Of a stretch of DNA of 64,000 nt, positions 1-64,000 are shown piece by piece. Origin of the DNA: Xestospongia bergquistia (taxonomy: Eukaryota; Porifera; Demospongiae; Haplosclerida; Petrosiidae). The DNA is taken from the NCBI GenBank assembly GCA_963965975.1, contig OZ014412.1, positions 2,110,501-2,174,500 on the forward strand, written 5' to 3'. The notes under the pieces are model-generated. The model had not been told where the DNA came from and made no database searches. It was given only the letters and a program-made list of their open reading frames with translations. Every line of letters starts with the position of its first letter. The first letter of the stretch is position 1. The translations under genes were made by a program, and so were the position numbers.

Positions 1-170
1 ACTGATCTTAAACCAATAGGACAAATTTAGCAATATGTTATGACATCATCACAATTATGTTATTAAATAAAAGATTGTAAACTTATTAAATTTTTTTCAT
101 AACTAAAGGTATAACATTAATAATAATTCATAATAGTTTGTTACATCATCGATATCTAACTCTGGCAAGG

Positions 171-3100
171 ATGATGATAAAGTTAGTGAAGATATTGTGT
201 TATATGTTACTACTAGTACAACTAGGAGATGGACAAGAACCTACCAACAGACCTAGTAATGGTAAGTAGTTGTTGTTAGAGTGAATATTAATATATACTT
301 CATAATAATAGGTGTACAACTGTATCTACCCTATGAGAATAGGATAATACCAGACTTCTCAATGATATATGCTGGACAGTTTTTTGATGGTGATTGGAAT
401 GGTGATGGTGTCAGTGATGTCTTGTGGTGTCAGAGTGCTAATAGTGGTTCTAATATTGGACTGTGGTATTATCCTAATGGTACTCAAATACCTTTGTTTA
501 ATGGAAACTTTGATCAAAGTAATTCCACAAGTCCAATATTCTCTAAGAGGTTCAGAGGTCAGATTGCACTAGCTAGAAAGTATGAACTATCAGGTTATGA
601 AGGTCTGTACACCTGTATCATTCCCGATGAGAATGGAGTGCACCGAACACTAGTGGTAGGAGTTTATGGAAGTTATACCTACAATATTAATGGTCAGTGA
701 CTGAGTTCATGTAATAATAAAGTGATGATATATCTCACTCTTATATAGATGGTCCTGATGCAGACTCCTCGATGCAGTTCTCTCTCATCTCTACAAGAGA
801 TGTTAAACCTCCAGTCTTCACTCTCACCTTCACTGTCTCTGATGGACCTCCCACTGATGTCACTTGTATAGATGAAAGTAACCCATTTACCATTTTTAGT
901 GGTGACCTGTCTCGTGTGGTGGTGAATGGACCAGGATCTGTTACACAGGTGACAGTGACAGTGAGAATGAGACAAGCTGGTACTTATCAATGTACTGTTT
1001 CCAATGCCAGAGTAACTAATGGTCCTATACCTGGACAAAGTGGTCCAATTGCTACAAATAGTAGCAGTACATCACATACTATAACAGGTTAGTAAATCAC
1101 TGAGTAAGATGGTATATATATTCTCTCTCTGTTACAGTTGCTGGTACTCCTACTGGTCTGACTGCTACAAGACTGAACACAGGTCTGGCTCATGTACAGC
1201 TCTTCTGGCCATCTGTGTCAGGAGTAGCTGGTTATGAGGTGTTCTATCAACTCAGTAGTGGTAGTAGTTCTGTTATGAGTGCAGGAACTACAACTAACAC
1301 AATGTTGAATATAACATCAGGACTGAGTTTATACAGTACATACAACTTCTTTGTAGTATCATATGGTAGTGAGAGTAGTACAGTATTACCTAGTGATCAT
1401 AGTAATAATGTCACTGTGACATTTAATGGTAAGTTTGTGAATAGAAATATAAAGTAAAATGATATTCATTCCTACTTTTAGTAATCCCTTTTCCCTCTCT
1501 GACACTTACTACCACCAATACAACTATTACTATGACATGGATACCATCTACATTTGCTCCTCAAACATATCAGAGTTATCTTCAATGTCGTAGAAGATGT
1601 GAACAGACTTTTGGTCTTACTATAATCTCTAATTCATCAATCTCATCACCATATACATTTACTGGTATTGATCCTGGTACTTACTGTATTGTTAGTCTCA
1701 ATGGAATATATGGTAGTGAACAAGCTTCCTTATCTTCTGCGTCTACCACTACACTCTCATCTGGTAAAGTATATTACATTCTCATATTCACAACTATTAT
1801 GCTGTTCTTACATTATCTACAGTACCCACATCATCTGTCAGTAGTGTCACTATATCATCAGTTGAGGAAAACTCCATGATTGTCTCATGGGATGAGGTAC
1901 CTTGCTCTGGACAGAATGGACCCATCACTGGTTATTTGCTAGTGTTCTACTATACAAACACAACATTCAGTGACAAAGTTAACATCACTGGAGGAGACAA
2001 CAGACAGTACAACCTCACAACACTCACACCTTACACTAACTACACTGTGACAGTAATAGCATATAATAATGGTGGGACTGGACCAGCAAGTAGTGAGTTA
2101 ATACAACAGACAAAAGAAGCTAGTAAGTTAGTTACTACTGATATATAATATATTATTGATATACTATAGAACCTGGTGTGGTATTTGGTCTAATACTAAG
2201 TCGTGTAAAGGGACAGGTCATCACCATTACATGGAACATACCTACAGTACCCAATGGTATCATTATCATGTATGAGATACGTTATAGAGAGTCTAACAGT
2301 AATGGTCCATACAATATAACTAACACAACCAACACACAATACAGTGAGGAGGACTACTACCTAACACTAACTATACCATTGGAGTGAGAGCATATACCAG
2401 TGTAGGATCAGGAGAATGGAGTGATACTCAAATCTCTACCAGTAACATACGTAGGTCTCTTGTCTGTCTTTTTAATAACACGTATCCTTTTCTTTATAGC
2501 TAGAGTTTCTGGTTTTAATATAACAAAAATCAGTAACACTGCAGTACTTGCTATGTGGCAACCTATTACTGCTCAAGAAGTCAAGTATTACACTGTCTAT
2601 TATATTAGTACTAAGAGACAATCTGATATGAGTAACAAGACCTTTCCTGCTGGTAGCAGTGAAGGTGTAATAGGAGGACTACAAGATAACTTAAACTATT
2701 TGTTCTCACTTTCTGTAACATTTGAAATAAATGAGATTGATTATGAGGGAGAGAGAACCCAACCTATTCCACCTGGTAAGATATGTATTAAAAGGAAGCT
2801 ATTTAGCTGGTTTTTTTAGTAGTCCATTATACAACATAGTAGATGATAGAGTTAGATCCACTCCAATAGTCTCATATCACTTAAGTAGTCTAAAAATGTT
2901 CCTACTCAGTTTTACAAAACTTTAGTAACAATCAAGTAACTAGATCATTGAACTATCACTTATGTCATTAATACATTATATTGTAGGTTATTATCCTAAT
3001 TTTTATATTATAGGAATCATTTGTACTCCAGCAACAACAAGTATGTTATCATCAATAAATCAACTTGTATATTTTCATTAACAACACTAACTATTGCTAC

Positions 3101-3919
3101 TTCATTATTAATAATGAATACAAGTAAACTTTATAATTACAGCATTTTTGCTCAAAAATGTTAGTTAGAATATGCACAACCATACATTTTTTGCTGGATG
3201 TTTATTAATCTTAATTGAAAAACAATAAATAACTTGAATACAAAATTTTTCTTTTAAACAGAATTGTTTACACTTAGGTTTTTTATATATATGTAATAAA
3301 AGTGGTCCTTTATTGTAAATCTGGTCACAACTTTCTATATATAATAATATATAATATTCTATACAACTAATGATCATATTATATAATACATATAATATGA
3401 TGTAATGATTGTACTAGTATTATATTATTGGTTATGTTATATTGTCATTGTATTATGTAATAATGATGTCATTCTTATAATAGGATGTATTCCTTTTATC
3501 ACTATGACAACCATTAGTACTGAGTGTCAGTCTCCTACTAATGAATTAACTGTTGGTTTATCAATATCACTAGTATTATTAGTTATTGCTGGTATTATTA
3601 TTATAATACTAGTACTGGTTGTAATAAGACAATATAATAAGATGAAGTTATTGAGGTATATATATCATTAGATAAAGTAACTTTATTGATGGTTTGTTTT
3701 ATGTAGTATGAAAACATCACATGAAGATATCGCTATGACAACCAGTCAAGCTTATATTGTTATAAAAACAAGTGCTAAGTGAGTTATTAAGAGACATATT
3801 TTAAATTATAATATCATGTTAATAGTGAACTTGAAGAACCATTGTATGAGATAACTGATCAAGAACCAACTGAAGTTACTTCTCAACAAGACAACATTTA
3901 TGAGAGAATTGAACATTGA
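171..3919 (+). CDS. Ig/FN3 single-pass receptor, 12 exons
   Basis: Predicted cell-surface receptor of about 868 residues. Exons by splice sites: 171-261, 312-692, 749-1087, 1138-1428, 1482-1763, 1823-2122, 2170-2450, 2500-2775, 3014-3040, 3484-3655, 3707-3778, 3826-3919. Exon 1 is a signal peptide (MMIKLVKILCYMLLLVQLG). Exons 2 and 3 are Ig-like (Cys pairs VLWC/YTC and VTC/TYQC). Exons 4-8 are each one FN3 domain. Exon 9 is a 9-residue linker, exon 10 holds a TM helix (core LVLLVIAGIIIIILVLVVI), and exons 11-12 form a short tail with AYIVI, LYEIT and IYERI tyrosine sites that could bind SH2 domains. All boundaries are in phase except exon 7, which is one base short, so the frame breaks near 2340-2375. 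Ligand unknown. It differs from the F family in domain number and tail. Confidence 0.85.
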
Positions 3920-4108
3920 ACCAATGATACACCAGTACTTAACAAATCCACATGTTATATAAACAGTTCATGTCACATAGTCAATATCAAGCAATAACCA
4001 TTAAAAAAAATTAAACCCTAAACTCTATGCAATCAATGTCTTCGCCATTAACAGAAAGACTTGTATTAATAGAATATACAGAACTGGTATAATAAATAAT
4101 GTACATGT

Positions 4109-4121
4109 GTTGCCATGGTAA

Positions 4122-4122
<1 letters not shown>
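4109..4122. promoter_or_regulatory. Consensus-like RFX X-box palindrome
   Basis: The sequence GTTGCCATGGTAAC fits the RFX-factor X-box consensus (GTNRCC, 0-3 spacer, RGYAAC) with an AT spacer. It lies about 190 bases after the receptor's stop and just before an AT microsatellite. No start codon of a recognised gene follows closely, so its function is uncertain; chance is possible. Confidence 0.4.
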
Positions 4123-4180
<58 letters not shown>

Positions 4181-4211
4181 ATGTATGTATGTATGTATGT
4201 ATGTATATATG

Positions 4212-4266
<55 letters not shown>

Positions 4267-4290
4267 AATGTATATATATATATATATATA
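4123..4290. repeat. AT/GTAT microsatellite
   Basis: Simple (AT)n tracts interrupted by (GTAT)n. Open frames rich in Ile/Tyr across it are artefacts of the repeat. Confidence 0.95.
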
Positions 4291-6429
4291 ACAGATGATA
4301 TTGTTTATTTATCCATCATTGTTTGTTTGACGGTCTCATCTGAGCTTCGTATTCCACGTCCATTTATTTTAGCATTGATACATTTCATTTTAATAATTCA
4401 TTTGTTGACCTCATGTCAACAATGAGTTATTAGAATGTTGTCATGTGATCTATGTAGATTTGAACTTACTGATGATGATCTTCAACTAGCAAAATTTGAG
4501 GTACATGTGTCCATTAGCCAACTTATATTGATCAATATAATAAAACTATGCATCCATTTTATTGTACTGTTTGTCCATTAGCTAACTTTTGTTGATCCAT
4601 TTAGTAAAATCACATATCCATTGTTATATTATTGGTCAATTAGCTTGCAAAGATTATGGTACATCACTTAAAACTTGTAATTATCAAGTCATTGGATCAT
4701 TTTGTATCATTACATTCTCTAGTAGCTATATATATATATATATATATATAGTTACTAGAACCTTTGTTAGGTAACAAGGGGTGTGGCTAGTTTAAAATTT
4801 CTGTTTTTACAAGTTACTTTTTATATAAATATTTCAAAAAGTACTTGTGTATGGAATTTTTACTTCTTATCATTTCAACAAATTGTACAATTGTATAATT
4901 AACTCTTAATTGGAAGGAGCTAGAGAGAAGGTAGTGTGTAGGTCAGTAGGTGTGAGTTGTAAGGAGTGGAGTTTGCCTGCATATATACTTGCCCACTTTT
5001 GGAATTACATATCTTTTGGTTAGCTAAAACACCAACTAATACTGAAAGACCCACTGACTATAACTGATAATTTGAAATTATAATTAGTAGGGGGTGTCTG
5101 AATTCCCAGCAGGATATCATGTTGGATATCTATAGATTCTTTAGCTGGACCTACACAATACTAAAACCACACCTCACTATGACATCTAATGAGTTCACTG
5201 TAGCTTTAATTGTCCATTTGAATTTTCCCTCACTCTCCAAATCTGATGATATCCATTTTACCAACAGAGATGCCTCAGACAAAACAAAGGAATTACACAA
5301 TATTTATTGTTATAATGTAATTTACCTTTGTTATGCCCCTAACAATTGAATTTATACTCATTTGAGGAGAGTTATGGTGTTATAGCACATTTGTTCCCTC
5401 CCCCCTAAAATTTGTCCCCTGCGATATATTACACTAATGCAAAATGTCCCTGGGGACATTTTGCATCAGCACAAATTTTGTCTGTGTGGGGGCAGTTTGC
5501 ACTCCAATGACAGTAAAGATATTGCCTTGTGGTACATGGATTAAATACATTGTCTTTTCCAAACAACAAAATACTAGAGAAAGAATTTATAAATATTAGT
5601 GGATTTATGATAGGGGCTCACCCATTATTGGTGATATTGTAATCAGTTGAAGTGAAGCCAGCTGCTGCATCAAGTGAGATGGCATCAAGAAATATGACAT
5701 TTTGTATTTGTACCATTAAGAGGATATCACCCAGAGGAGAGATTAGACAGACAGATAGGCAGACAATGGACATACTTCAATTATTTGAAAGTCAGGTCTA
5801 TCTTTAAGTGGTTTAACAACCTATAAAACATGGGTGTGGTTATTACAAGGTCTTCTATAGACTACATGACCACATAATCTGTACTATCTATACTTATACA
5901 TTGATAGCATACATTGAATTGCTGTAATTTTCTTAACATTTTTTTCTCCTACTGTTAGTGTTAATAGAGAATGAGAAACTATGGACATTGATTTCACATT
6001 ATAGTTACTTGACTTAAGAAGATAGTATCAACAAACACCTACACCTCTTCAACTACAGTCCTCACTGTCATAATCTTTATCACCTCATTATAGTTACATC
6101 AAGCTCCACTCACCTCTCTAGACTCCTTTACCAGACTGCTGACATTAGCTATGATAATAAACACAATTCAGAAAATAGGAACTCTCCTCCCTTTACTTCT
6201 AGTGATACTAAAGAGTCAATAATAAAATCAACATTGTTTGATAATGTAAGTGATGATATAACACTAATATCATGTACATTATAATTATGGTAATTACATT
6301 GTTTTGGTAATCCAATAATTAATAGTTTCTCAGTATATTTATCATATTGGACCACAATAGGTTTTAGTTTCTGTACTTTTCAATGTAAAAAGATTGTTAC
6401 AGTAAACTTCATTGATATTATAAATAAAT
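4291..6429. other. Intergenic region, no gene recognised
   Basis: No family exon, signal peptide or known domain was recognised on either strand. Contents seen are a short AT run at about 4728-4750 and the hairpin at 5437-5466. Small open frames here (for example 5119-5349) have no recognisable motif. Confidence 0.6.
5437..5466. repeat. Perfect 14-bp palindrome, 2-base spacer
   Basis: ATGCAAAATGTCCC is followed by TG and its exact reverse complement. It is flanked by imperfect inverted arms (about 5401-5418 and 5470-5492, rich in C and G runs), which suggests a small fold-back or MITE-like element. Confidence 0.7.
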
Positions 6430-6800
6430 AATTTTGATGTAGTTTGATGATTATATTTATGATTTATTTATTGTACGAGGTGTACATTACACTACAATAC
6501 AATAGGTAATAGAGTAAATGTTAATATTGATTGTATACAACATAATGATCTGAAATTCTGTATTGAATATCTAGTGAGCAAAACAATACTATAGCTATTG
6601 ATCTATTGTAAACTGACAATGTGTTATGAATACTATTAACAATTATTGCTAATATCATGAAACAAATATATAATATCTTTATTACTGTAGAGTGGAGTTA
6701 ATATCATTACTCAAGAAACATCTGAGGAGACAGTCAATTTTAAAAGGAGGAAAAATATTTGAAACTGGATGTGAATTCTGTATTATTAATGGAGGACATA
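6430..6800 (+). pseudogene. Remnant of an F3-type tail exon and its intron
   Basis: The segment aligns by eye with 20810-21110 inside F3. It keeps a spliceosomal-looking acceptor (CTGTAG near 6690) and a degraded copy of the exon encoding GGANVINLETPEE. Nothing upstream supplies an ectodomain. The same junction recurs near 38300 and 61170, each time ahead of a minus-strand F gene, so it marks the edge of a duplicated convergent pair. Confidence 0.65.
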
Positions 6801-7367
6801 TTGTACTGACATAAATAATCAAGATCATTATTTCATAGTCATCATAATTTCATACTTTTCCAATATTCTGCTCATACATCCTCCCACACATTCATCTGTA
6901 CATAGAATATTGGTAATAGTAATAGTGGTCTAGTTTATAGAATATATTGATAAATTGTAACACAATTTTTTAATATAGACCAATAATATTAATAAAACAT
7001 TTTATTTTTCAAAGTCAATGACTCCTTCTTCAAGTGTTAAGACAGAAATGGATGTATGCTAGGAATGTATGATAGATAGTAAATGTTAAAGTTTTTAGTG
7101 ATCATGTCTTGTAGTATTATTTGAGTTTGCAGTACAAGTACTCAACTCAAAAAGTAGATAGTGGTAGAAATGAAAGTGAAATAAAGTTATGTAATATGAT
7201 TACATCTGAATAGAAGGAATATCTAAAGTCAATTCAAAAAACAATTAATATTTATCATAACAGTAGCATTATTAAAAGAAAGGAAAATTTATTGCATAGA
7301 GAATAACAAAATAATGTATTTAATTTGTACAATAGAATGATGTAGCAAAATGTTTGTGAAGTTAAAA

Positions 7368-9626
7368 TTAATTTGATGTTGATGCTATTATATTTTCATA
7401 GCCATCAGTACAAATCATACTAGGTTGTATTGTTATATATGATGGATTACTCTCTAACTCCACTCTTTTATTTGTTATCTCTAACATGTTCACAAAAATG
7501 TATACTGATAATACATGAAGTTAAACATTATAATTTACCTTCCTCATATGCAGGATTATGAGTGATAGCTTTCTGATCAACTATATAGAATTATATGAAA
7601 ATATTTAGTTTATAACCACTCTTTCTTACCTCCAACTTCATATTGCTGTCTCTTCTTCTTCCTCCAATATACAGTAATACTAATAGCTATCACTATTATA
7701 GTAATAACAATTATTACTACAATACTGACTGTACTAGTAGTAATAGCAATGAAGATGAACACAGACTGATTGGTAGCTAATTAGCAGATAAAATAATAAT
7801 ATTTATTAAGGATATATTTACTAGAAAAAATAGTAGGTTCTACTGAGTGTATTGATATCATGATCAAAGTTATTCCAGATGCTCTGGTGATGTCACTGGT
7901 CAACACAGAGATTGATACATCATTTAATGTTATACCTAGTGATATAGAATTGTACATAATAATTATTATACTTACTGATAGTACTAACAGTCTCAGTAGA
8001 AGATGGCCATGGTAGTAAGATAAATTTCAGTACTTGATGGTACACAACAGATGGGTTAGTTATAATAGTACCATCTACTATATCATGAGCTGTCACAGTA
8101 TAGTTACCACTAACTGGTAGAGTTATATACTTGTATACTGTACTCTCCTCTATACTGGATTTACTCATATTAATAGACTTCAAAGTTCCTTTAGAAGACT
8201 CTCTTATATCACATGTATATATAAAATATCACATGACATCCATCAGCAGTAGATCTCTCAGCAAACCTACACTCTACAACAACTGATCCATTATCAGAGT
8301 AGTACTGTAGAGTGAGTCCTTAAACATGATAGGTTGCTATAGGAAATATTGTATAATAAAATTTTAAATTGTTAACTCACTAAAAATAATAAAATCTTGG
8401 TCTTTAGTGTTATTAAAAGAGTTTGTGATGTACACAGTAAAAGTGTAGTTATTAAATGGATCCAGACCAGTGATATTATAACAGATAATGACATCATCAT
8501 TAGTAGTAGTGTTTCCAATATATTGAAGATGATAAGTTGTCACAATATTGTTATATTCAGTTGTACCAAATAACAGACTATTACACAGTCTAGGTGTACC
8601 ATTGACCTTGTAATAAAAACAATTTGGTCCAATCTAATTTAAATTAAATCAAATCAACCTTTAATTTAAACTGTGTAATGAATTCAGTTTCAGTGTCATC
8701 AAATATTACAGTAAAGATATTTATTTCAACTGTATAATCTGTAATAGAGTACAATCACTATATTTGGTAATATTGTGTCAACTTACTTCCTGAGTATTCT
8801 CTTGTTAAGCTAACACCAATTGATGTGTATTGTTCAGTAAAAGCTGTTACAATAACAGTATAAATATCACAAATTGTGAAGTTATTAGAAAATTCATTAT
8901 TATAAAATGTATTAGTTGTATTAATATTTACTATTACAGAACCATCTTTACTCTTAACAATAACATGATATGTTGTAATACTCCCTTGTGGAATATCATC
9001 GGAATAAAATGATGGAGGAGACCAAGTTACTGAAAGGTTTTTTAACATCAAAATAAGTAGTCCCTCAATAGATGAAATACCTAAAGAGTATAAGTAAGTA
9101 TCTTTATATACAACATATGACAATACTAAAGACTAAACTTGCATACCTTCAATAGTTAAAGTAGCTCTTTTCTTTTCTATATCGTATGGATTAGAATTGA
9201 TCACATTACATCCAATGCCTATTCCATCATTAATAGGTAGTGCTCTTATAGTTAGTACTGATGACCACACATCAACTGATATATTGTTAGTAGTTACTGA
9301 TATCTCTCTGTCTTGATTACTGTGATCAGTGTGTGAACTACCCTGTACTGTCCATATCAATGCAACTCCTGTGCCCTCACAGGTAAAGTTAGCCAGTGTA
9401 TAAAGTGGAATAGACACTGATAAAGGAGCTACTGTAAAATCTATAATATACACATACAATAACTGAATTAAGGTAAGTATATTGCAGAATTCATTAAAAA
9501 ACCAAGCTATTTCAAAAAAGCAACAAACCAATTAAATATATATTGTTATTTAAACTTACTAGCTCCATTGACTGCCAAAATTCTTAAAATTAAGATAAGA
9601 CTGGCCTTCAAGACTACCTCATCCAT
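7368..9626 (-). pseudogene. F1: Ig/FN3 receptor copy with broken exon 6
   Basis: Ten exons (minus, 5' to 3'): 9626-9560, 9440-9147, 9080-8787, 8738-8659, 8606-8381, 8336-7976, 7935-7822, 7776-7630, 7580-7539, 7480-7368. The signal peptide starts MDEVVLKASLILILRIL. Ig, FN3, split module, Cys-pair module, stem, TM (IVVIIVITIIVIAISITVYW) and tail are all recognisable. The tail has NPAY, NPSYITI and GYENI. Exon 6 has two lesions: CAA to TAA just after its start (near 8321) and a 19-base insertion near 8210-8230 that repeats CATGTGATAT and adds a stop and a frameshift. The secreted N-terminal half could still be made. An AATAAA signal lies about 75 bases after the stop. Nearest relative in the window is F10. 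Confidence 0.85.
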
Positions 9627-11650
9627 TGTTTGTTGAAATAACACAAGTTTTAATTACAACTTTCTATATTTCCTTATTAGGAATGTACATCAATAGCAGT
9701 GTTGACAATACTAACATGATTTTATCTGACATTGTAGAAATTTAAGTTAGCGCTATCTTTTATTTAATAGAATGCTTATCATAAAACTTTTAAATACAGA
9801 AGTCCTAGTCTACTTTCTTGAACATGTCAGTTCATGACATCTCTAGATCTATATATATTGATGCAACCTCATTGACAATACTAACATGATTTTAACTAAT
9901 ATTGTAGAATAATTCAGGTTAGTGCTATCTTTTATTTAATAGACTACTCATCAAAAAATTTTCAAATACAGAGTCTTCTGTCTTGTACATGTGAGTGTGT
10001 GACATCTCTACATATGTTGGTACAATGTCATTGACAAGACTAACTTATATAATATTTTTAAAAATTATATCATATAACTTTTAAAAATAATGAATGCAAC
10101 CTAGGATGTCTAATATAGTTCTAACAAACACTTTTCAAGGAGGTAGCTAGCCACAATGATGACAATAGCATAATTTCTACATATAACATAAACATGATTC
10201 CAATCTAACTAAGAAAAGGAATCTATACAAGATAATAGCAATGCACTGATGTCATTTCTATTATTCTTTTACTTGGTATTATGCTATTATATTGGGATAT
10301 TTAGCAAATTTCTACTATAATCAAACATTGCCTAAACTAGTAACTAAACAAGTCATTACTTCAAAATTATTTTATGTGTAGAAATAAACACTACACAGTA
10401 TATATCAGTTTGAATGAGATATTTATTATTTTCTTCTCTGGGCTATCCCCATATTACATAGGCAGTGCTATAACATTATTATTGTCAATAATCAATAAGT
10501 ATTTTATTTTTTTGTGTGTGCTATTATGTACAGATGATGTTATTACCATCACTGTCTATTGTTTCAGAATAGATGCACTTCAACATCTTCCTCATGTCTG
10601 GGAAGTAGATGTCATTCAAAAAAGGATTTCTCAAAATCCTTCAAAGTATTCCTTCCAGATAACTCCAGTAAGGTATAACAACTAAATAATTAGAAAATTA
10701 TTCCTAAATGTTCAATAATCTCAGCTCATTTGTATTTTTATTATCACATAGATACTAAAAAGTTATCAAAAGTTATATTATATCCATATTTAAGAAAAAT
10801 ATTTACTTAAACATGTTGACATGGAAAAGTCACTTCAACTTACAGTTCTAACATTTAAAGTTCAAGGTTACCTACCTATAAGTAGCCACTCTCAGCAGGA
10901 ACTGTCAAGATCCTAGCTAACCCTCCATAGCATTTAACTATATAAGTTATTACTACAATAAATTTAGTATGACTTCTATTTCTTCAACTCTTCATCCAAT
11001 TCTTTTAATTTAACTTTGAAATCATCAGTTTGACTGTAGATATGGGTGCTAAGATTGTAACTAACAAAGCATCAGAACCTTTAATATTTATATAGATTGT
11101 ATACTAGATGTAAAATTTTGATAACTAAATATAGTTGATGTCATGCTGCTAATATGTGTTATACTGAATGCTTGGCATTTGTACAAGTGGTTGGCTTAAA
11201 TGACCATTTTAAAATATTTATGAAATGTCTTGGTTTAGTGAGTGAAATAGTAGAGTAGATATAGCACAGTTGTTATGTGGTATTGCAAAGATGATAATAT
11301 AACTATCTTGTTTATAATATTTTTATTTAATCTATGAAGACTTTTCATCACATACACTTTTCAGTACAAAAAATTATGTATTTGGATGGAGTTATTAACG
11401 GAACAATTAAGACTAAAAATACAAGTTCAATATTGCTAACTTATTTATCAACTTTTATAAACATTTATTTTGGTACATGACATACTGCTTACAAGGCTAA
11501 TAGTTAAACTTAACAAGACCAGAATTACAATAAGTAGTATTTAGTTGAATACACTAGTCAATATATGTATTATATATATATATTTATATATATATATAAT
11601 ACATATAGTCAATATATCATATTAACTATATGATCAAATGATGTGATAGT
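9627..11650. other. F1 upstream region, no gene recognised
   Basis: The first ~560 bases match the region upstream of F10 (56417-56790) and contain a local duplication (about 9690-9770 against 9880-9960). A 103-codon open frame at 10374-10685 has no family motif and is not supported as a gene. An AT microsatellite lies near 11572-11602. Confidence 0.6.
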
Positions 11651-12010
11651 TATGGTCTCTACTAGAACTACTGATATTGCCACCACTAATGTAATCATAT
11701 TTATAGAACCTACTAGTGGAATATCTTATTGTAAGTTTAATATAATATTATATATCACACATTGAATGTATGTATTATAGATATTAGTTGTCTATGATGG
11801 TTACTGATATATTAACTTCTGTTGAGCATACATTATTGATAACAGGAATAATTATTTGCATTTGTTATTGTTAGAGGAGGAGGAACAAATCTATAAATTC
11901 ACTAAAGATATAAAATAGTCATCTCAATATACACATTCAGCTTCTTTAACTAGTAGTATCACACTATCTGACAAATGTAGACAGAGTGAGGTATGTCACT
12001 TCAATAATAA
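11650..12010 (+). pseudogene. Stem, TM and tail exon remnants
   Basis: A stem piece (EPTSGISY, donor near 11730) is followed by a degraded TM exon (LLITGIIICICYC, then a TAG stop) and a fragment of charged tail. It matches 56950-57310 and the better preserved 32243-32744. No ectodomain exons precede it. Confidence 0.65.
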
Positions 12011-12049
12011 TACTATCAATATATCATAGTTTTTCATGTACTAATATTA

Positions 12050-12360
12050 ATGTATTTTGTGTCCATTTATCATGATTGTATCTATGGTTACAGTTCAACA
12101 GGGTGTGCATGATAGTCTGACATGTCTCCATTAGGTCAATAAATATCAAAACCTCTAAATAAACCTGAAACTCACAATTCAATGACAATTTCCTGAGTCT
12201 CCCAATGTCCAAGAAACTCTGTACATCTAACATCTTACTTCATAATAAGGCAACACTAGTTCAATCACTTATAATACATATCATGAAAACTAAGTTAGAT
12301 ATTAATTTCATATATAGGAATAGAAGTTACTGACAGCAATCATTATTGTACTTATATACT
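12050..12360. repeat. Duplicated non-coding block (copy 1 of 3)
   Basis: Near-identical sequence recurs at about 33270-33600 and 57365-57575, always after a TM/tail remnant. In two of the three places it precedes a 41-bp minisatellite. No coding potential seen. Confidence 0.75.
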
Positions 12361-12539
12361 TTTGAAAATTAGCTACCACTGGAGAGAGAAAATGAATAAT
12401 AACAATATTAATTGATAGAATAAATGATGATTTTTTAAATATGTACATAATAATATCAAATGTTCTAACATTTCAGTACTAGAACTAAAATGAATTGTTA
12501 GTATTTCATTTGTATTTTAGTTCAAGTAAAAATACTATA

Positions 12540-13277
12540 ACTAATACTGTACTAACATTAATATTGTATAATGTACTAGAACTAATACTGTACTAACATT
12601 ATTGTGGTACAATGTGCTTGAACTAATACTGTACTAACATTATTATGGTATAATGTACTAGAACTAATACTGTACTAACATTATGTGATACAATGTACTA
12701 AAACTAATACTGTACTAACATTAATATGGTATAATGTACTAGAACTAATACTGTACTAATATTATTGTGGTAAAATGTGCTTGAACTAATACTGTACTAA
12801 CATTATTATGGTACAATATACTAGAACTAATACTGTACTAACATTAATATGGTATAATGTACTAGAACTAATACTGTACTAACATTATTGTGGTACAATG
12901 TGCTTGAACTAATACTGTACTAACATTATTATGGTACAATATACTAGAACTAATACTGTACTAACATTAATATGGTATAATGTACTAGAACTAATACTGT
13001 ACTAACATTATTGTGGTACAATGTGCTTGAACTAATACTGTACTAACATTATTATGGTACAATATATTAGAACTAATACTGTACTAACATTATTATGGTA
13101 CAATGTACTATAACTAATACTGTACTAACATTATTATGGTACAATGTACTAGAACTAATACTGTACTAACATTATTGTGGTACAATTTACTAGAACTAAT
13201 ACTGTACTAACATTATTGCGATACAATGTGCTTGAACTAATACTGTACTAACATTGTTGTGGTACAATGTGCTAGAA
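12540..13277. repeat. 41-bp minisatellite, about 18 copies
   Basis: Tandem unit of 41 bases with core GAACTAATACTGTACTAACA and a variable half (TTATTGTGGTACAATGTACTA-like). Variants alternate in places (GTGCTTG or GTACTAG junctions, TATGGT or TGTGGT), suggesting higher-order dimers. A shorter array of the same unit is at 33738-34203. Confidence 0.95.
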
Positions 13278-13733
13278 CTATTCAGACACAGTACTGGAAT
13301 GTAGTATACTACATATGAATGTCAGTACATGTAAATTTATCAATGTAGTTCTTTCAAATGACATGATATAGTTAACATGATTGCTTTGAGTTATTGAAAT
13401 TAAATCACATGTAAGTTCACTGGTGATTATAATTGATATCAATTAACAAAAACAACTAGAGTTGAATGATGTATCTATGTAGTACAAGTATTTCACTCAA
13501 AAGTGGACAATGTTAGGAACAATTGGTAAAATGTTGAACTGTTTACTAGTTGAGTAATTCAAAAAATCAAAAATTTCTATTGTCATTTCAAAAAAAGTTA
13601 ATATTTATCATAACAACAGCATTATTATAGAAAAAAAAGTTTATTGTGTATAAAGAAAATAACAATAAATTTCATATTCAACTATACTTTGAATAATATA
13701 GAATTATATAACAGAACTTTATTGAGAACAATA

Positions 13734-15969
13734 TTAATGTGATATTGATGATGTACTGACTGTTATATTTTCATAGTCATCAGTACATATCCTACTAGGT
13801 TGTACTGTTATATATGATGGATTACTCTCTAACTCCACTCTTCTACTTCTCATCTCTAATCTGTTCACTAAATGTATAATGATAATATTATATGATGAAG
13901 TTAAATAATATAGTTTACCTTCTTCATATGCAGGATTATGAGTGATAGCTTTCTTATCAACTGTTTAGAAATTAATGAAATATTAATTTATAACCACTCT
14001 TTCTTACCTCCAACCTCATGTTGCTGTCTCCTCTTCTTCCTCCAATATACAGTAATACTAGTAGCTATCACTATTATAACAATAACAATTATTACTACAA
14101 TACTGACTGTACTACTAGTAATAGTAATGAGGATGAACACAGACTGATTAGTAGCTGTAGATGTAATTAAATATTAATATTTATCAAGGATATATTTACT
14201 AGAAAATATAGTAGGTTCTACTGAATGTACTAATGTCATCATAAGAGTTATACTAGGTGTACTAGTGATATCACTTAACAACACAGAGACTGTTGCATCA
14301 TTAAATGTCATACCTAGTAATATATTATAAAGAACAGTACACAATAGTCATTTATATACTATTTACTGGTAGGAACAATAGTCTCAATAGGAGATGGTAG
14401 TAGTAAGATATATTCCAGTACTTGAGGGTACACAACAGATGGGTTAGTTATAATAGTACCATCTACTATATCATGAGCTGTCACAGTATAGTTACCACTA
14501 ACTGGTAGAGTTATATACCGGTATACTGTATTCTCCTCTATACTGGATTTATTCATATTAATAGACTTTACAGTTCCTTTACAAGATTCTCTAAATATCA
14601 CATGACACCCATTAGAAGTAGATCTCTCAGCAAACTTACACTCTACAACAACTGATCCATTACCAGAGTAGTACTTTAGAGTGAATCTTTGTACATGATA
14701 AGTTACTGTAAGTAATATTGGTTTATAATAAAATTCTAAATTTTGTTAATTCACCAAATATGATATGATCTTGGTCTTTAGTGTTGTTAAAAGAGTCTGT
14801 GATATATGCAGTAAAAGTGTAGTTATTAAATGGATCCAGACCAGTGATATTATAACAGATAATGACATCATCATTATTAGTAGTGTTTCCAATATATTGA
14901 AGATGATAAGTTGTCACAATATTTTTATATTCAGTTGTACCAAATAACAGACTATTACACAGTCTAGGTGTACCATTGACCTTGAAATAATAAAAGTTTA
15001 ATATATCTACTGTACTATAAATATAATACTATACCTTTAACTTGAACTGTATATTGAAATTGTTTTCTGTGTTAATGAATATTACAGTATAGTTATATAT
15101 TTCAACTGTATAATCTGCAATAGAGTATAATCAATGTATTTGGTTATATGTTATACATATCAACCAGCTTTTGTAATAGAATATCATTTTACTTGCTATA
15201 ATGTTATGTGAACTTACTTCCTGAGTATTCCCTTGTTGAGCTAACATCAATTGAAGTATAATGTTCAATAAATGCAGTTACAATAACAGTATAAATATCA
15301 CAGACTATTAAGTTATTAGAAAATCCATTATTATAGAATGTATCAGTTGTGTTAATATTTACTAATAGAGAACCATCTTTACTCTTAACAATAACATGAT
15401 ATGTTGTAATACTTCCTTGTGGAATATCATCAGAGTAAAATGATGGAGGAGACCAGTTTAATGAAAGATTATGTAACATCAAAATTAATAGCCCCTCAAC
15501 AGATGAAATTCCTTGAAGTGTAAAAAAATTGTTATGTTCATTATAATAACATAAAAACAATATTAGATGTCTACCTTTAATATTTAAAGCAGCTCCTTTT
15601 TGAATAATACCAAATGGATCAAAACTGACCACATCACATCTAACACTTATCCCATCATTAATAGGTAGTGCTCTTATAGTTAGTACTGATGACCACACAT
15701 CAACTGATATATTGTTAGTAGTTACTGATATCTCTCTATCTTGATTAGTAAGATGAGTAAGTGAATGTTCCTGCACTAACCACTCCAGTATATCTCCTAT
15801 ACCCTCACAGGTAAAGTTAGCCAGTGTGTAAAGTGATGTATTAACTGATGAAGGAGCTATTGTGATATCTGCAGTATTACATGCTATTAATAATCATGTA
15901 GTTACACTTAAGCTTACCAGCTCCATTCACAGTCCACATAGTTAGTAGCAAAATAAGAATGTCTTTCAT
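13734..15969 (-). CDS. F2: intact Ig/FN3 receptor with NPxY/YEN tail
   Basis: Predicted 569-residue type I membrane protein. Exons (minus): 15969-15918, 15868-15575, 15511-15218, 15114-15035, 14980-14755, 14705-14367, 14313-14200, 14154-14008, 13960-13919, 13855-13734; every boundary is in phase. Residues about 1-17 are the signal peptide (MKDILILLLTMWTVNGA). 18-115 is Ig (Cys in FTCEG, SSVLTIRALPINDG, second Cys VRCDV). 116-213 is FN3 (WSPPSFYSDDIP). 214-315 is an FN3-like module split between exons 4 and 5. 316-428 is a module with a Cys pair (VECKF/NGCHV). The stem follows, then TM (SIVVIIVIVIIVIATSITVYW) and tail with NPAYEE, NPSYITV and DDYENI. These could recruit PTB and SH2 proteins; that is inference. 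AATAAA lies about 90 bases past the stop. It starts head-to-head with F3. Confidence 0.88.
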
Positions 15970-16880
15970 TGGCTGTCTTTACAGTATTTGGTGAATGGCA
16001 ATTCGTAAACAGGACGGGAATGTTCTGTTTCGTTCTGTACACTAAAATAGAAGCAATAACTTCCCTTCTTTCGAGTGAACGTTCGTTCCGTGTTTTTAAC
16101 ATAGCTGCCCATAGTTGCCGCTCACTTCAGTTTTATCATTCTAGTACCAGTGTACTTTTGTTTTGAGTGCACAATACCTTTGTTATAAAGTAGATTAAAC
16201 TTAGTTTACTGTATCTGATAATACAAATGTGAAGTGTTCATAATGAGAAAATGAATAGCTAGGATTTATTTTTGTCTCGTCCCTGATCCCATACATGACA
16301 TATATAGCAGTTAAGATGTCTAAAGTTGAAGAACTCAGGTTTTCACATGTGGCATAACTATCTACTTTTTTCTGTCATTAGAAATTCAGTGATAAATGTG
16401 ATGCTTAATGTAAAATTCTCTATACATGGAAAGTCAAGAAATATATACTTCACATGTTACATTTACCTATATCTCTAATTAGATATATTTTAATTAAAAG
16501 TTATGATTGAGTTAACTTATGAAAAAAGAACCACAAATATGAAGCTAGTGAAAACAAAAGCAAGGTAAAGTCATTGGACATAATCTAACTAGTCCACAAC
16601 TTTAATTGTATGACAAATTCATCTTAAATTGACAATAACTTAGATTTAAAAAAAATAAAGCTCAATTAATCCTGTTATAAATATTTAAAGGTTTGTTTTT
16701 CTTCTGAAAGTAAAAAGGTGGGTCTCTTGTTACATAGCAACTACACTCAACCTATGAATCTCATTATTAGTCTTTGAATATAGTTACTAATTTCCAATTA
16801 GGGAAAGGAATTGTGAAAGTGCTTAAATCAAGCTAGTAGGAGGAAGCTGACCTCATTCATTTAATGAGCCAGACTTAAAC
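15970..16880. promoter_or_regulatory. Divergent upstream region of F2 and F3
   Basis: These 911 bases separate the start codons of F2 (minus) and F3 (plus), so promoters of both should lie here. An element at 16717-16741 (GGTGGGTCTCTTG then GTTACATAGCAAC at 16729-16741) recurs upstream of F4 (24020-24044). In altered form it recurs before the plus-strand starts at 36376 and 60891. Its second half AGCAAC fits an RFX half-site. Short overlapping open frames at 15914-16166 have no family similarity. Confidence 0.55.
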
Positions 16881-19800
16881 ATGGAATTAACAGTCTTGTT
16901 GGTCATTTTTCTATGTTTTTTTTCTTATGGTGCTGGTAAGTCATAGAATTAATATTAATAGTTAATAGATTCTTTTTATTGATAAAACAGATATCACAGT
17001 AGCTCCCTCATCTGTGACTGCTTCACTTTATACACAGGCTAACTTTAACTGTGAAGGAACAGGAGATATATTGTTGTGGACAGTACATAGTAATTCACCA
17101 ACTGATCCCAGTAATCAAGACAGAGAGATATCAGTAACTACTAACAATACATCATTTGATGTGTGGTCATCAGTACTAACTATAAGAGCACTACCTATTA
17201 ATGATGGGATAAGTATTGGATGTACTGTGATTACTTTGAATCCATATGATAAGAAGCCAATAGGAGCTTTTTTGACAATTGAAGGAGTTTCACCTGTAAA
17301 TAACCTTGCTTTCTATTCTATCCTTATGAATTCTCCTTTCTTCACCTGGTCTCCTCCATCATTTTACTCTAATGATATTCCACAAGGAAGTATTACAACA
17401 TATCATGTTTATATTAAGAGTAAAGATGGCTCTGTAATAGTAGATGATAATACAACTGATACATTTTATCAGTTATCTAGTAACTTTACAGACTACTGTA
17501 ATTCTTATAATGTCAGTATTATAGCATTTATTGAACAATACAGTTCACCTGCTACAAATGCTATTATAGGAAGTAAGATCATATTAATTATATATTACTA
17601 TAATATATTACTACATAATCAGATTATACTATTGACATACATAGCCATGATGTGAACTTTATCAACTTTGTAAACAGTTCTATAATACAAGTACATTTAC
17701 TATCATTGTAAGGACTACATTATATAAACAACTTACAATAATTTTAATTAATATATATTTTCTAGATCAAAGTTTTCCCTCACCTATGTAATAGTATCAT
17801 ATATGGTATAACAAAGGATAATGTTAACAATGAGACAACAACCTATCATCATGTTTATATTAAGAATGTTACTGATGTTAATGAAACAACAATATATTAT
17901 AATATAACTGGACTACATCCTTCTCTCAATTATACATTTACTGCATATATTATGGATTTATTTAATAACACAAAGAATGAAGATCATGTAATATTTTGTG
18001 AGTTAATAGTTTGTATTTCCTAACAATTCCTTCGTTATCACCATAGCAATCTACAATGTTCAAGGACTCACTCTACAGTACTACTCTGATAATGGATCAG
18101 TTGTTGTAGAGTGTAGGTTTGCTGAGAGATCTACTGCTGATGGATGTCATGTGATATTTAGAGAGTCTTCTAATGAAATTGTGAAGTCTATTAATATGAG
18201 TAAATCCAGTATAGAGGAGAGTACAGTATACCAGTATATAACTTTACCAGTTAGTGGTAACTATACTGTGACAGCTTATGATATAGTAGATGGTACTATT
18301 ATAACTAACCCATCTGTTGTGTACCCTCAAGTACTGGAATATATCTTACTACTACCATCTCCTACTGAGACTATATTTATTACTGGTAAGTAATATAATT
18401 GTTATTGTATTATACAATGTTCTTATAATCTTACTAGGCATAATATCAACTTATGATACAGTCAGTGACATTACTAGTACTACTGATATTACTAGTACTA
18501 CTGGTATAATGATATCTGTAGAACCTACTAGTGGAATATATGATGGTCAGTCTATGTGTGTCACTTAACTTGAATTGATTAATTTTATTACAGATTCTAT
18601 TTATATCAATTTTATATCTGTTGTTATTGGAGTATTACTGATAGTTATAACCTGTATTGCTGTGATAATAACAGTTTTTAGTTGTATTATTCTGAGGAGA
18701 AGGAAAAAGCTTGTAATGACTCATAGTGCTGGTATGCAGAGTTATTAACTGTAATAATATGACATTTTTACTAACAGAGAGACCAGTTGTATGTTATCCA
18801 CAAACTAACAAGAACAGGTATGTTAATTATAATTTGTTTAATATGATTATTATCTTATATTAGCTATGAAGGTCCAGATCAGTTACAAAGTGTTATTACA
18901 GTACCAAACCCTAGTCTATGCGAGGTAAACAAGTCTTTGTTGTTCTTTTACAACAACCTGTAGTATTGTTGTTATATAGCAACTACATTTCATGTTAATA
19001 AGTTATGTAAACAAGCTTTAATATTGAATAAATAGAATAGGCAGAAACTATATAACTTGCTTTGGTAACTGGTTGACACTATGTACTTGTCTTGAAAGAT
19101 TCATAATTAGTTTTTTACACACACAGGCACATATTATATTAAAAACAATGTGTACATTAGTTTTATGTGGGCATCTAAAATATAATATTTTTGCGTAAAT
19201 AAATATATTATTGTGGTATAGTAGAAAATGATTTTTAATCAATAAGTATAATCAACTTTTTGTTATACATTAACAACTATGCATTAAATTGATAATCTCT
19301 CTGTTATTAAATGTTTCATGAATATAATCATTTTTTTATTGCTATATGTTGGGGCTATTGACTTTGCTATTACCACATTGGCTGACAATCATGAGGATGT
19401 CACGTCTATACCAATTGATGATCAAGAAGTGTCAAATAATCTAGTTAATGATCCACCTGAATCTGACAATTTACCAATCGATCAAGTATGTGAAAACATT
19501 AACATATATATCAGTTAAAACTAATCTTTATTTTAGAGTCAACCTTGTCTAATTCCTGCTAATAATATCACACCTGAGTCTGCCAATGGTTCATGTGATT
19601 CAGTAAATTCTGCATGTCCAATACCTAATGCACAACCAGCTGATATTTTTAACAAGGAAAAGAGTACACCTCGATACAATGATATAGGGTTTCATAATAT
19701 TATACTTTATCCCTTACCTCTCACCTCCACTGGTGGTATTCCAGTACAATACAGTGATATCAGATCTGATATTAATACTCTTAATGTTACGGTAATACTA

Positions 19801-22800
19801 ATAAATATAATAATGTACATTATCAATTGTTAGTAGTTGTTATTATGATGTTATCTAGAGAACCACATAACACACTAGTACTAAAAATATAATAATATAA
19901 TTAGAAATAGCTTTATAAATTAATATCATTTTTGCTATATTTTATCATTTTAATGGACACCACAGACCTCACAGCCTTTACTGGAAACCCCATCCCCTTG
20001 TCCTGATGTAAGTTGGACTATACTAAATGAATACATGCCATATTTATATATGTATTAGCATTAGATGACAAACACATTAATTATCATACAGATAATTTTA
20101 TCAATGAAATGTAGTTTACTATTATGCAAAAATTTTACTTATTAAACAACCAAAATTTTATTAACTATGTGGCGTTCCACTTAGTAACTTTGCTTTAAGC
20201 AAAATTTCATAGATTAGAAATTAATTGTTGAAAAATAATAACAATATCTACAATATACAGTTATGCTGTGCATAGTTATATATTGTATTACTTAACATGA
20301 CATAAGTGAGTAGGGATATTGTGTATCGTGTCAGATAAACTGTCATAATATTTGTATGTTGTCAAAGTAACAATTAATATTTTTCTAGTTGAGAAGACAA
20401 TATTTGCAATCAAATCAATCTCATCAAATTTTGAATGAACTGTACAAACTATTTTCTTTCCAATTTCTTCAAGTAACAATAGCTCCACCCACTTCTCCAG
20501 AATCCTCTCTTAATAGTGCTACTTCCACAATACAGAGTAAAATTATACTATCAGAAATGGATCCAAACAACATTGATTCACATTCTGTTATTCCTGTATC
20601 TAATAATGTAAGTGATAATGAATAAGCTGTGAGTATGTAATTAAAATGCTGAATTGAACCTGTATTTTGTATCAGACGTATAATATTATACAAATGTCTT
20701 TGTGGAACAGTTTTATGTAATTAGATAAAACTGTTCCACAAAGACTAGAGTTTACCTATATACATTATATAGTTTTATTTACAAAAGAATGTGTTGAGAT
20801 TAAATAAAGGACTGTATGGTAATTTAAATTTATTGCTACAATACAATAGATAATAGAGTAATACTTAACAATTTAGTGATCTGTAACACTTTATTAAATA
20901 TCTAGTGAACATAATAATATTTAATCTACTGGAAACTGACAATACAGCTTAATAGTTATGGGTATTGTTAACAAATGTTACTAATGTTATAAAGTAATTA
21001 TATAATGCAGGGTGGAGCTAATGTTATTAATCTAGAAACACCTGAGGAGATAGATAAATTAGAGAATGACAGTTCTGTTGTAGAAGATGAGGATACAATC
21101 TCAAAAGGAGAAAAAAGTACATCTCTTTATAATTATTAAAATGGAATTTATTTATACTTTAGCTCTGCAAACTGATGATACTCTACTTCATAGCAGACCT
21201 GATGTTGATACTCCTATGGTAATAATAATAAGTGTATTAATTTACATTGAGAATCTACAGAAAATCCACCCCACAACAATGATGGAGTATTTACAGCATC
21301 TAATCACAAAAGGTGATTGAACTAACAGATGTCTTTTAACATTCCAATCATGTTATTGATTTTGAATAGGTTTAAATCATAACATTGGTCATTCTATCAT
21401 AACTGATCTTCAATTTAGTAATGAGAGTAAGTTATTGTACAGTCAAGAATTCTTTCATTAATTTTAAGGTAATGAAATTCAAGCTGATGATACTGCTATC
21501 AACCTTCATAACAATATCACTTTAAAGGGTAACAGAAATGGTTTTCATATTCTGATTAAAATGAAAGACCTTGTAGTAACATACAAATATATAAAAAAAT
21601 TAGTACAATACTAGTCATGCTATTGCAGAAATCTATTATCAAAACAAAATGTATTGGTGAAATAATTAAATGGACAGTCTCGTGGGCGTTACTTCCGTGA
21701 CGTCAGAGTAGTAACACATTTCTGCACATGGGACTAAAATGCCTAACAGATGTGTTGCAGCTGGTTGTTGTAGCATTCCCAGTGATGAGGTCACCCTATA
21801 TAAGTTTCCCAAAGATCCAGTACTAAGAAAGAAATGGATAGAGCAAGTTAAACGCACTAGAGATCGTTGGAGTGGTCCATCAGAAAACAGTAGTCTTTGT
21901 AGCAATCACTTCACAGATGACTGATACGAACAAAGCTCACTAATTCGACATTCATTTGGCATAAAAGTGAGAAGGAAATTGAAATCTAAAGCTGTTCCAA
22001 CTATAAGAAACACTCGGTTTTTGAAAGATGTAAAGAAACTCTCCTCTCTATCAGACTTCTTTAGAAGGTTTTCAGTGTCATGATCCATTTCCTGCCAAAA
22101 TCAACTGCTTTTTCATTTAAGGGAATGCAATCAAGGTTGGGAGTAGTTAAATTTTGATTTATTATTTTAAATCATTATATATAGAACACTACTTGCAGCT
22201 ATGCATTTTAATGAAAATTCTAAGAGAAAACTTGCTAAGACTAAATTGGGCACGGAAAGGTTTGCTATATCCTTTCCAAAGTACAAGAAAGGAGGATATG
22301 TAATAAAAAAAATACAAGAAGCACCATCTTTCAGTGAGTTCATTTGTATTATATAATTTGTCATTTGTTATTTATTTTTATATGTAGACTATGTCAAGGA
22401 AATTCTAAAAGAAACCATCGAATTGGCCAGGAGAAATGAAAGGCATGACACCAGCATGGATATAGTTCCACCACCATTAAGCTTTTCCCATCCTGAGAAA
22501 GGGAAAGCAATATTGGAACATAAGAAAAGATTTCATGATAAATAATATGCATGTTAATGTTCAAAAGTCGTTACAACAATTCAGGGTATTTAAATCCTAC
22601 ATAGCGACCAGTCTGTGTGGGAAATGTCTCCCGGATTTTTGTCACTGCACAGGAAGGAAGAACAACTCGTACTTCTTTTCCCAGCCAACCCCAACACCAT
22701 CTTGTCAATTGTCAATATGCTGTATATCTGTAACACCTATAGGAATTGATGTATTCATGACAACATAACATAATGAGCATACTCATTCATTGGTGAAGCT

Positions 22801-23564
22801 AATGATCCATACTGTTGTCTGTACTGATAATAAGCTACCTGTAGTACCCATATGTTCAGACACACAGCATGACATCCTGGGTGTTCATACTAGGAGTGCT
22901 ACTTTTGCTAGCTACTTATGGAATCTCTTTACAACATATACATTCTTGTGCAGATGTCATTATCTGACAGTTCTGACATGAACACCTTTAGCAAAATAGT
23001 AAATATAATAATTATATACACTTGAATATTTTTATCAGACCAGGAAAGCTGAGATAGTCGTTCGTTATCCCCTTGGCCTAGTTCTTCATCAGAGTCAGAA
23101 GATTCTCCACTTGTACCACTAGGCTCAAACGGATAAGGCTGTATTGGATCATCAATAAAAGAATCACAATCACTACACTCAAGCTCCATTCAATCTCTGA
23201 TCTGCCACTACTGACTACTTCCGTTACTACTATGACGTCACGTATAGTCACGCCCTCAAACGGAACAATGATTTGGTTCTGCAAGAAGTACAACTTGGAA
23301 GTAGAATTTCTGGAAAAGTACGGCGAATTTAATTAAAAAGCATTTTGCTTTCTTCATTTGGGAAACAAAACAATTTAATTAGATAACAAAAACAGTATGA
23401 CAAAAATTCATTTCTGTTACCCTTTAAGTCACTTGGATGGTTTATTTGGATCAACAATTCCTTCTATTACAGATGATATTAAAATGTCTAAAGACTATGT
23501 AACTAATCAGCAACCAAATTGTGAAGTAATGGTTGTACAGAGACAGGATTCTTCACAATCATAA
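16881..23564 (+). CDS. F3: long-tailed Ig/FN3 receptor, split by a Kolobok element
   Basis: Exons: 16881-16935 (signal peptide MELTVLLVIFLCFF), 16991-17572 (Ig and FN3 in one exon), 17623-17707, 17766-17997, 18047-18385 (Cys-pair module), 18438-18545 (stem with repeated DITSTT), 18594-18731 (TM), 18778-18817, 18864-18924. A roughly 380-residue tail continues in 19396-19485, 19537-19791, 19966-20007, 20389-20607, 21011-21116, 21163-21218, 21252-21312, 21370-21426, 21469-21528 and 23473-23564. All phases agree except exon 3, which is 85 rather than 86 bases, a one-base loss near 17695. The tail has SYEG, RYNDI and VQYSDI, the last fitting the ITIM consensus (V-x-Y-x-x-I). The acceptor of the 19396 exon is the least certain; an ATG at 19318 opens a signal-peptide-like alternative. 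The last intron contains the transposon at 21526-23423. Confidence 0.7.
20696..20745. repeat. Perfect 20-bp inverted repeat, 10-base loop
   Basis: GTCTTTGTGGAACAGTTTTA and its exact reverse complement flank a 10-base loop inside an F3 tail intron. The paralogous intron near 37950 keeps only the right arm in recognisable form, so the left arm looks like a later inverted duplication. Confidence 0.85.
21739..22545 (+). pseudogene. THAP-domain Kolobok transposase remnant
   Basis: Opens with MPNRCVAAGCC, followed by a KFP segment, W, and CSNHF: the C2CH zinc pattern of a THAP DNA-binding domain. The frame stops at a TGA near 21921, just after the domain, and the next ~160 codons remain recognisable as basic sequence. 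Two later pieces, about 22185-22333 and 22388-22545, join in phase. They carry a segment (LAAMHFNENSKRK, then FPKYKKGGY) resembling the C-terminal part of Kolobok-type transposases. The catalytic core between them is missing, so the copy cannot move on its own. Confidence 0.8.
22929..23189 (-). CDS. Small acidic ORF inside the Kolobok element
   Basis: An 86-codon frame beginning MELECSDCDSFIDD, with an acidic Ser/Asp/Glu run (SGESSDSDEELGQ). It starts near the right terminus and reads inward. It may be the first exon of the element's second gene; the in-frame end (after LSQLSWSD) looks like intron read-through. Function unknown. Confidence 0.4.
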   Translation of the reverse strand: MELECSDCDSFIDDPIQPYPFEPSGTSGESSDSDEELGQGDNERLSQLSWSDKNIQVYIIIIFTILLKVFMSELSDNDICTRMYML

Positions 23565-24019
23565 CATGTCTTATTATAATAAGGACAGAAGATGATAGCT
23601 AATATAATAATATAATATTGTTTGTGTTCCTTCAACTTTTGCTTTGTTGTAATGAGTATAATAAAATTATTAATAACTGTTAATTAATATATTATGTAAC
23701 TAATATATAGAATAATATTAGTTAATATAATAATATATTATGTACCTAGTGTAGTTTGAAGATCAGAGAATGAAATGGTGGAAAGAAATGATGACAAAGA
23801 GAAAGACACTCCATTATCCTAAAAGATAACTACATTTAAGACATTGTCATTATAATAATCTAACTATTCATACACTCTGTCATTCATACATTATCTCTTC
23901 ACTCCATTCATCCATTGTGATGCACTTACTCATCATAAGAGAGGTCACCATATTGTTGACATATCTTAACATAGAGTTGATGATCTTTATAACTTGATAC
24001 TTTCTGAAAGTAAGAAACA

Positions 24020-24187
24020 GGTGGGTCTCTTGTTACATAGCAACTACACTCAACCTATGAATCTCACTATTAGTCTTTGAATATAGTTATTAATTTCCAT
24101 TTAGAGAAAGGAATCGTGAAAGTGCTTGAATCAACCTAGATAAACAGATAAGGTGGACCTTATTGATTTAACAAGCCAACTTTGAAA
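24020..24187 (+). promoter_or_regulatory. F4 upstream region with conserved X-box-like element
   Basis: 24020-24110 closely matches 16717-16805 upstream of F3, including GTTACATAGCAAC at 24032-24044. It retains the same distance to the degraded F4 start codon. Confidence 0.5.
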
Positions 24188-24960
24188 ATGCAATTAACAA
24201 TTTTGTTGGTTGTTTTTTTTATTTTTTCCTTCTGATGCTGCTAGTAAGTCATAGAATTAACAGTTAATAGATTTTTTTACTATAACACAGATATCACTGT
24301 AACTCCATCATTGGTGGTTGCCCCAATTTATACACAGGCTAAGTATATCTGTGAGGGTACAGGAGATATGTTGTTATGGACAGTAGGTGGTAATTTACTC
24401 ACTGATCCCAGTAATCAAGACAGAGAGATATCTGTAACTACTAACAATATATCAGTTGATGTGTGGTCATCAGTACTAACTATAAGAGCACTACCTATTA
24501 ATGATGGAATGATTTTTCAGTGTACTATGATTACTTTTAATCCATATATTAAGAGCCAGATAGGAGCTATTTTGATAATTGAAGGAGTCTCACCTGTAAG
24601 GTACCTTGCTTTCTATTCTACTCTTATGAACACTCACGTGTTAACCTGGTCTCCTCCATCATTTTACTCTGATGATATTCCACAAGGAAGTATTACAATA
24701 TATCATGTTTATATTGAGAGTAAAGGTGGAATTTATAATAGTAAATGATAATACAACTGATATTTTCTATGAATTACCTGGTAATCTCATTGTTGACTGC
24801 AATTCTTATAATGTCAGTGTTATAGCTTTTGTTGAACAATACAGTTCTCTTTCTAAAAATATTACCCAAGAAAATACAGGGTAGGGCTGATCAGAAGCTG
24901 TGTAAAAAGATAACAACACTTTATAATATAAATAAATGCTATTACAATAGTTTATCTAAC
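24188..24960 (+). pseudogene. F4: broken F3-like copy fused to a tail exon
   Basis: The start codon at 24188 begins a signal peptide (MQLTILLVVFFIFSF) that hits TGA before the donor. The Ig plus FN3 exon (24291 onward) is fused without an intron as in F3, and keeps FYSDDIPQGS. A one-base insertion near 24735 shifts the frame, and the FN3 module resumes in another frame (NTTDIFYELPG ... ENTG). At 24880 the sequence jumps directly into the tail-exon type seen at 32712 (GADQ). Modules 3 and 4, stem and TM are absent. Confidence 0.8.
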
Positions 24961-25011
24961 TAATTTACAAAGTTGTAGTAATATATAATATGCTAGTAAG
25001 TAGATACAGAG

Positions 25012-25884
25012 ATATTATCAACAAAATGGAGATAATTGAAATTGTTACAAAAAAATCATTGTGAGAAATGTTCTTATGATAATTATCATTACACCTTGGT
25101 TTATAAATGAAGCTGGTAAGTTATATATCTTATTATTGGGATTAGTAAGTTAATTACATTGTACTGTCCATGAAAGACCATCTTCAGCATCCAAACAGGA
25201 AATTTTAGCAAATGCGTATGTTTAAAAGGAGCTACTTAACATAACTTATATATTATTATATAGACTAGACAGAGAAATATCAGTAACCACAGTGAATTTT
25301 TTTTCCTTTACAGCATTTGGAAAATGCTGGTTATTAACTTATACTAAACCAATGGTTGTAATGTTAATGACAAAAATGATATAACATCAATGGAAATTAT
25401 ACATACAATCCTAATTGTTATGGTTATTTACTTACACTAATCCAATGACTGTGTTATTATTGTAAAAGTAATGACACTTAATATTGCATTTATATTGTTC
25501 ATTTACAATCATCAATCCATTAATTGGATCATTGTTGTAAAACCAATCATTTATTATTATTGTATATTCATTGTTGTATTCATGATGTTTTTGTAGTATC
25601 ACTAATTCATTCATCATAATTAATTGTATATACGTATACAAGGAAATTGTTGACCAAAAGTACTCTTTGAAGTGGAACAAATTATACTGAAAATTATTTC
25701 ATTTGAAATAAGCAATTAAGAATGCTAATTTAAAGTGACATGTACATGCTGTTGGGAATTAAAAAATGAAATGTTGATTATCACTACCTTACTAATATAA
25801 CAACGCCTATATGTACACTAGCTTTCTGAGTAATATTAATGTATGAGTCAAAATACCAGTGTATACATGTTATTGCATATGTAT

Positions 25885-25917
<33 letters not shown>

Positions 25918-26490
25918 ATATGTCCCACCTTTACATACCTGTCAATTTATATATATTTATATATTGGATGAATTATTTTGACAATATTAATGATTTGAAT
26001 TAACTTAAAACCATTCTTATTAGTGGATCAGGATACATGTTGTATATATCATTATTATATTAATTATAGTTGGTAGCCTAGTACTTTTTTAATTACTTTA
26101 TTAGTACTGCATCGACAGTACATTAACTACTAACAATATATCAGTTGATGTGTGGTCATCAGTACTAAATATAAGAGCATTATCTATTAATGATGGATGT
26201 GTTGTGATTAGCCTTAATCCTTATAGTTTTAATCTGAAAGGAGGTACTTTAACAGTCATAGATAAATTGGATAAATTAATTAATTACAAGTAGAACAAGA
26301 TAGTAAAAATAGATTTATTTTCTCTGTCTTTGAGTAGAGAACAGTTATAATATACTTATTTTGTTACTCTCACAAACTAATTTAAATGGCTATCTACAAA
26401 TAATGGAGTACCTGTTGGGTGTAAAGTAGTTACTTTAAATCCTAATGATTTTAGGCAGACTTAATGAGCTATTTCAGTTAACAGTCAAAG
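25012..26490 (+). pseudogene. Signal-peptide exon and decayed Ig exon fragments
   Basis: 25012-25115 holds a decayed copy of the signal-peptide exon preserved at 32969-33044 (core NILMIIIITPWFINEA, donor GTAAG). About 26098-26262 is an Ig exon fragment (SVDVWSSVLNIRALSINDG), and 26400-26490 is another Ig C-terminal piece (NNGVPVGCKVVTLNPND). The spacing suggests one former gene whose exons have decayed. An AT microsatellite lies at 25876-25912. Confidence 0.6.
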
Positions 26491-27994
26491 ATAAATAAAG
26501 ATCTATAAGATGTGAACTAATAGCCAGAAAACAAATCACACATTCACATTAACACAGTGTAATATATTGTAACAAATAAAACAAGGAAAAAAAAGCTTTG
26601 TTGTTTGATATTGAAATAAATATTAATATTAGTTTTGGTATGGACATTAGTTCTCTTTTATTTTAAATTAGTCTTACCTAAATATGTCATTTAGTGTCAT
26701 AGCTTTTTGAATAGAAATTTTTATCAAATCGTAAGAATAATGACATGGTGCAGCAGCCATCATGAAGAACAATCCAAAAGTCAACTCTTAAATGGTTCGA
26801 TGTAGACTAAAGGAGGGCTATTGATTGAGACAATTCATCTATGAATTGATGTCTCCTTATGTGTGAATACCTTAATGAATGTGTAAACAATCAATGTATT
26901 AAACACAACATCAATATTTTAGTTTAGTAGCTATAGTTTTAGTCAGTGAAAATATTTTAGTTTTATTTGACATTATTTGGTTTTGGTTTATTAAAACAAC
27001 ATCGGAAAAACAATTTAATTATTCGTATGCATAAAGTAAAGTCAAGAATTTGATGATTGGTACTGAGAGAACACAAGTCATACACCTAGTAATGCACTGT
27101 AGCTGAAATAAGGCAAAAGAAAAAAGTTCATTTATTAAATTAAATATTGTATTATAATTATAGGTATTCCATCTGTCAACAATCTTTTTCATTTGGTACA
27201 ATTCCAAAGACGAAAATACTAATATTCAAATTCTACATCATGTTTACTGGATTTTCTAGCACTAAGAGAACACATCACAGAAAAGACACTCAAAAAATTT
27301 CCCACTATTGATTAATATAGCACAAGAATAATGGTGTCTTTTCAAGATTACCTTTAAATGCCATCAGTAAAATGCTCTCTTTGTCTAAACCCAACTTGAC
27401 ACTCACTCCTGGCAAAACTGTATTCTTCAACTATATTACATTAGATATTTCTCCTGTTCCAACAAAACTGGAGAATTATGATGACATTGGCCACACAGAC
27501 ACAGCATTATTCTCATGTCCCAGTTCTAATGTCTATCTGGATCACAAAGCACCCTTAGCTATGAAGATATTTTCTAATATAGTGTACCTCAATTCACAAA
27601 AAAATATGGCTCTGCTTTATTGGGAATATACTCATCTTCAGATTTTGAAGTTAGCTTTGCTATTAAAGAAAACTCCTTCATATGTACCAAATTATCATAA
27701 AATACATCCTCATTCTATGTCCTCTAACATGGAGGTGTCATTATCTGACACAGAATACAGCCTTTACATCTATCACTATCATCTCCTAACCACATGACCC
27801 ACTTTCTGCAGTTTTTGTTTCATATATCACAGTATATTTCCAGCAGTTTGGTAATTGTATTTAATTGCATTATCTCCATGTGATTTCACAGTGGCATAAA
27901 TAATTAAGGATATTCACTAACTATCTAAATCAAATAATTAATAACAGCCTGTATATTGTTGCAATTGTATATATGTGTGTGTGTATGAGTATAT
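26491..27994. other. Intergenic region with one unassigned ORF
   Basis: No family exon seen. A 141-codon open frame at 27372-27797 begins MLSLSKPNLTLTPGKTVFFN. It has no signal peptide, domain motif or recognisable relative; it could be a fragment of a gene or chance. Confidence 0.5.
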
Positions 27995-28197
27995 GACCTG
28001 ATTTGCAAATAAGGGACCAATTCTGTCAAAACATTTGTGACCTTATAAAGCATTTTAAAAACACTTTTTGCTATTATTTATAAATATTCATGATAACTCT
28101 ATGTATATAAAATTGTTTTTGAGGTGTTTTAACAGTCGTTCCTTTTCACAAATCAGGTCACAAATGATAGAAGTGGTCCCTTATTGTAAATTAAGTC
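27995..28197. mobile_element. MITE-like inverted-repeat element, about 200 bp
   Basis: The left arm begins GACCTGATTTGCAAATAAGG and the right arm is its imperfect reverse complement (ending TTAAGTC); the arms stay similar for about 70 bases. Partial copies occur at 37102-37255 and near 3295-3335. No coding capacity. It abuts the LTR element that starts at 28202. Confidence 0.65.
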
Positions 28198-28201
28198 ATA
28201 T

Positions 28202-28431
28202 TGTGACGGAGAAGACCGGAAGCGGGAGCAAGCAGATCAATTGCCCGGATCACGACCGAGGTGGACCAATCCAAATACTGAGAGAAAAACCCGAAGCAGT
28301 CCAGCCGTACGAAGTGATCCAGGCCGGGAACTATAAATGAACCAAACACTCATGTATTAGATATGACTAGTTTTAATAAATTTATTATCAATACTAAAAC
28401 GTTAAGAACGAGTTCTAGTCACTCTGTAACA
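28202..28431 (+). repeat. 5' LTR
   Basis: 230 bases with TG...CA ends. It differs from the 3' LTR by a few substitutions and a short indel (a 9-base segment near AGCAAGCAGATCAATT), which implies a fairly young element. A TATA-like TATAAATG lies near 28332. Confidence 0.9.
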
Positions 28432-28556
28432 TTATTTGGTGGCAGCGGTGGGATTGCAAGAACAGTTGTGAGCAACCTACCAAGACGACGGCAGAAAACA
28501 CGACAATAGTAAGGATAAACGACGACCCTATTCTGGAACCAATCGAAGGAGAAACT

Positions 28557-29588
28557 GTGAGCGACTCGAGAAGAAGATTAAGACCACGGCAGTTACCAGA
28601 TCAGCCCCGAGAACGTAGATCTAAGAGAGGAAGAAGAGAGAAAGAACGTAATCTCAGGGAAGAACAGGAAAAGATGGATCAATTAGCGGCAGCTATGGCT
28701 CAGCTAGCTCAAGCTCAACAACAGATGTTGCAGCAAATCGCACCTCAAAGAACACGCATCGAGATGGCCATCTACCAGGAAGGTGAGGATATCGAAAGCT
28801 TCTTGGAAACGTTTGAAGGAATAATGCGGTTACATCAAGTGCCAAGAGATGAGTGGGTGGTACATCTGATACCAAAGCTACAAGGCAGGGCAAGGGACGC
28901 TTGTGGAGGCCTTACTTACACAGAGACGTACGCGGAAGTCAAGGAGGTGTTACGGAAGCGGTTCAATGTAACTGAAGAGGGCAGCAGGCAGAGTCTGAGG
29001 AACCTCAAATTCAACAGCAAGATGACACCTGAAGAGTATGCGATACAAGCTATGAAACTGACAAGTCGGTGGTTGACACCTGACAAAGGAGAGGAACAGA
29101 TGCGACAAAAAGTAGCTATGGAACAAATGGTACAAGGAATGAACGAAGGAATGAAAAAGTGGATAGTCAGAGAGCAGCCGCCAGATCCATATGCAATGGC
29201 AGAGTTGATGCAAGTCTACTTGGTATCAGAGAAGACACGAGAGAATTCGACTATTAATCGAGCCGAAAGTCATGGTATCCAACGAAGTGGGAGCGCTACT
29301 TGGAGTAGGGATAGCACTCGTTCGGATCGGCGGTATAATTCGACACCTGTAAGATATGAAGGGAAGAAGGAGAAGTTGGCCGAAGGGGACCCTCAAAAGA
29401 AGGTAACTTGTTATAAGTGTGGCAAACTGGGACACTATGCTCGACAGTGCCTAGAGAAAGCCCTCGTGCTAAGAGGAGCTAAAGGTAAGGGCAATCATGC
29501 ATACCAGTGTACTGGGACAGTGAATGGCCTCACTACAAACCGAATTCAGTTGGGATGTAATGTTACCATATGTGCTATTTGCATATAG
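28557..29588 (+). CDS. gag: Retrotransposon Gag with CCHC knuckle
   Basis: The open frame from 28557 begins with GTG. The first ATG is at 28674 and the frame is open further upstream, so the true start is unclear. A basic, coiled-coil-like N-terminus (Arg/Glu-rich, then Gln-rich) precedes a retrotransposon Gag capsid region (residues about 75-215, with IESFLETFEGIM and LKFNSKMTPEEYA). A zinc knuckle CYKCGKLGHYARQC lies near residue 285. After about 29515 the sequence jumps by deletion into the integrase region, so the last ~25 residues are not authentic Gag/protease. Confidence 0.85.
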   Translation: MSDSRRRLRPRQLPDQPRERRSKRGRREKERNLREEQEKMDQLAAAMAQLAQAQQQMLQQIAPQRTRIEMAIYQEGEDIESFLETFEGIMRLHQVPRDEWVVHLIPKLQGRARDACGGLTYTETYAEVKEVLRKRFNVTEEGSRQSLRNLKFNSKMTPEEYAIQAMKLTSRWLTPDKGEEQMRQKVAMEQMVQGMNEGMKKWIVREQPPDPYAMAELMQVYLVSEKTRENSTINRAESHGIQRSGSATWSRDSTRSDRRYNSTPVRYEGKKEKLAEGDPQKKVTCYKCGKLGHYARQCLEKALVLRGAKGKGNHAYQCTGTVNGLTTNRIQLGCNVTICAICI

Positions 29589-30780
29589 GGAAGTGCCACA
29601 AGAATCAACAGGATTCTCACCCTTTGAGCTGATCTACTCTCGAGACGTGAGAGGACCTCTAGATGTGCTTAAGGAGAGTTGGAGTAGTGGTGAGAAGGAG
29701 ATGGATGACATTCTCACATATGTAATGAGAAAGGATGGAGCTAGCAAGTGAACTAGCTCACGAGAATTTGAAGATGACACAACAGAAATGCAAGCAGTGG
29801 TACGACAGGAAAGCCAGAGAAATGGAGCTGAAAGAGGGAGATCAAGTGTTGCTACTCCTACCAGATAGTACGAAGAAGTTCCAGGGGAGATGGCAAGGAC
29901 CATACGAAGTCAAGAAGAGGCTGGGGAAAGTCAATTATGAAATTATGATGCCTGAACGGGGAAGTAGTAAGGTTGTTCACATTAATCTGCTAAAGAAGTG
30001 GAATCAGAGGGAGACAGCATTTGCTAATGTAATTGAAGAAGACCCCGGGATTGTAGATTATTGCTGGGAAGGAGGAGACTCTCTTCGAGTCGGAGAGCAA
30101 CTGGGAGCCGAACAACAAAACCAGCTGGGAGAACTGCTGAAACATTTTCCGAACGTCACTAAGGATCAACCAGGACAGACCCATTTACTAACGCACAGAA
30201 TACCGACGGGGACAGCACAACCGATACGACTGAAACCCTATCGGGTGCCCATAGTGTACCGAGAGAAGGTTGGACAGGAGCTCCGAGAGATGGAGCGCCA
30301 CGGCATCATTGAGAAATCCTCTAGCGAATGGGCTTTTCCTATTGTGGTTGTAACCAAGAAGGACGGCGATATACGAATCTGTGTGGACTACCGGAGATTG
30401 AACCAAGTTACGACGTTTGACGCCTACCCTATGCCAAGATAAGACGAGCTGTTAGATGCAATTGGAGGAGCAGCATTTATAACCACCCTTGATTTAGCAA
30501 AAGGCTACTGGCAGGTGCCCCTGACGGGTGAGGACAAAGCAAAGACAGCCTTTACCACACCTAACGGGTTATACCAGTTTACGGTGATGCCCTTTGGGCT
30601 AAGCGGAGGACCTGCAACGTTCCAGAGATTGATGGACACAGTACTACGAGGGACGGAGAAATTCACTGGGGTGTACCTAGACGACGTAGTAATCTGTAGT
30701 AACAACTGGGCGAAACATTTAGATCACATAGCAGAAGTGTTCAAACGCGGACGCCTTGTCACGAATTTCACAAGACCCGT
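29524..30780 (+). pseudogene. pol: Pol remnant: integrase C-terminus then RT, disrupted
   Basis: 29530-29730 encodes the end of a Ty3/gypsy integrase core (VLFAYREVPQESTGFSPFEL). A one-base frame change near 29735-29750 leads into the GPY/F-like C-terminal module (GRWQGPYEVKKRLG). The same frame runs on into the RT N-terminus (KKDGDIRICVDYRRLN). It stops at a TAA at 30440-30442, after which RT continues (TLDLAKGYWQVPL, then the YLDD active-site box at 30674-30685) until it is cut off near 30750. Protease, integrase catalytic core and RNase H are gone. Confidence 0.85.
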
Positions 30781-30808
30781 GCTTCGCACTAAAGATGGAG
30801 GGAGGAAA

Positions 30809-31029
30809 TGTGACGGAGAAGACCGGAAGCGGGAGCAATTGCCCGGATCACGACCGAGGTGGACCAATCCAAATACTGGGAGAAAAACCCGAAGCAGTCC
30901 AGCCGTACGAAGTGATCCAGGCAGGGAACTATAAATGAACCAAACACTCATGTATTATATATGACTACTTTTAATAAATTTATTATCAATACTAAAACGT
31001 TAAGAACGAGTTCTAGTCACTCTGTAACA
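30809..31029 (+). repeat. 3' LTR
   Basis: 221 bases, nearly identical to the 5' LTR and preceded by the purine tract GGAGGGAGGAAA. Its right end lies 14 bases before the last coding base of truncated gene F5. Confidence 0.9.
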
Positions 31030-31042
31030 GTATTGAACTCAC

Positions 31043-32179
31043 TAAATAAAATACGATCTTGGTCTTTTGTATTGTTAAAAGTGTCTTTGATATATACAGT
31101 AAAAGTGTAGTTATTTAATGGATCCAGATCAGTAATATTATAACAGATAATGACATCATCATTAGTAGTAGTGTTTCCAATATATTGATGATTAATTTTC
31201 ACAATATTGTTATATTTAGTTGTACCAAATAACAGACTATTACACAGTCTAGGTGTACCATTGACCTTGAAATAATAACAGTTTGATCCAATTACTGTAA
31301 ATATATGGTACTATACTTTCAACTTAAATTGTGTAGTGAAATCATTTTCAGTACCATTAAATGTTACTGTATAGCTTTGTATTTCAATTGTATAATCTGT
31401 AATAGAATATCAATCACTGTATTTGGTAATATGTTATGTTAACTTACTTCCAGAGTATTCTTTTGTTGAGCTAACATCAATTGATGTGTATTGTTCAATA
31501 AAAGCTGTTACAATAACAGTATAAATATTACAGATTATGAAGTTATTAGAAAATCCATTATTATAAAATGTATTAGTTGTATTATCATCTACTATTACAG
31601 AACCATATTGATTCTTAATAATAACATGATATATTGTAATACTCCCTTTTGGAATATCATTAGAGTAAAATGATGGAGAAGACCAGGTTAATGAAAGATT
31701 ATTTAACATTAAAATTAATAGCTCCTCAACAGATGAAATACCTTTGAAGTGAATAATGAAGAAAAAAATAACAATATATTGTATGCATACCTTTAATAAC
31801 TAAATTAGCTCCTTTTTGAATAAAACCAGCTGGATTAAAACTGACTATATCACATGCAACTACTATGCCATCATTAATAGGTAGTGCTCTTATAGTTAGT
31901 ACTGATGACCACACATCAAGTGATATATTGTTAGTAGTTATTGATATCTCTCTGTATTGATTACTGGGATCAGTGAGTGAATGACCTTGTACTGTCCAAT
32001 CCAGGATATTTCCTATACCCTCACAGGTAAAGTTAGCCAGTGTGTAAAGTGAAGTATTAACTGATGAAGGAGCTACTGTTATATCTGCAATATTATATTA
32101 TACTAACAATCATTTAATTACACTAACCAGCTCCATTCACAATCCATATAACCACAAGCAAAATAAGAATGTCTTCCAT
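31043..32179 (-). pseudogene. F5: receptor truncated at exon 5 by the LTR element
   Basis: Exons (minus): 32179-32128 (signal peptide MEDILILLVVIWIVNGAG), 32084-31791 (Ig), 31741-31448 (FN3), 31396-31317 and 31265-31043 (split module). All are in frame and without stops. Immediately after the exon 5 donor the sequence becomes the 3' LTR. Exons for the Cys-pair module, stem, TM and tail are absent from the window on this side. A secreted or read-through product would be the most that could be made. The signal peptide and Ig exon resemble F2. Confidence 0.83.
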
Positions 32180-32242
32180 TGGCTATCTCTTTAAGCTTAG
32201 TACTTGGTGAGTGGTAATGCTGAAAGAGGACAGAAATAAAAG

Positions 32243-32744
32243 AATCTACTAGTGGAATATATAATTGTAAGTTTACCATAATTTATGTATCATATTGATT
32301 GTTTGTGTTATAGCTATTAGAAATCTCTATTTGATTGTTACTCGTATATTAAGTTATGTTGAGAGTGCCTTATTGATAACAGGAATAATTATTTGTGTTT
32401 GTTATTGTTGGAAGAGGAAGAAATCCAAAAACCATAAAGGTATATCATATTATTATTGATAAAACTAATACTTTATCTATAGAGCAATCACCTCAAGATA
32501 CACATGAAACTCAGTTGACCAGTACTATTATACCAACTGATGTTATTATACATGATAAGGTATGTCAATTCATTAATTACTTAATATGTATCATAACTTT
32601 TTGATACCCTATCTATTAACCAATGAACATAATTGTATTTATAGTTACTGTTCAGAGACCTGATAATGCATATTAATAGTTATGAATGTGATTACTTTGT
32701 TTTTACTACAGGGTGGGGCTGATCAGGAGCTGACTCTTGTGTAA
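32243..32744 (+). pseudogene. Stem, TM and tail exons without ectodomain
   Basis: A stem remnant (ESTSGIYN, donor near 32267) is followed by a TM exon from about 32313 to 32438 (core ALLITGIIICVCYCWKRKK). A tail exon at about 32483-32560 (EQSPQDTHETQL ... IIHDK) and a terminal exon 32712-32744 (GGADQELTLV, stop) follow. The frame is open through TM and tail, and this is the best preserved of three such copies. The region directly upstream is the F5 promoter side, so no ectodomain can be spliced on from nearby. Confidence 0.65.
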
Positions 32745-32968
32745 AAAGACAATAACATTATTTTATATCAACAATCTCTTTAAAATAATTTCATACAAAC
32801 TAATATACAAACTTACCAGTTGTGATAATATATAATACACTAGTGAGTAGATATGTTCTATACTAATATATATATATTGTATGTACTATATATCATATAT
32901 ACTATATTATCAATGACTATATCTGGTAGATATTAGAATATACTGTAAATACAGATATTATCAGTAAA

Positions 32969-33044
32969 ATGGAGATAGGTAGAATCATCATGAGAAATAT
33001 TCTTATGATAATTATCATTACACCTTGGTTTATAAATGAAGCTG
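32969..33044 (+). pseudogene. Orphan signal-peptide exon
   Basis: 76 bases encode MEIGRIIMRNILMIIIITPW and five further residues, ending in phase 1 before GTAAGT as in other F first exons. No Ig exon follows before the repeats at 33120 onward. A decayed duplicate is at 25012. Confidence 0.6.
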
Positions 33045-33124
33045 GTAAGTTATATATCTTGTCTATATTATAATAATATAAGTTATGTTATAGCTGTGAT
33101 CACAGTAAAATTAATTAATAAAGC

Positions 33125-33268
33125 TAATTAATATACTACCAGTGAACATATACTGGTAATATTACTGATATATCTAATATACTACCAGTGGACATATACT
33201 GGTAATATTATTGATATATCTAATACTCTACAAGTGGACATATCTAGTATACTACCAGTGGACATATA
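33125..33268. repeat. Short tandem repeat, about 45-bp unit
   Basis: Three to four degenerate copies of a unit built on ACTACCAGTGGACATATACT. The same motif appears singly near 39145 and 53195. Confidence 0.8.
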
Positions 33269-33269
33269 C

Positions 33270-33600
33270 CATATCATGAGTGTATCTATGGTTACTGTTC
33301 AACAGGGTGTGGATGATAGTCTAACATGTCTCCATTAGGTCAATAAATATCAAAACCTTTAAATAAACCTGAAACTCACAATTCAATGACAATTTCCTGA
33401 GTCTCCCAATGTCCAAGAAACTCTGTACATCTAACATCTTACTTCATAATAAGGCAACATTAGTTCAATCACTTATAATACATATCATGAAAACTAAATT
33501 AGATATTAATTTCATATATAGGAATAGAAGTTACTGACAGCAATCAGTATGTGTTTAATTTGTAATTATATACTTTTGAAAATTAGCTACCACTGGAGAG
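33270..33600. repeat. Duplicated non-coding block (copy 2 of 3)
   Basis: Near-identical to 12050-12360 and 57365-57575. Copy 2 lies next to the second minisatellite array. Confidence 0.75.
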
Positions 33601-33737
33601 AAAATGAATAATAACAATAATAATTGATAGAAAAATGATGATTTTGTTAATAAGTACATAATAATACCAAATGTTCTAACATTTCATTACTAGAACTAAA
33701 ATTAATTGTTAGTACTTCATTTTTATTTTTAGTTCAA

Positions 33738-34203
33738 GTAGAACTAATACTGTACTAACATTATTATGGTACAATAATTATACTAGAACTAATACTGTAC
33801 TAACATTATTGTGGTACAATGTACTAGAACTAATACTGTGCTAACATTATTGTGGTATAATGTACTAGAACTAATACTGTACTAACATTATTGTGGTATA
33901 ATGTACTAGAACTAATAATGTACTAACATTATTGTGGTATAATGTGCTAGAACTAATACTCTACCAACATTATTGTGGTACGGTGTACTAGAACTAATAT
34001 TGTACTGACATTATTGTGGTACAATGTACTAGAACTAATACTGTACTAACATTATTGTGGTACATTGTACTAGAACTAATACTGTACTAACATTATTGTG
34101 GTACAATGTACTAGAACTAATACTGTACTAACATTATTGTGGTACAATGTACTAGAACTAATACTGTACTGACATTATTGTGGTACAATGTACTAGAACT
34201 ATT
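33738..34203. repeat. 41-bp minisatellite, about 11 copies
   Basis: Same 41-base unit as 12540-13277 (for example repeats starting at 34026 and 34067). The flanks on both sides also match, so the arrays are paralogous and differ in copy number. In the third paralogous place (about 57580) the array is absent. Confidence 0.95.
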
Positions 34204-34957
34204 CAGACACAGTACTGGAATGTAGTATACTGTATATGAATGTTTTGATATCAGTACATGTAAATTTATCAATGTAGTTCTTTCAAATGACATGATATAG
34301 TTAGCATGATTACTTTGAGTTAAATCACACGTGAATTTACTGGTGATTATAATTGATATCAATTAACAAAAACAACTGCTAATATACAATGTATTACTAT
34401 TACTATATATATATTAGTGAAGATGTACTAATATTACTATGTACTAATATTACTAATACTATTAATATATTACTAATATATTACTATTAGTGAAGATGTA
34501 CTAATATTACTAATATATTACTATATATTAGTGAACATGTACTAATACTGCTATGTACTATAATATATTACAATTAGTGAAGATGTACTAATATTATACT
34601 TGTAGGTACACTTTATTCAACTCTAGTTGATGTTAAACTTGTAATGATTATGTCTTGTAGCTACAATATTATATATGTAGTACAAGTACTTCACTCAAAA
34701 GTAGACAATGTTAGGAACAATTGGTAAACTGTTGAACTGTTTACTAGTTGAGTAATTGTGGAGAATGACTCTATACCAAATACTAAGGATATCAAAAATT
34801 TCTATTGTCATTTCAAAAACAGTTAATATTTGTCATAACAACAGCATTATTATGGAAAAAACATTTATTGTGCATAAAGTAAATAACAATAAATTTCATA
34901 TTCAAGTATGCTTTCAATAATATAGAATTATATAACAGAACTTTATTGAGAACAATA

Positions 34958-35910
34958 TTAATGTGATATTGATGATGTATTGACCGTAATATTTTCATAG
35001 TCATCAGTACATGTCCTACTAGGTTGTATTGTTATATATGATGGATTACTCCCTAACTCCACTCTTCTACTTCTCATCTCTAATCTGTTCACTATAATAT
35101 ATAATGATGATATTACATAATGTAGTTAACTAATACAGTTTACCTTCCTCATATGCAGGATTATGAGTGATAGCTTCCTGATCAACTATATAGAATTATA
35201 TGAAATATTAGTTTATAACAACTCTTTCTTACCTCCAACTTCATATTGCTGTCTCTTCTTCTTCCAATATACAGTAATACTAGTAGCTATCACTATTATA
35301 GTAATGACAATTATTACTACAATACTGACTGTACTACTAGTAATAGTAATGAGGATGAACACAGACTGATTGAAAATTACTAAAGCCTCAACAGAAGAAA
35401 TACCTAAAGTATATATTTTAATACTAACAATATAAGTCTGTTTTTTAACAGTACCAGCATGATCAAGAAAACATTAAAGTGACAACACTGCTCATACTTT
35501 TGATGATCAATGTAGCTCCTTTTTGTTTTAAACCATAGGGAATGAAACTAATCAAATTACACTCGATACTTATCCCATCATTAATAGGTAGTGCTCTTAT
35601 AGTTAGTACTGATGACCACACATAAACTGATATATTGTTAGTAGTCACTGATATCTCTCTATTTTGATAACTGGGATCAGTGAGTAAATTACTACCTACT
35701 GTCCACTCCAGTATATCTCCTGTACCTTCACAGGTAAAGTTAGCCAGTATATAAAGTGGAGTAGACACTGATGAAGGAGCTACTGTAATACCTATAATAT
35801 AATAGAAATAAACTCATTGAAATTGACTAATTAAACTTACTAGTTCCATTTATAGACATAATAATCACAAGGAAGATAATTAAAACTTCTTTTAAGATAA
35901 CTTTATCCTT
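34958..35910 (-). pseudogene. F6: compact receptor, Ig fused to TM and tail, start codon lost
   Basis: Exons (minus): 35910-35841 (signal-peptide type, but the ATG of F11 is AAG here and no in-frame upstream ATG exists), 35791-35498 (Ig), 35403-35233, 35185-35144, 35079-34958. The third exon starts as the FN3 exon (GISSVEALVIF) and after ten residues continues as the TM exon (NQSVFILITITSS). It is in frame and in phase. FN3, both middle modules and stem are therefore deleted. The tail is complete: NPAYEE, NPSYITI, DDYENI. Were translation possible, it would give a one-Ig mini-receptor. The start loss argues for a pseudogene. Confidence 0.75.
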
Positions 35911-36375
35911 ACACGTTATCACTCATGAATACTATTATAATAAAAACCACAGGAAGTATTTAGTCAATTTGATCTAATTATAATAGTTTAATAACTTTTG
36001 TCTACAGCAGCAAGGACAAAGAATAAATTGTAAAGTCACTTCTATATCCTAGGGTATATGTATAGCTGTTAGTGTAAACAGATTTTATTCAACTTGTAAA
36101 AGATATGGAGCCATAGATTAAATGTATACAGAATAAGTAGAAGGTACTGGACGTGTATGAAATATACTTACAAAGTAAACAAATTAGCATCATTGCTAAC
36201 TCTATCTTCATTTAAAGGTATGTTTTCATCTTCATTATTTGTTGATTAAAGCAAAGGGTGGATCTCTTGGTTGCATAGTAATTTCACATAACAATGACTA
36301 TCATTATAATGTTGTAAATATGTCAAATGACTTCCTATTTTGCTTGAGAATAGATTTTTACAAAAGCTACAAACT
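35911..36375. promoter_or_regulatory. Divergent upstream region, F6 and a plus-strand fragment
   Basis: Matches 60407-60890 upstream of F11. It contains GGGTGGATCTCTTG followed by GTTGCATAGTAAT (36270-36282), a variant of the element before F3 and F4, about 100 bases before the plus-strand ATG at 36376. Confidence 0.5.
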
Positions 36376-36740
36376 ATGGAAGCAAATCAAAAGGTAATAT
36401 TTCTGATTGTTATGGGATTTTTATTTATTTCTAGACTGATAGTAAATAAAAATAATAAAAATTAATACTTCTGCAATATTTTTCTTCTTTCTTTAATATA
36501 GCTAATATCACAGTACCACCTTTATCAGTATTTGGTATAATTTACACTGGCTAACTTTACCTGTGAGGGTACAGGAATTGCATTGACACAGACAGCAGAC
36601 GGTAGTTCAGTCACTGATCCCAATAATCAAGACAGAGAGATATCAGTAACTACTAACAATATATCAGTTGATGTGTGGTCATCAGTACTAACTATAAGAG
36701 CACTACCTATTGATAATGAGGTCAATTATAACACCACACC
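36376..36740 (+). pseudogene. Signal peptide and broken Ig exon
   Basis: The start MEANQKVIFLIVMGFLF leads to an Ig exon (36502 onward) whose first strand is frameshifted near 36525-36545. SVDVWSSVLTIRALP is kept before the sequence decays. A sister start, MEANQKAIFLIVLG, is at 60891. Confidence 0.7.
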
Positions 36741-37101
36741 ATAACTATATTAACAATGTTATAAATCATCTCAAAATTGGCATCATTAAAATCATTCATA
36801 GAGTATAATTTAGTTATATTGTTAGCTTCAACTTTACAGCAAATGTAAACTAAACAATTGAACATTAAATATTGAAATAGTCTGTGGGCCCTTTAATCTT
36901 TGTGTAGTCAGCCCCTTTATGTTGCACAATGCACATTCATTGTAATGTAATAAATTATTCTAAAGAGACTAATAAACGTTATTGTTATTATTATAATTAT
37001 GATAGAAATGAAGTTTATTATTATTTTGTTGACAATGTTTTAATATTGTGAAGTAAGCTGATAATTAAATATAAATCAATTTCGACAATGTACATACATG
37101 T

Positions 37102-37420
37102 GACCTGATTTGCAAAAAGGGACACTTCTATCAAAACATTTGTGACCTGATCTGTGAAAAGACTTCTGTTAAAACCTATCAAAAAACAGTTTTGTATACA
37201 TATAGAATAGTTATGCATTTATAGCAACTGTATGTATACAAAACTGAGATGTTTGCAATGTTTTATAACTCTTCCAGTTAGTGGTAACCATACTGTGACA
37301 GTTCATGATATAATAGATTGTACCATTATAACTAACCCATCTGTTGTGTACCCTCAAGTACTAGAGTATTATATCTTACTATTACTGTCTCCTACTGAGA
37401 CTATTATTGCTACCAGTAAG
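37102..37420 (+). pseudogene. MITE fragment joined to a Cys-module exon end
   Basis: 37102-37255 is a partial copy of the MITE at 27995. From about 37262 the last third of the Cys-pair exon follows (ITLPVSGNHTVTVHD ... PQVLEYY), ending at a normal donor near 37414. The Cys residues and the rest of the gene are missing. Confidence 0.65.
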
Positions 37421-37559
37421 TAGTATACTACTATTGTACTGTACTATATATGTATAAAAAATTTTCTTGCCATGTAAATAACCTGGTATATAATGGTAGT
37501 ACTATTGTATAGTTGTACTGGTAAACATAACAATGTCAATATGATGTAAGTGAATGAAG

Positions 37560-39035
37560 ATATGGTTCCTCTTGTGTTTCTATATCAGATAAATTGTCAA
37601 GTGTATGTATATTGTCAAAGTGACTGTTAATATTTCCCTAGTTGAGAAGACAATGTTTGTAGTCAAGTCCATCTTATGAACTGATCAACCATCATCTTCA
37701 CAACTTATAACGCCTCATCAAGCAACAATAGCTCAGTTGATTTTTCCAGGATGCTTTCTTATTAGTAGTACTTCTACAGTACAGACTGAATTTGTACAAT
37801 CAGAAAATATTGAATGCAATCCAAACAGTACTGATTCACATCATCGTACTCCTGTATCTGATAATGTATGTGATAATGAATAAGGAGTAAATGCTAAATT
37901 GAACCTATAGTTTGTATTAGTTACATAATATTTTACAATTGTTATTAGATATACTGTCCCACAAAGACTAGGGATTACCTGTATACAATATATAGTTTTA
38001 TTTATAAAGGAATGTGTGTTAGAATTACATCAAGAACTGTACTAATATAAAATGACAATTTTAAAAATGAATTGCAAACTATAAAATACTATAAGTAATA
38101 GAGTAAAAGTTATCATTTGATTATATATAACATTATGATTTGTTACTCTGTATTATGTATCTAGTTAACATAATAATACTGTTGATCTATGAAAACTGAT
38201 GACGGAGTTTACTAGTTATGAATATTATTAACAATTATTATTAATGTCATAAAATATATATATATATATATATATATAATTTCTTTATTACTGCAGGGTG
38301 GAGCTAGTGTCCAAGAAACATTTGAGGAGTCAGAAAAAATAAAGAGACTGATGAATGTGTTGTAGAGGCTGAGGATCCAATCTTAAAAGGAGAAGTACAC
38401 CTCTTTATAATTATTAAAGTGGAATTTATACCTTAGCTCCACCAACCAATGATCCTCCAGTTCATAGCAGACCTGACGTTGATACTGCTAATATAAAGGT
38501 ATTAATAAGAAGTATATTAATAATTGATTATATCATTGTGAATGTAATATATCATTTATTATAATTATGTGACAATTCAATAGACACTTTATTCAAAAAA
38601 AATCCAGCCCACAGCAGTGACAAAGTGTTTACTAAAGAATTTAAAAGGTAATTAAATTAATTGATTTCTTGTAACATACAAATTGTGCTTATTGATTTTA
38701 AAAATGTTTAATTCATACTGGATCTAACAGTGGTCATTCCATCATAACTGATCTTCAATTTAGTAATGATGATAAGTTACTCATGTACAGTTAAGTATGG
38801 TCTTCTTTCATTCATTTTGTTAAGGTAATGAAATTTGAATTCATGTTATTGCTACCAACATATTTAACGATACTACTTCAAGTTACTTAGATGTTGTTTT
38901 TGGGTTAACAATTCCTTCTATTACAGATGATATTTAAAATACCTAAAGATTATGTAATTAATCAACAACCAAATTGTGAAGTAATTGTTCTACTGAGACA
39001 GGATCCTTTACAAGCAGAACATGTCTTACAAAAAT
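37560..39035 (+). pseudogene. Decayed F3-type tail exons
   Basis: Pieces align in order with F3 tail exons: about 37640 (cf. 20389), 38300 (cf. 21011), 38438 (cf. 21163), 38585 (cf. 21252), 38715 (cf. 21370), 38830 (cf. 21469) and 38928 (cf. 23473). Several contain stops or indels. The exon at about 38875 lacks the Kolobok insert and so shows the pre-insertion site. Confidence 0.7.
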
Positions 39036-40156
39036 AGGGGCAAAGAAAATAACAGCTAATATAATAGTATAATTTGTTATTATAACTAATATAATAATAT
39101 AATATTGTTTGTTATTTCTTCTTAATAAAGTTAATTAATATTTTGCCAGTGGACATATACTGTGATAGTACCAATATACCCAATATACTAACGGTGGACA
39201 TATATACATTTTTGCCTAATATAATAAATATATGAATTGCATTAAATTGGATTAAAACATTGATGAGGTTGTCTCTATTGTTAATGTACTATTAATAATA
39301 CCTGTTAATTTATCCAGTTGTGTATAAACAATATCAGATTCATGGAGTTGATGCTATGTTGCTTTGTTAGTACTGATAATCAACTATATTTACTAACAAA
39401 CAAAATTGTTAGGACTACTTTTAATTTGATAATGAGTAAACATAGCAAATAATAAGGCACTTAGTCATGAAGACATAAAGCAATTGACTAACTTTACAAT
39501 GGTTCATATATCATATAGAACAGATCATTAACCTGTATATATAATAAATACACATTGAAACTGAATATCAGTTCTATGCTATTAATGGAGGACATATTGT
39601 ACTGACATGGGTAATCAAGATCATTTTTTTATAATCACATAAATTCATACTTTTACAGTCTTATGCTCAAGCTTCCTCCCACACATTCAACTGTATATAG
39701 AATATATGTAATAGTAATAGTGTCTTAGATTATAGGATATAATGATGAAATGTAACACAATTTTTAATATAGACCAACAATGTTAATAAAACACATTAGT
39801 TTTTGAAACCTATGGTCCCTCCTTCAGATGTTAAGACAGAAATGAATATATAAATAGCTTAGGCTATATGATTTATAGTAAATGTTAAAATTGTTAGTGA
39901 TCATGTTTATTACTTAATTTATAGTACAAGTACTCCACTCAAAAAGTTGATAGTGGTAGGAATGAAAGTGAAATAAAGTTAGGCAATATGAATACATCTG
40001 AATAGAAGGAATGTCCAATGTTGATTCAAAAAACAATTAATATTTATCATAACAGTAGCATTATTAAAAGAAAGGAAAATTTATTCTAAAGAGAATAACA
40101 ATAATGTATTTAACTTATATAATAGAATTATGTAATAAAATGATATGGACTTAAAA
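39036..40156. other. 3' flank between convergent genes
   Basis: No exons seen. 39550-40150 matches the 3' flanks of F1 (6750-7367) and F10 (53610-54204). 39120-39470 matches 53170-53580 and 61980-62270. Confidence 0.65.
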
Positions 40157-42438
40157 TCATTGTGATGCTATTACATTTTCATAGTCATCAGTATATGTCC
40201 TACTAGGTTGTACTGTTATATATGATGGATTACTCTCTAACTCCACTCTTCTACTTCTCTTTTCAAGTATATGTACTATATGTATATATAATAGTAATAA
40301 TGACGAAGTTAAACAATATAGTTTACCTTCCTCATATGCAGGATTGTTAATAATATCTTGCTGACTAACTGTATAGAATTATTATGAATATATTACTTTG
40401 TAAATACTCCACTTTTTACCTCCAACTTCATGTTGCTGCCTCTTCTTCATCCTCCAGTATACAGTAATACTAGTAACTAACACTATTATAGCAATAACAA
40501 TTATTACTACAATACTGACTGCACTACTAGTAATAGTAATGAGGATGAACACAGAAGCTATACTTAACACAGATCTGATAAAATATTATTTATTAAAGAT
40601 ATATTTACTTGAAAAAGTAGTAGGTTCTACTGAATGTACTGATGTCATCGTTATTCCAGCTGTACTAGTGACATCACTGATCAACACAGAGACTGTGGTC
40701 TCATCATTTAATAATGTACCTAGTAGTATATATTATATAGAACAGTACACAATAGTCAGCATATACTATTTACTGGTAGGAACTATAGTCTTAGTAGGAG
40801 ATGGTAGTGGTATGATATACTCCAGTACTTGAGGGTATACAACAGATGGGTTAGTTATAATAGTACCGTCATCTATATCATGAGCTGTCACAGTATTGTT
40901 ACCACTATCTGGTAAAGTTATATACTGGTATACTATACTCTCCTCTATACTGGATTTACTAATATTAATAGACTTCACAGTTCCTTTATTAGAAGACTCT
41001 CTAAATATCACATGACATCCATCAGCAGTAGATCTCTCAGCAAATCTACACTCTATAACAACTGATCCATTATCAGAGTAGTACTGTAGAGTGAGTTCTT
41101 GAACATGATAGGTTGCTATGAGAAATTTTGTATAACAAAATTTTAAATTTTTAACTCACTAAAACCAATATGATCTTGGTCTTTGGTGTTGTTAAAAGAG
41201 TCTGTGATATATATAGTAAAAGTGTAGCTATTAAATGGATCCAGACCAGTAATATTATAACAGATAATGACATTATCATTATTAGTAGTGTTTCCAATAT
41301 ATTGAAGATGATAAGTTGTTACAATATTGTTATATTCAGTTGTACCAAATAACAGACTATTACACAGTCTAGGTGTACCATTGACCTTGAAATAATAACA
41401 TTTAAAATAATAAAATAAAATAATAAAAAATAATAAAAAAATAATAAGTGTTTTTAATCTAAATTTGCTATTAATAAGATATTGTACCTTTAACTTGAAT
41501 TGTGTAGTGACGTTGGTGTTAGTATCAGTAAATATTACAATATAATTTTGTATTTCAACTGTATAATCTGTAATAGAGTACAATCACTATATTTGGTAAT
41601 ATGTTATGTCAACTTACTTCCTGAGTATTCTCTTGTTGAGCTAACATCAATTGATACATATTGTTCAATAAAAGCTGTTACAATAACAGTATAAATATCA
41701 CAGATTGTGAAGTTATTAGAAAATCCATTATTATAAAATGTATCAGTTGTATTAATATTCACTATTACAAAACCATCTTTGTTCTTAACAATAACATGAT
41801 AAGTTGCAACAATTTTTTGTGGAATATCAATAGAGTAAAATGATGGAGGAGACCAGGTTACTGAAAGATTATCATCTGACATTAAAATTGTTAAGTTTCC
41901 AACTGATGATATACCTAATAAAATATGTGCAGTTATTATTAGCCTATGTTAGTGTCATATACCTTTAACAGTCAAAGTAGCACCTTTTTGTTGAAGATTT
42001 AATGGATTAAAACTTATCACACTACATTGAACAGCTATCCCATCATTAATAGGTAGTGCTTTTATAGTTAGTACTGATGACCACACATCAACTGATATGT
42101 TGTTAGTAGTTACTGATATCTTTCTGTCTTGATTACTGTGATCAGTTAGTAAATTACCTCCTACAGTCCATGATACTATATCTCCTGTACCCACACAGGT
42201 AAAGTTAGCCAGTGTGTAAAGTGAAGCAGATACTGATGAGGGAGCTATTGTGATATCTATAATATACACATAATAATAATTTTATTATAAGTACATTACA
42301 GACTTTATCCATAACAAACCATGGCAAGCAAACTCTACAGAGCAACAATATATATTATTATTTAAACTTACTAGCTCCATTTACTGACCAAATTATCAAG
42401 AGTAAGATAAGACTGGCCTTCAAGACTACCTCATCCAT
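40157..42438 (-). CDS. F7: intact Ig/FN3 receptor with NPxY/YEN tail
   Basis: Predicted 571 residues. Exons (minus): 42438-42372, 42256-41963, 41914-41618, 41567-41488, 41385-41160, 41115-40774, 40719-40609, 40557-40420, 40368-40327, 40275-40157, all in phase. Signal peptide MDEVVLKASLILLLIIWSV; Ig with FTCVG and VQCSV cysteines; FN3 with WSPPSFYSIDIP; Cys pair IECRF/DGCHV; TM SIVVIIVIAIIVLVTSITVYW. The tail has NNPAYEE, NPSYITV and DDYENV. The last-exon acceptor used here (CATATAG before TACATATAC) keeps the frame and adds VHILE; the site used by F2 is lost. The TM-exon acceptor TATAG at 40558 is likewise chosen by phase. It starts head-to-head with F8 and closely resembles F12 and the 5' half of F9. 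Confidence 0.87.
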
Positions 42439-43482
42439 TATCAGTTCAAGTATAACAAGTTTTAATACAACTTTCCTTATTTGGTATGCACATGAACCAG
42501 TGCCCTGTTGCACAATTAAACTTAATATTTGAAATAAACAATAGCAGTGTTGACAATGCTAACATATATAATTTTGATTTCAACTGACATTGTAGAATAA
42601 TTGTTAAAGAGGTTAATTATTTCTCTTTTATTGAATGAACTGCTTGTCAAAAAACATTTCAAATACAGAAGTGGAAGTCTATTGTAAAATTATTACAAGA
42701 GTCTCAAGTTTATTTGTGTTTTTATTATAGTCATAGTTTATAGTCATCTCTATATCACATTCATATATATTTAAGACAATTATGTACTAATAATACATGT
42801 TGCAGTAGTAGTTAACATGGAGTGCTACTTCAACTTAAAAGTCAAACTTTTAGGGTTCATCAAGATTACCTATAGGTAGTTACTGCCAAGAAATTTTATA
42901 AAGTTAGTCATACCCAAAGCCTTTGTACTTGTGGCAGGGATAAAGTATTTGCTGCTATGTATACTTTAATCAGTTTGAGCAGTTTTACCTGTATAATATA
43001 TTATTATAATAACCTAAATATACAGCAATAAAACAAAGCTAGTGATAAAATATGGTAGTAACCCTTTCAGAATAATTATGAAGGTCTAGCAGGTCATTAA
43101 TTGCTTCACTGTAGTTGGTTTATACCTAACCCTCAAAATAATTGGAGACAGCTTGATGAGAATCCAGTCTAGCTATATACACTTCAGTTTGTTCAGCCAC
43201 AACAAATGGACAATCCAGGGATTTGTATCTCCCTTTACAATACACTTGGCAATTCATTCTCATTTCTTTTTTCTTGATTTTGTCTTCTGCTGATCATTCA
43301 CTTTCTTTTTCTATGTAAATGTCACCACCTTAATATTTAATGAAGGGTGGTTCCTCTCAAGTTGCACTTGTGCTCATGATTATCATTGTAATGTCATAAA
43401 TATATTTGTGACTTTCCATTTTGAGACAAGATATTTATAAAGACAACTGAACAAAACTCAATATTCTTCTGCCTCATGAGGT
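42439..43482. promoter_or_regulatory. Divergent upstream region of F7 and F8
   Basis: The 1.04 kb between the two start codons should carry both promoters. Most of it (42440-43330) is duplicated at 52055-52960 upstream of F9. A diverged GGGTGGTTCCTCTCAAGTTG near 43345 resembles the element before F3. No coding potential seen. Confidence 0.5.
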
Positions 43483-45313
43483 ATGAGTAATCAAATAAAA
43501 ATGATTTTGGTTTGTTTGGGAAGTCTTCTTTTCACTTTTAGAGGGATTGATACAGCTGGTAAATTATTTATAGTTTGTATTATTTTTTAAATTCTTCATT
43601 TAATCATAGTTATCACAAATACTTCCTCTTCTGTTACCACTCCACTTTATACACTGGCTACCTTTACCTGTGAGGGTATAGGAGATATACTGCAGTGGTC
43701 AGTAGGTGGTAATTCACTCACTGATCCCAGTAATCGAGACAGAGAGATATCAGTAACTACTACTAACAATATATCAGTTGATGTGTGGTCATCGGTACTA
43801 ACTATAAAAGCACTACCTATTAATGATGGGATAACTGTTCAATGTACTGTGATCAGTCAGAACCCTTTTGATTTTAAAGTAAAAGGAAATACTTTAACAA
43901 TTACAGGTCACTATTATATTATAAATCTTCATTTTTATTCAACAATATTCAGGTATCACATCAGTGGAAAACTTTACTTTTAGTCTCAACACTTCTTCAG
44001 GCTTGGTAGCCTGGTCTCCTCCATCATTTTACTCTCATGACATTCCACATGGGAGTACTACAATATATTATGTTTATGTTGTGAATCAAAATGGCTCTGT
44101 AATCACAGATGTTAATACAACTGATACATTTTATCAGTTATTTAGTAACCTCACAGAGTGTGATATCTACAGTGCAAGTGTCACAGCTTTTATTGAACAA
44201 TACAGTTCACTTGTTACAAATGCTACTGAAGAAAATACTGGAGGTAAGATTGTATTACTTCTCTTTTTAATAAATATATTATCAGATTATACTATTGAAA
44301 TACTTAACCATACTGTGAAGTTTAATATCTCTGGAAACAGTTCTATAATACAAGTACAATTTACTATCAATGTAAGGATTAACTATATAAATATATGTTG
44401 ATGTAATTTATGTTTTCTAGATTAGGGATTTCCCTCATCTATGTGATAGTATCATATATGGTATTACAAAGGATAATGTTAACAATGAGACTCAGTCTTA
44501 TGATCTTGTTTACATCATTGCCAATAATCTTAATGAAAAAAAAGTATATTACAATATAACTGGACTACATCCTTCTCTCAATAATACATTTACTGCATAC
44601 ATTATGGATTTATTTAATAACACAAAGAACGAAGATCATGTGATATTTTGTGAGTTATTAATTAATATATCCTGTGACTTTGTTATCACTATAGCAATCT
44701 ATAATGTTCAAGGACTCACTCTACAGTACTACTCTAATAATGGATCAGTTCTTGTAGAGTGTAGGTTTGCTGAGAAATCTACTGCTGATGGATGTCATGT
44801 GATATTTAGAGAGTCTTCTAAAGGAACTGTAAAGTCTATTAATATCAGTATAGAGGAGAGTACAGTATACCAGTATATAACTCTACCAGTAAGTGGTAAC
44901 TATACTGTGACAGCTCATGATATAGTAGATGGTACTATTATAACTAACCCCTCTGTTGTGTACCCTCAAGTACTGGAATATATCTTATTACTACCATCTT
45001 CTACTGAGACCATTTTTCCCACCAGTAAGTAGAATATGCTAACTATTGTTTACTGCTTTATGTTATCTTATTAGGTACAATATCAAGTGCTATGACAGAT
45101 GATATAACTAGTACTTCTTATGTAACTGTCACATCAACACCGAGTCCTTCTACTGTTTCTAAATGGATTATCCAAATAACTTCATATAGTGGGTTGTTAG
45201 TGTTAGTGTTAGTAGTAGTGCTAGTGGTATTAGCATGTATTGTTATTGTTAGAAGACGTAAATGTGGTAATGGTCAAATAAATTCACCACCAACAGGCGT
45301 CAGCAACATATAG
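43483..45313 (+). CDS. F8: intact receptor with very short tail
   Basis: Predicted 515 residues in seven exons: 43483-43558, 43610-43906, 43953-44243, 44286-44371, 44421-44649, 44695-45024, 45075-45313, all in phase. Signal peptide MSNQIKMILVCLGSLLFTF; Ig (FTCEG, VQCTV); FN3 (WSPPSFYSHDIP); split module with HLCDS; Cys-pair module (VECRF/DGCHV), with three codons deleted in frame at the KSS site. A final single exon combines stem (Thr/Ser-rich), TM (LLVLVLVVVLVVLACIVIV) and a tail of about 20 residues, RRRKCGNGQINSPPTGVSNI, with no tyrosine. It cannot signal by phosphotyrosine alone; it could be a decoy, an adaptor-dependent chain or an adhesion form. The TM has no charged residue. Confidence 0.88.
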
Positions 45314-45591
45314 TGTAATAAGATCCAAAATTCAAATATATAACAATATTTGTCCTTTATTCCTATATAATATGAAAGGTCTTATTTATTTTTTTAAAGT
45401 TTTCTTACTTTTAACAGTTTGTTACTTGTTCCTATAAACTATATTAATGTCAAAATTTAAATAATATATTTATGTTAAAATTTAATTTACACTACTTATT
45501 ATAAATTTGATGTCTTGTACAAAATCATTCTTAATATGATTCTGTAATGATAATTTTTAATAACGGATGAATAAGACAAGATTAGCAACTT

Positions 45592-45897
45592 ATGATGTTC
45601 AAGGACTCATTTTACAGTCCTACTCCGATAAGTAGTTGTATATTGTAGGTTTGCTGAGAGATCTACTACTAGTATTGCTGATGGATGTCATATGATACTT
45701 AGAGAGTCTTCTAAAGGAGCTTTGAAGTCTGTTAATATCAGTAAATCCAATATAGAGGAGAGTACAGTATACCAGTATATAACTCTACCAGTTAGTGGTA
45801 ACTATACTGTGACAGCTTATGATATAGTAGATGGTACTATCATAACTAACCCATCTGATGTGTACCCTCAAGTATTGGAATACATCTTACTTCTATA
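45592..45897 (+). pseudogene. Orphan Cys-module exon
   Basis: A copy of exon 6 of the family. Early stops and a lost segment break it at the first Cys, and a 12-base expansion sits before ADGCH. The rest (SIEESTVYQYITLPVSGNY) is nearly identical to intact copies. It ends at a stop instead of a donor. Confidence 0.75.
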
Positions 45898-46079
45898 AAA
45901 CTCAACTAAGTTTTAGAGTGATCAACTCAAGATACATATGTACTACTATGATGTCTACAATACATTATACATTTATTTACATGCATGCATACATATATAC
46001 ATATATTATATATATAACTATTATCAATATCACGACACATTTTTATTGATATTCATTTCTTTCTCTTATTTAGAGTCTT

Positions 46080-46326
<247 letters not shown>

Positions 46327-46494
46327 ACATGGATGGTAGGAATGTCTAATATCAATTCAAAAAACAGTTAATATTTATCATAACGGCAATATAAAATTTT
46401 TTTGGATGGAGAATAACAATAAATAATATATTTAAGTTGCATAATAGAATTATGTAACAAAATGTTTGTGGAGTTAAAATCAATATGTTGATGA

Positions 46495-47010
46495 TATTAC
46501 ATTTTCATAGTCATCAGTACATGTTCTACTAGGTTGTACTGTTATATATGATAGATTACTCTCTAACTCCACTCTTCTACTTCTCTTTTCAAGTATATGG
46601 ACTACACAATGTAACTAAATGGGATCATTAACTAAATTACTACCTACTGTCCATGGCAAGATATCTCCATTGCCCACACAAGTAAGTTAACCAGTGTATA
46701 AAATTGAGCAGCACTGATGAAGGAGCTACTGTAATATCTATATATCGTTAGTAGTTACTGATATCTTTCTGTTTTGATTACTGAGATCAGTGAGTGAATT
46801 ACCCTCTACTGTCCACTCTAACACATCTCCTGTACCCTCACATGTAAAGTTAGCTAGTTTGTAAATTTTAGAAGATACTGAAACAGGTAGTATTGTGATA
46901 TTAGCTGCATTAAAGAAAGAAGGAACAGATGTATTAATTTTTCATTTATTATCACTCTCTCTAAAGGTAAATAAAAGTCCCAGAAAGATTGCCTTTTGAT
47001 TTGCTGCCAT
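46495..47010 (-). pseudogene. Scrambled minus-strand receptor fragment
   Basis: From 5': signal-peptide start MAANQKAIFLG (47010), an Ig exon 5' part (about 46905-46740), a second overlapping Ig 5' part (about 46735-46620), then a tail exon (about 46600-46495) with NLSYITV in place of NPSY. FN3, middle modules and TM are missing. The two tandem Ig pieces show an internal duplication. Confidence 0.65.
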
Positions 47011-47445
47011 AGTTTGCAGCCTTTGAAAAAAATCTATTCTCAAAATGGAAAGTCATAATTAACATTATAATGATAGTCATTGTCATATGAAATTGTTATA
47101 CAACCAAAAGGTTCACCCTTTGATTTAATCAACAAATAATGAAGATGAAGCCTACCTTTAAATGAAGAACGAGTTAGCAGTACCCTACTGTTAATTTGTT
47201 TACTTTTGTAAGCATATTTCATATATACCAGTACCTTCTACATCTCTGTATTATAAGCTGTGGCTTCATATCTTTTACAAGTACAATAAAATCCATTTTC
47301 ACTAACAGCTATACGTATATAAGTGAGTTTTCAATTTATACTTTGTTCTTATTCTTTAATAACGAAGTTGCCAAGTTAATATATACTGTAATTAAGTCAA
47401 AATGCACCACACACTTCCTGTAGATGTTTATTATAATGATATTCA

Positions 47446-48510
47446 TGAGTGATAGCCACTTATCTTAATTCTCATTATTATGTCTGTAAATGGAACTAGT
47501 AAGTTTTAATGATTAATGTCCATGGGTTTATTACTATTATATTGTAGATATCCCAGTAGCTCCTTCATCAGTACCAACTATAAGAACACTACCTGTTAAT
47601 TTTGGGGTCTATGTTGGATATGTTGATGAACTGACACTACTTTTAATCCTCAATATTTTAATAAGAAAAATGGAGTTACTTTAGCAGTGAAAGGTTAGTT
47701 TCTATTATGAAACATAATTAATTGACATAAATAAGATTACCATAATTATATTAACAAGATTATAAAATCATCCCAAGATATTAGCATCACTAAAATAATA
47801 CATAGAGTATAATTCATTTACATTAATAGCTTCAATTTCAACAGTAAATGTAATCTAAACAAATAATTTTGGATTACTAATTGTTGAAACAGGATATGGG
47901 AACCCTTAATCTTGTGTACTCAACCCCACAGGACAACAAAATCATTAGTAATATAGTGAGTAAAAGAGACTAATGAATAATATTATTATTATAATAATTT
48001 GATAGAAATGAAGTTTTATTATTTGTTAATTATGTTTTGATATTGTGAAGTAAAGTGATAATTAAAATATTAAATTTACTTGAACAATTTGTATTAATGA
48101 TAGGTATTTCATCTGTTGACCACCTTGATTTGAATTTTGCTAACATTGCCTTCTTAATCTGGTCTCCTTCATCATTTTATTCTGATGATGTTCCACAAGG
48201 AAGTATCACAACATATCATGTTTATATTAAGAGTAAAGATGGCTTTGTAATAGCAGATACTAATACAACTGATACATTCTATCATTTATATATAATAGTA
48301 AGCTCATTGTTGACTGTAATTCTCATAATTTCAATATCACGGATTTTATTGAACAATACAGTTCACATGATAAAACTATTGCTAAATACAGGAAGTTATT
48401 TATGTTATCTATTCAAAATATTGACATTTTATATCAGATTATACTAATGATGTACATGAACCTATAATGAAATTCAACAGTTCTATAATACAAGTACAAT
48501 TTCCCATCAA
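47446..48510 (+). pseudogene. Decayed receptor: signal, Ig, FN3, module-3 pieces
   Basis: A signal-peptide exon remnant near 47446-47500 (SVNGTS before GTAAG) is followed by a heavily shortened Ig exon (47548-47693, IRTLPVNFG). An FN3 exon from 48104 (GISSVDHL, FYSDDVPQGS) loses frame near 48295. A module-3 piece lies at about 48438-48515. No TM or tail exons follow. Confidence 0.7.
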
Positions 48511-48515
48511 AGTTT

Positions 48516-49582
48516 TTTTCATGAAACATGAAGTTCTTCAGTATATATTGTCTTCAACCAATAATGAGGTATTAGTAATGATGAATTTCTTAGACAACTA
48601 GTAGAAAGAACATGGATAGGCTTTTATACATAACCTTTTCAGTAGCACCTAATAATTTATTTGTATTAACTTTAGACAAACATGAGACGTCACTATTATC
48701 TAGATTGCTCTTGGACATTTTATTGTCATTTAATAAACACAAATCACAAATGTTTTTTATCCATGATGATTTATACACATACTGTGACTATGATTATATA
48801 TTTCTTGTATAATACTAAGAAATCTACAAATTGGTATGTTAGTAGCAGCAATGTAATATTGGTAAGCACTATATACAATTATATACCAAGGATAGATCAC
48901 ACATTAACCTTGCATTATCAGGTAATGTTGACTTTAGCATTGACTCTTCAAACTCTGTATAACAAGGAACAATAAGAGATATATTGTTTTATGATATTAA
49001 CAAATTGTGTTCATAAACACCATTTATTTCAGATGACACAGAAGGTTTCTGTATTGTAGTATTAATGCTACTACTATAAGAGAGAACTCTACCAAATCGA
49101 GTGGAACTTGATGGGTTATAACAGGAGTTGATACAGTCTATGAGAGTGGAGGCTATGCTTGAGAAGATGTAATTTGTTGTTCATGTTGTCTTCTTATGTC
49201 AAGTAACTAAATAAATTGAAATAGAAACATATCAGTTTGTCATCTTCTATTAACATTAATAATATCAGAAACAAACAACCTTTCACCAGTTATTCATCAT
49301 CCTAACTTCTATTAACTAGGAATGTTACATACTGTAATATAACTTAATACCATATAGCTGGTAATTTTGGAGGGAGAAAAATATGGCAAGTTGATATAAA
49401 ATAGACTAAAAATAATAGTTAAATTTTAATTTGACAAATAACTTGTTCTGCCTACTACCATATCTCAAATTAAAATATTGAATGATAAAATTTTGGCAAA
49501 ATAAAATGCAATTCACAAAGTTCACTAATATTTTCTCCTTCCAAGATTTCCTGCTATATAGTGAATGTAATGTTTTTACTGT
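48516..49582. other. Intergenic region, no gene recognised
   Basis: Small open frames (48590-48975) show no family motif. No further tail exons for F9 were recognised on the minus strand here. Confidence 0.5.
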
Positions 49583-52054
49583 TTACATAACAGTACATGA
49601 GAAAATCACCACATATATAGCAGTAAATACCTCATGATGACTTATATGGTAAGCATCAGGCATAGGTATAGTTAATTGAACTGGATCTTCATAACTAATA
49701 CAAAGTGTAATAGAGTAATGATAGTAATATACAGTAGTAACATACTTGTTGTTTTGAGCTTGTGGATAATGTACAGTTGTTCTCTCTATTAATAGAAATT
49801 TAAAGTGAATATATTAGTATTAATAACTTCACATACCTTCACTGAATGCTATCAAAGGGCTGTTTCTCTTCTTTCGAACAATAAGACAAATATATACTAT
49901 CACAAGTATTATCATTGTCAATATCACCATAACAACTAGTATAGCAGATAACAAATAGATATTTCCTGAAACTACAAATAATCATCACTATAACCTAATA
50001 TATATATAATATACTTACTATTAGATATTCCACTAGTAGGTTGAACAGATGTCATTATATGAATAGTACTATTAGTGTTAGTGATCAAAGAGATTGTCTT
50101 AACATTTGAAGTAGTATCTAATAAAATATATAAAATACAATAAAAATATTGTGAATGCTACTTATTAGTAGTACTAATAATGTCAATGATAACTTCATCA
50201 TTTGACATAATAAATAGTTGAGAATACAGCAAAATAATAATTGGTAAATATTACATACCGATAATAATAACAGTATGAGTTGGTAATACTAAGCTATATT
50301 CCAGTACTTGAGGGTACACAACAGATGGGTTTGTTATAATAGTACCATCTACTATATCATGAGCTGTCACAGTATAGTTACCACTAACTGGTAGAGTTAT
50401 ATACTGGTATACTGTACTCTCCTCTAGACTGGATTTAGTCATGTTAATAGACTTCACAGTTCCTTTAGAAGACTCTCTAAATATCACATGACATCCATCA
50501 GCAATAGATCTCTCAGCAAACCTACACTTTATAACAACTGATCCATTATCAGAGTAGTACTGTAGGGTGAGTCTTTGGACATGGAAGGTTGCTATAAGAA
50601 ATATGTTTATAATAAAATCAATATTTGTTAACTCACTAAATATGATATGATCTTGGTCTTTAGTATTGCTTAAAGAGTCTGTGATATATACAGTAAAAGT
50701 ATAGTTATTAAATGGATCCAGACTAGTAATATTATAACAGATAATGACATCATTATTATTAGTAGTGTTTCCAATATATTGAAGATGATAAGTTGTGACA
50801 ATATTGTTATATTCAGATGTACCAAATAACATACTGTTACACAGTCTAGGCGTACCATTGACCTTGAAATAAGAAACGTCTTCTTAAAATTATTATCAAT
50901 AAGATACTATACCTTTAACTTGAACTGTGTAGTAAAATTGTTTTCAATATCAATAAATATTATTGTATAATATTTTATTTTAACTGTATAATCTGTAATA
51001 GAATAAAATGACTATATTTGGTAATATGTTTTGTCAACTTAATTACTTCCAGAGTATTCTCTTGTTGAGCTCTATTAATAACATATTGTACCTTTAACTT
51101 GAATTGTGTAGTGACATTGGTGTTAGTATCAGTAAGTATTACAATATAATTTTGTATTTCAACTGTATAATCTGTAATAGAGTACAATCACTATATTTGG
51201 TAATATGTTATGTCAACTTACTTCCTGAGTATTCTCTTGTTGAGCTAACATCAATTGATACATATTGTTCAGTAAAAGCTGTTACAATAACAGTATAAAT
51301 ATCACAGATTGTGAAGTTATTAGAAAACTCATTATTATAAAATGTATCAGTTGTATTAATATTCACTATTACAAAACCATCTTTGTTCTTAACAATAACA
51401 TGATATGTTGCAACAATTCCTTGTGGAATATCAATAGAGTAAAATGATGGAGGAGACCAGGTTACTGAAAGATTATCATGTGACATTAAAATTGTTAAGT
51501 TTCTAACTGATGATATACCTAATAAAATATGTGCAGTTATTATTAGCCTATGTTAGTGTCATATACCTTTAACAGTCAAAGTAACACCTTTTTGTTGAAG
51601 ATTTAATGGATCAAAACTTATCACACTACATTGAACAGCTATCCCATCATTAATAGGTAGTGCTTTTATAGTTAGTACTGATGACCACACATCAACTGAT
51701 ATATTGTTAGTAGTTACTGATATCTCTCTGTCTTTATTACTGGGATCAGTGAGTAAATTACCTCCTACAGTCCATGATAGTATATCTCCTGTACCCTCAC
51801 AGGTAAAGTTAGCCAGTGTGTAAAGTGAAGCAGACACTGATGAGGGAGCTATTGTGATATCTATAATATGCACATAATTATAATTATTATTATTATAAGT
51901 ACATTACAGACTTTATACATAACAAACCATGGCAAGCAAACTCTACAGAGGAACAAATCATTCAAATATATTATAATTTAAACTTACTAGCTCTATTTAC
52001 TGACCAAATTATCAAGAGTAAGATAAGACTGGGCTTCAAGACTACCTCATCCAT
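49583..52054 (-). CDS. F9: chimeric receptor with two copies of exon 4 and an F3-like tail
   Basis: Exons (minus): 52054-51988 (signal peptide MDEVVLKPSLILLLIIW), 51860-51567 (Ig), 51518-51222 (FN3), 51171-51092 (exon 4a), 50992-50913 (exon 4b), 50862-50637, 50591-50259 (Cys pair KCRF/DGCHV), 50117-50019 (Thr/Asn stem), 49971-49837 (TM LLSAILVVMVILTMIILVIVY), 49785-49746 and 49694-49583. 4a and 4b are both 80 bases and phase 1 to 0, so only one can be used per transcript. A 3' stub of a second FN3 exon (51044-51066) lies between them. The tail, with HYPQAQNN then NYEDP, resembles the F3 tail start; it reads to a stop at 49583 unless a further splice occurs. The 5' half is nearly identical to F7. 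Confidence 0.72.
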
Positions 52055-54204
52055 TATCAGTTCAAGTATAACAAGTTTTAATACAACTTTCCTTATTTGG
52101 TATGCACATGAACCGATGCCCTGTTGCACAATCAAACTTAATGTTTGAAATAAACAATAGCAGTGTTGACAACACTAACATATATGATTTTTATTTCAAC
52201 TGACATTGTAGAATAATTGTTACAGAGGTTAAATATTTTTATCTTTTATTGAATGAACTGCTTGTCAAAAAACATTTCAAATACAGATGTGGTAGTATAA
52301 AGTATAGTGTAAAGTAGTGTAAAATTATTATAAGAGTCTCATTTGTGTTTTTATTATAGTCATAGTTTATAGTCATCTCTATATCACATTCATATATATT
52401 TAAGACAATTATGTACTAATAATACATGTTGCAGTAGTAGTTAACATAGAGTGCTACTTCAACTTAAAAGTCATACTTTTAGGGTTCATCAAGGTATCTA
52501 CTGCCAAGAAATTTTATAAAGTCAGTCATAACCAAAGCCTTTGTACTTGTGGTAGGGATAAAGTATTTGATGCTATGTGTACTTTAATCAGTATGAGCAG
52601 TTTTACCTGTATAATATATTATTATAATAACCTAAATATACAGCAATAAAACAAAGCTAATGGTAAAATATTATAGTAACCCTTTTCAGAATAATTATAT
52701 TATTATGAAGGTCTAGCAGGTCATTCATTGCTTCACTGTAGTTGGTTTATACCTAACCCTCAAAACAATTGGAGACAGCTTGACAGTCAAGCTACATTTC
52801 AGTTTGTTCGACCGCAACAAATGGACAATCCAGAGATTCGTATCTCCCTTTACAATACACTTGGCAATTCATTCTTATTTCTTTTTTGTTGATTTTGTCT
52901 TCTGCTGATCATTCACTTTCTTCTTCTATGTAAATTTAATGTTTAGTGAAGGGTGGTTAAAAATTCCTTCTATTACAGATGATATTAAAAATACCTAAAG
53001 ATTATGTAACTAATCAACAACCAAATTGTGAAGTAATTGTTCTACTGAGACAGGGTCCTTTACAAGCAGAATATGTCTTACAAAAATAGGGGCAAAGATA
53101 ATAACAGCTAATATAATAGTATAATTTGTTATTATAACTAATATAACAATATAATATTGTTTGTTATTCCTTCTTAATAAAGTTAATTAATATTTTGCCA
53201 GTGGACATATACTGTGATAGTACCAATATACCCAATATACTAATGGTGGACATATATACATTTCCGCCTAATATAATAAATATATGAATTGCATTAAATT
53301 GGATTAAGACATTGATGAGGTTATCTCTATTGTTAACGTACTATTAATAATACCTGTTAATTTATCGAGTTGTGTATAAACAATATTAGATTCATTGAGT
53401 TGATGTTATGTTGCTTTGTTAGAACTGATAATTAACTATATTTACTAACAAACAAAATTGTTAGGACTACTTTTAATTTGATAATGAGTAAACATAGCAA
53501 ATAATGAGGCACTTAGTCATGAAGACATAAAGCAATTGACTAACTTTACAATGGTTCATATATCATATAAAACTGATATAAAACCTGTATATATAATAAA
53601 TACACATTGAAACTGGATGTGAATTCTGTATTATTAATGGAGGACATATTGTACTGACATAAATAATCAAGATCATTATATCATAATCATCATAATTTCA
53701 TACTTTCCAATATTCTGCTCATACATCCTCCCACACATTCATCTGTGCATAGAATATTGGTAATAGTAATAGTGGTCTAGTTTATAAAATATATTGATAA
53801 ATTGTAACACAATTTTTAATATAGACCAATAATATTAATAAAACATTTTATTTTTTAAAGTCTATGACTCCTTCTTCAAGTGTTAAGACAGAAATGGATG
53901 TATGCTAGGAGTGTATAACAGATAGTAAATGTTAAAGTTGTTAGTGATCATGTCTTGTAATATCATTTGAGTTTGTAGTACAAGTACTCAACTCAAAAAG
54001 TGGATAGTAGTAGGAATGAAAGTGAAATAAAGTTAGGTAATATGAATACATCTGAATAGAAGGAATATCTAAAGTCGATTCAAAAAACAATTAATATTTA
54101 TCATAACAGTAACATTATTAAAAGAAAGGAAAATTTATTGTATAGAGAATAACAAAATAATTTGCACAATAGAATTATGTAGCAAAATGTTTGTGAAGTT
54201 AAAA
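52055..54204. other. Duplicated flanks and terminal tail-exon remnant
   Basis: 52055-52960 repeats the F7 upstream region. About 52962-53095 is a copy of the last F3 tail exon (acceptor CTATTACAG, then NDIK-like and NQQPNCEVIV), with its frame ended by stops. 53100-54204 repeats sequences near 39050-40156. No complete gene. Confidence 0.65.
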
Positions 54205-56416
54205 TTAATATGATGTTGATACTATTATATTTTCATAGTCAGCAGTACATGTCCTACTAGGTTGTACTGTTATATATGATGGATTACTCTCTAACTCCAC
54301 TCTTCTATTTGTTATCTCTAATCTGTTCACTAAAATATATAATGATAGTACATGTAGTCAAACAATATAGTTTACCTTCCTCATATGCAGGATTATCAGT
54401 AATAGCTTTCTGATCAACTATATAGAATTATATAAAAAATTAATTTATAACCACTCTTTCTTACCTCCAACTTCATATTGCTGTCTCTTCTTCTTCCTCC
54501 AATATACAGTAATACTAGTAGCTATCACTATTATAGTAATAACAATTATTACTACAATACTGACTGTACTACTAGTAATAGTAATGAAGATGAACACAGA
54601 CTGATTGGTAGCTAATTATAGCAGATAAAATAATAATATTTATTAAGGATATATTTACTAGAAAAAATAGTAGGTTCTACTGAGTGTATTGATGTCATGA
54701 TCAAAGTTATTCCAGCTGCTCTGGTGATGTCATTGGTCAACACAGAGATTGATACATCATTTAATGTCATATCTAGTGATATAGAATTGTACATATTAAT
54801 TATTATACTTACTGATAGTATTAACAGTCTCAGTAGAGGATGGCCACGGTAGTAAGATATATTTCAGTACTTGATGGTACACAACAGATGGGTTAGTCAT
54901 AATAGTGCCATCTACTATATCATGAGCTGTCACAGTATAGTTACCACTAACTGGTAGACTTATATACTGGTATACTCTACTCTCCTCTATACTGGATTTA
55001 CTGATATTAATAGACTTCAAAGTTCCTTTAGAAGACTCTCTAAATATCACATTACATCCATCAGCAGTAGATCTCTCAGCAAACATACACTCTACAAGAA
55101 CTGATCCATTATCAGAGTAGTACTGTAGAGTGAGTCCTTGAACATGGTAGGTTGCTATGAGAAATATTGTATAATAAAATTTAAAGTTGTTAACTCACCA
55201 AATATGATATGATCTTGGTCTTTAGTATTGTTAAAATAGTCTGTGATATATACAGTAAAAGTGTAGTTATTAAATGGATCCAGACATTAATATTATAACA
55301 GATAATGACATCATCATTAGTAGTAGTGTTTCCAATATATTGAAGATGATAAGTTGTCACAATATTGTTATATTCAGTTGTACCAAATAACAGACTATTA
55401 CACAGTCTAGGTGTACCATTGACCTTGTAATAAAAACAATTTGGTCCAAACAAATTTAAATTAAATCAAATTAACCTTTAATTTAAACTGAGTAGTTACA
55501 GTATAGTTTTTTATTTCAATTGTATAATCTGTAATAGAGTACAATTACTATATTTGGTAATATGTTATGTCAACTTACTTCCAGAGTATTCTTTTGTTGA
55601 GCTAACATCAATTGATACATATTGTTCAGTAAAAGCTGTTACAATAACAGTATAAATATCACAAATTGTGAAGTTATTAGAAAATCCATTATTATAGAAT
55701 GTATTAGTTGTATTAATGTTTACTATTACAGAACCATCTTTACTCTTAACAATAACATGATATGTTGTAATACTCCCTTGTGGAATGTCATTGGAATAAA
55801 ATGATGGAGGAGACCAAGTTAATGAAAGTTTATTTAACATCAAAATAAGTAGACCCTCAATAGATGAAATACCTAAAGAGTATAAGTAAGTATCTTTATA
55901 TACAACATATGACAATACTAAAGACTAAACTTGCATACCTTCAATAGTTAAAGTAGCTCTTTTCTTTTCTATATCGTATGGATTAGAATTGATCACATTA
56001 CATCCAATGCCTATTCCATCATTACTAGGTAATGCTCTTATAGTTAGTACTGATGACCACACACCAACTGATATATTGTTAGTAGTTACTGATATCTCTC
56101 TGTCTTGATTACTAGGATCAGTGAGTGAACTACCCTGTACTGTCCATGTCAATGCAACTCCATTACCCTCACAGGTAAAGTTAGCTAGTGTGTAAAGTGG
56201 AGTAGACACTGATGAAGGAGCTACTGTGATATCTGTAATATACACATACAATAACTGAATTAAGGTAAGTACATTGCAGACTTCTTTAACAAACCAAGCT
56301 ATTTCTAAAAAGCAACAAACCAATTAAATATATTGTTATTTAAACTTACTAGCTCCATTGACTGCCAAAATTGTTAAAAGTAAGATAAGACTGACCTTCA
56401 AAACTACCTCATCCAT
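54205..56416 (-). pseudogene. F10: receptor copy with a one-base deletion in exon 5
   Basis: Exons (minus): 56416-56350, 56232-55939, 55872-55579, 55528-55476, 55423-55199, 55154-54813, 54772-54659, 54611-54465, 54417-54376, 54317-54205. Exon 4 is 53 rather than 80 bases, an in-frame loss of nine codons. Exon 5 is 225 instead of 226 bases because one base is missing near 55284-55288 (the YNITGLDPF region), which shifts the frame. Every other exon is clean: Ig, FN3, Cys pair (VECMF/DGCNV), TM and tail with DNPAYEE, NPSYITV and ADYENI. It could be a young pseudogene, an allele or a sequence error. Close duplicate of F1, but without F1's two lesions. Confidence 0.82.
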
Positions 56417-56796
56417 TGTTTGTTGAAATAACACAAGTTTTAATTACAACTTTCTATATTTTCTTATTAGGAATGTACATCAATAGCAGTGTTGACAATA
56501 CTAACATGATTTCAGCTGAGAATAATTCAAGTTAGCACTATCTTTTATTTAATAGACTGCTCATCGTAAAAATTTTCAAATACGGACATGCTAGTCTTCT
56601 GTCTTGTACATGTGGGTCTGTTACATCTCTACATATGTAGACAAGACTAACTGATATAATATTTTAAAAAATTATATCATATAACTTTTAAATATAATGA
56701 ATGCAACCTAGGATGTCTAATATAGTTCTAACAAAACACTTTTCAAGGAGGTAGCTAGCCACAATGATGACAATAGTATAATTTCTGCATACAACA

Positions 56797-56826
56797 TAAA
56801 CATACATACATACATACATACATACA

Positions 56827-56893
<67 letters not shown>
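56797..56893. repeat. (CATA)n/(AT)n microsatellite
   Basis: About 13 CATA units followed by an AT run. It marks the point where similarity to 10190 ends and similarity to 11590 begins, so it coincides with a duplication or deletion join. Confidence 0.95.
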
Positions 56894-56897
<4 letters not shown>

Positions 56898-56949
56898 CAT
56901 ATAGTCAATATATCATATTAACTATATGTAAGATCAAATGATGTGGTAG

Positions 56950-57310
56950 TTATTGTCTCTACTAGAACTACTGATATTGCCACCACTAATATAATAATAT
57001 TTATAGAAACTACTAGTGGAATATCTTATTGTAAGTTTAATATAATATTATATATCACACGTTGAATGTACGTATTATAGCTATTAGAATTGTCTATTTG
57101 ATGGTTACTGATATATTAACTTCTGTTGAGCATGCATTATTGATAACAGGAATAATTATTTGCATTTGTTATTGTTAGGGGAGGAGGAACAAATCTATAA
57201 ATTCACTAAAGATATAAAGTGGTCACCTCAAGATGCACATTCAGCTCCTTTAACTAGTAGTATCACACTATCTGACAAATGTAGACAGAATGAGGTATGT
57301 CACTTCAATA
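56950..57310 (+). pseudogene. Stem, TM and tail exon remnants
   Basis: Near-identical to 11650-12010: stem ETTSGISY with donor, then TM piece ALLITGIIICICYC ending at TAG, then charged tail. No ectodomain. Confidence 0.65.
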
Positions 57311-57364
57311 GTAATACTAACAATATATCATAGCTTTTCCTGCACTAATATTAATGTATTTTGT

Positions 57365-57580
57365 GTCCATGAGTGTATCTATGGTTACTGTTCAAAAGGG
57401 TGTGGCTGATAGTCTGACATGTCTCCATCACGTCAATAAATATCAAAAGCTTTAAATAAACCCGAAACTCACAATTCAATGACAATTTCCTGATTCTGCC
57501 AATGTCCAAGAAACTCTGTACATCTAACATCTTACTTTATAATAAGGCAACATTAGTTCAATCACTTATAACACGTATAT
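57365..57580. repeat. Duplicated non-coding block (copy 3 of 3)
   Basis: Matches 12070-12300. At about 57580 the sequence skips the 41-bp minisatellite and resumes at the equivalent of 13320. Confidence 0.75.
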
Positions 57581-58179
57581 CAGTACATGTAAATTTATCA
57601 ATGTAGTTCTTTCAAAGGACATGATATAGTTAACATGATTGCTTTGAGTTATTGAAATTAAATCACATGTGAGTTCACTGGTGATTATAATTGATATCAA
57701 TTAACAAAATAACTGCTAATATACAATATATTACTATTACTATATATTAGTGAACATGTGCTAATATTACTAATATATTACTAATATATTACTATTAGTG
57801 AAGATGTACTAATATTATATACTTGTAGGTACACTTCATTCAACTCTAGTTGATGTTAAACTGGTAATGATTATGTCTTGTAGCTATAATATTATCTATG
57901 TAGTACAAGTACTTCACTCAAAAGTGTACAATGTTAGGAACAATTGGTAAAATGTTGAACTGTTTAAAATTGAGTAGTTGTGGAGAATGACTCTATACCA
58001 AATACTGTGGATATCAAAAATTTCTATTGTCATTTCAAAAAAATGTTAATATTTATCATAACAACAGCATTATTATAGAAAAAAGTTTATTGTGCATAAA
58101 GAAAATAACAATAAATTTCAAATTCAACTATACTTTGAATAATATAAAATTATATAACAGAACATTATCAAGAACAACA

Positions 58180-60406
58180 TTAATGTGATGTTGATGATGT
58201 ACTGACTGTTATATTTTCATAGTCATCAGTACATATCCTACTAGGTTGTACTGTTATATATGATAGATTACTCTCTAACTCCACTCTTCTACTTCTCATC
58301 TCTAATCTGTTCACTATAATATATAATGATAATACATGAAGTTAAATAATATAGTTTACCTTCTTCATATGCAGGATTATGAGTGATAGCTTTCTGATCA
58401 ACTACATAGAATTATATGAAATATTAATTTATAACCACTCTTTCTTACCTCCAACCTCATGTTGCTGTCTCTTCTTCTTCCTCCAATATACAGTAATACT
58501 AGTAGCTATCACTATTATAACAACAACAATTATTACTACAATACTGACTGTACTACTAGTAATAGTAATGAGGATGAACACAGACTGATTAGTAGCTGTA
58601 GATGTAATTAAATATTAATATTTATTAAGGATATATTTACTAGAAAATATAGTAGGTTCTACTGAATGTACTGATGTCATCATCAAAGTTATACTAGGTG
58701 TACTAGTGATATCACTTAACAACACAGAGACTGTTGCATCATTAAATGTCATACCTAGTAATATATTATATAGAACAGTACACAATAGTCATTATATACT
58801 ATTTACTGGTAGGAACAATAGTCTCAATAGGAGATGGTAGTAGCAAGATATACTCCAGTACTTGAGGGTACACAACAGATGGGTTTGTTATAATAGTACC
58901 ATCTATTATATCATGAGCTGTCACAGTATAGTTACCACTAACTGGTAGAGTTATATACTGGTATACTGTATTCTCCTCTATACTGGATTTATTCATATTA
59001 ATAGACTTTACAGTTCCTTTACAAGACTCTCTAAATATCACATGGCATCCATTAGAAGTAGATCTCTCACCAAACTTACACTCTACAACAACTGATCCAT
59101 TATCAGAGTAGTACTTTAGAGTGAGTCCTTGGACATGATAAGTTACTGTAAGTAATAATGGTTCATAATAAAATTATAAATTTGTTAATTCACCAAATAT
59201 GATATGATCTTGATCATTAGTGTTGTTATAAGAGTCTGTGATATATGCAGTAAAAGTGTAGTTATTAAATGGATCCAGACCAGTGATATTATAACAGATA
59301 ATGACATCATCATTATTAGTAGTGTTTCCAATATATTGAAGATGATAAGTTGTCACAATATTGTTATATTCAGTTGTACCAAATAACAGACTATTACATA
59401 GTCTAGGTGTACCATTGACCTTGAAATAATAACAGTTTAATCCAAATTACTGTAAATAGAATACCATACCTTTAATTTGAACTGTGTAGTGACATTGGCT
59501 TCATTGTCATTAAATATTAAAGTATAATTTTGTATTTCAACTGTGTAATCTTTAATGGAGCATAATTGATTTGTTTGGTAATGTTATGTCAACTTACTTC
59601 CTGAATATTCTCTTGTTGAGCTAATATCAATTGATGTGTATTGTTCAGTAAAAGCTGTTACAATAACAGTATAAATATCACAGACTGTGAAGTTATTAGA
59701 AAATCCATTATTATAGAATGTATCAGTTGTATTAGTGTTTACTAGTTGAGAACCATCTTTTCTCTTAATAATAACATGATATGTTGTAATACTTCCTTGT
59801 GGAATATCATCAGAGTAAAATGATGGAGGAGACCAGGTTATTGAAAGACTATTCATTATCAAAATTACTAAAGCCTCAATAGATGAAATACCTAAAGAAA
59901 TACATATTTAATACTAACAATATAAGTCTGTTTTTTAACAGTACCAGCTTGATCAAGCAAACATTAACTGACAACACTGGTCAAGTGCTCATACCTTTAA
60001 TGGTCAATGTAGCTCCTTTTTGTTTTAAACCATAGGGCTTGAAACTAATCAAATTACATTCAATACTTATCCCATCATTAATAGGTAGTGCTCTTATAGT
60101 TAGTACTGATGACCACACATCAACTGATATATTGTTAGTAGTTACTGATATATCTCTGTCTTGATTACTGGGATCATTGAGTAAATTACCTCCTACTGTC
60201 CATGTCAGTATATCTCCTGTACCCTCACAGGTAAAGTTAGCCAGTGTGTAAAGTGGAGCAGACACTGATAAAGGAGCTACTTTGATATCTACAATATAAT
60301 AGAAATAAACTCATGGAAATAAACCATTTAAACTTATACTAGTTCCATTTATAGAGATAACAATCACAAGGAAGATAATTAAAACTTTTAAAATAACTTC
60401 ATCCAT
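58180..60406 (-). CDS. F11: intact Ig/FN3 receptor, one NPxY changed to NLSY
   Basis: Predicted 574 residues. Exons (minus): 60406-60340, 60288-59995, 59891-59598, 59549-59470, 59419-59194, 59145-58807, 58754-58641, 58595-58449, 58401-58360, 58301-58180, all in phase. Signal peptide MDEVILKVLIIFLVIVISI; Ig (FTCEG, IECNL); FN3 (WSPPSFYSDDIP); Cys pair ECKF/NGCHV; TM SIVVIIVVVIIVIATSITVYW. The tail keeps NPAYEE and DDYENI, but the middle motif is NLSYITV (CCA to CTA), which should weaken PTB binding while leaving the tyrosine. AATAAA lies about 90 bases after the stop. 3' exons are closest to F2; 5' exon and upstream sequence are closest to F6. Confidence 0.88.
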
Positions 60407-60890
60407 ATTTATTTAGTAGTGAATAGGTTATCACTCATGAATACTATTATAATAAAAACCACAGGAAATATTTAGTCAATTTTAATCTAATTATAATAGA
60501 TTAACAACTTTGTCATTTAGAAATACAGAAACAAGGACAAAATACATGTATTAATTGAAAAGTCACCTATTGATACTTGGATATATTTATAGTTGTTAGT
60601 GTAAACATTCAACTTGTAAAAGATATGAAGCCATAGATTAAATTTATACAGAGAAGGTAGAAGGTACTGGGCTTATATGAAATATGCTTACAAAAGTAAA
60701 CAAATTAGCATTATTGCTAACTCTACTTCATTTAAAGGTAGGTTTTTGTCTTCATTATTTGTTGATTAAAGCAAAGGGTGGATCTCTTGGTTGCATAGCA
60801 ATTTCATATGATAATGACTATCATTATAATGTTGTAAATATAATTATGACTTTCCATTTTGAGAATAGGTTTTTGCAAGGGCTGAAAACT
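60407..60890. promoter_or_regulatory. Divergent upstream region of F11 and a plus-strand fragment
   Basis: Matches 35911-36375. GGGTGGATCTCTTG and GTTGCATAGCAAT (60790-60802) precede the plus-strand ATG at 60891 by about 90 bases. Confidence 0.5.
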
Positions 60891-61910
60891 ATGGAAGCAA
60901 ATCAAAAGGCAATATTTCTGATTGTTTTGGGACTAATATACTATGACAATTTTAAAAATGAATTGCAAACTACAATACTATAAGTAATAGAGTAAAAGTT
61001 ATCATTTGATTATATATAACATTATGATTTGTTACTCTGTATTACTGTATTATTGTTACTCTGTGTTGATCTATGAAAACTGATAACTGAGTTTACTAGT
61101 TATGAATATTATTAACAATTATTATTAATGTCATAAAATATATATATATATTACCTTTATTACTGCAGGGTGGAGCTAGTGTCCAAGAAACATTTGAGGA
61201 GACAAAAAAATATAGAGACTGATGAATGTGTTGTAAAGGCTGAGGATCCAATCTTAAAAGAAGTACACTTCTTTATAATTATTAAAGTGGAATTTATACC
61301 TTTGCTCCACCCACCAATGATCCTCCAGTTCATAGCAGGTTGATACTCCTAATATTAAGGTATTAATAAGAAGTATATTAATAATTGATTATATCATTGT
61401 GAATGTAACATATCATTTATTATAATTATGTGACAATTCATTAGACACTTTATTCAAAGAAAATCCAACCCACAACAGTGACAAAGTGCTTACTAAAGAA
61501 TTTAATCAAAAAGGTAATTGAATTAATTGATTTCTTGTAACATACAAATTGTGCTTATTGATTTTAAAAAGGTTTAAATCATATCAGATTTGACAGTGGT
61601 CATTCCATCATAACTGATCTTCAATTTAGTAATGATTCTAAGTTATTCATGTAAAGTTAAGTATGGTCTTCTTTCATTCATTTTGTTAAGGTAATGAAAT
61701 TTGAATTCATGTTATTGCTACAAACATTCTTAACGATACCACTTCAAGTTACTTAGATGTTGTTTTTGGGTTAAAAATTCCTTCTATTACAGATGATATT
61801 AAAAATATCTAAAGATTTTGTAACTAATCAACAACCAAATTGTGAAGTAATTGTTGTACAGAGACAGGATCCTTCACAAGCAGAACATGTCTTACAAAAT
61901 AGGGGCAAAG
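60891..61910 (+). pseudogene. Signal-peptide start joined to decayed F3-type tail exons
   Basis: The start MEANQKAIFLIVLG breaks within about 60 bases into intron-like sequence matching 38050. Tail-exon remnants follow at about 61170, 61305, 61446, 61572, 61690 and 61795. The last contains NQQPNCEVIVVQRQD, close to the F3 terminal exon. All ectodomain and TM exons are deleted. Confidence 0.7.
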
Positions 61911-62298
61911 AAAATAATAGCTAATATAATAGTATAATTTGTTAGTATAATAATATAATATTGTTTGTTATTCCTTCTTAATAAAGTTAATTAGTATTCT
62001 GCCAGTGGACATATACTGTGATAGTACCAATATACCCAATATACAAATGGTGGACATATATACATTTCCGCCTAATATAATAAATATATGAATTGCATTA
62101 AATTGGATTAAGACATTGATGAGGTTGTCTCTATTGTTAATGTACTATTAATAATACCTGTTAATTTATCGAGTTGTGTATAAACAATATTAGATTCATT
62201 GAGTTGATGTTATGTTGCTTTGTTAGTACTGATAATCAACTATATTTATTAACAAACAAACAAATAAAATTATGTAATAAAATGATATGTACTTAAAA
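61911..62298. other. 3' flank between convergent units
   Basis: Matches 39040-39420 and 53100-53460; no exon recognised. Confidence 0.6.
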
Positions 62299-64000
62299 TC
62301 ATTGTGATGCTATTACATTTTCATAGTCATCAGTACATGTCCTACTAGGCTGCACTGTTATATATGATGGATTACTCTCTAATTCCACTCTTCTACTTCT
62401 CATTTCAAGTATATGTACTATATGTATATATAATAGTAATAATGATGAAGTTAAACAATATAGTTTACCTTCCTCATATGCAGGATTGTTAATAATATCT
62501 TGCTGATTAACTGTATAGAATTATTATGAATATATTACTTTGTAACTACTCCACTTTTTACCTCCAACTTCATGTTGCTGTCTCTTCTTCATCCTCCAGT
62601 ATACAGTAATACTAGTAACTAACACTATTATAGCAATAACAATTATTACTACAATACTGACTGTACTACTAGTAATAGTAATGAGGATGAACACAGAAGC
62701 TATACTTAACACAGATCTGATAAAATATTTTTTATTAAGGATATATTTACTTGAAAAAGTAGTAGGTTCTGAGTGTACTGATGTCATCGTTAAAGTTATT
62801 CCAGCTGTACTAGTGACATCACTGATCAACACAGAGACTGTGGTCTCATCATTTAATAATATACCTAGTAGTATATATTATATAGAACAATACACAATAG
62901 TCAGCATATACTATTTACTGGTAGGAACTATAGTCTTAGTAGGAGATGGTAGTGGTATGATATACTCCAGTACTTGAGGATACGCAACAGATGGGTTAGT
63001 TATAATAGTACCATCATCTATATCATGAGCTGTCACAGTATAGTTACCACTATCTTGTAAAGTTATATACTGGGATACTATACTCTCCTCTATACTGGAT
63101 TTACTAATATTAATAGACTTCACAGTTCCTTTATGAGAAGACTCTTTAAATATCACATGACATCCATCAGCAGTAGATCTCTCAGCAAATCTACACTCTA
63201 TAACTACTGATCCATTATTAGAGTAGTACTGTAGAGTGAGTCCTTGAACATGATAGGTTGCTATGAGAAATTTTGTATAACAATTTTAAATTTTTAACTC
63301 ACTAAAAATAATATGATCTTGGTCTTTGGTGTTGTTAAAAGAGTCTGTGATATATACAGTAAAAGTGTAGCTATTAAATGGATCCAGACCAGTAATATTA
63401 TAACAGATAATGACATCATCATTATTAGTAGTGTTTCCAATATGTTGAAGATGATAAGTTGTCACAATATTGTTATATTCAGTTGTACCAAATAACAAAC
63501 TATTACAAAGTCTAGGTGTACCATTGACCTTGAAGTAATAAAACTTTTTAATCTAAATTTGCTATTAATAAGATATTGTACCTTTAACTTGAATTGTATA
63601 GTGATGTTGGTGTTAGTATCAGTAAGTATTACAATATAATTTTGTATTTCAACTGTATAATCTGTAATAGAGTACAATCACTATATTTGGTAATATGTTA
63701 TGTCAACTTACTTCCTGAGTACTCTCTTGTTGAACTAACATCAATTGATATGTATTGTTCAGTAAAAGCTGTTACAATAACAGTATAAATATCACAGATT
63801 GTGAAGTTATTAGAAAACCCATTATTATAAAATGTATCAGTTGTATTAATATTCACTATTACAAAACCATCTTTGTTCTTAACAATAACATGATATGTTG
63901 CAACAATTCCTTGTGGAATATCAATAGAGTAAAATGATGGAGGAGACCAGGTTACTGAAAGATTATCATCTGACATTAAAATTGTTAAGTTTCCAACTGA
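62299..64000 (-). CDS. F12: receptor, partial at the window edge
   Basis: Exons seen (minus): part of FN3 exon 64000-63712, 63661-63582, 63528-63303, 63260-62919, 62864-62751, 62699-62562, 62510-62469, 62417-62299. All are in frame and without stops. The Cys-pair module (IECRF/DGCHV), stem, TM (SIVVIIVIAIIVLVTSITVYW) and tail (NNPAYEE, NPSYITV, DDYENV) match F7 almost base for base. The intron between stem and TM exons is short, and its sequence is open in frame in this copy, so a retained-intron form would still be translated; in F7 the same intron has a stop. Signal peptide and Ig exons should lie beyond the right edge. Confidence 0.85.

Follow-up and report, generated by a model that had tools for sequence, protein, structure and literature searches.

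The 64-kb stretch of DNA analysed here (the window) contains 12 copies, together with fragments, of a family of type I receptors with the predicted domain order Ig-FN3-FN3-FN3. The copies are labelled in window order a, b, A, B, h, i, c, D, d, e, f and g (Table 1). They are taken to be copies F1-F12 of an earlier note on this DNA, whose list of tails they match exactly, and the 12 copies in 57 kb lie where that note placed them. It also described a tandem cluster; the genes are indeed clustered, but they form no single head-to-tail array, with nine on the minus strand and three (A, B and D) on the plus strand. The reading frame is open over all sequence read in five of the 12 (b, c, f, D and g). 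The first four of these are whole; g is cut by the window end and has its 5' part in L010. A common ectodomain plan in all twelve was thus an overstatement, as the others are broken, chimeric, fused or truncated. Retroelement reading frames start about 100 bases past the truncation of copy h.

Table 1. Receptor gene copies, fragments and sequence blocks in the window
Feature	Positions	Strand	Description
Copy a	7368..9626	-	Stop and frameshift in fourth domain; NPxY/YEN tail
Copy b	13734..15969	-	Open; NPxY/YEN tail; 99% identity to L076 in last exon
Copy A	16881..19761	+	Long tail, ITIM-like motifs; one base deleted from first FN3b exon; tail end and some tail exons provisional in gene model
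Copy B	24287..24880	+	Ig and FN3 only; frameshift; no tail
Copy h	31032..32170	-	Truncated after second FN3; no tail
Copy i	34958..35907	-	Ig exon, then FN3a start fused in-frame to TM exon; start codon ATG lost; NPxY/YEN tail
Ig and fourth-domain fragments	36462..37420	+	
Copy c	40157..42438	-	Open; NPxY/YEN tail
Copy D	43483..45313	+	516 aa; tyrosine-free short tail
Orphan fourth-domain exon fragment	45588..45895	+	
Signal peptide and half Ig exon, then orphan NPxY/YEN last exon	46495..46989	-	
Orphan FN3 exon	48103..48434	+	Frameshift
Copy d	49556..52054	-	Chimera: 5' part g-like, 3' part like long-tail gene L071; tail end provisional
Junction in copy d	50913..51171	-	First FN3b exon twice: 51171-51092 and 50992-50913
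Copy e	54205..56416	-	Two frameshifts; NPxY/YEN tail
Copy f	58180..60406	-	Model gene, 10 exons, 578 aa; NPxY/ITIM/YENI tail
Fourth domain exon E5, copy f	58807..59145	-	FN3 fold in model; homogenised family-wide
Homogenised Ig-exon core, copy f	60074..60145	-	Codons 71-94, strands D-E and EF turn
Copy g	62299..64000	-	Open, cut by window end; NPxY/YEN tail

The domain plan consists of a signal peptide, an Ig domain, an FN3 domain, a second FN3 domain encoded by two exons, a fourth domain, a stalk, a transmembrane segment (TM) and a tail. In gene f the 10 exons give a stop-free frame and all introns are GT-AG. The first domain is predicted to be an Ig sandwich of the immunoglobulin superfamily, with C21 on strand B, W30 on strand C and C78 on strand F invariant in 32 of 32 rows; its AF2 model (mean pLDDT 83.5) finds Ig matches in Foldseek (best E 4.8e-5). 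The model of the fourth domain has seven strands, and its best PDB match is an FN3 domain (E 7.2e-4, TM-score 0.61). Superfamily membership rests on predicted fold, because Pfam scans of single exons of one copy gave no match for the Ig exon and weak fn3 matches for domains 2 and 3 (E 0.013 and 0.018). A PDB sequence search with the Ig and fourth domains returned nothing significant (best E 0.27 each).

The family extends well beyond the window. There are 128 Ig-exon and 132 E5-exon matches in the genome, counts that include fragments and some distant families, and one contig holds most of them, in two superclusters. For the Ig exon the top match in the genome has E 1.9e-53, far past chance. 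By these matches, the receptor gene family numbers about a hundred copies, broken ones counted.

Of the 12 copies, seven have NPxY/YEN tails, in two the tail starts as in the long type, one has a tail without tyrosine and two are truncated; the tails ascribed earlier to F1, F2, F6, F7 and F10-F12 (NPxY/YEN), to F3 and F9 (long, ITIM-like, F9 by its start) and to F8 (short) were all read as such. The main type, in a, b, i, c, e, f and g, has the layout NPxY + [P/L]SYITV + DYENI. Canonical ITIMs have the form [SILV]xYxx[ILV]. LSYITV or LSYITI is found in f and in eight of the 21 NPxY-tailed loci among 30 loci examined; the other 13, with P at -2, depart from the canonical form. Copy A carries the ITIM-like motifs PRYNDI and VQYSDI in its long tail, and the tail of d starts with a related sequence (SYEDPVQL...PYHISHHE). 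In L071 the motifs SQYAEV and VQYCVI lie in a downstream open frame that may be spliced to the gene. Copy D ends with RRRKCGNGQINSPPTGVSNI and a stop. The hydrophobic run of its TM is free of K, R, D and E, and D is the sole short-tailed copy read.

Putative signalling partners are encoded in the same genome. Nine places have two SH2 matches 318-366 bp apart; four were read, three of them with intact, Pfam-confirmed SH2-SH2-PTP frames and the fourth with several exons and the PTP signature HCSAGIGRTG. By their predicted domains, several SHP-type (tandem-SH2) phosphatase genes are present. No Syk-type kinase was identified from the list of SH2 matches. Among the literature matches listed, none was relevant to sponge SHP phosphatases.

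Ectodomains and tails have been swapped, as the earlier note proposed. As far as base 51072, copy d shares 95-98% identity with g, and it then continues with another gene's tail; identity to g switches at 51072/51071, at the duplicated exon, and the ectodomain is open yet has its first FN3b exon twice. A second case is the L076 gene, 1.3 Mb off. The last exon it has in common with b shows a pS of 0.00, while for its TM exon the closest of 26 members reaches no more than 70% identity, and a comparison of its ectodomain with that of f gives nothing significant. A tail at C4:6060550 was considered as a further new ectodomain and ruled out: it belongs to a fragment from the 3' end of a gene, with TM, NPAY and last exon. 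Distances in FN3a and in the last exon are uncorrelated (r -0.07; controls 0.94 and 0.93), but last-exon distances remain correlated with those of the N part of Ig (0.54), TM (0.52) and FN3b (0.31). Tail and ectodomain thus remain partly coupled and lack full independence. Within the Ig exon, decoupling of blocks seems only partial (r 0.32 vs 0.60 for odd/even codons). No pair among 52 distinct copies shows a clean two-block swap (F-G at most 0.03 with N above 0.15), nor its reverse (cut-offs 0.05 and 0.2), and looser cut-offs give partial cases. Four-gamete counts (493 of 2016 site pairs in E5, 1798 of 4005 in Ig) are given no weight, because repeated mutation fits as well as recombination.

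Where do the copies differ? In the aligned Ig domains the variability sits on strands C-F-G, and the D-E core is nearly identical DNA. Mean residue entropy over 32 sequences is 1.44 bits in F, 1.55 in FG, 1.30 in G and 1.09 in C, against 0.16 in D and 0.23 in E. The most variable residues alternate (27, 29, 75, 77, 79), the pattern expected for one face of a sheet. In 18 independent closest pairs, pN/pS is 0.97 for the F-G block, 0.78 for C-C' and 0.59 for the N part; it never exceeds 1 and no positive selection was found in these pairs, which therefore give no evidence of diversifying selection on the front face.

Silent age varies about tenfold among the exons of one gene. The dS of the fourth domain is about 0.1, and that of FN3, stalk and TM exons reaches 1 or more between clusters. 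Because these latter exons are near silent-site saturation, the family is read as old and repeatedly re-mixed, not simply recent; the recent expansion suggested earlier holds for some exons, such as that of the fourth domain, but not for these. The locus offers a clear natural case of homogenisation of some exons, and of part of one exon, while the neighbours stay old.

These features are probably best explained by clustered recognition receptors, with domains and tails mixed by ectopic recombination, in a demosponge-like animal. A sponge origin is made likely by one of eight protease loci examined, L088, which has a silicatein-like exon whose active-site residue is Ser. Each gene would encode a single-pass receptor in which three FN3 domains and a stalk hold the membrane-distal Ig domain, with its variable C-F-G sheet, above the membrane. 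This sheet may bind a variable ligand, which could be an allo-determinant, a molecule from a microbe or a further member of the family. A few interchangeable tails (NPxY + [P/L]SYITV + DYENI; long and ITIM-like; short without tyrosine) would follow; signalling would proceed via tyrosine phosphorylation of the tail, which could recruit PTB- or SH2-containing proteins, SHP-type phosphatases among these. Ectopic recombination and gene conversion between copies would reshuffle recognition domains and tails, and the same exchange would keep the last exon, Ig core and fourth domain alike between copies while the Ig front sheet stays diverse. Against this reading stand the many broken copies, pN/pS values that stay below 1, the partial coupling of tail to ectodomain, the 13 non-canonical NPxY tails, the uncharged TM of copy D and the absence of receptor terms from the graft study cited below.

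The ligand could also be microbial throughout. That these are microbe-sensing immune receptors rather than allorecognition receptors, with a diversity that follows symbionts or pathogens, is less likely than not; variable innate receptors would have just such a layout, and the present data do not separate the two. More doubtful is an expanded housekeeping or developmental adhesion family that undergoes concerted evolution and whose tails tie to the cytoskeleton via PTB proteins instead of signalling in immunity. Two typical features of adhesion receptors, Ig-FN3 ectodomains and NPxY motifs, are present; many of the Foldseek neighbours are Ig domains from adhesion and RTK/RPTP proteins, and pN/pS is below 1. 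Such a family fits poorly, however, with some hundred Ig-exon copies, many of them broken, with variability on one face, with several tail types, one of them tyrosine-free, and with a tail common to very different ectodomains.

How have the near-identical blocks been kept? Nucleotide-level constraint from splicing or RNA elements, acting in place of exchange on the fourth domain, Ig core and last exon, seems improbable. In its favour, the Ig core has about equally low pN (0.03-0.04) and pS (0.03-0.05) and recent pairs show no clock in it (pS 0.02-0.04 in each bin), high identity ends no more than about 10-20 bases from exon borders, fourth-domain dS is flat between clusters, and four-fold sites show overdispersion (1.74) when the whole fourth domain is counted. 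Four-fold sites in the middle of that domain, however, are Poisson-like (dispersion 0.93), and this middle diverges about like FN3b in recent pairs (0.03 vs 0.04, 0.06 vs 0.08), with a plateau at 0.05-0.08 while FN3b climbs to 0.69. Moreover, the last exon is silently identical between particular distant genes although the median dS of tail exons within the window is 0.20, and chimera d has a physical junction. That the locus is mostly a decaying array with little function is very improbable: seven of the 12 copies are broken, truncated or provisional, but the five open ones have all readable splice sites in place and fourth-domain pN/pS is 0.49 in closest pairs.

The family of presumed recognition receptors can be set beside known systems. 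Vertebrate KIR and LILR genes combine similar ectodomains with different tails in gene clusters. The sponge genes do the same, and to this extent the earlier comparison with paired immune or allorecognition receptors fits, as does the presence of several SHP-type phosphatases; it differs in that the one short-tailed copy read, D, lacks the charged TM residue of activating partners in vertebrates, and the main tail, NPxY/YEN, mostly has no canonical ITIM. Sea urchin SpTransformer (Sp185/333) proteins are not known to have an Ig domain, TM or signalling tail. Their clustered two-exon immune genes are described as mosaics of blocks named elements, with products that opsonize bacteria (PMC8634487); in the sponge family such blocks correspond to exons or, in one case, to part of an exon. 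Among candidates for allorecognition in sponges are the aggregation factors. Both PMC12065747 and a graft study (PMC5450542) cite work on them; the main text of the graft study does not contain the terms immunoglobulin, fibronectin or receptor.

According to a 2025 review (PMC12065747), the allorecognition candidates of sponges, cnidarians and ascidians are mutually unrelated, and ITIM/ITAM signalling is a point of convergence for systems from cnidarians to mammals. A search of the open literature found no published sponge receptor that signals in this manner. The Alr family of Hydractinia forms an allorecognition complex (PMC11067881), and ITIM and hemITAM motifs are cited for Hydractinia candidates (PMC12065747). 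By these descriptions, the sponge family differs in having one Ig and three predicted FN3 domains, and its copies are more identical, with exon-level mosaics; it is a candidate known from sequence. Botryllus FcoR/fester genes at fuhc encode IgSF receptors with ITIM or hemITAM tails, and alternative splicing can exchange the one motif for the other (PMC12065747). Their ectodomains (Ig, sushi) differ from those of the sponge family, where the tail swap is genomic, between copies.

A bolder proposal goes further, and we offer it as speculative and rather unlikely: that near the root of animals a sponge IgSF recognition locus on ITIM/ITAM-like tails diversifies by templated exchange of exon cassettes, with the DNA-identical Ig-exon core as homology anchor between variable front-sheet blocks and broken copies as donors, and that it corresponds in sponges to the Alr and FuHC complexes and supplies the allorecognition receptor so far missing there. 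The layout is what one would expect of self/non-self or immune receptors, which is a candidate function. A tail-swapping Ig family together with SHP-type phosphatase genes provides a concrete locus for asking if ITIM/ITAM logic extends to sponges.

Copy f, the model gene, has exons called with a custom-written spliced aligner. It encodes 578 amino acids in ten GT-AG exons without a stop, in the order signal peptide, Ig, FN3a, FN3b (two exons), E5, stalk, TM, NPAY exon and last exon; by eye, most introns are of phase 1. For the Ig structure model (mean pLDDT 83.5) the hits are Ig domains from adhesion proteins and receptors, MuSK scoring best (E 4.8e-5). The model of E5, the fourth domain (79.4), fits FN3 domains best (E 7.2e-4, TM 0.61), and the ectodomain is thus predicted to be probably one Ig and three FN3 domains.

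The earlier note described twelve copies with one ectodomain plan and at least three tail types. Its tail list matches exactly: NPxY/YEN in copies a, b, c, e, f, g and i, a long tail in A, a long-type start in d and a tyrosine-free tail in D. The likeness of the ectodomains was overstated. Copy d, open in its ectodomain, has the first FN3b exon twice, and i is without an ATG and joins the start of FN3a in frame to the TM exon. Truncation affects B and h; a (one stop, one frameshift), e (two frameshifts) and A (a one-base deletion) are broken. An uninterrupted frame runs from start codon to stop codon in b, c, f and D, and as far as the window end in g. Nine copies are on the minus strand and three on the plus strand. 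The window spans C2:2110501-2174500, with GC of 27-33% per 4-kb step except one step at 41%; other window features are in the table.

The receptor family is real, large and strongly mosaic. In this genome of 146 Mb and 21 contigs, with each fragment counted separately, the Ig exon has at least 128 matches at E <=0.001 (150 of 197 candidates scored), the weakest 15 of which (29-35% identity) resemble other Ig families. E5 has at least 132 (150 of 260 candidates scored; the last few at 29-37% identity), FN3a 90, the NPxY/YEN last exon 67 and the d-type tail, which starts SYEDP, six. Strong matches lie nearly all in C2:0.90-1.41 Mb and 2.09-2.43 Mb, with a few at C2:5.67 and 6.55-6.58 Mb, on C7 and on other contigs; C12 has a single distant relative. 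An E5 exon lies at most 1.7 kb upstream of 54 of the 67 last-exon matches, and 53 of the 112 E5 matches used in pairing carry the NPxY/YEN tail. Among 30 E5-centred loci, 21 have this last exon, four the d-type tail and five neither.

Have exons been exchanged between these genes? Copy d is a chimera. It is 95% identical to g across 1,876 bases ending at 51072 (exons 96-99%) and 92% to c over the same part; from 51071 onward identity to g is 87% and reaches only to E5. Its stalk, TM and SYEDP exon are without a match in c or g, and are 84% identical over 1,534 bases to locus L071. The two copies of the first FN3b exon stand at the junction. The gene in L076 (C2:793 kb) has an Ig-FN3-like ectodomain in which nothing matches the domains of f significantly (the lowest E is 0.094, for E5), and its tail matches that of f at E 2e-20. 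This gene shares 99% identity with b, L053 and L068 in the last exon (pS 0.00 over 33 codons), and at most 70% with any of 26 family members in the TM exon. Two L077 genes repeat the pattern, their last exons reaching 99% and 93% identity, and the d-type tail recurs in L073 and L074 after an E5-like domain 27-31% identical to E5 of f. Tail swapping is demonstrated, as read from the sequences.

Silent divergence was compared between the window minus-strand set (seven copies, among them the broken a and e) and 13 genes from the cluster at 0.9-1.4 Mb. E5 has a median dS of 0.126, Ig of 0.32 and the tail exons of 0.34; FN3a (0.96), FN3b (1.48), stalk (1.49) and TM (1.24) are near saturation and alignment-dependent. 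When pairs from 50 distinct genes are binned by FN3b silent divergence, the middle of E5 initially tracks FN3b (0.03 vs 0.04, then 0.06 vs 0.08), then stays flat at 0.05-0.08 while FN3b climbs to 0.69; among the 18 pairs of the most recent bin, stalk and TM are already at 0.41 and 0.22. This is the pattern that exon exchange predicts, unlike uniform constraint. Identity falls to background about 10-20 bases beyond the borders of E5, Ig and last exon, and introns preceding near-identical E5 exons of distant genes score 0.63 vs 0.61 for shuffled sequence. E5 exons from different clusters are no less alike than those of one cluster, which argues against simple proximity-driven conversion.

How complete is the exchange? 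Across 53 gene loci, five of which show a gene already in the set a second time, FN3a and last exon distances are uncorrelated (r -0.07; last exon from 26 genes, 325 pairs), with odd/even codon self-consistency of 0.94 and 0.93. Together with chimera d, the L076 and L077 last exons and the d-type tail in L073 and L074, this bears out the earlier proposal of swapped ectodomains and tails. E5 distances give r -0.13 to 0.09 with all other blocks (E5 control 0.42). Last-exon distances do correlate with those of the Ig N part (0.54), TM (0.52) and FN3b (0.31), and FN3a distances with those of FN3b (0.58); decoupling is partial, not complete.

Within the Ig exon, codons 71-94 have pS 0.03-0.05 and pN 0.03-0.04 between clusters, with pS 0.22-0.50 in its other segments. 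Across 52 distinct copies, codons 72-94 show a nucleotide diversity of 0.038, the rest of the exon 0.241. All 40 candidates scored, of 107, share a core of 102 bases at 96-100% identity. In the structure model the core corresponds to strands D and E and the EF turn, and variability falls on alternating residues of strands C, F and G. The C-F-G face is the partner-binding face in many IgSF receptors. Selection for diversity is only possible, since pN/pS does not exceed 1 (F-G block 0.97).

The NPxY tail carries NPAYEE, [P/L]SYITV and DYENI; the L form of the second, in eight of 21 loci plus copy f, agrees with the ITIM consensus. Paired SH2 matches spaced 318-366 bp occur at nine genome places, six in tandem at one site. 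SH2-SH2-PTP frames are intact in three of the four places read (L084-L087), and the fourth is intron-split with the PTP signature present. An ITIM-like output of the tails is plausible because such paired-SH2, SHP-type phosphatase genes exist in the genome. The three intact ones are single open frames, which suggests that they are retrogenes derived from a gene with introns such as the one on C6. Recognition is our best guess for receptor function, the targets considered being self or microbes, or a role in adhesion.

Locations of window features and of related loci in the genome
Location	Strand	Feature
window 266-2819	+	frames of an apparently different Ig/FN3-type gene, DWNGDGVSD motif; no match to receptor-family seeds
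window 12369-13405; 33658-34326		41-bp minisatellites 3' of copies b and i; no other place in window by repeat search
window 21715-22080	+	reading frame between A and B, taken by us as a THAP-like zinc finger; perhaps of DNA transposon origin
window 28419-30934	+	frames resembling retrotransposon gag (CCHC) and reverse transcriptase, labelled by eye, in the only 41% GC block, ~100 bases past the broken end of h
C2:793-830 kb		L076, L077: second Ig/FN3-like receptor subfamily, which has its last exon in common with the main family; adjoining genes seem to bear further tails
C2:247-402 kb; C7:0.97-1.34 and 4.58-4.65 Mb; C11:5.94-6.04 Mb; C2:10.96-11.45 Mb		further dense Ig-domain clusters (best 150 PF00047 matches)
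C3:1266-1283 kb		paired SH2, SHP-type phosphatase; the tandem site
C3:916 kb		paired SH2, SHP-type phosphatase
C7:8319 kb		paired SH2, SHP-type phosphatase
C6:199 kb		paired SH2, SHP-type phosphatase, with introns
C6:1622-1697 kb		several SH2 domains in a row, each in an open frame of ~400-500 aa; perhaps duplicated Src-type kinases

The genome is likely, though not proven, to be that of a sponge, judging by a silicatein-like peptide with 20 matches in it. Seven of the eight inspected (L078-L083, L089) have a cysteine-protease active site. Silicateins have Ser at the active-site position, as does the eighth match, L088 (GCSYAF).
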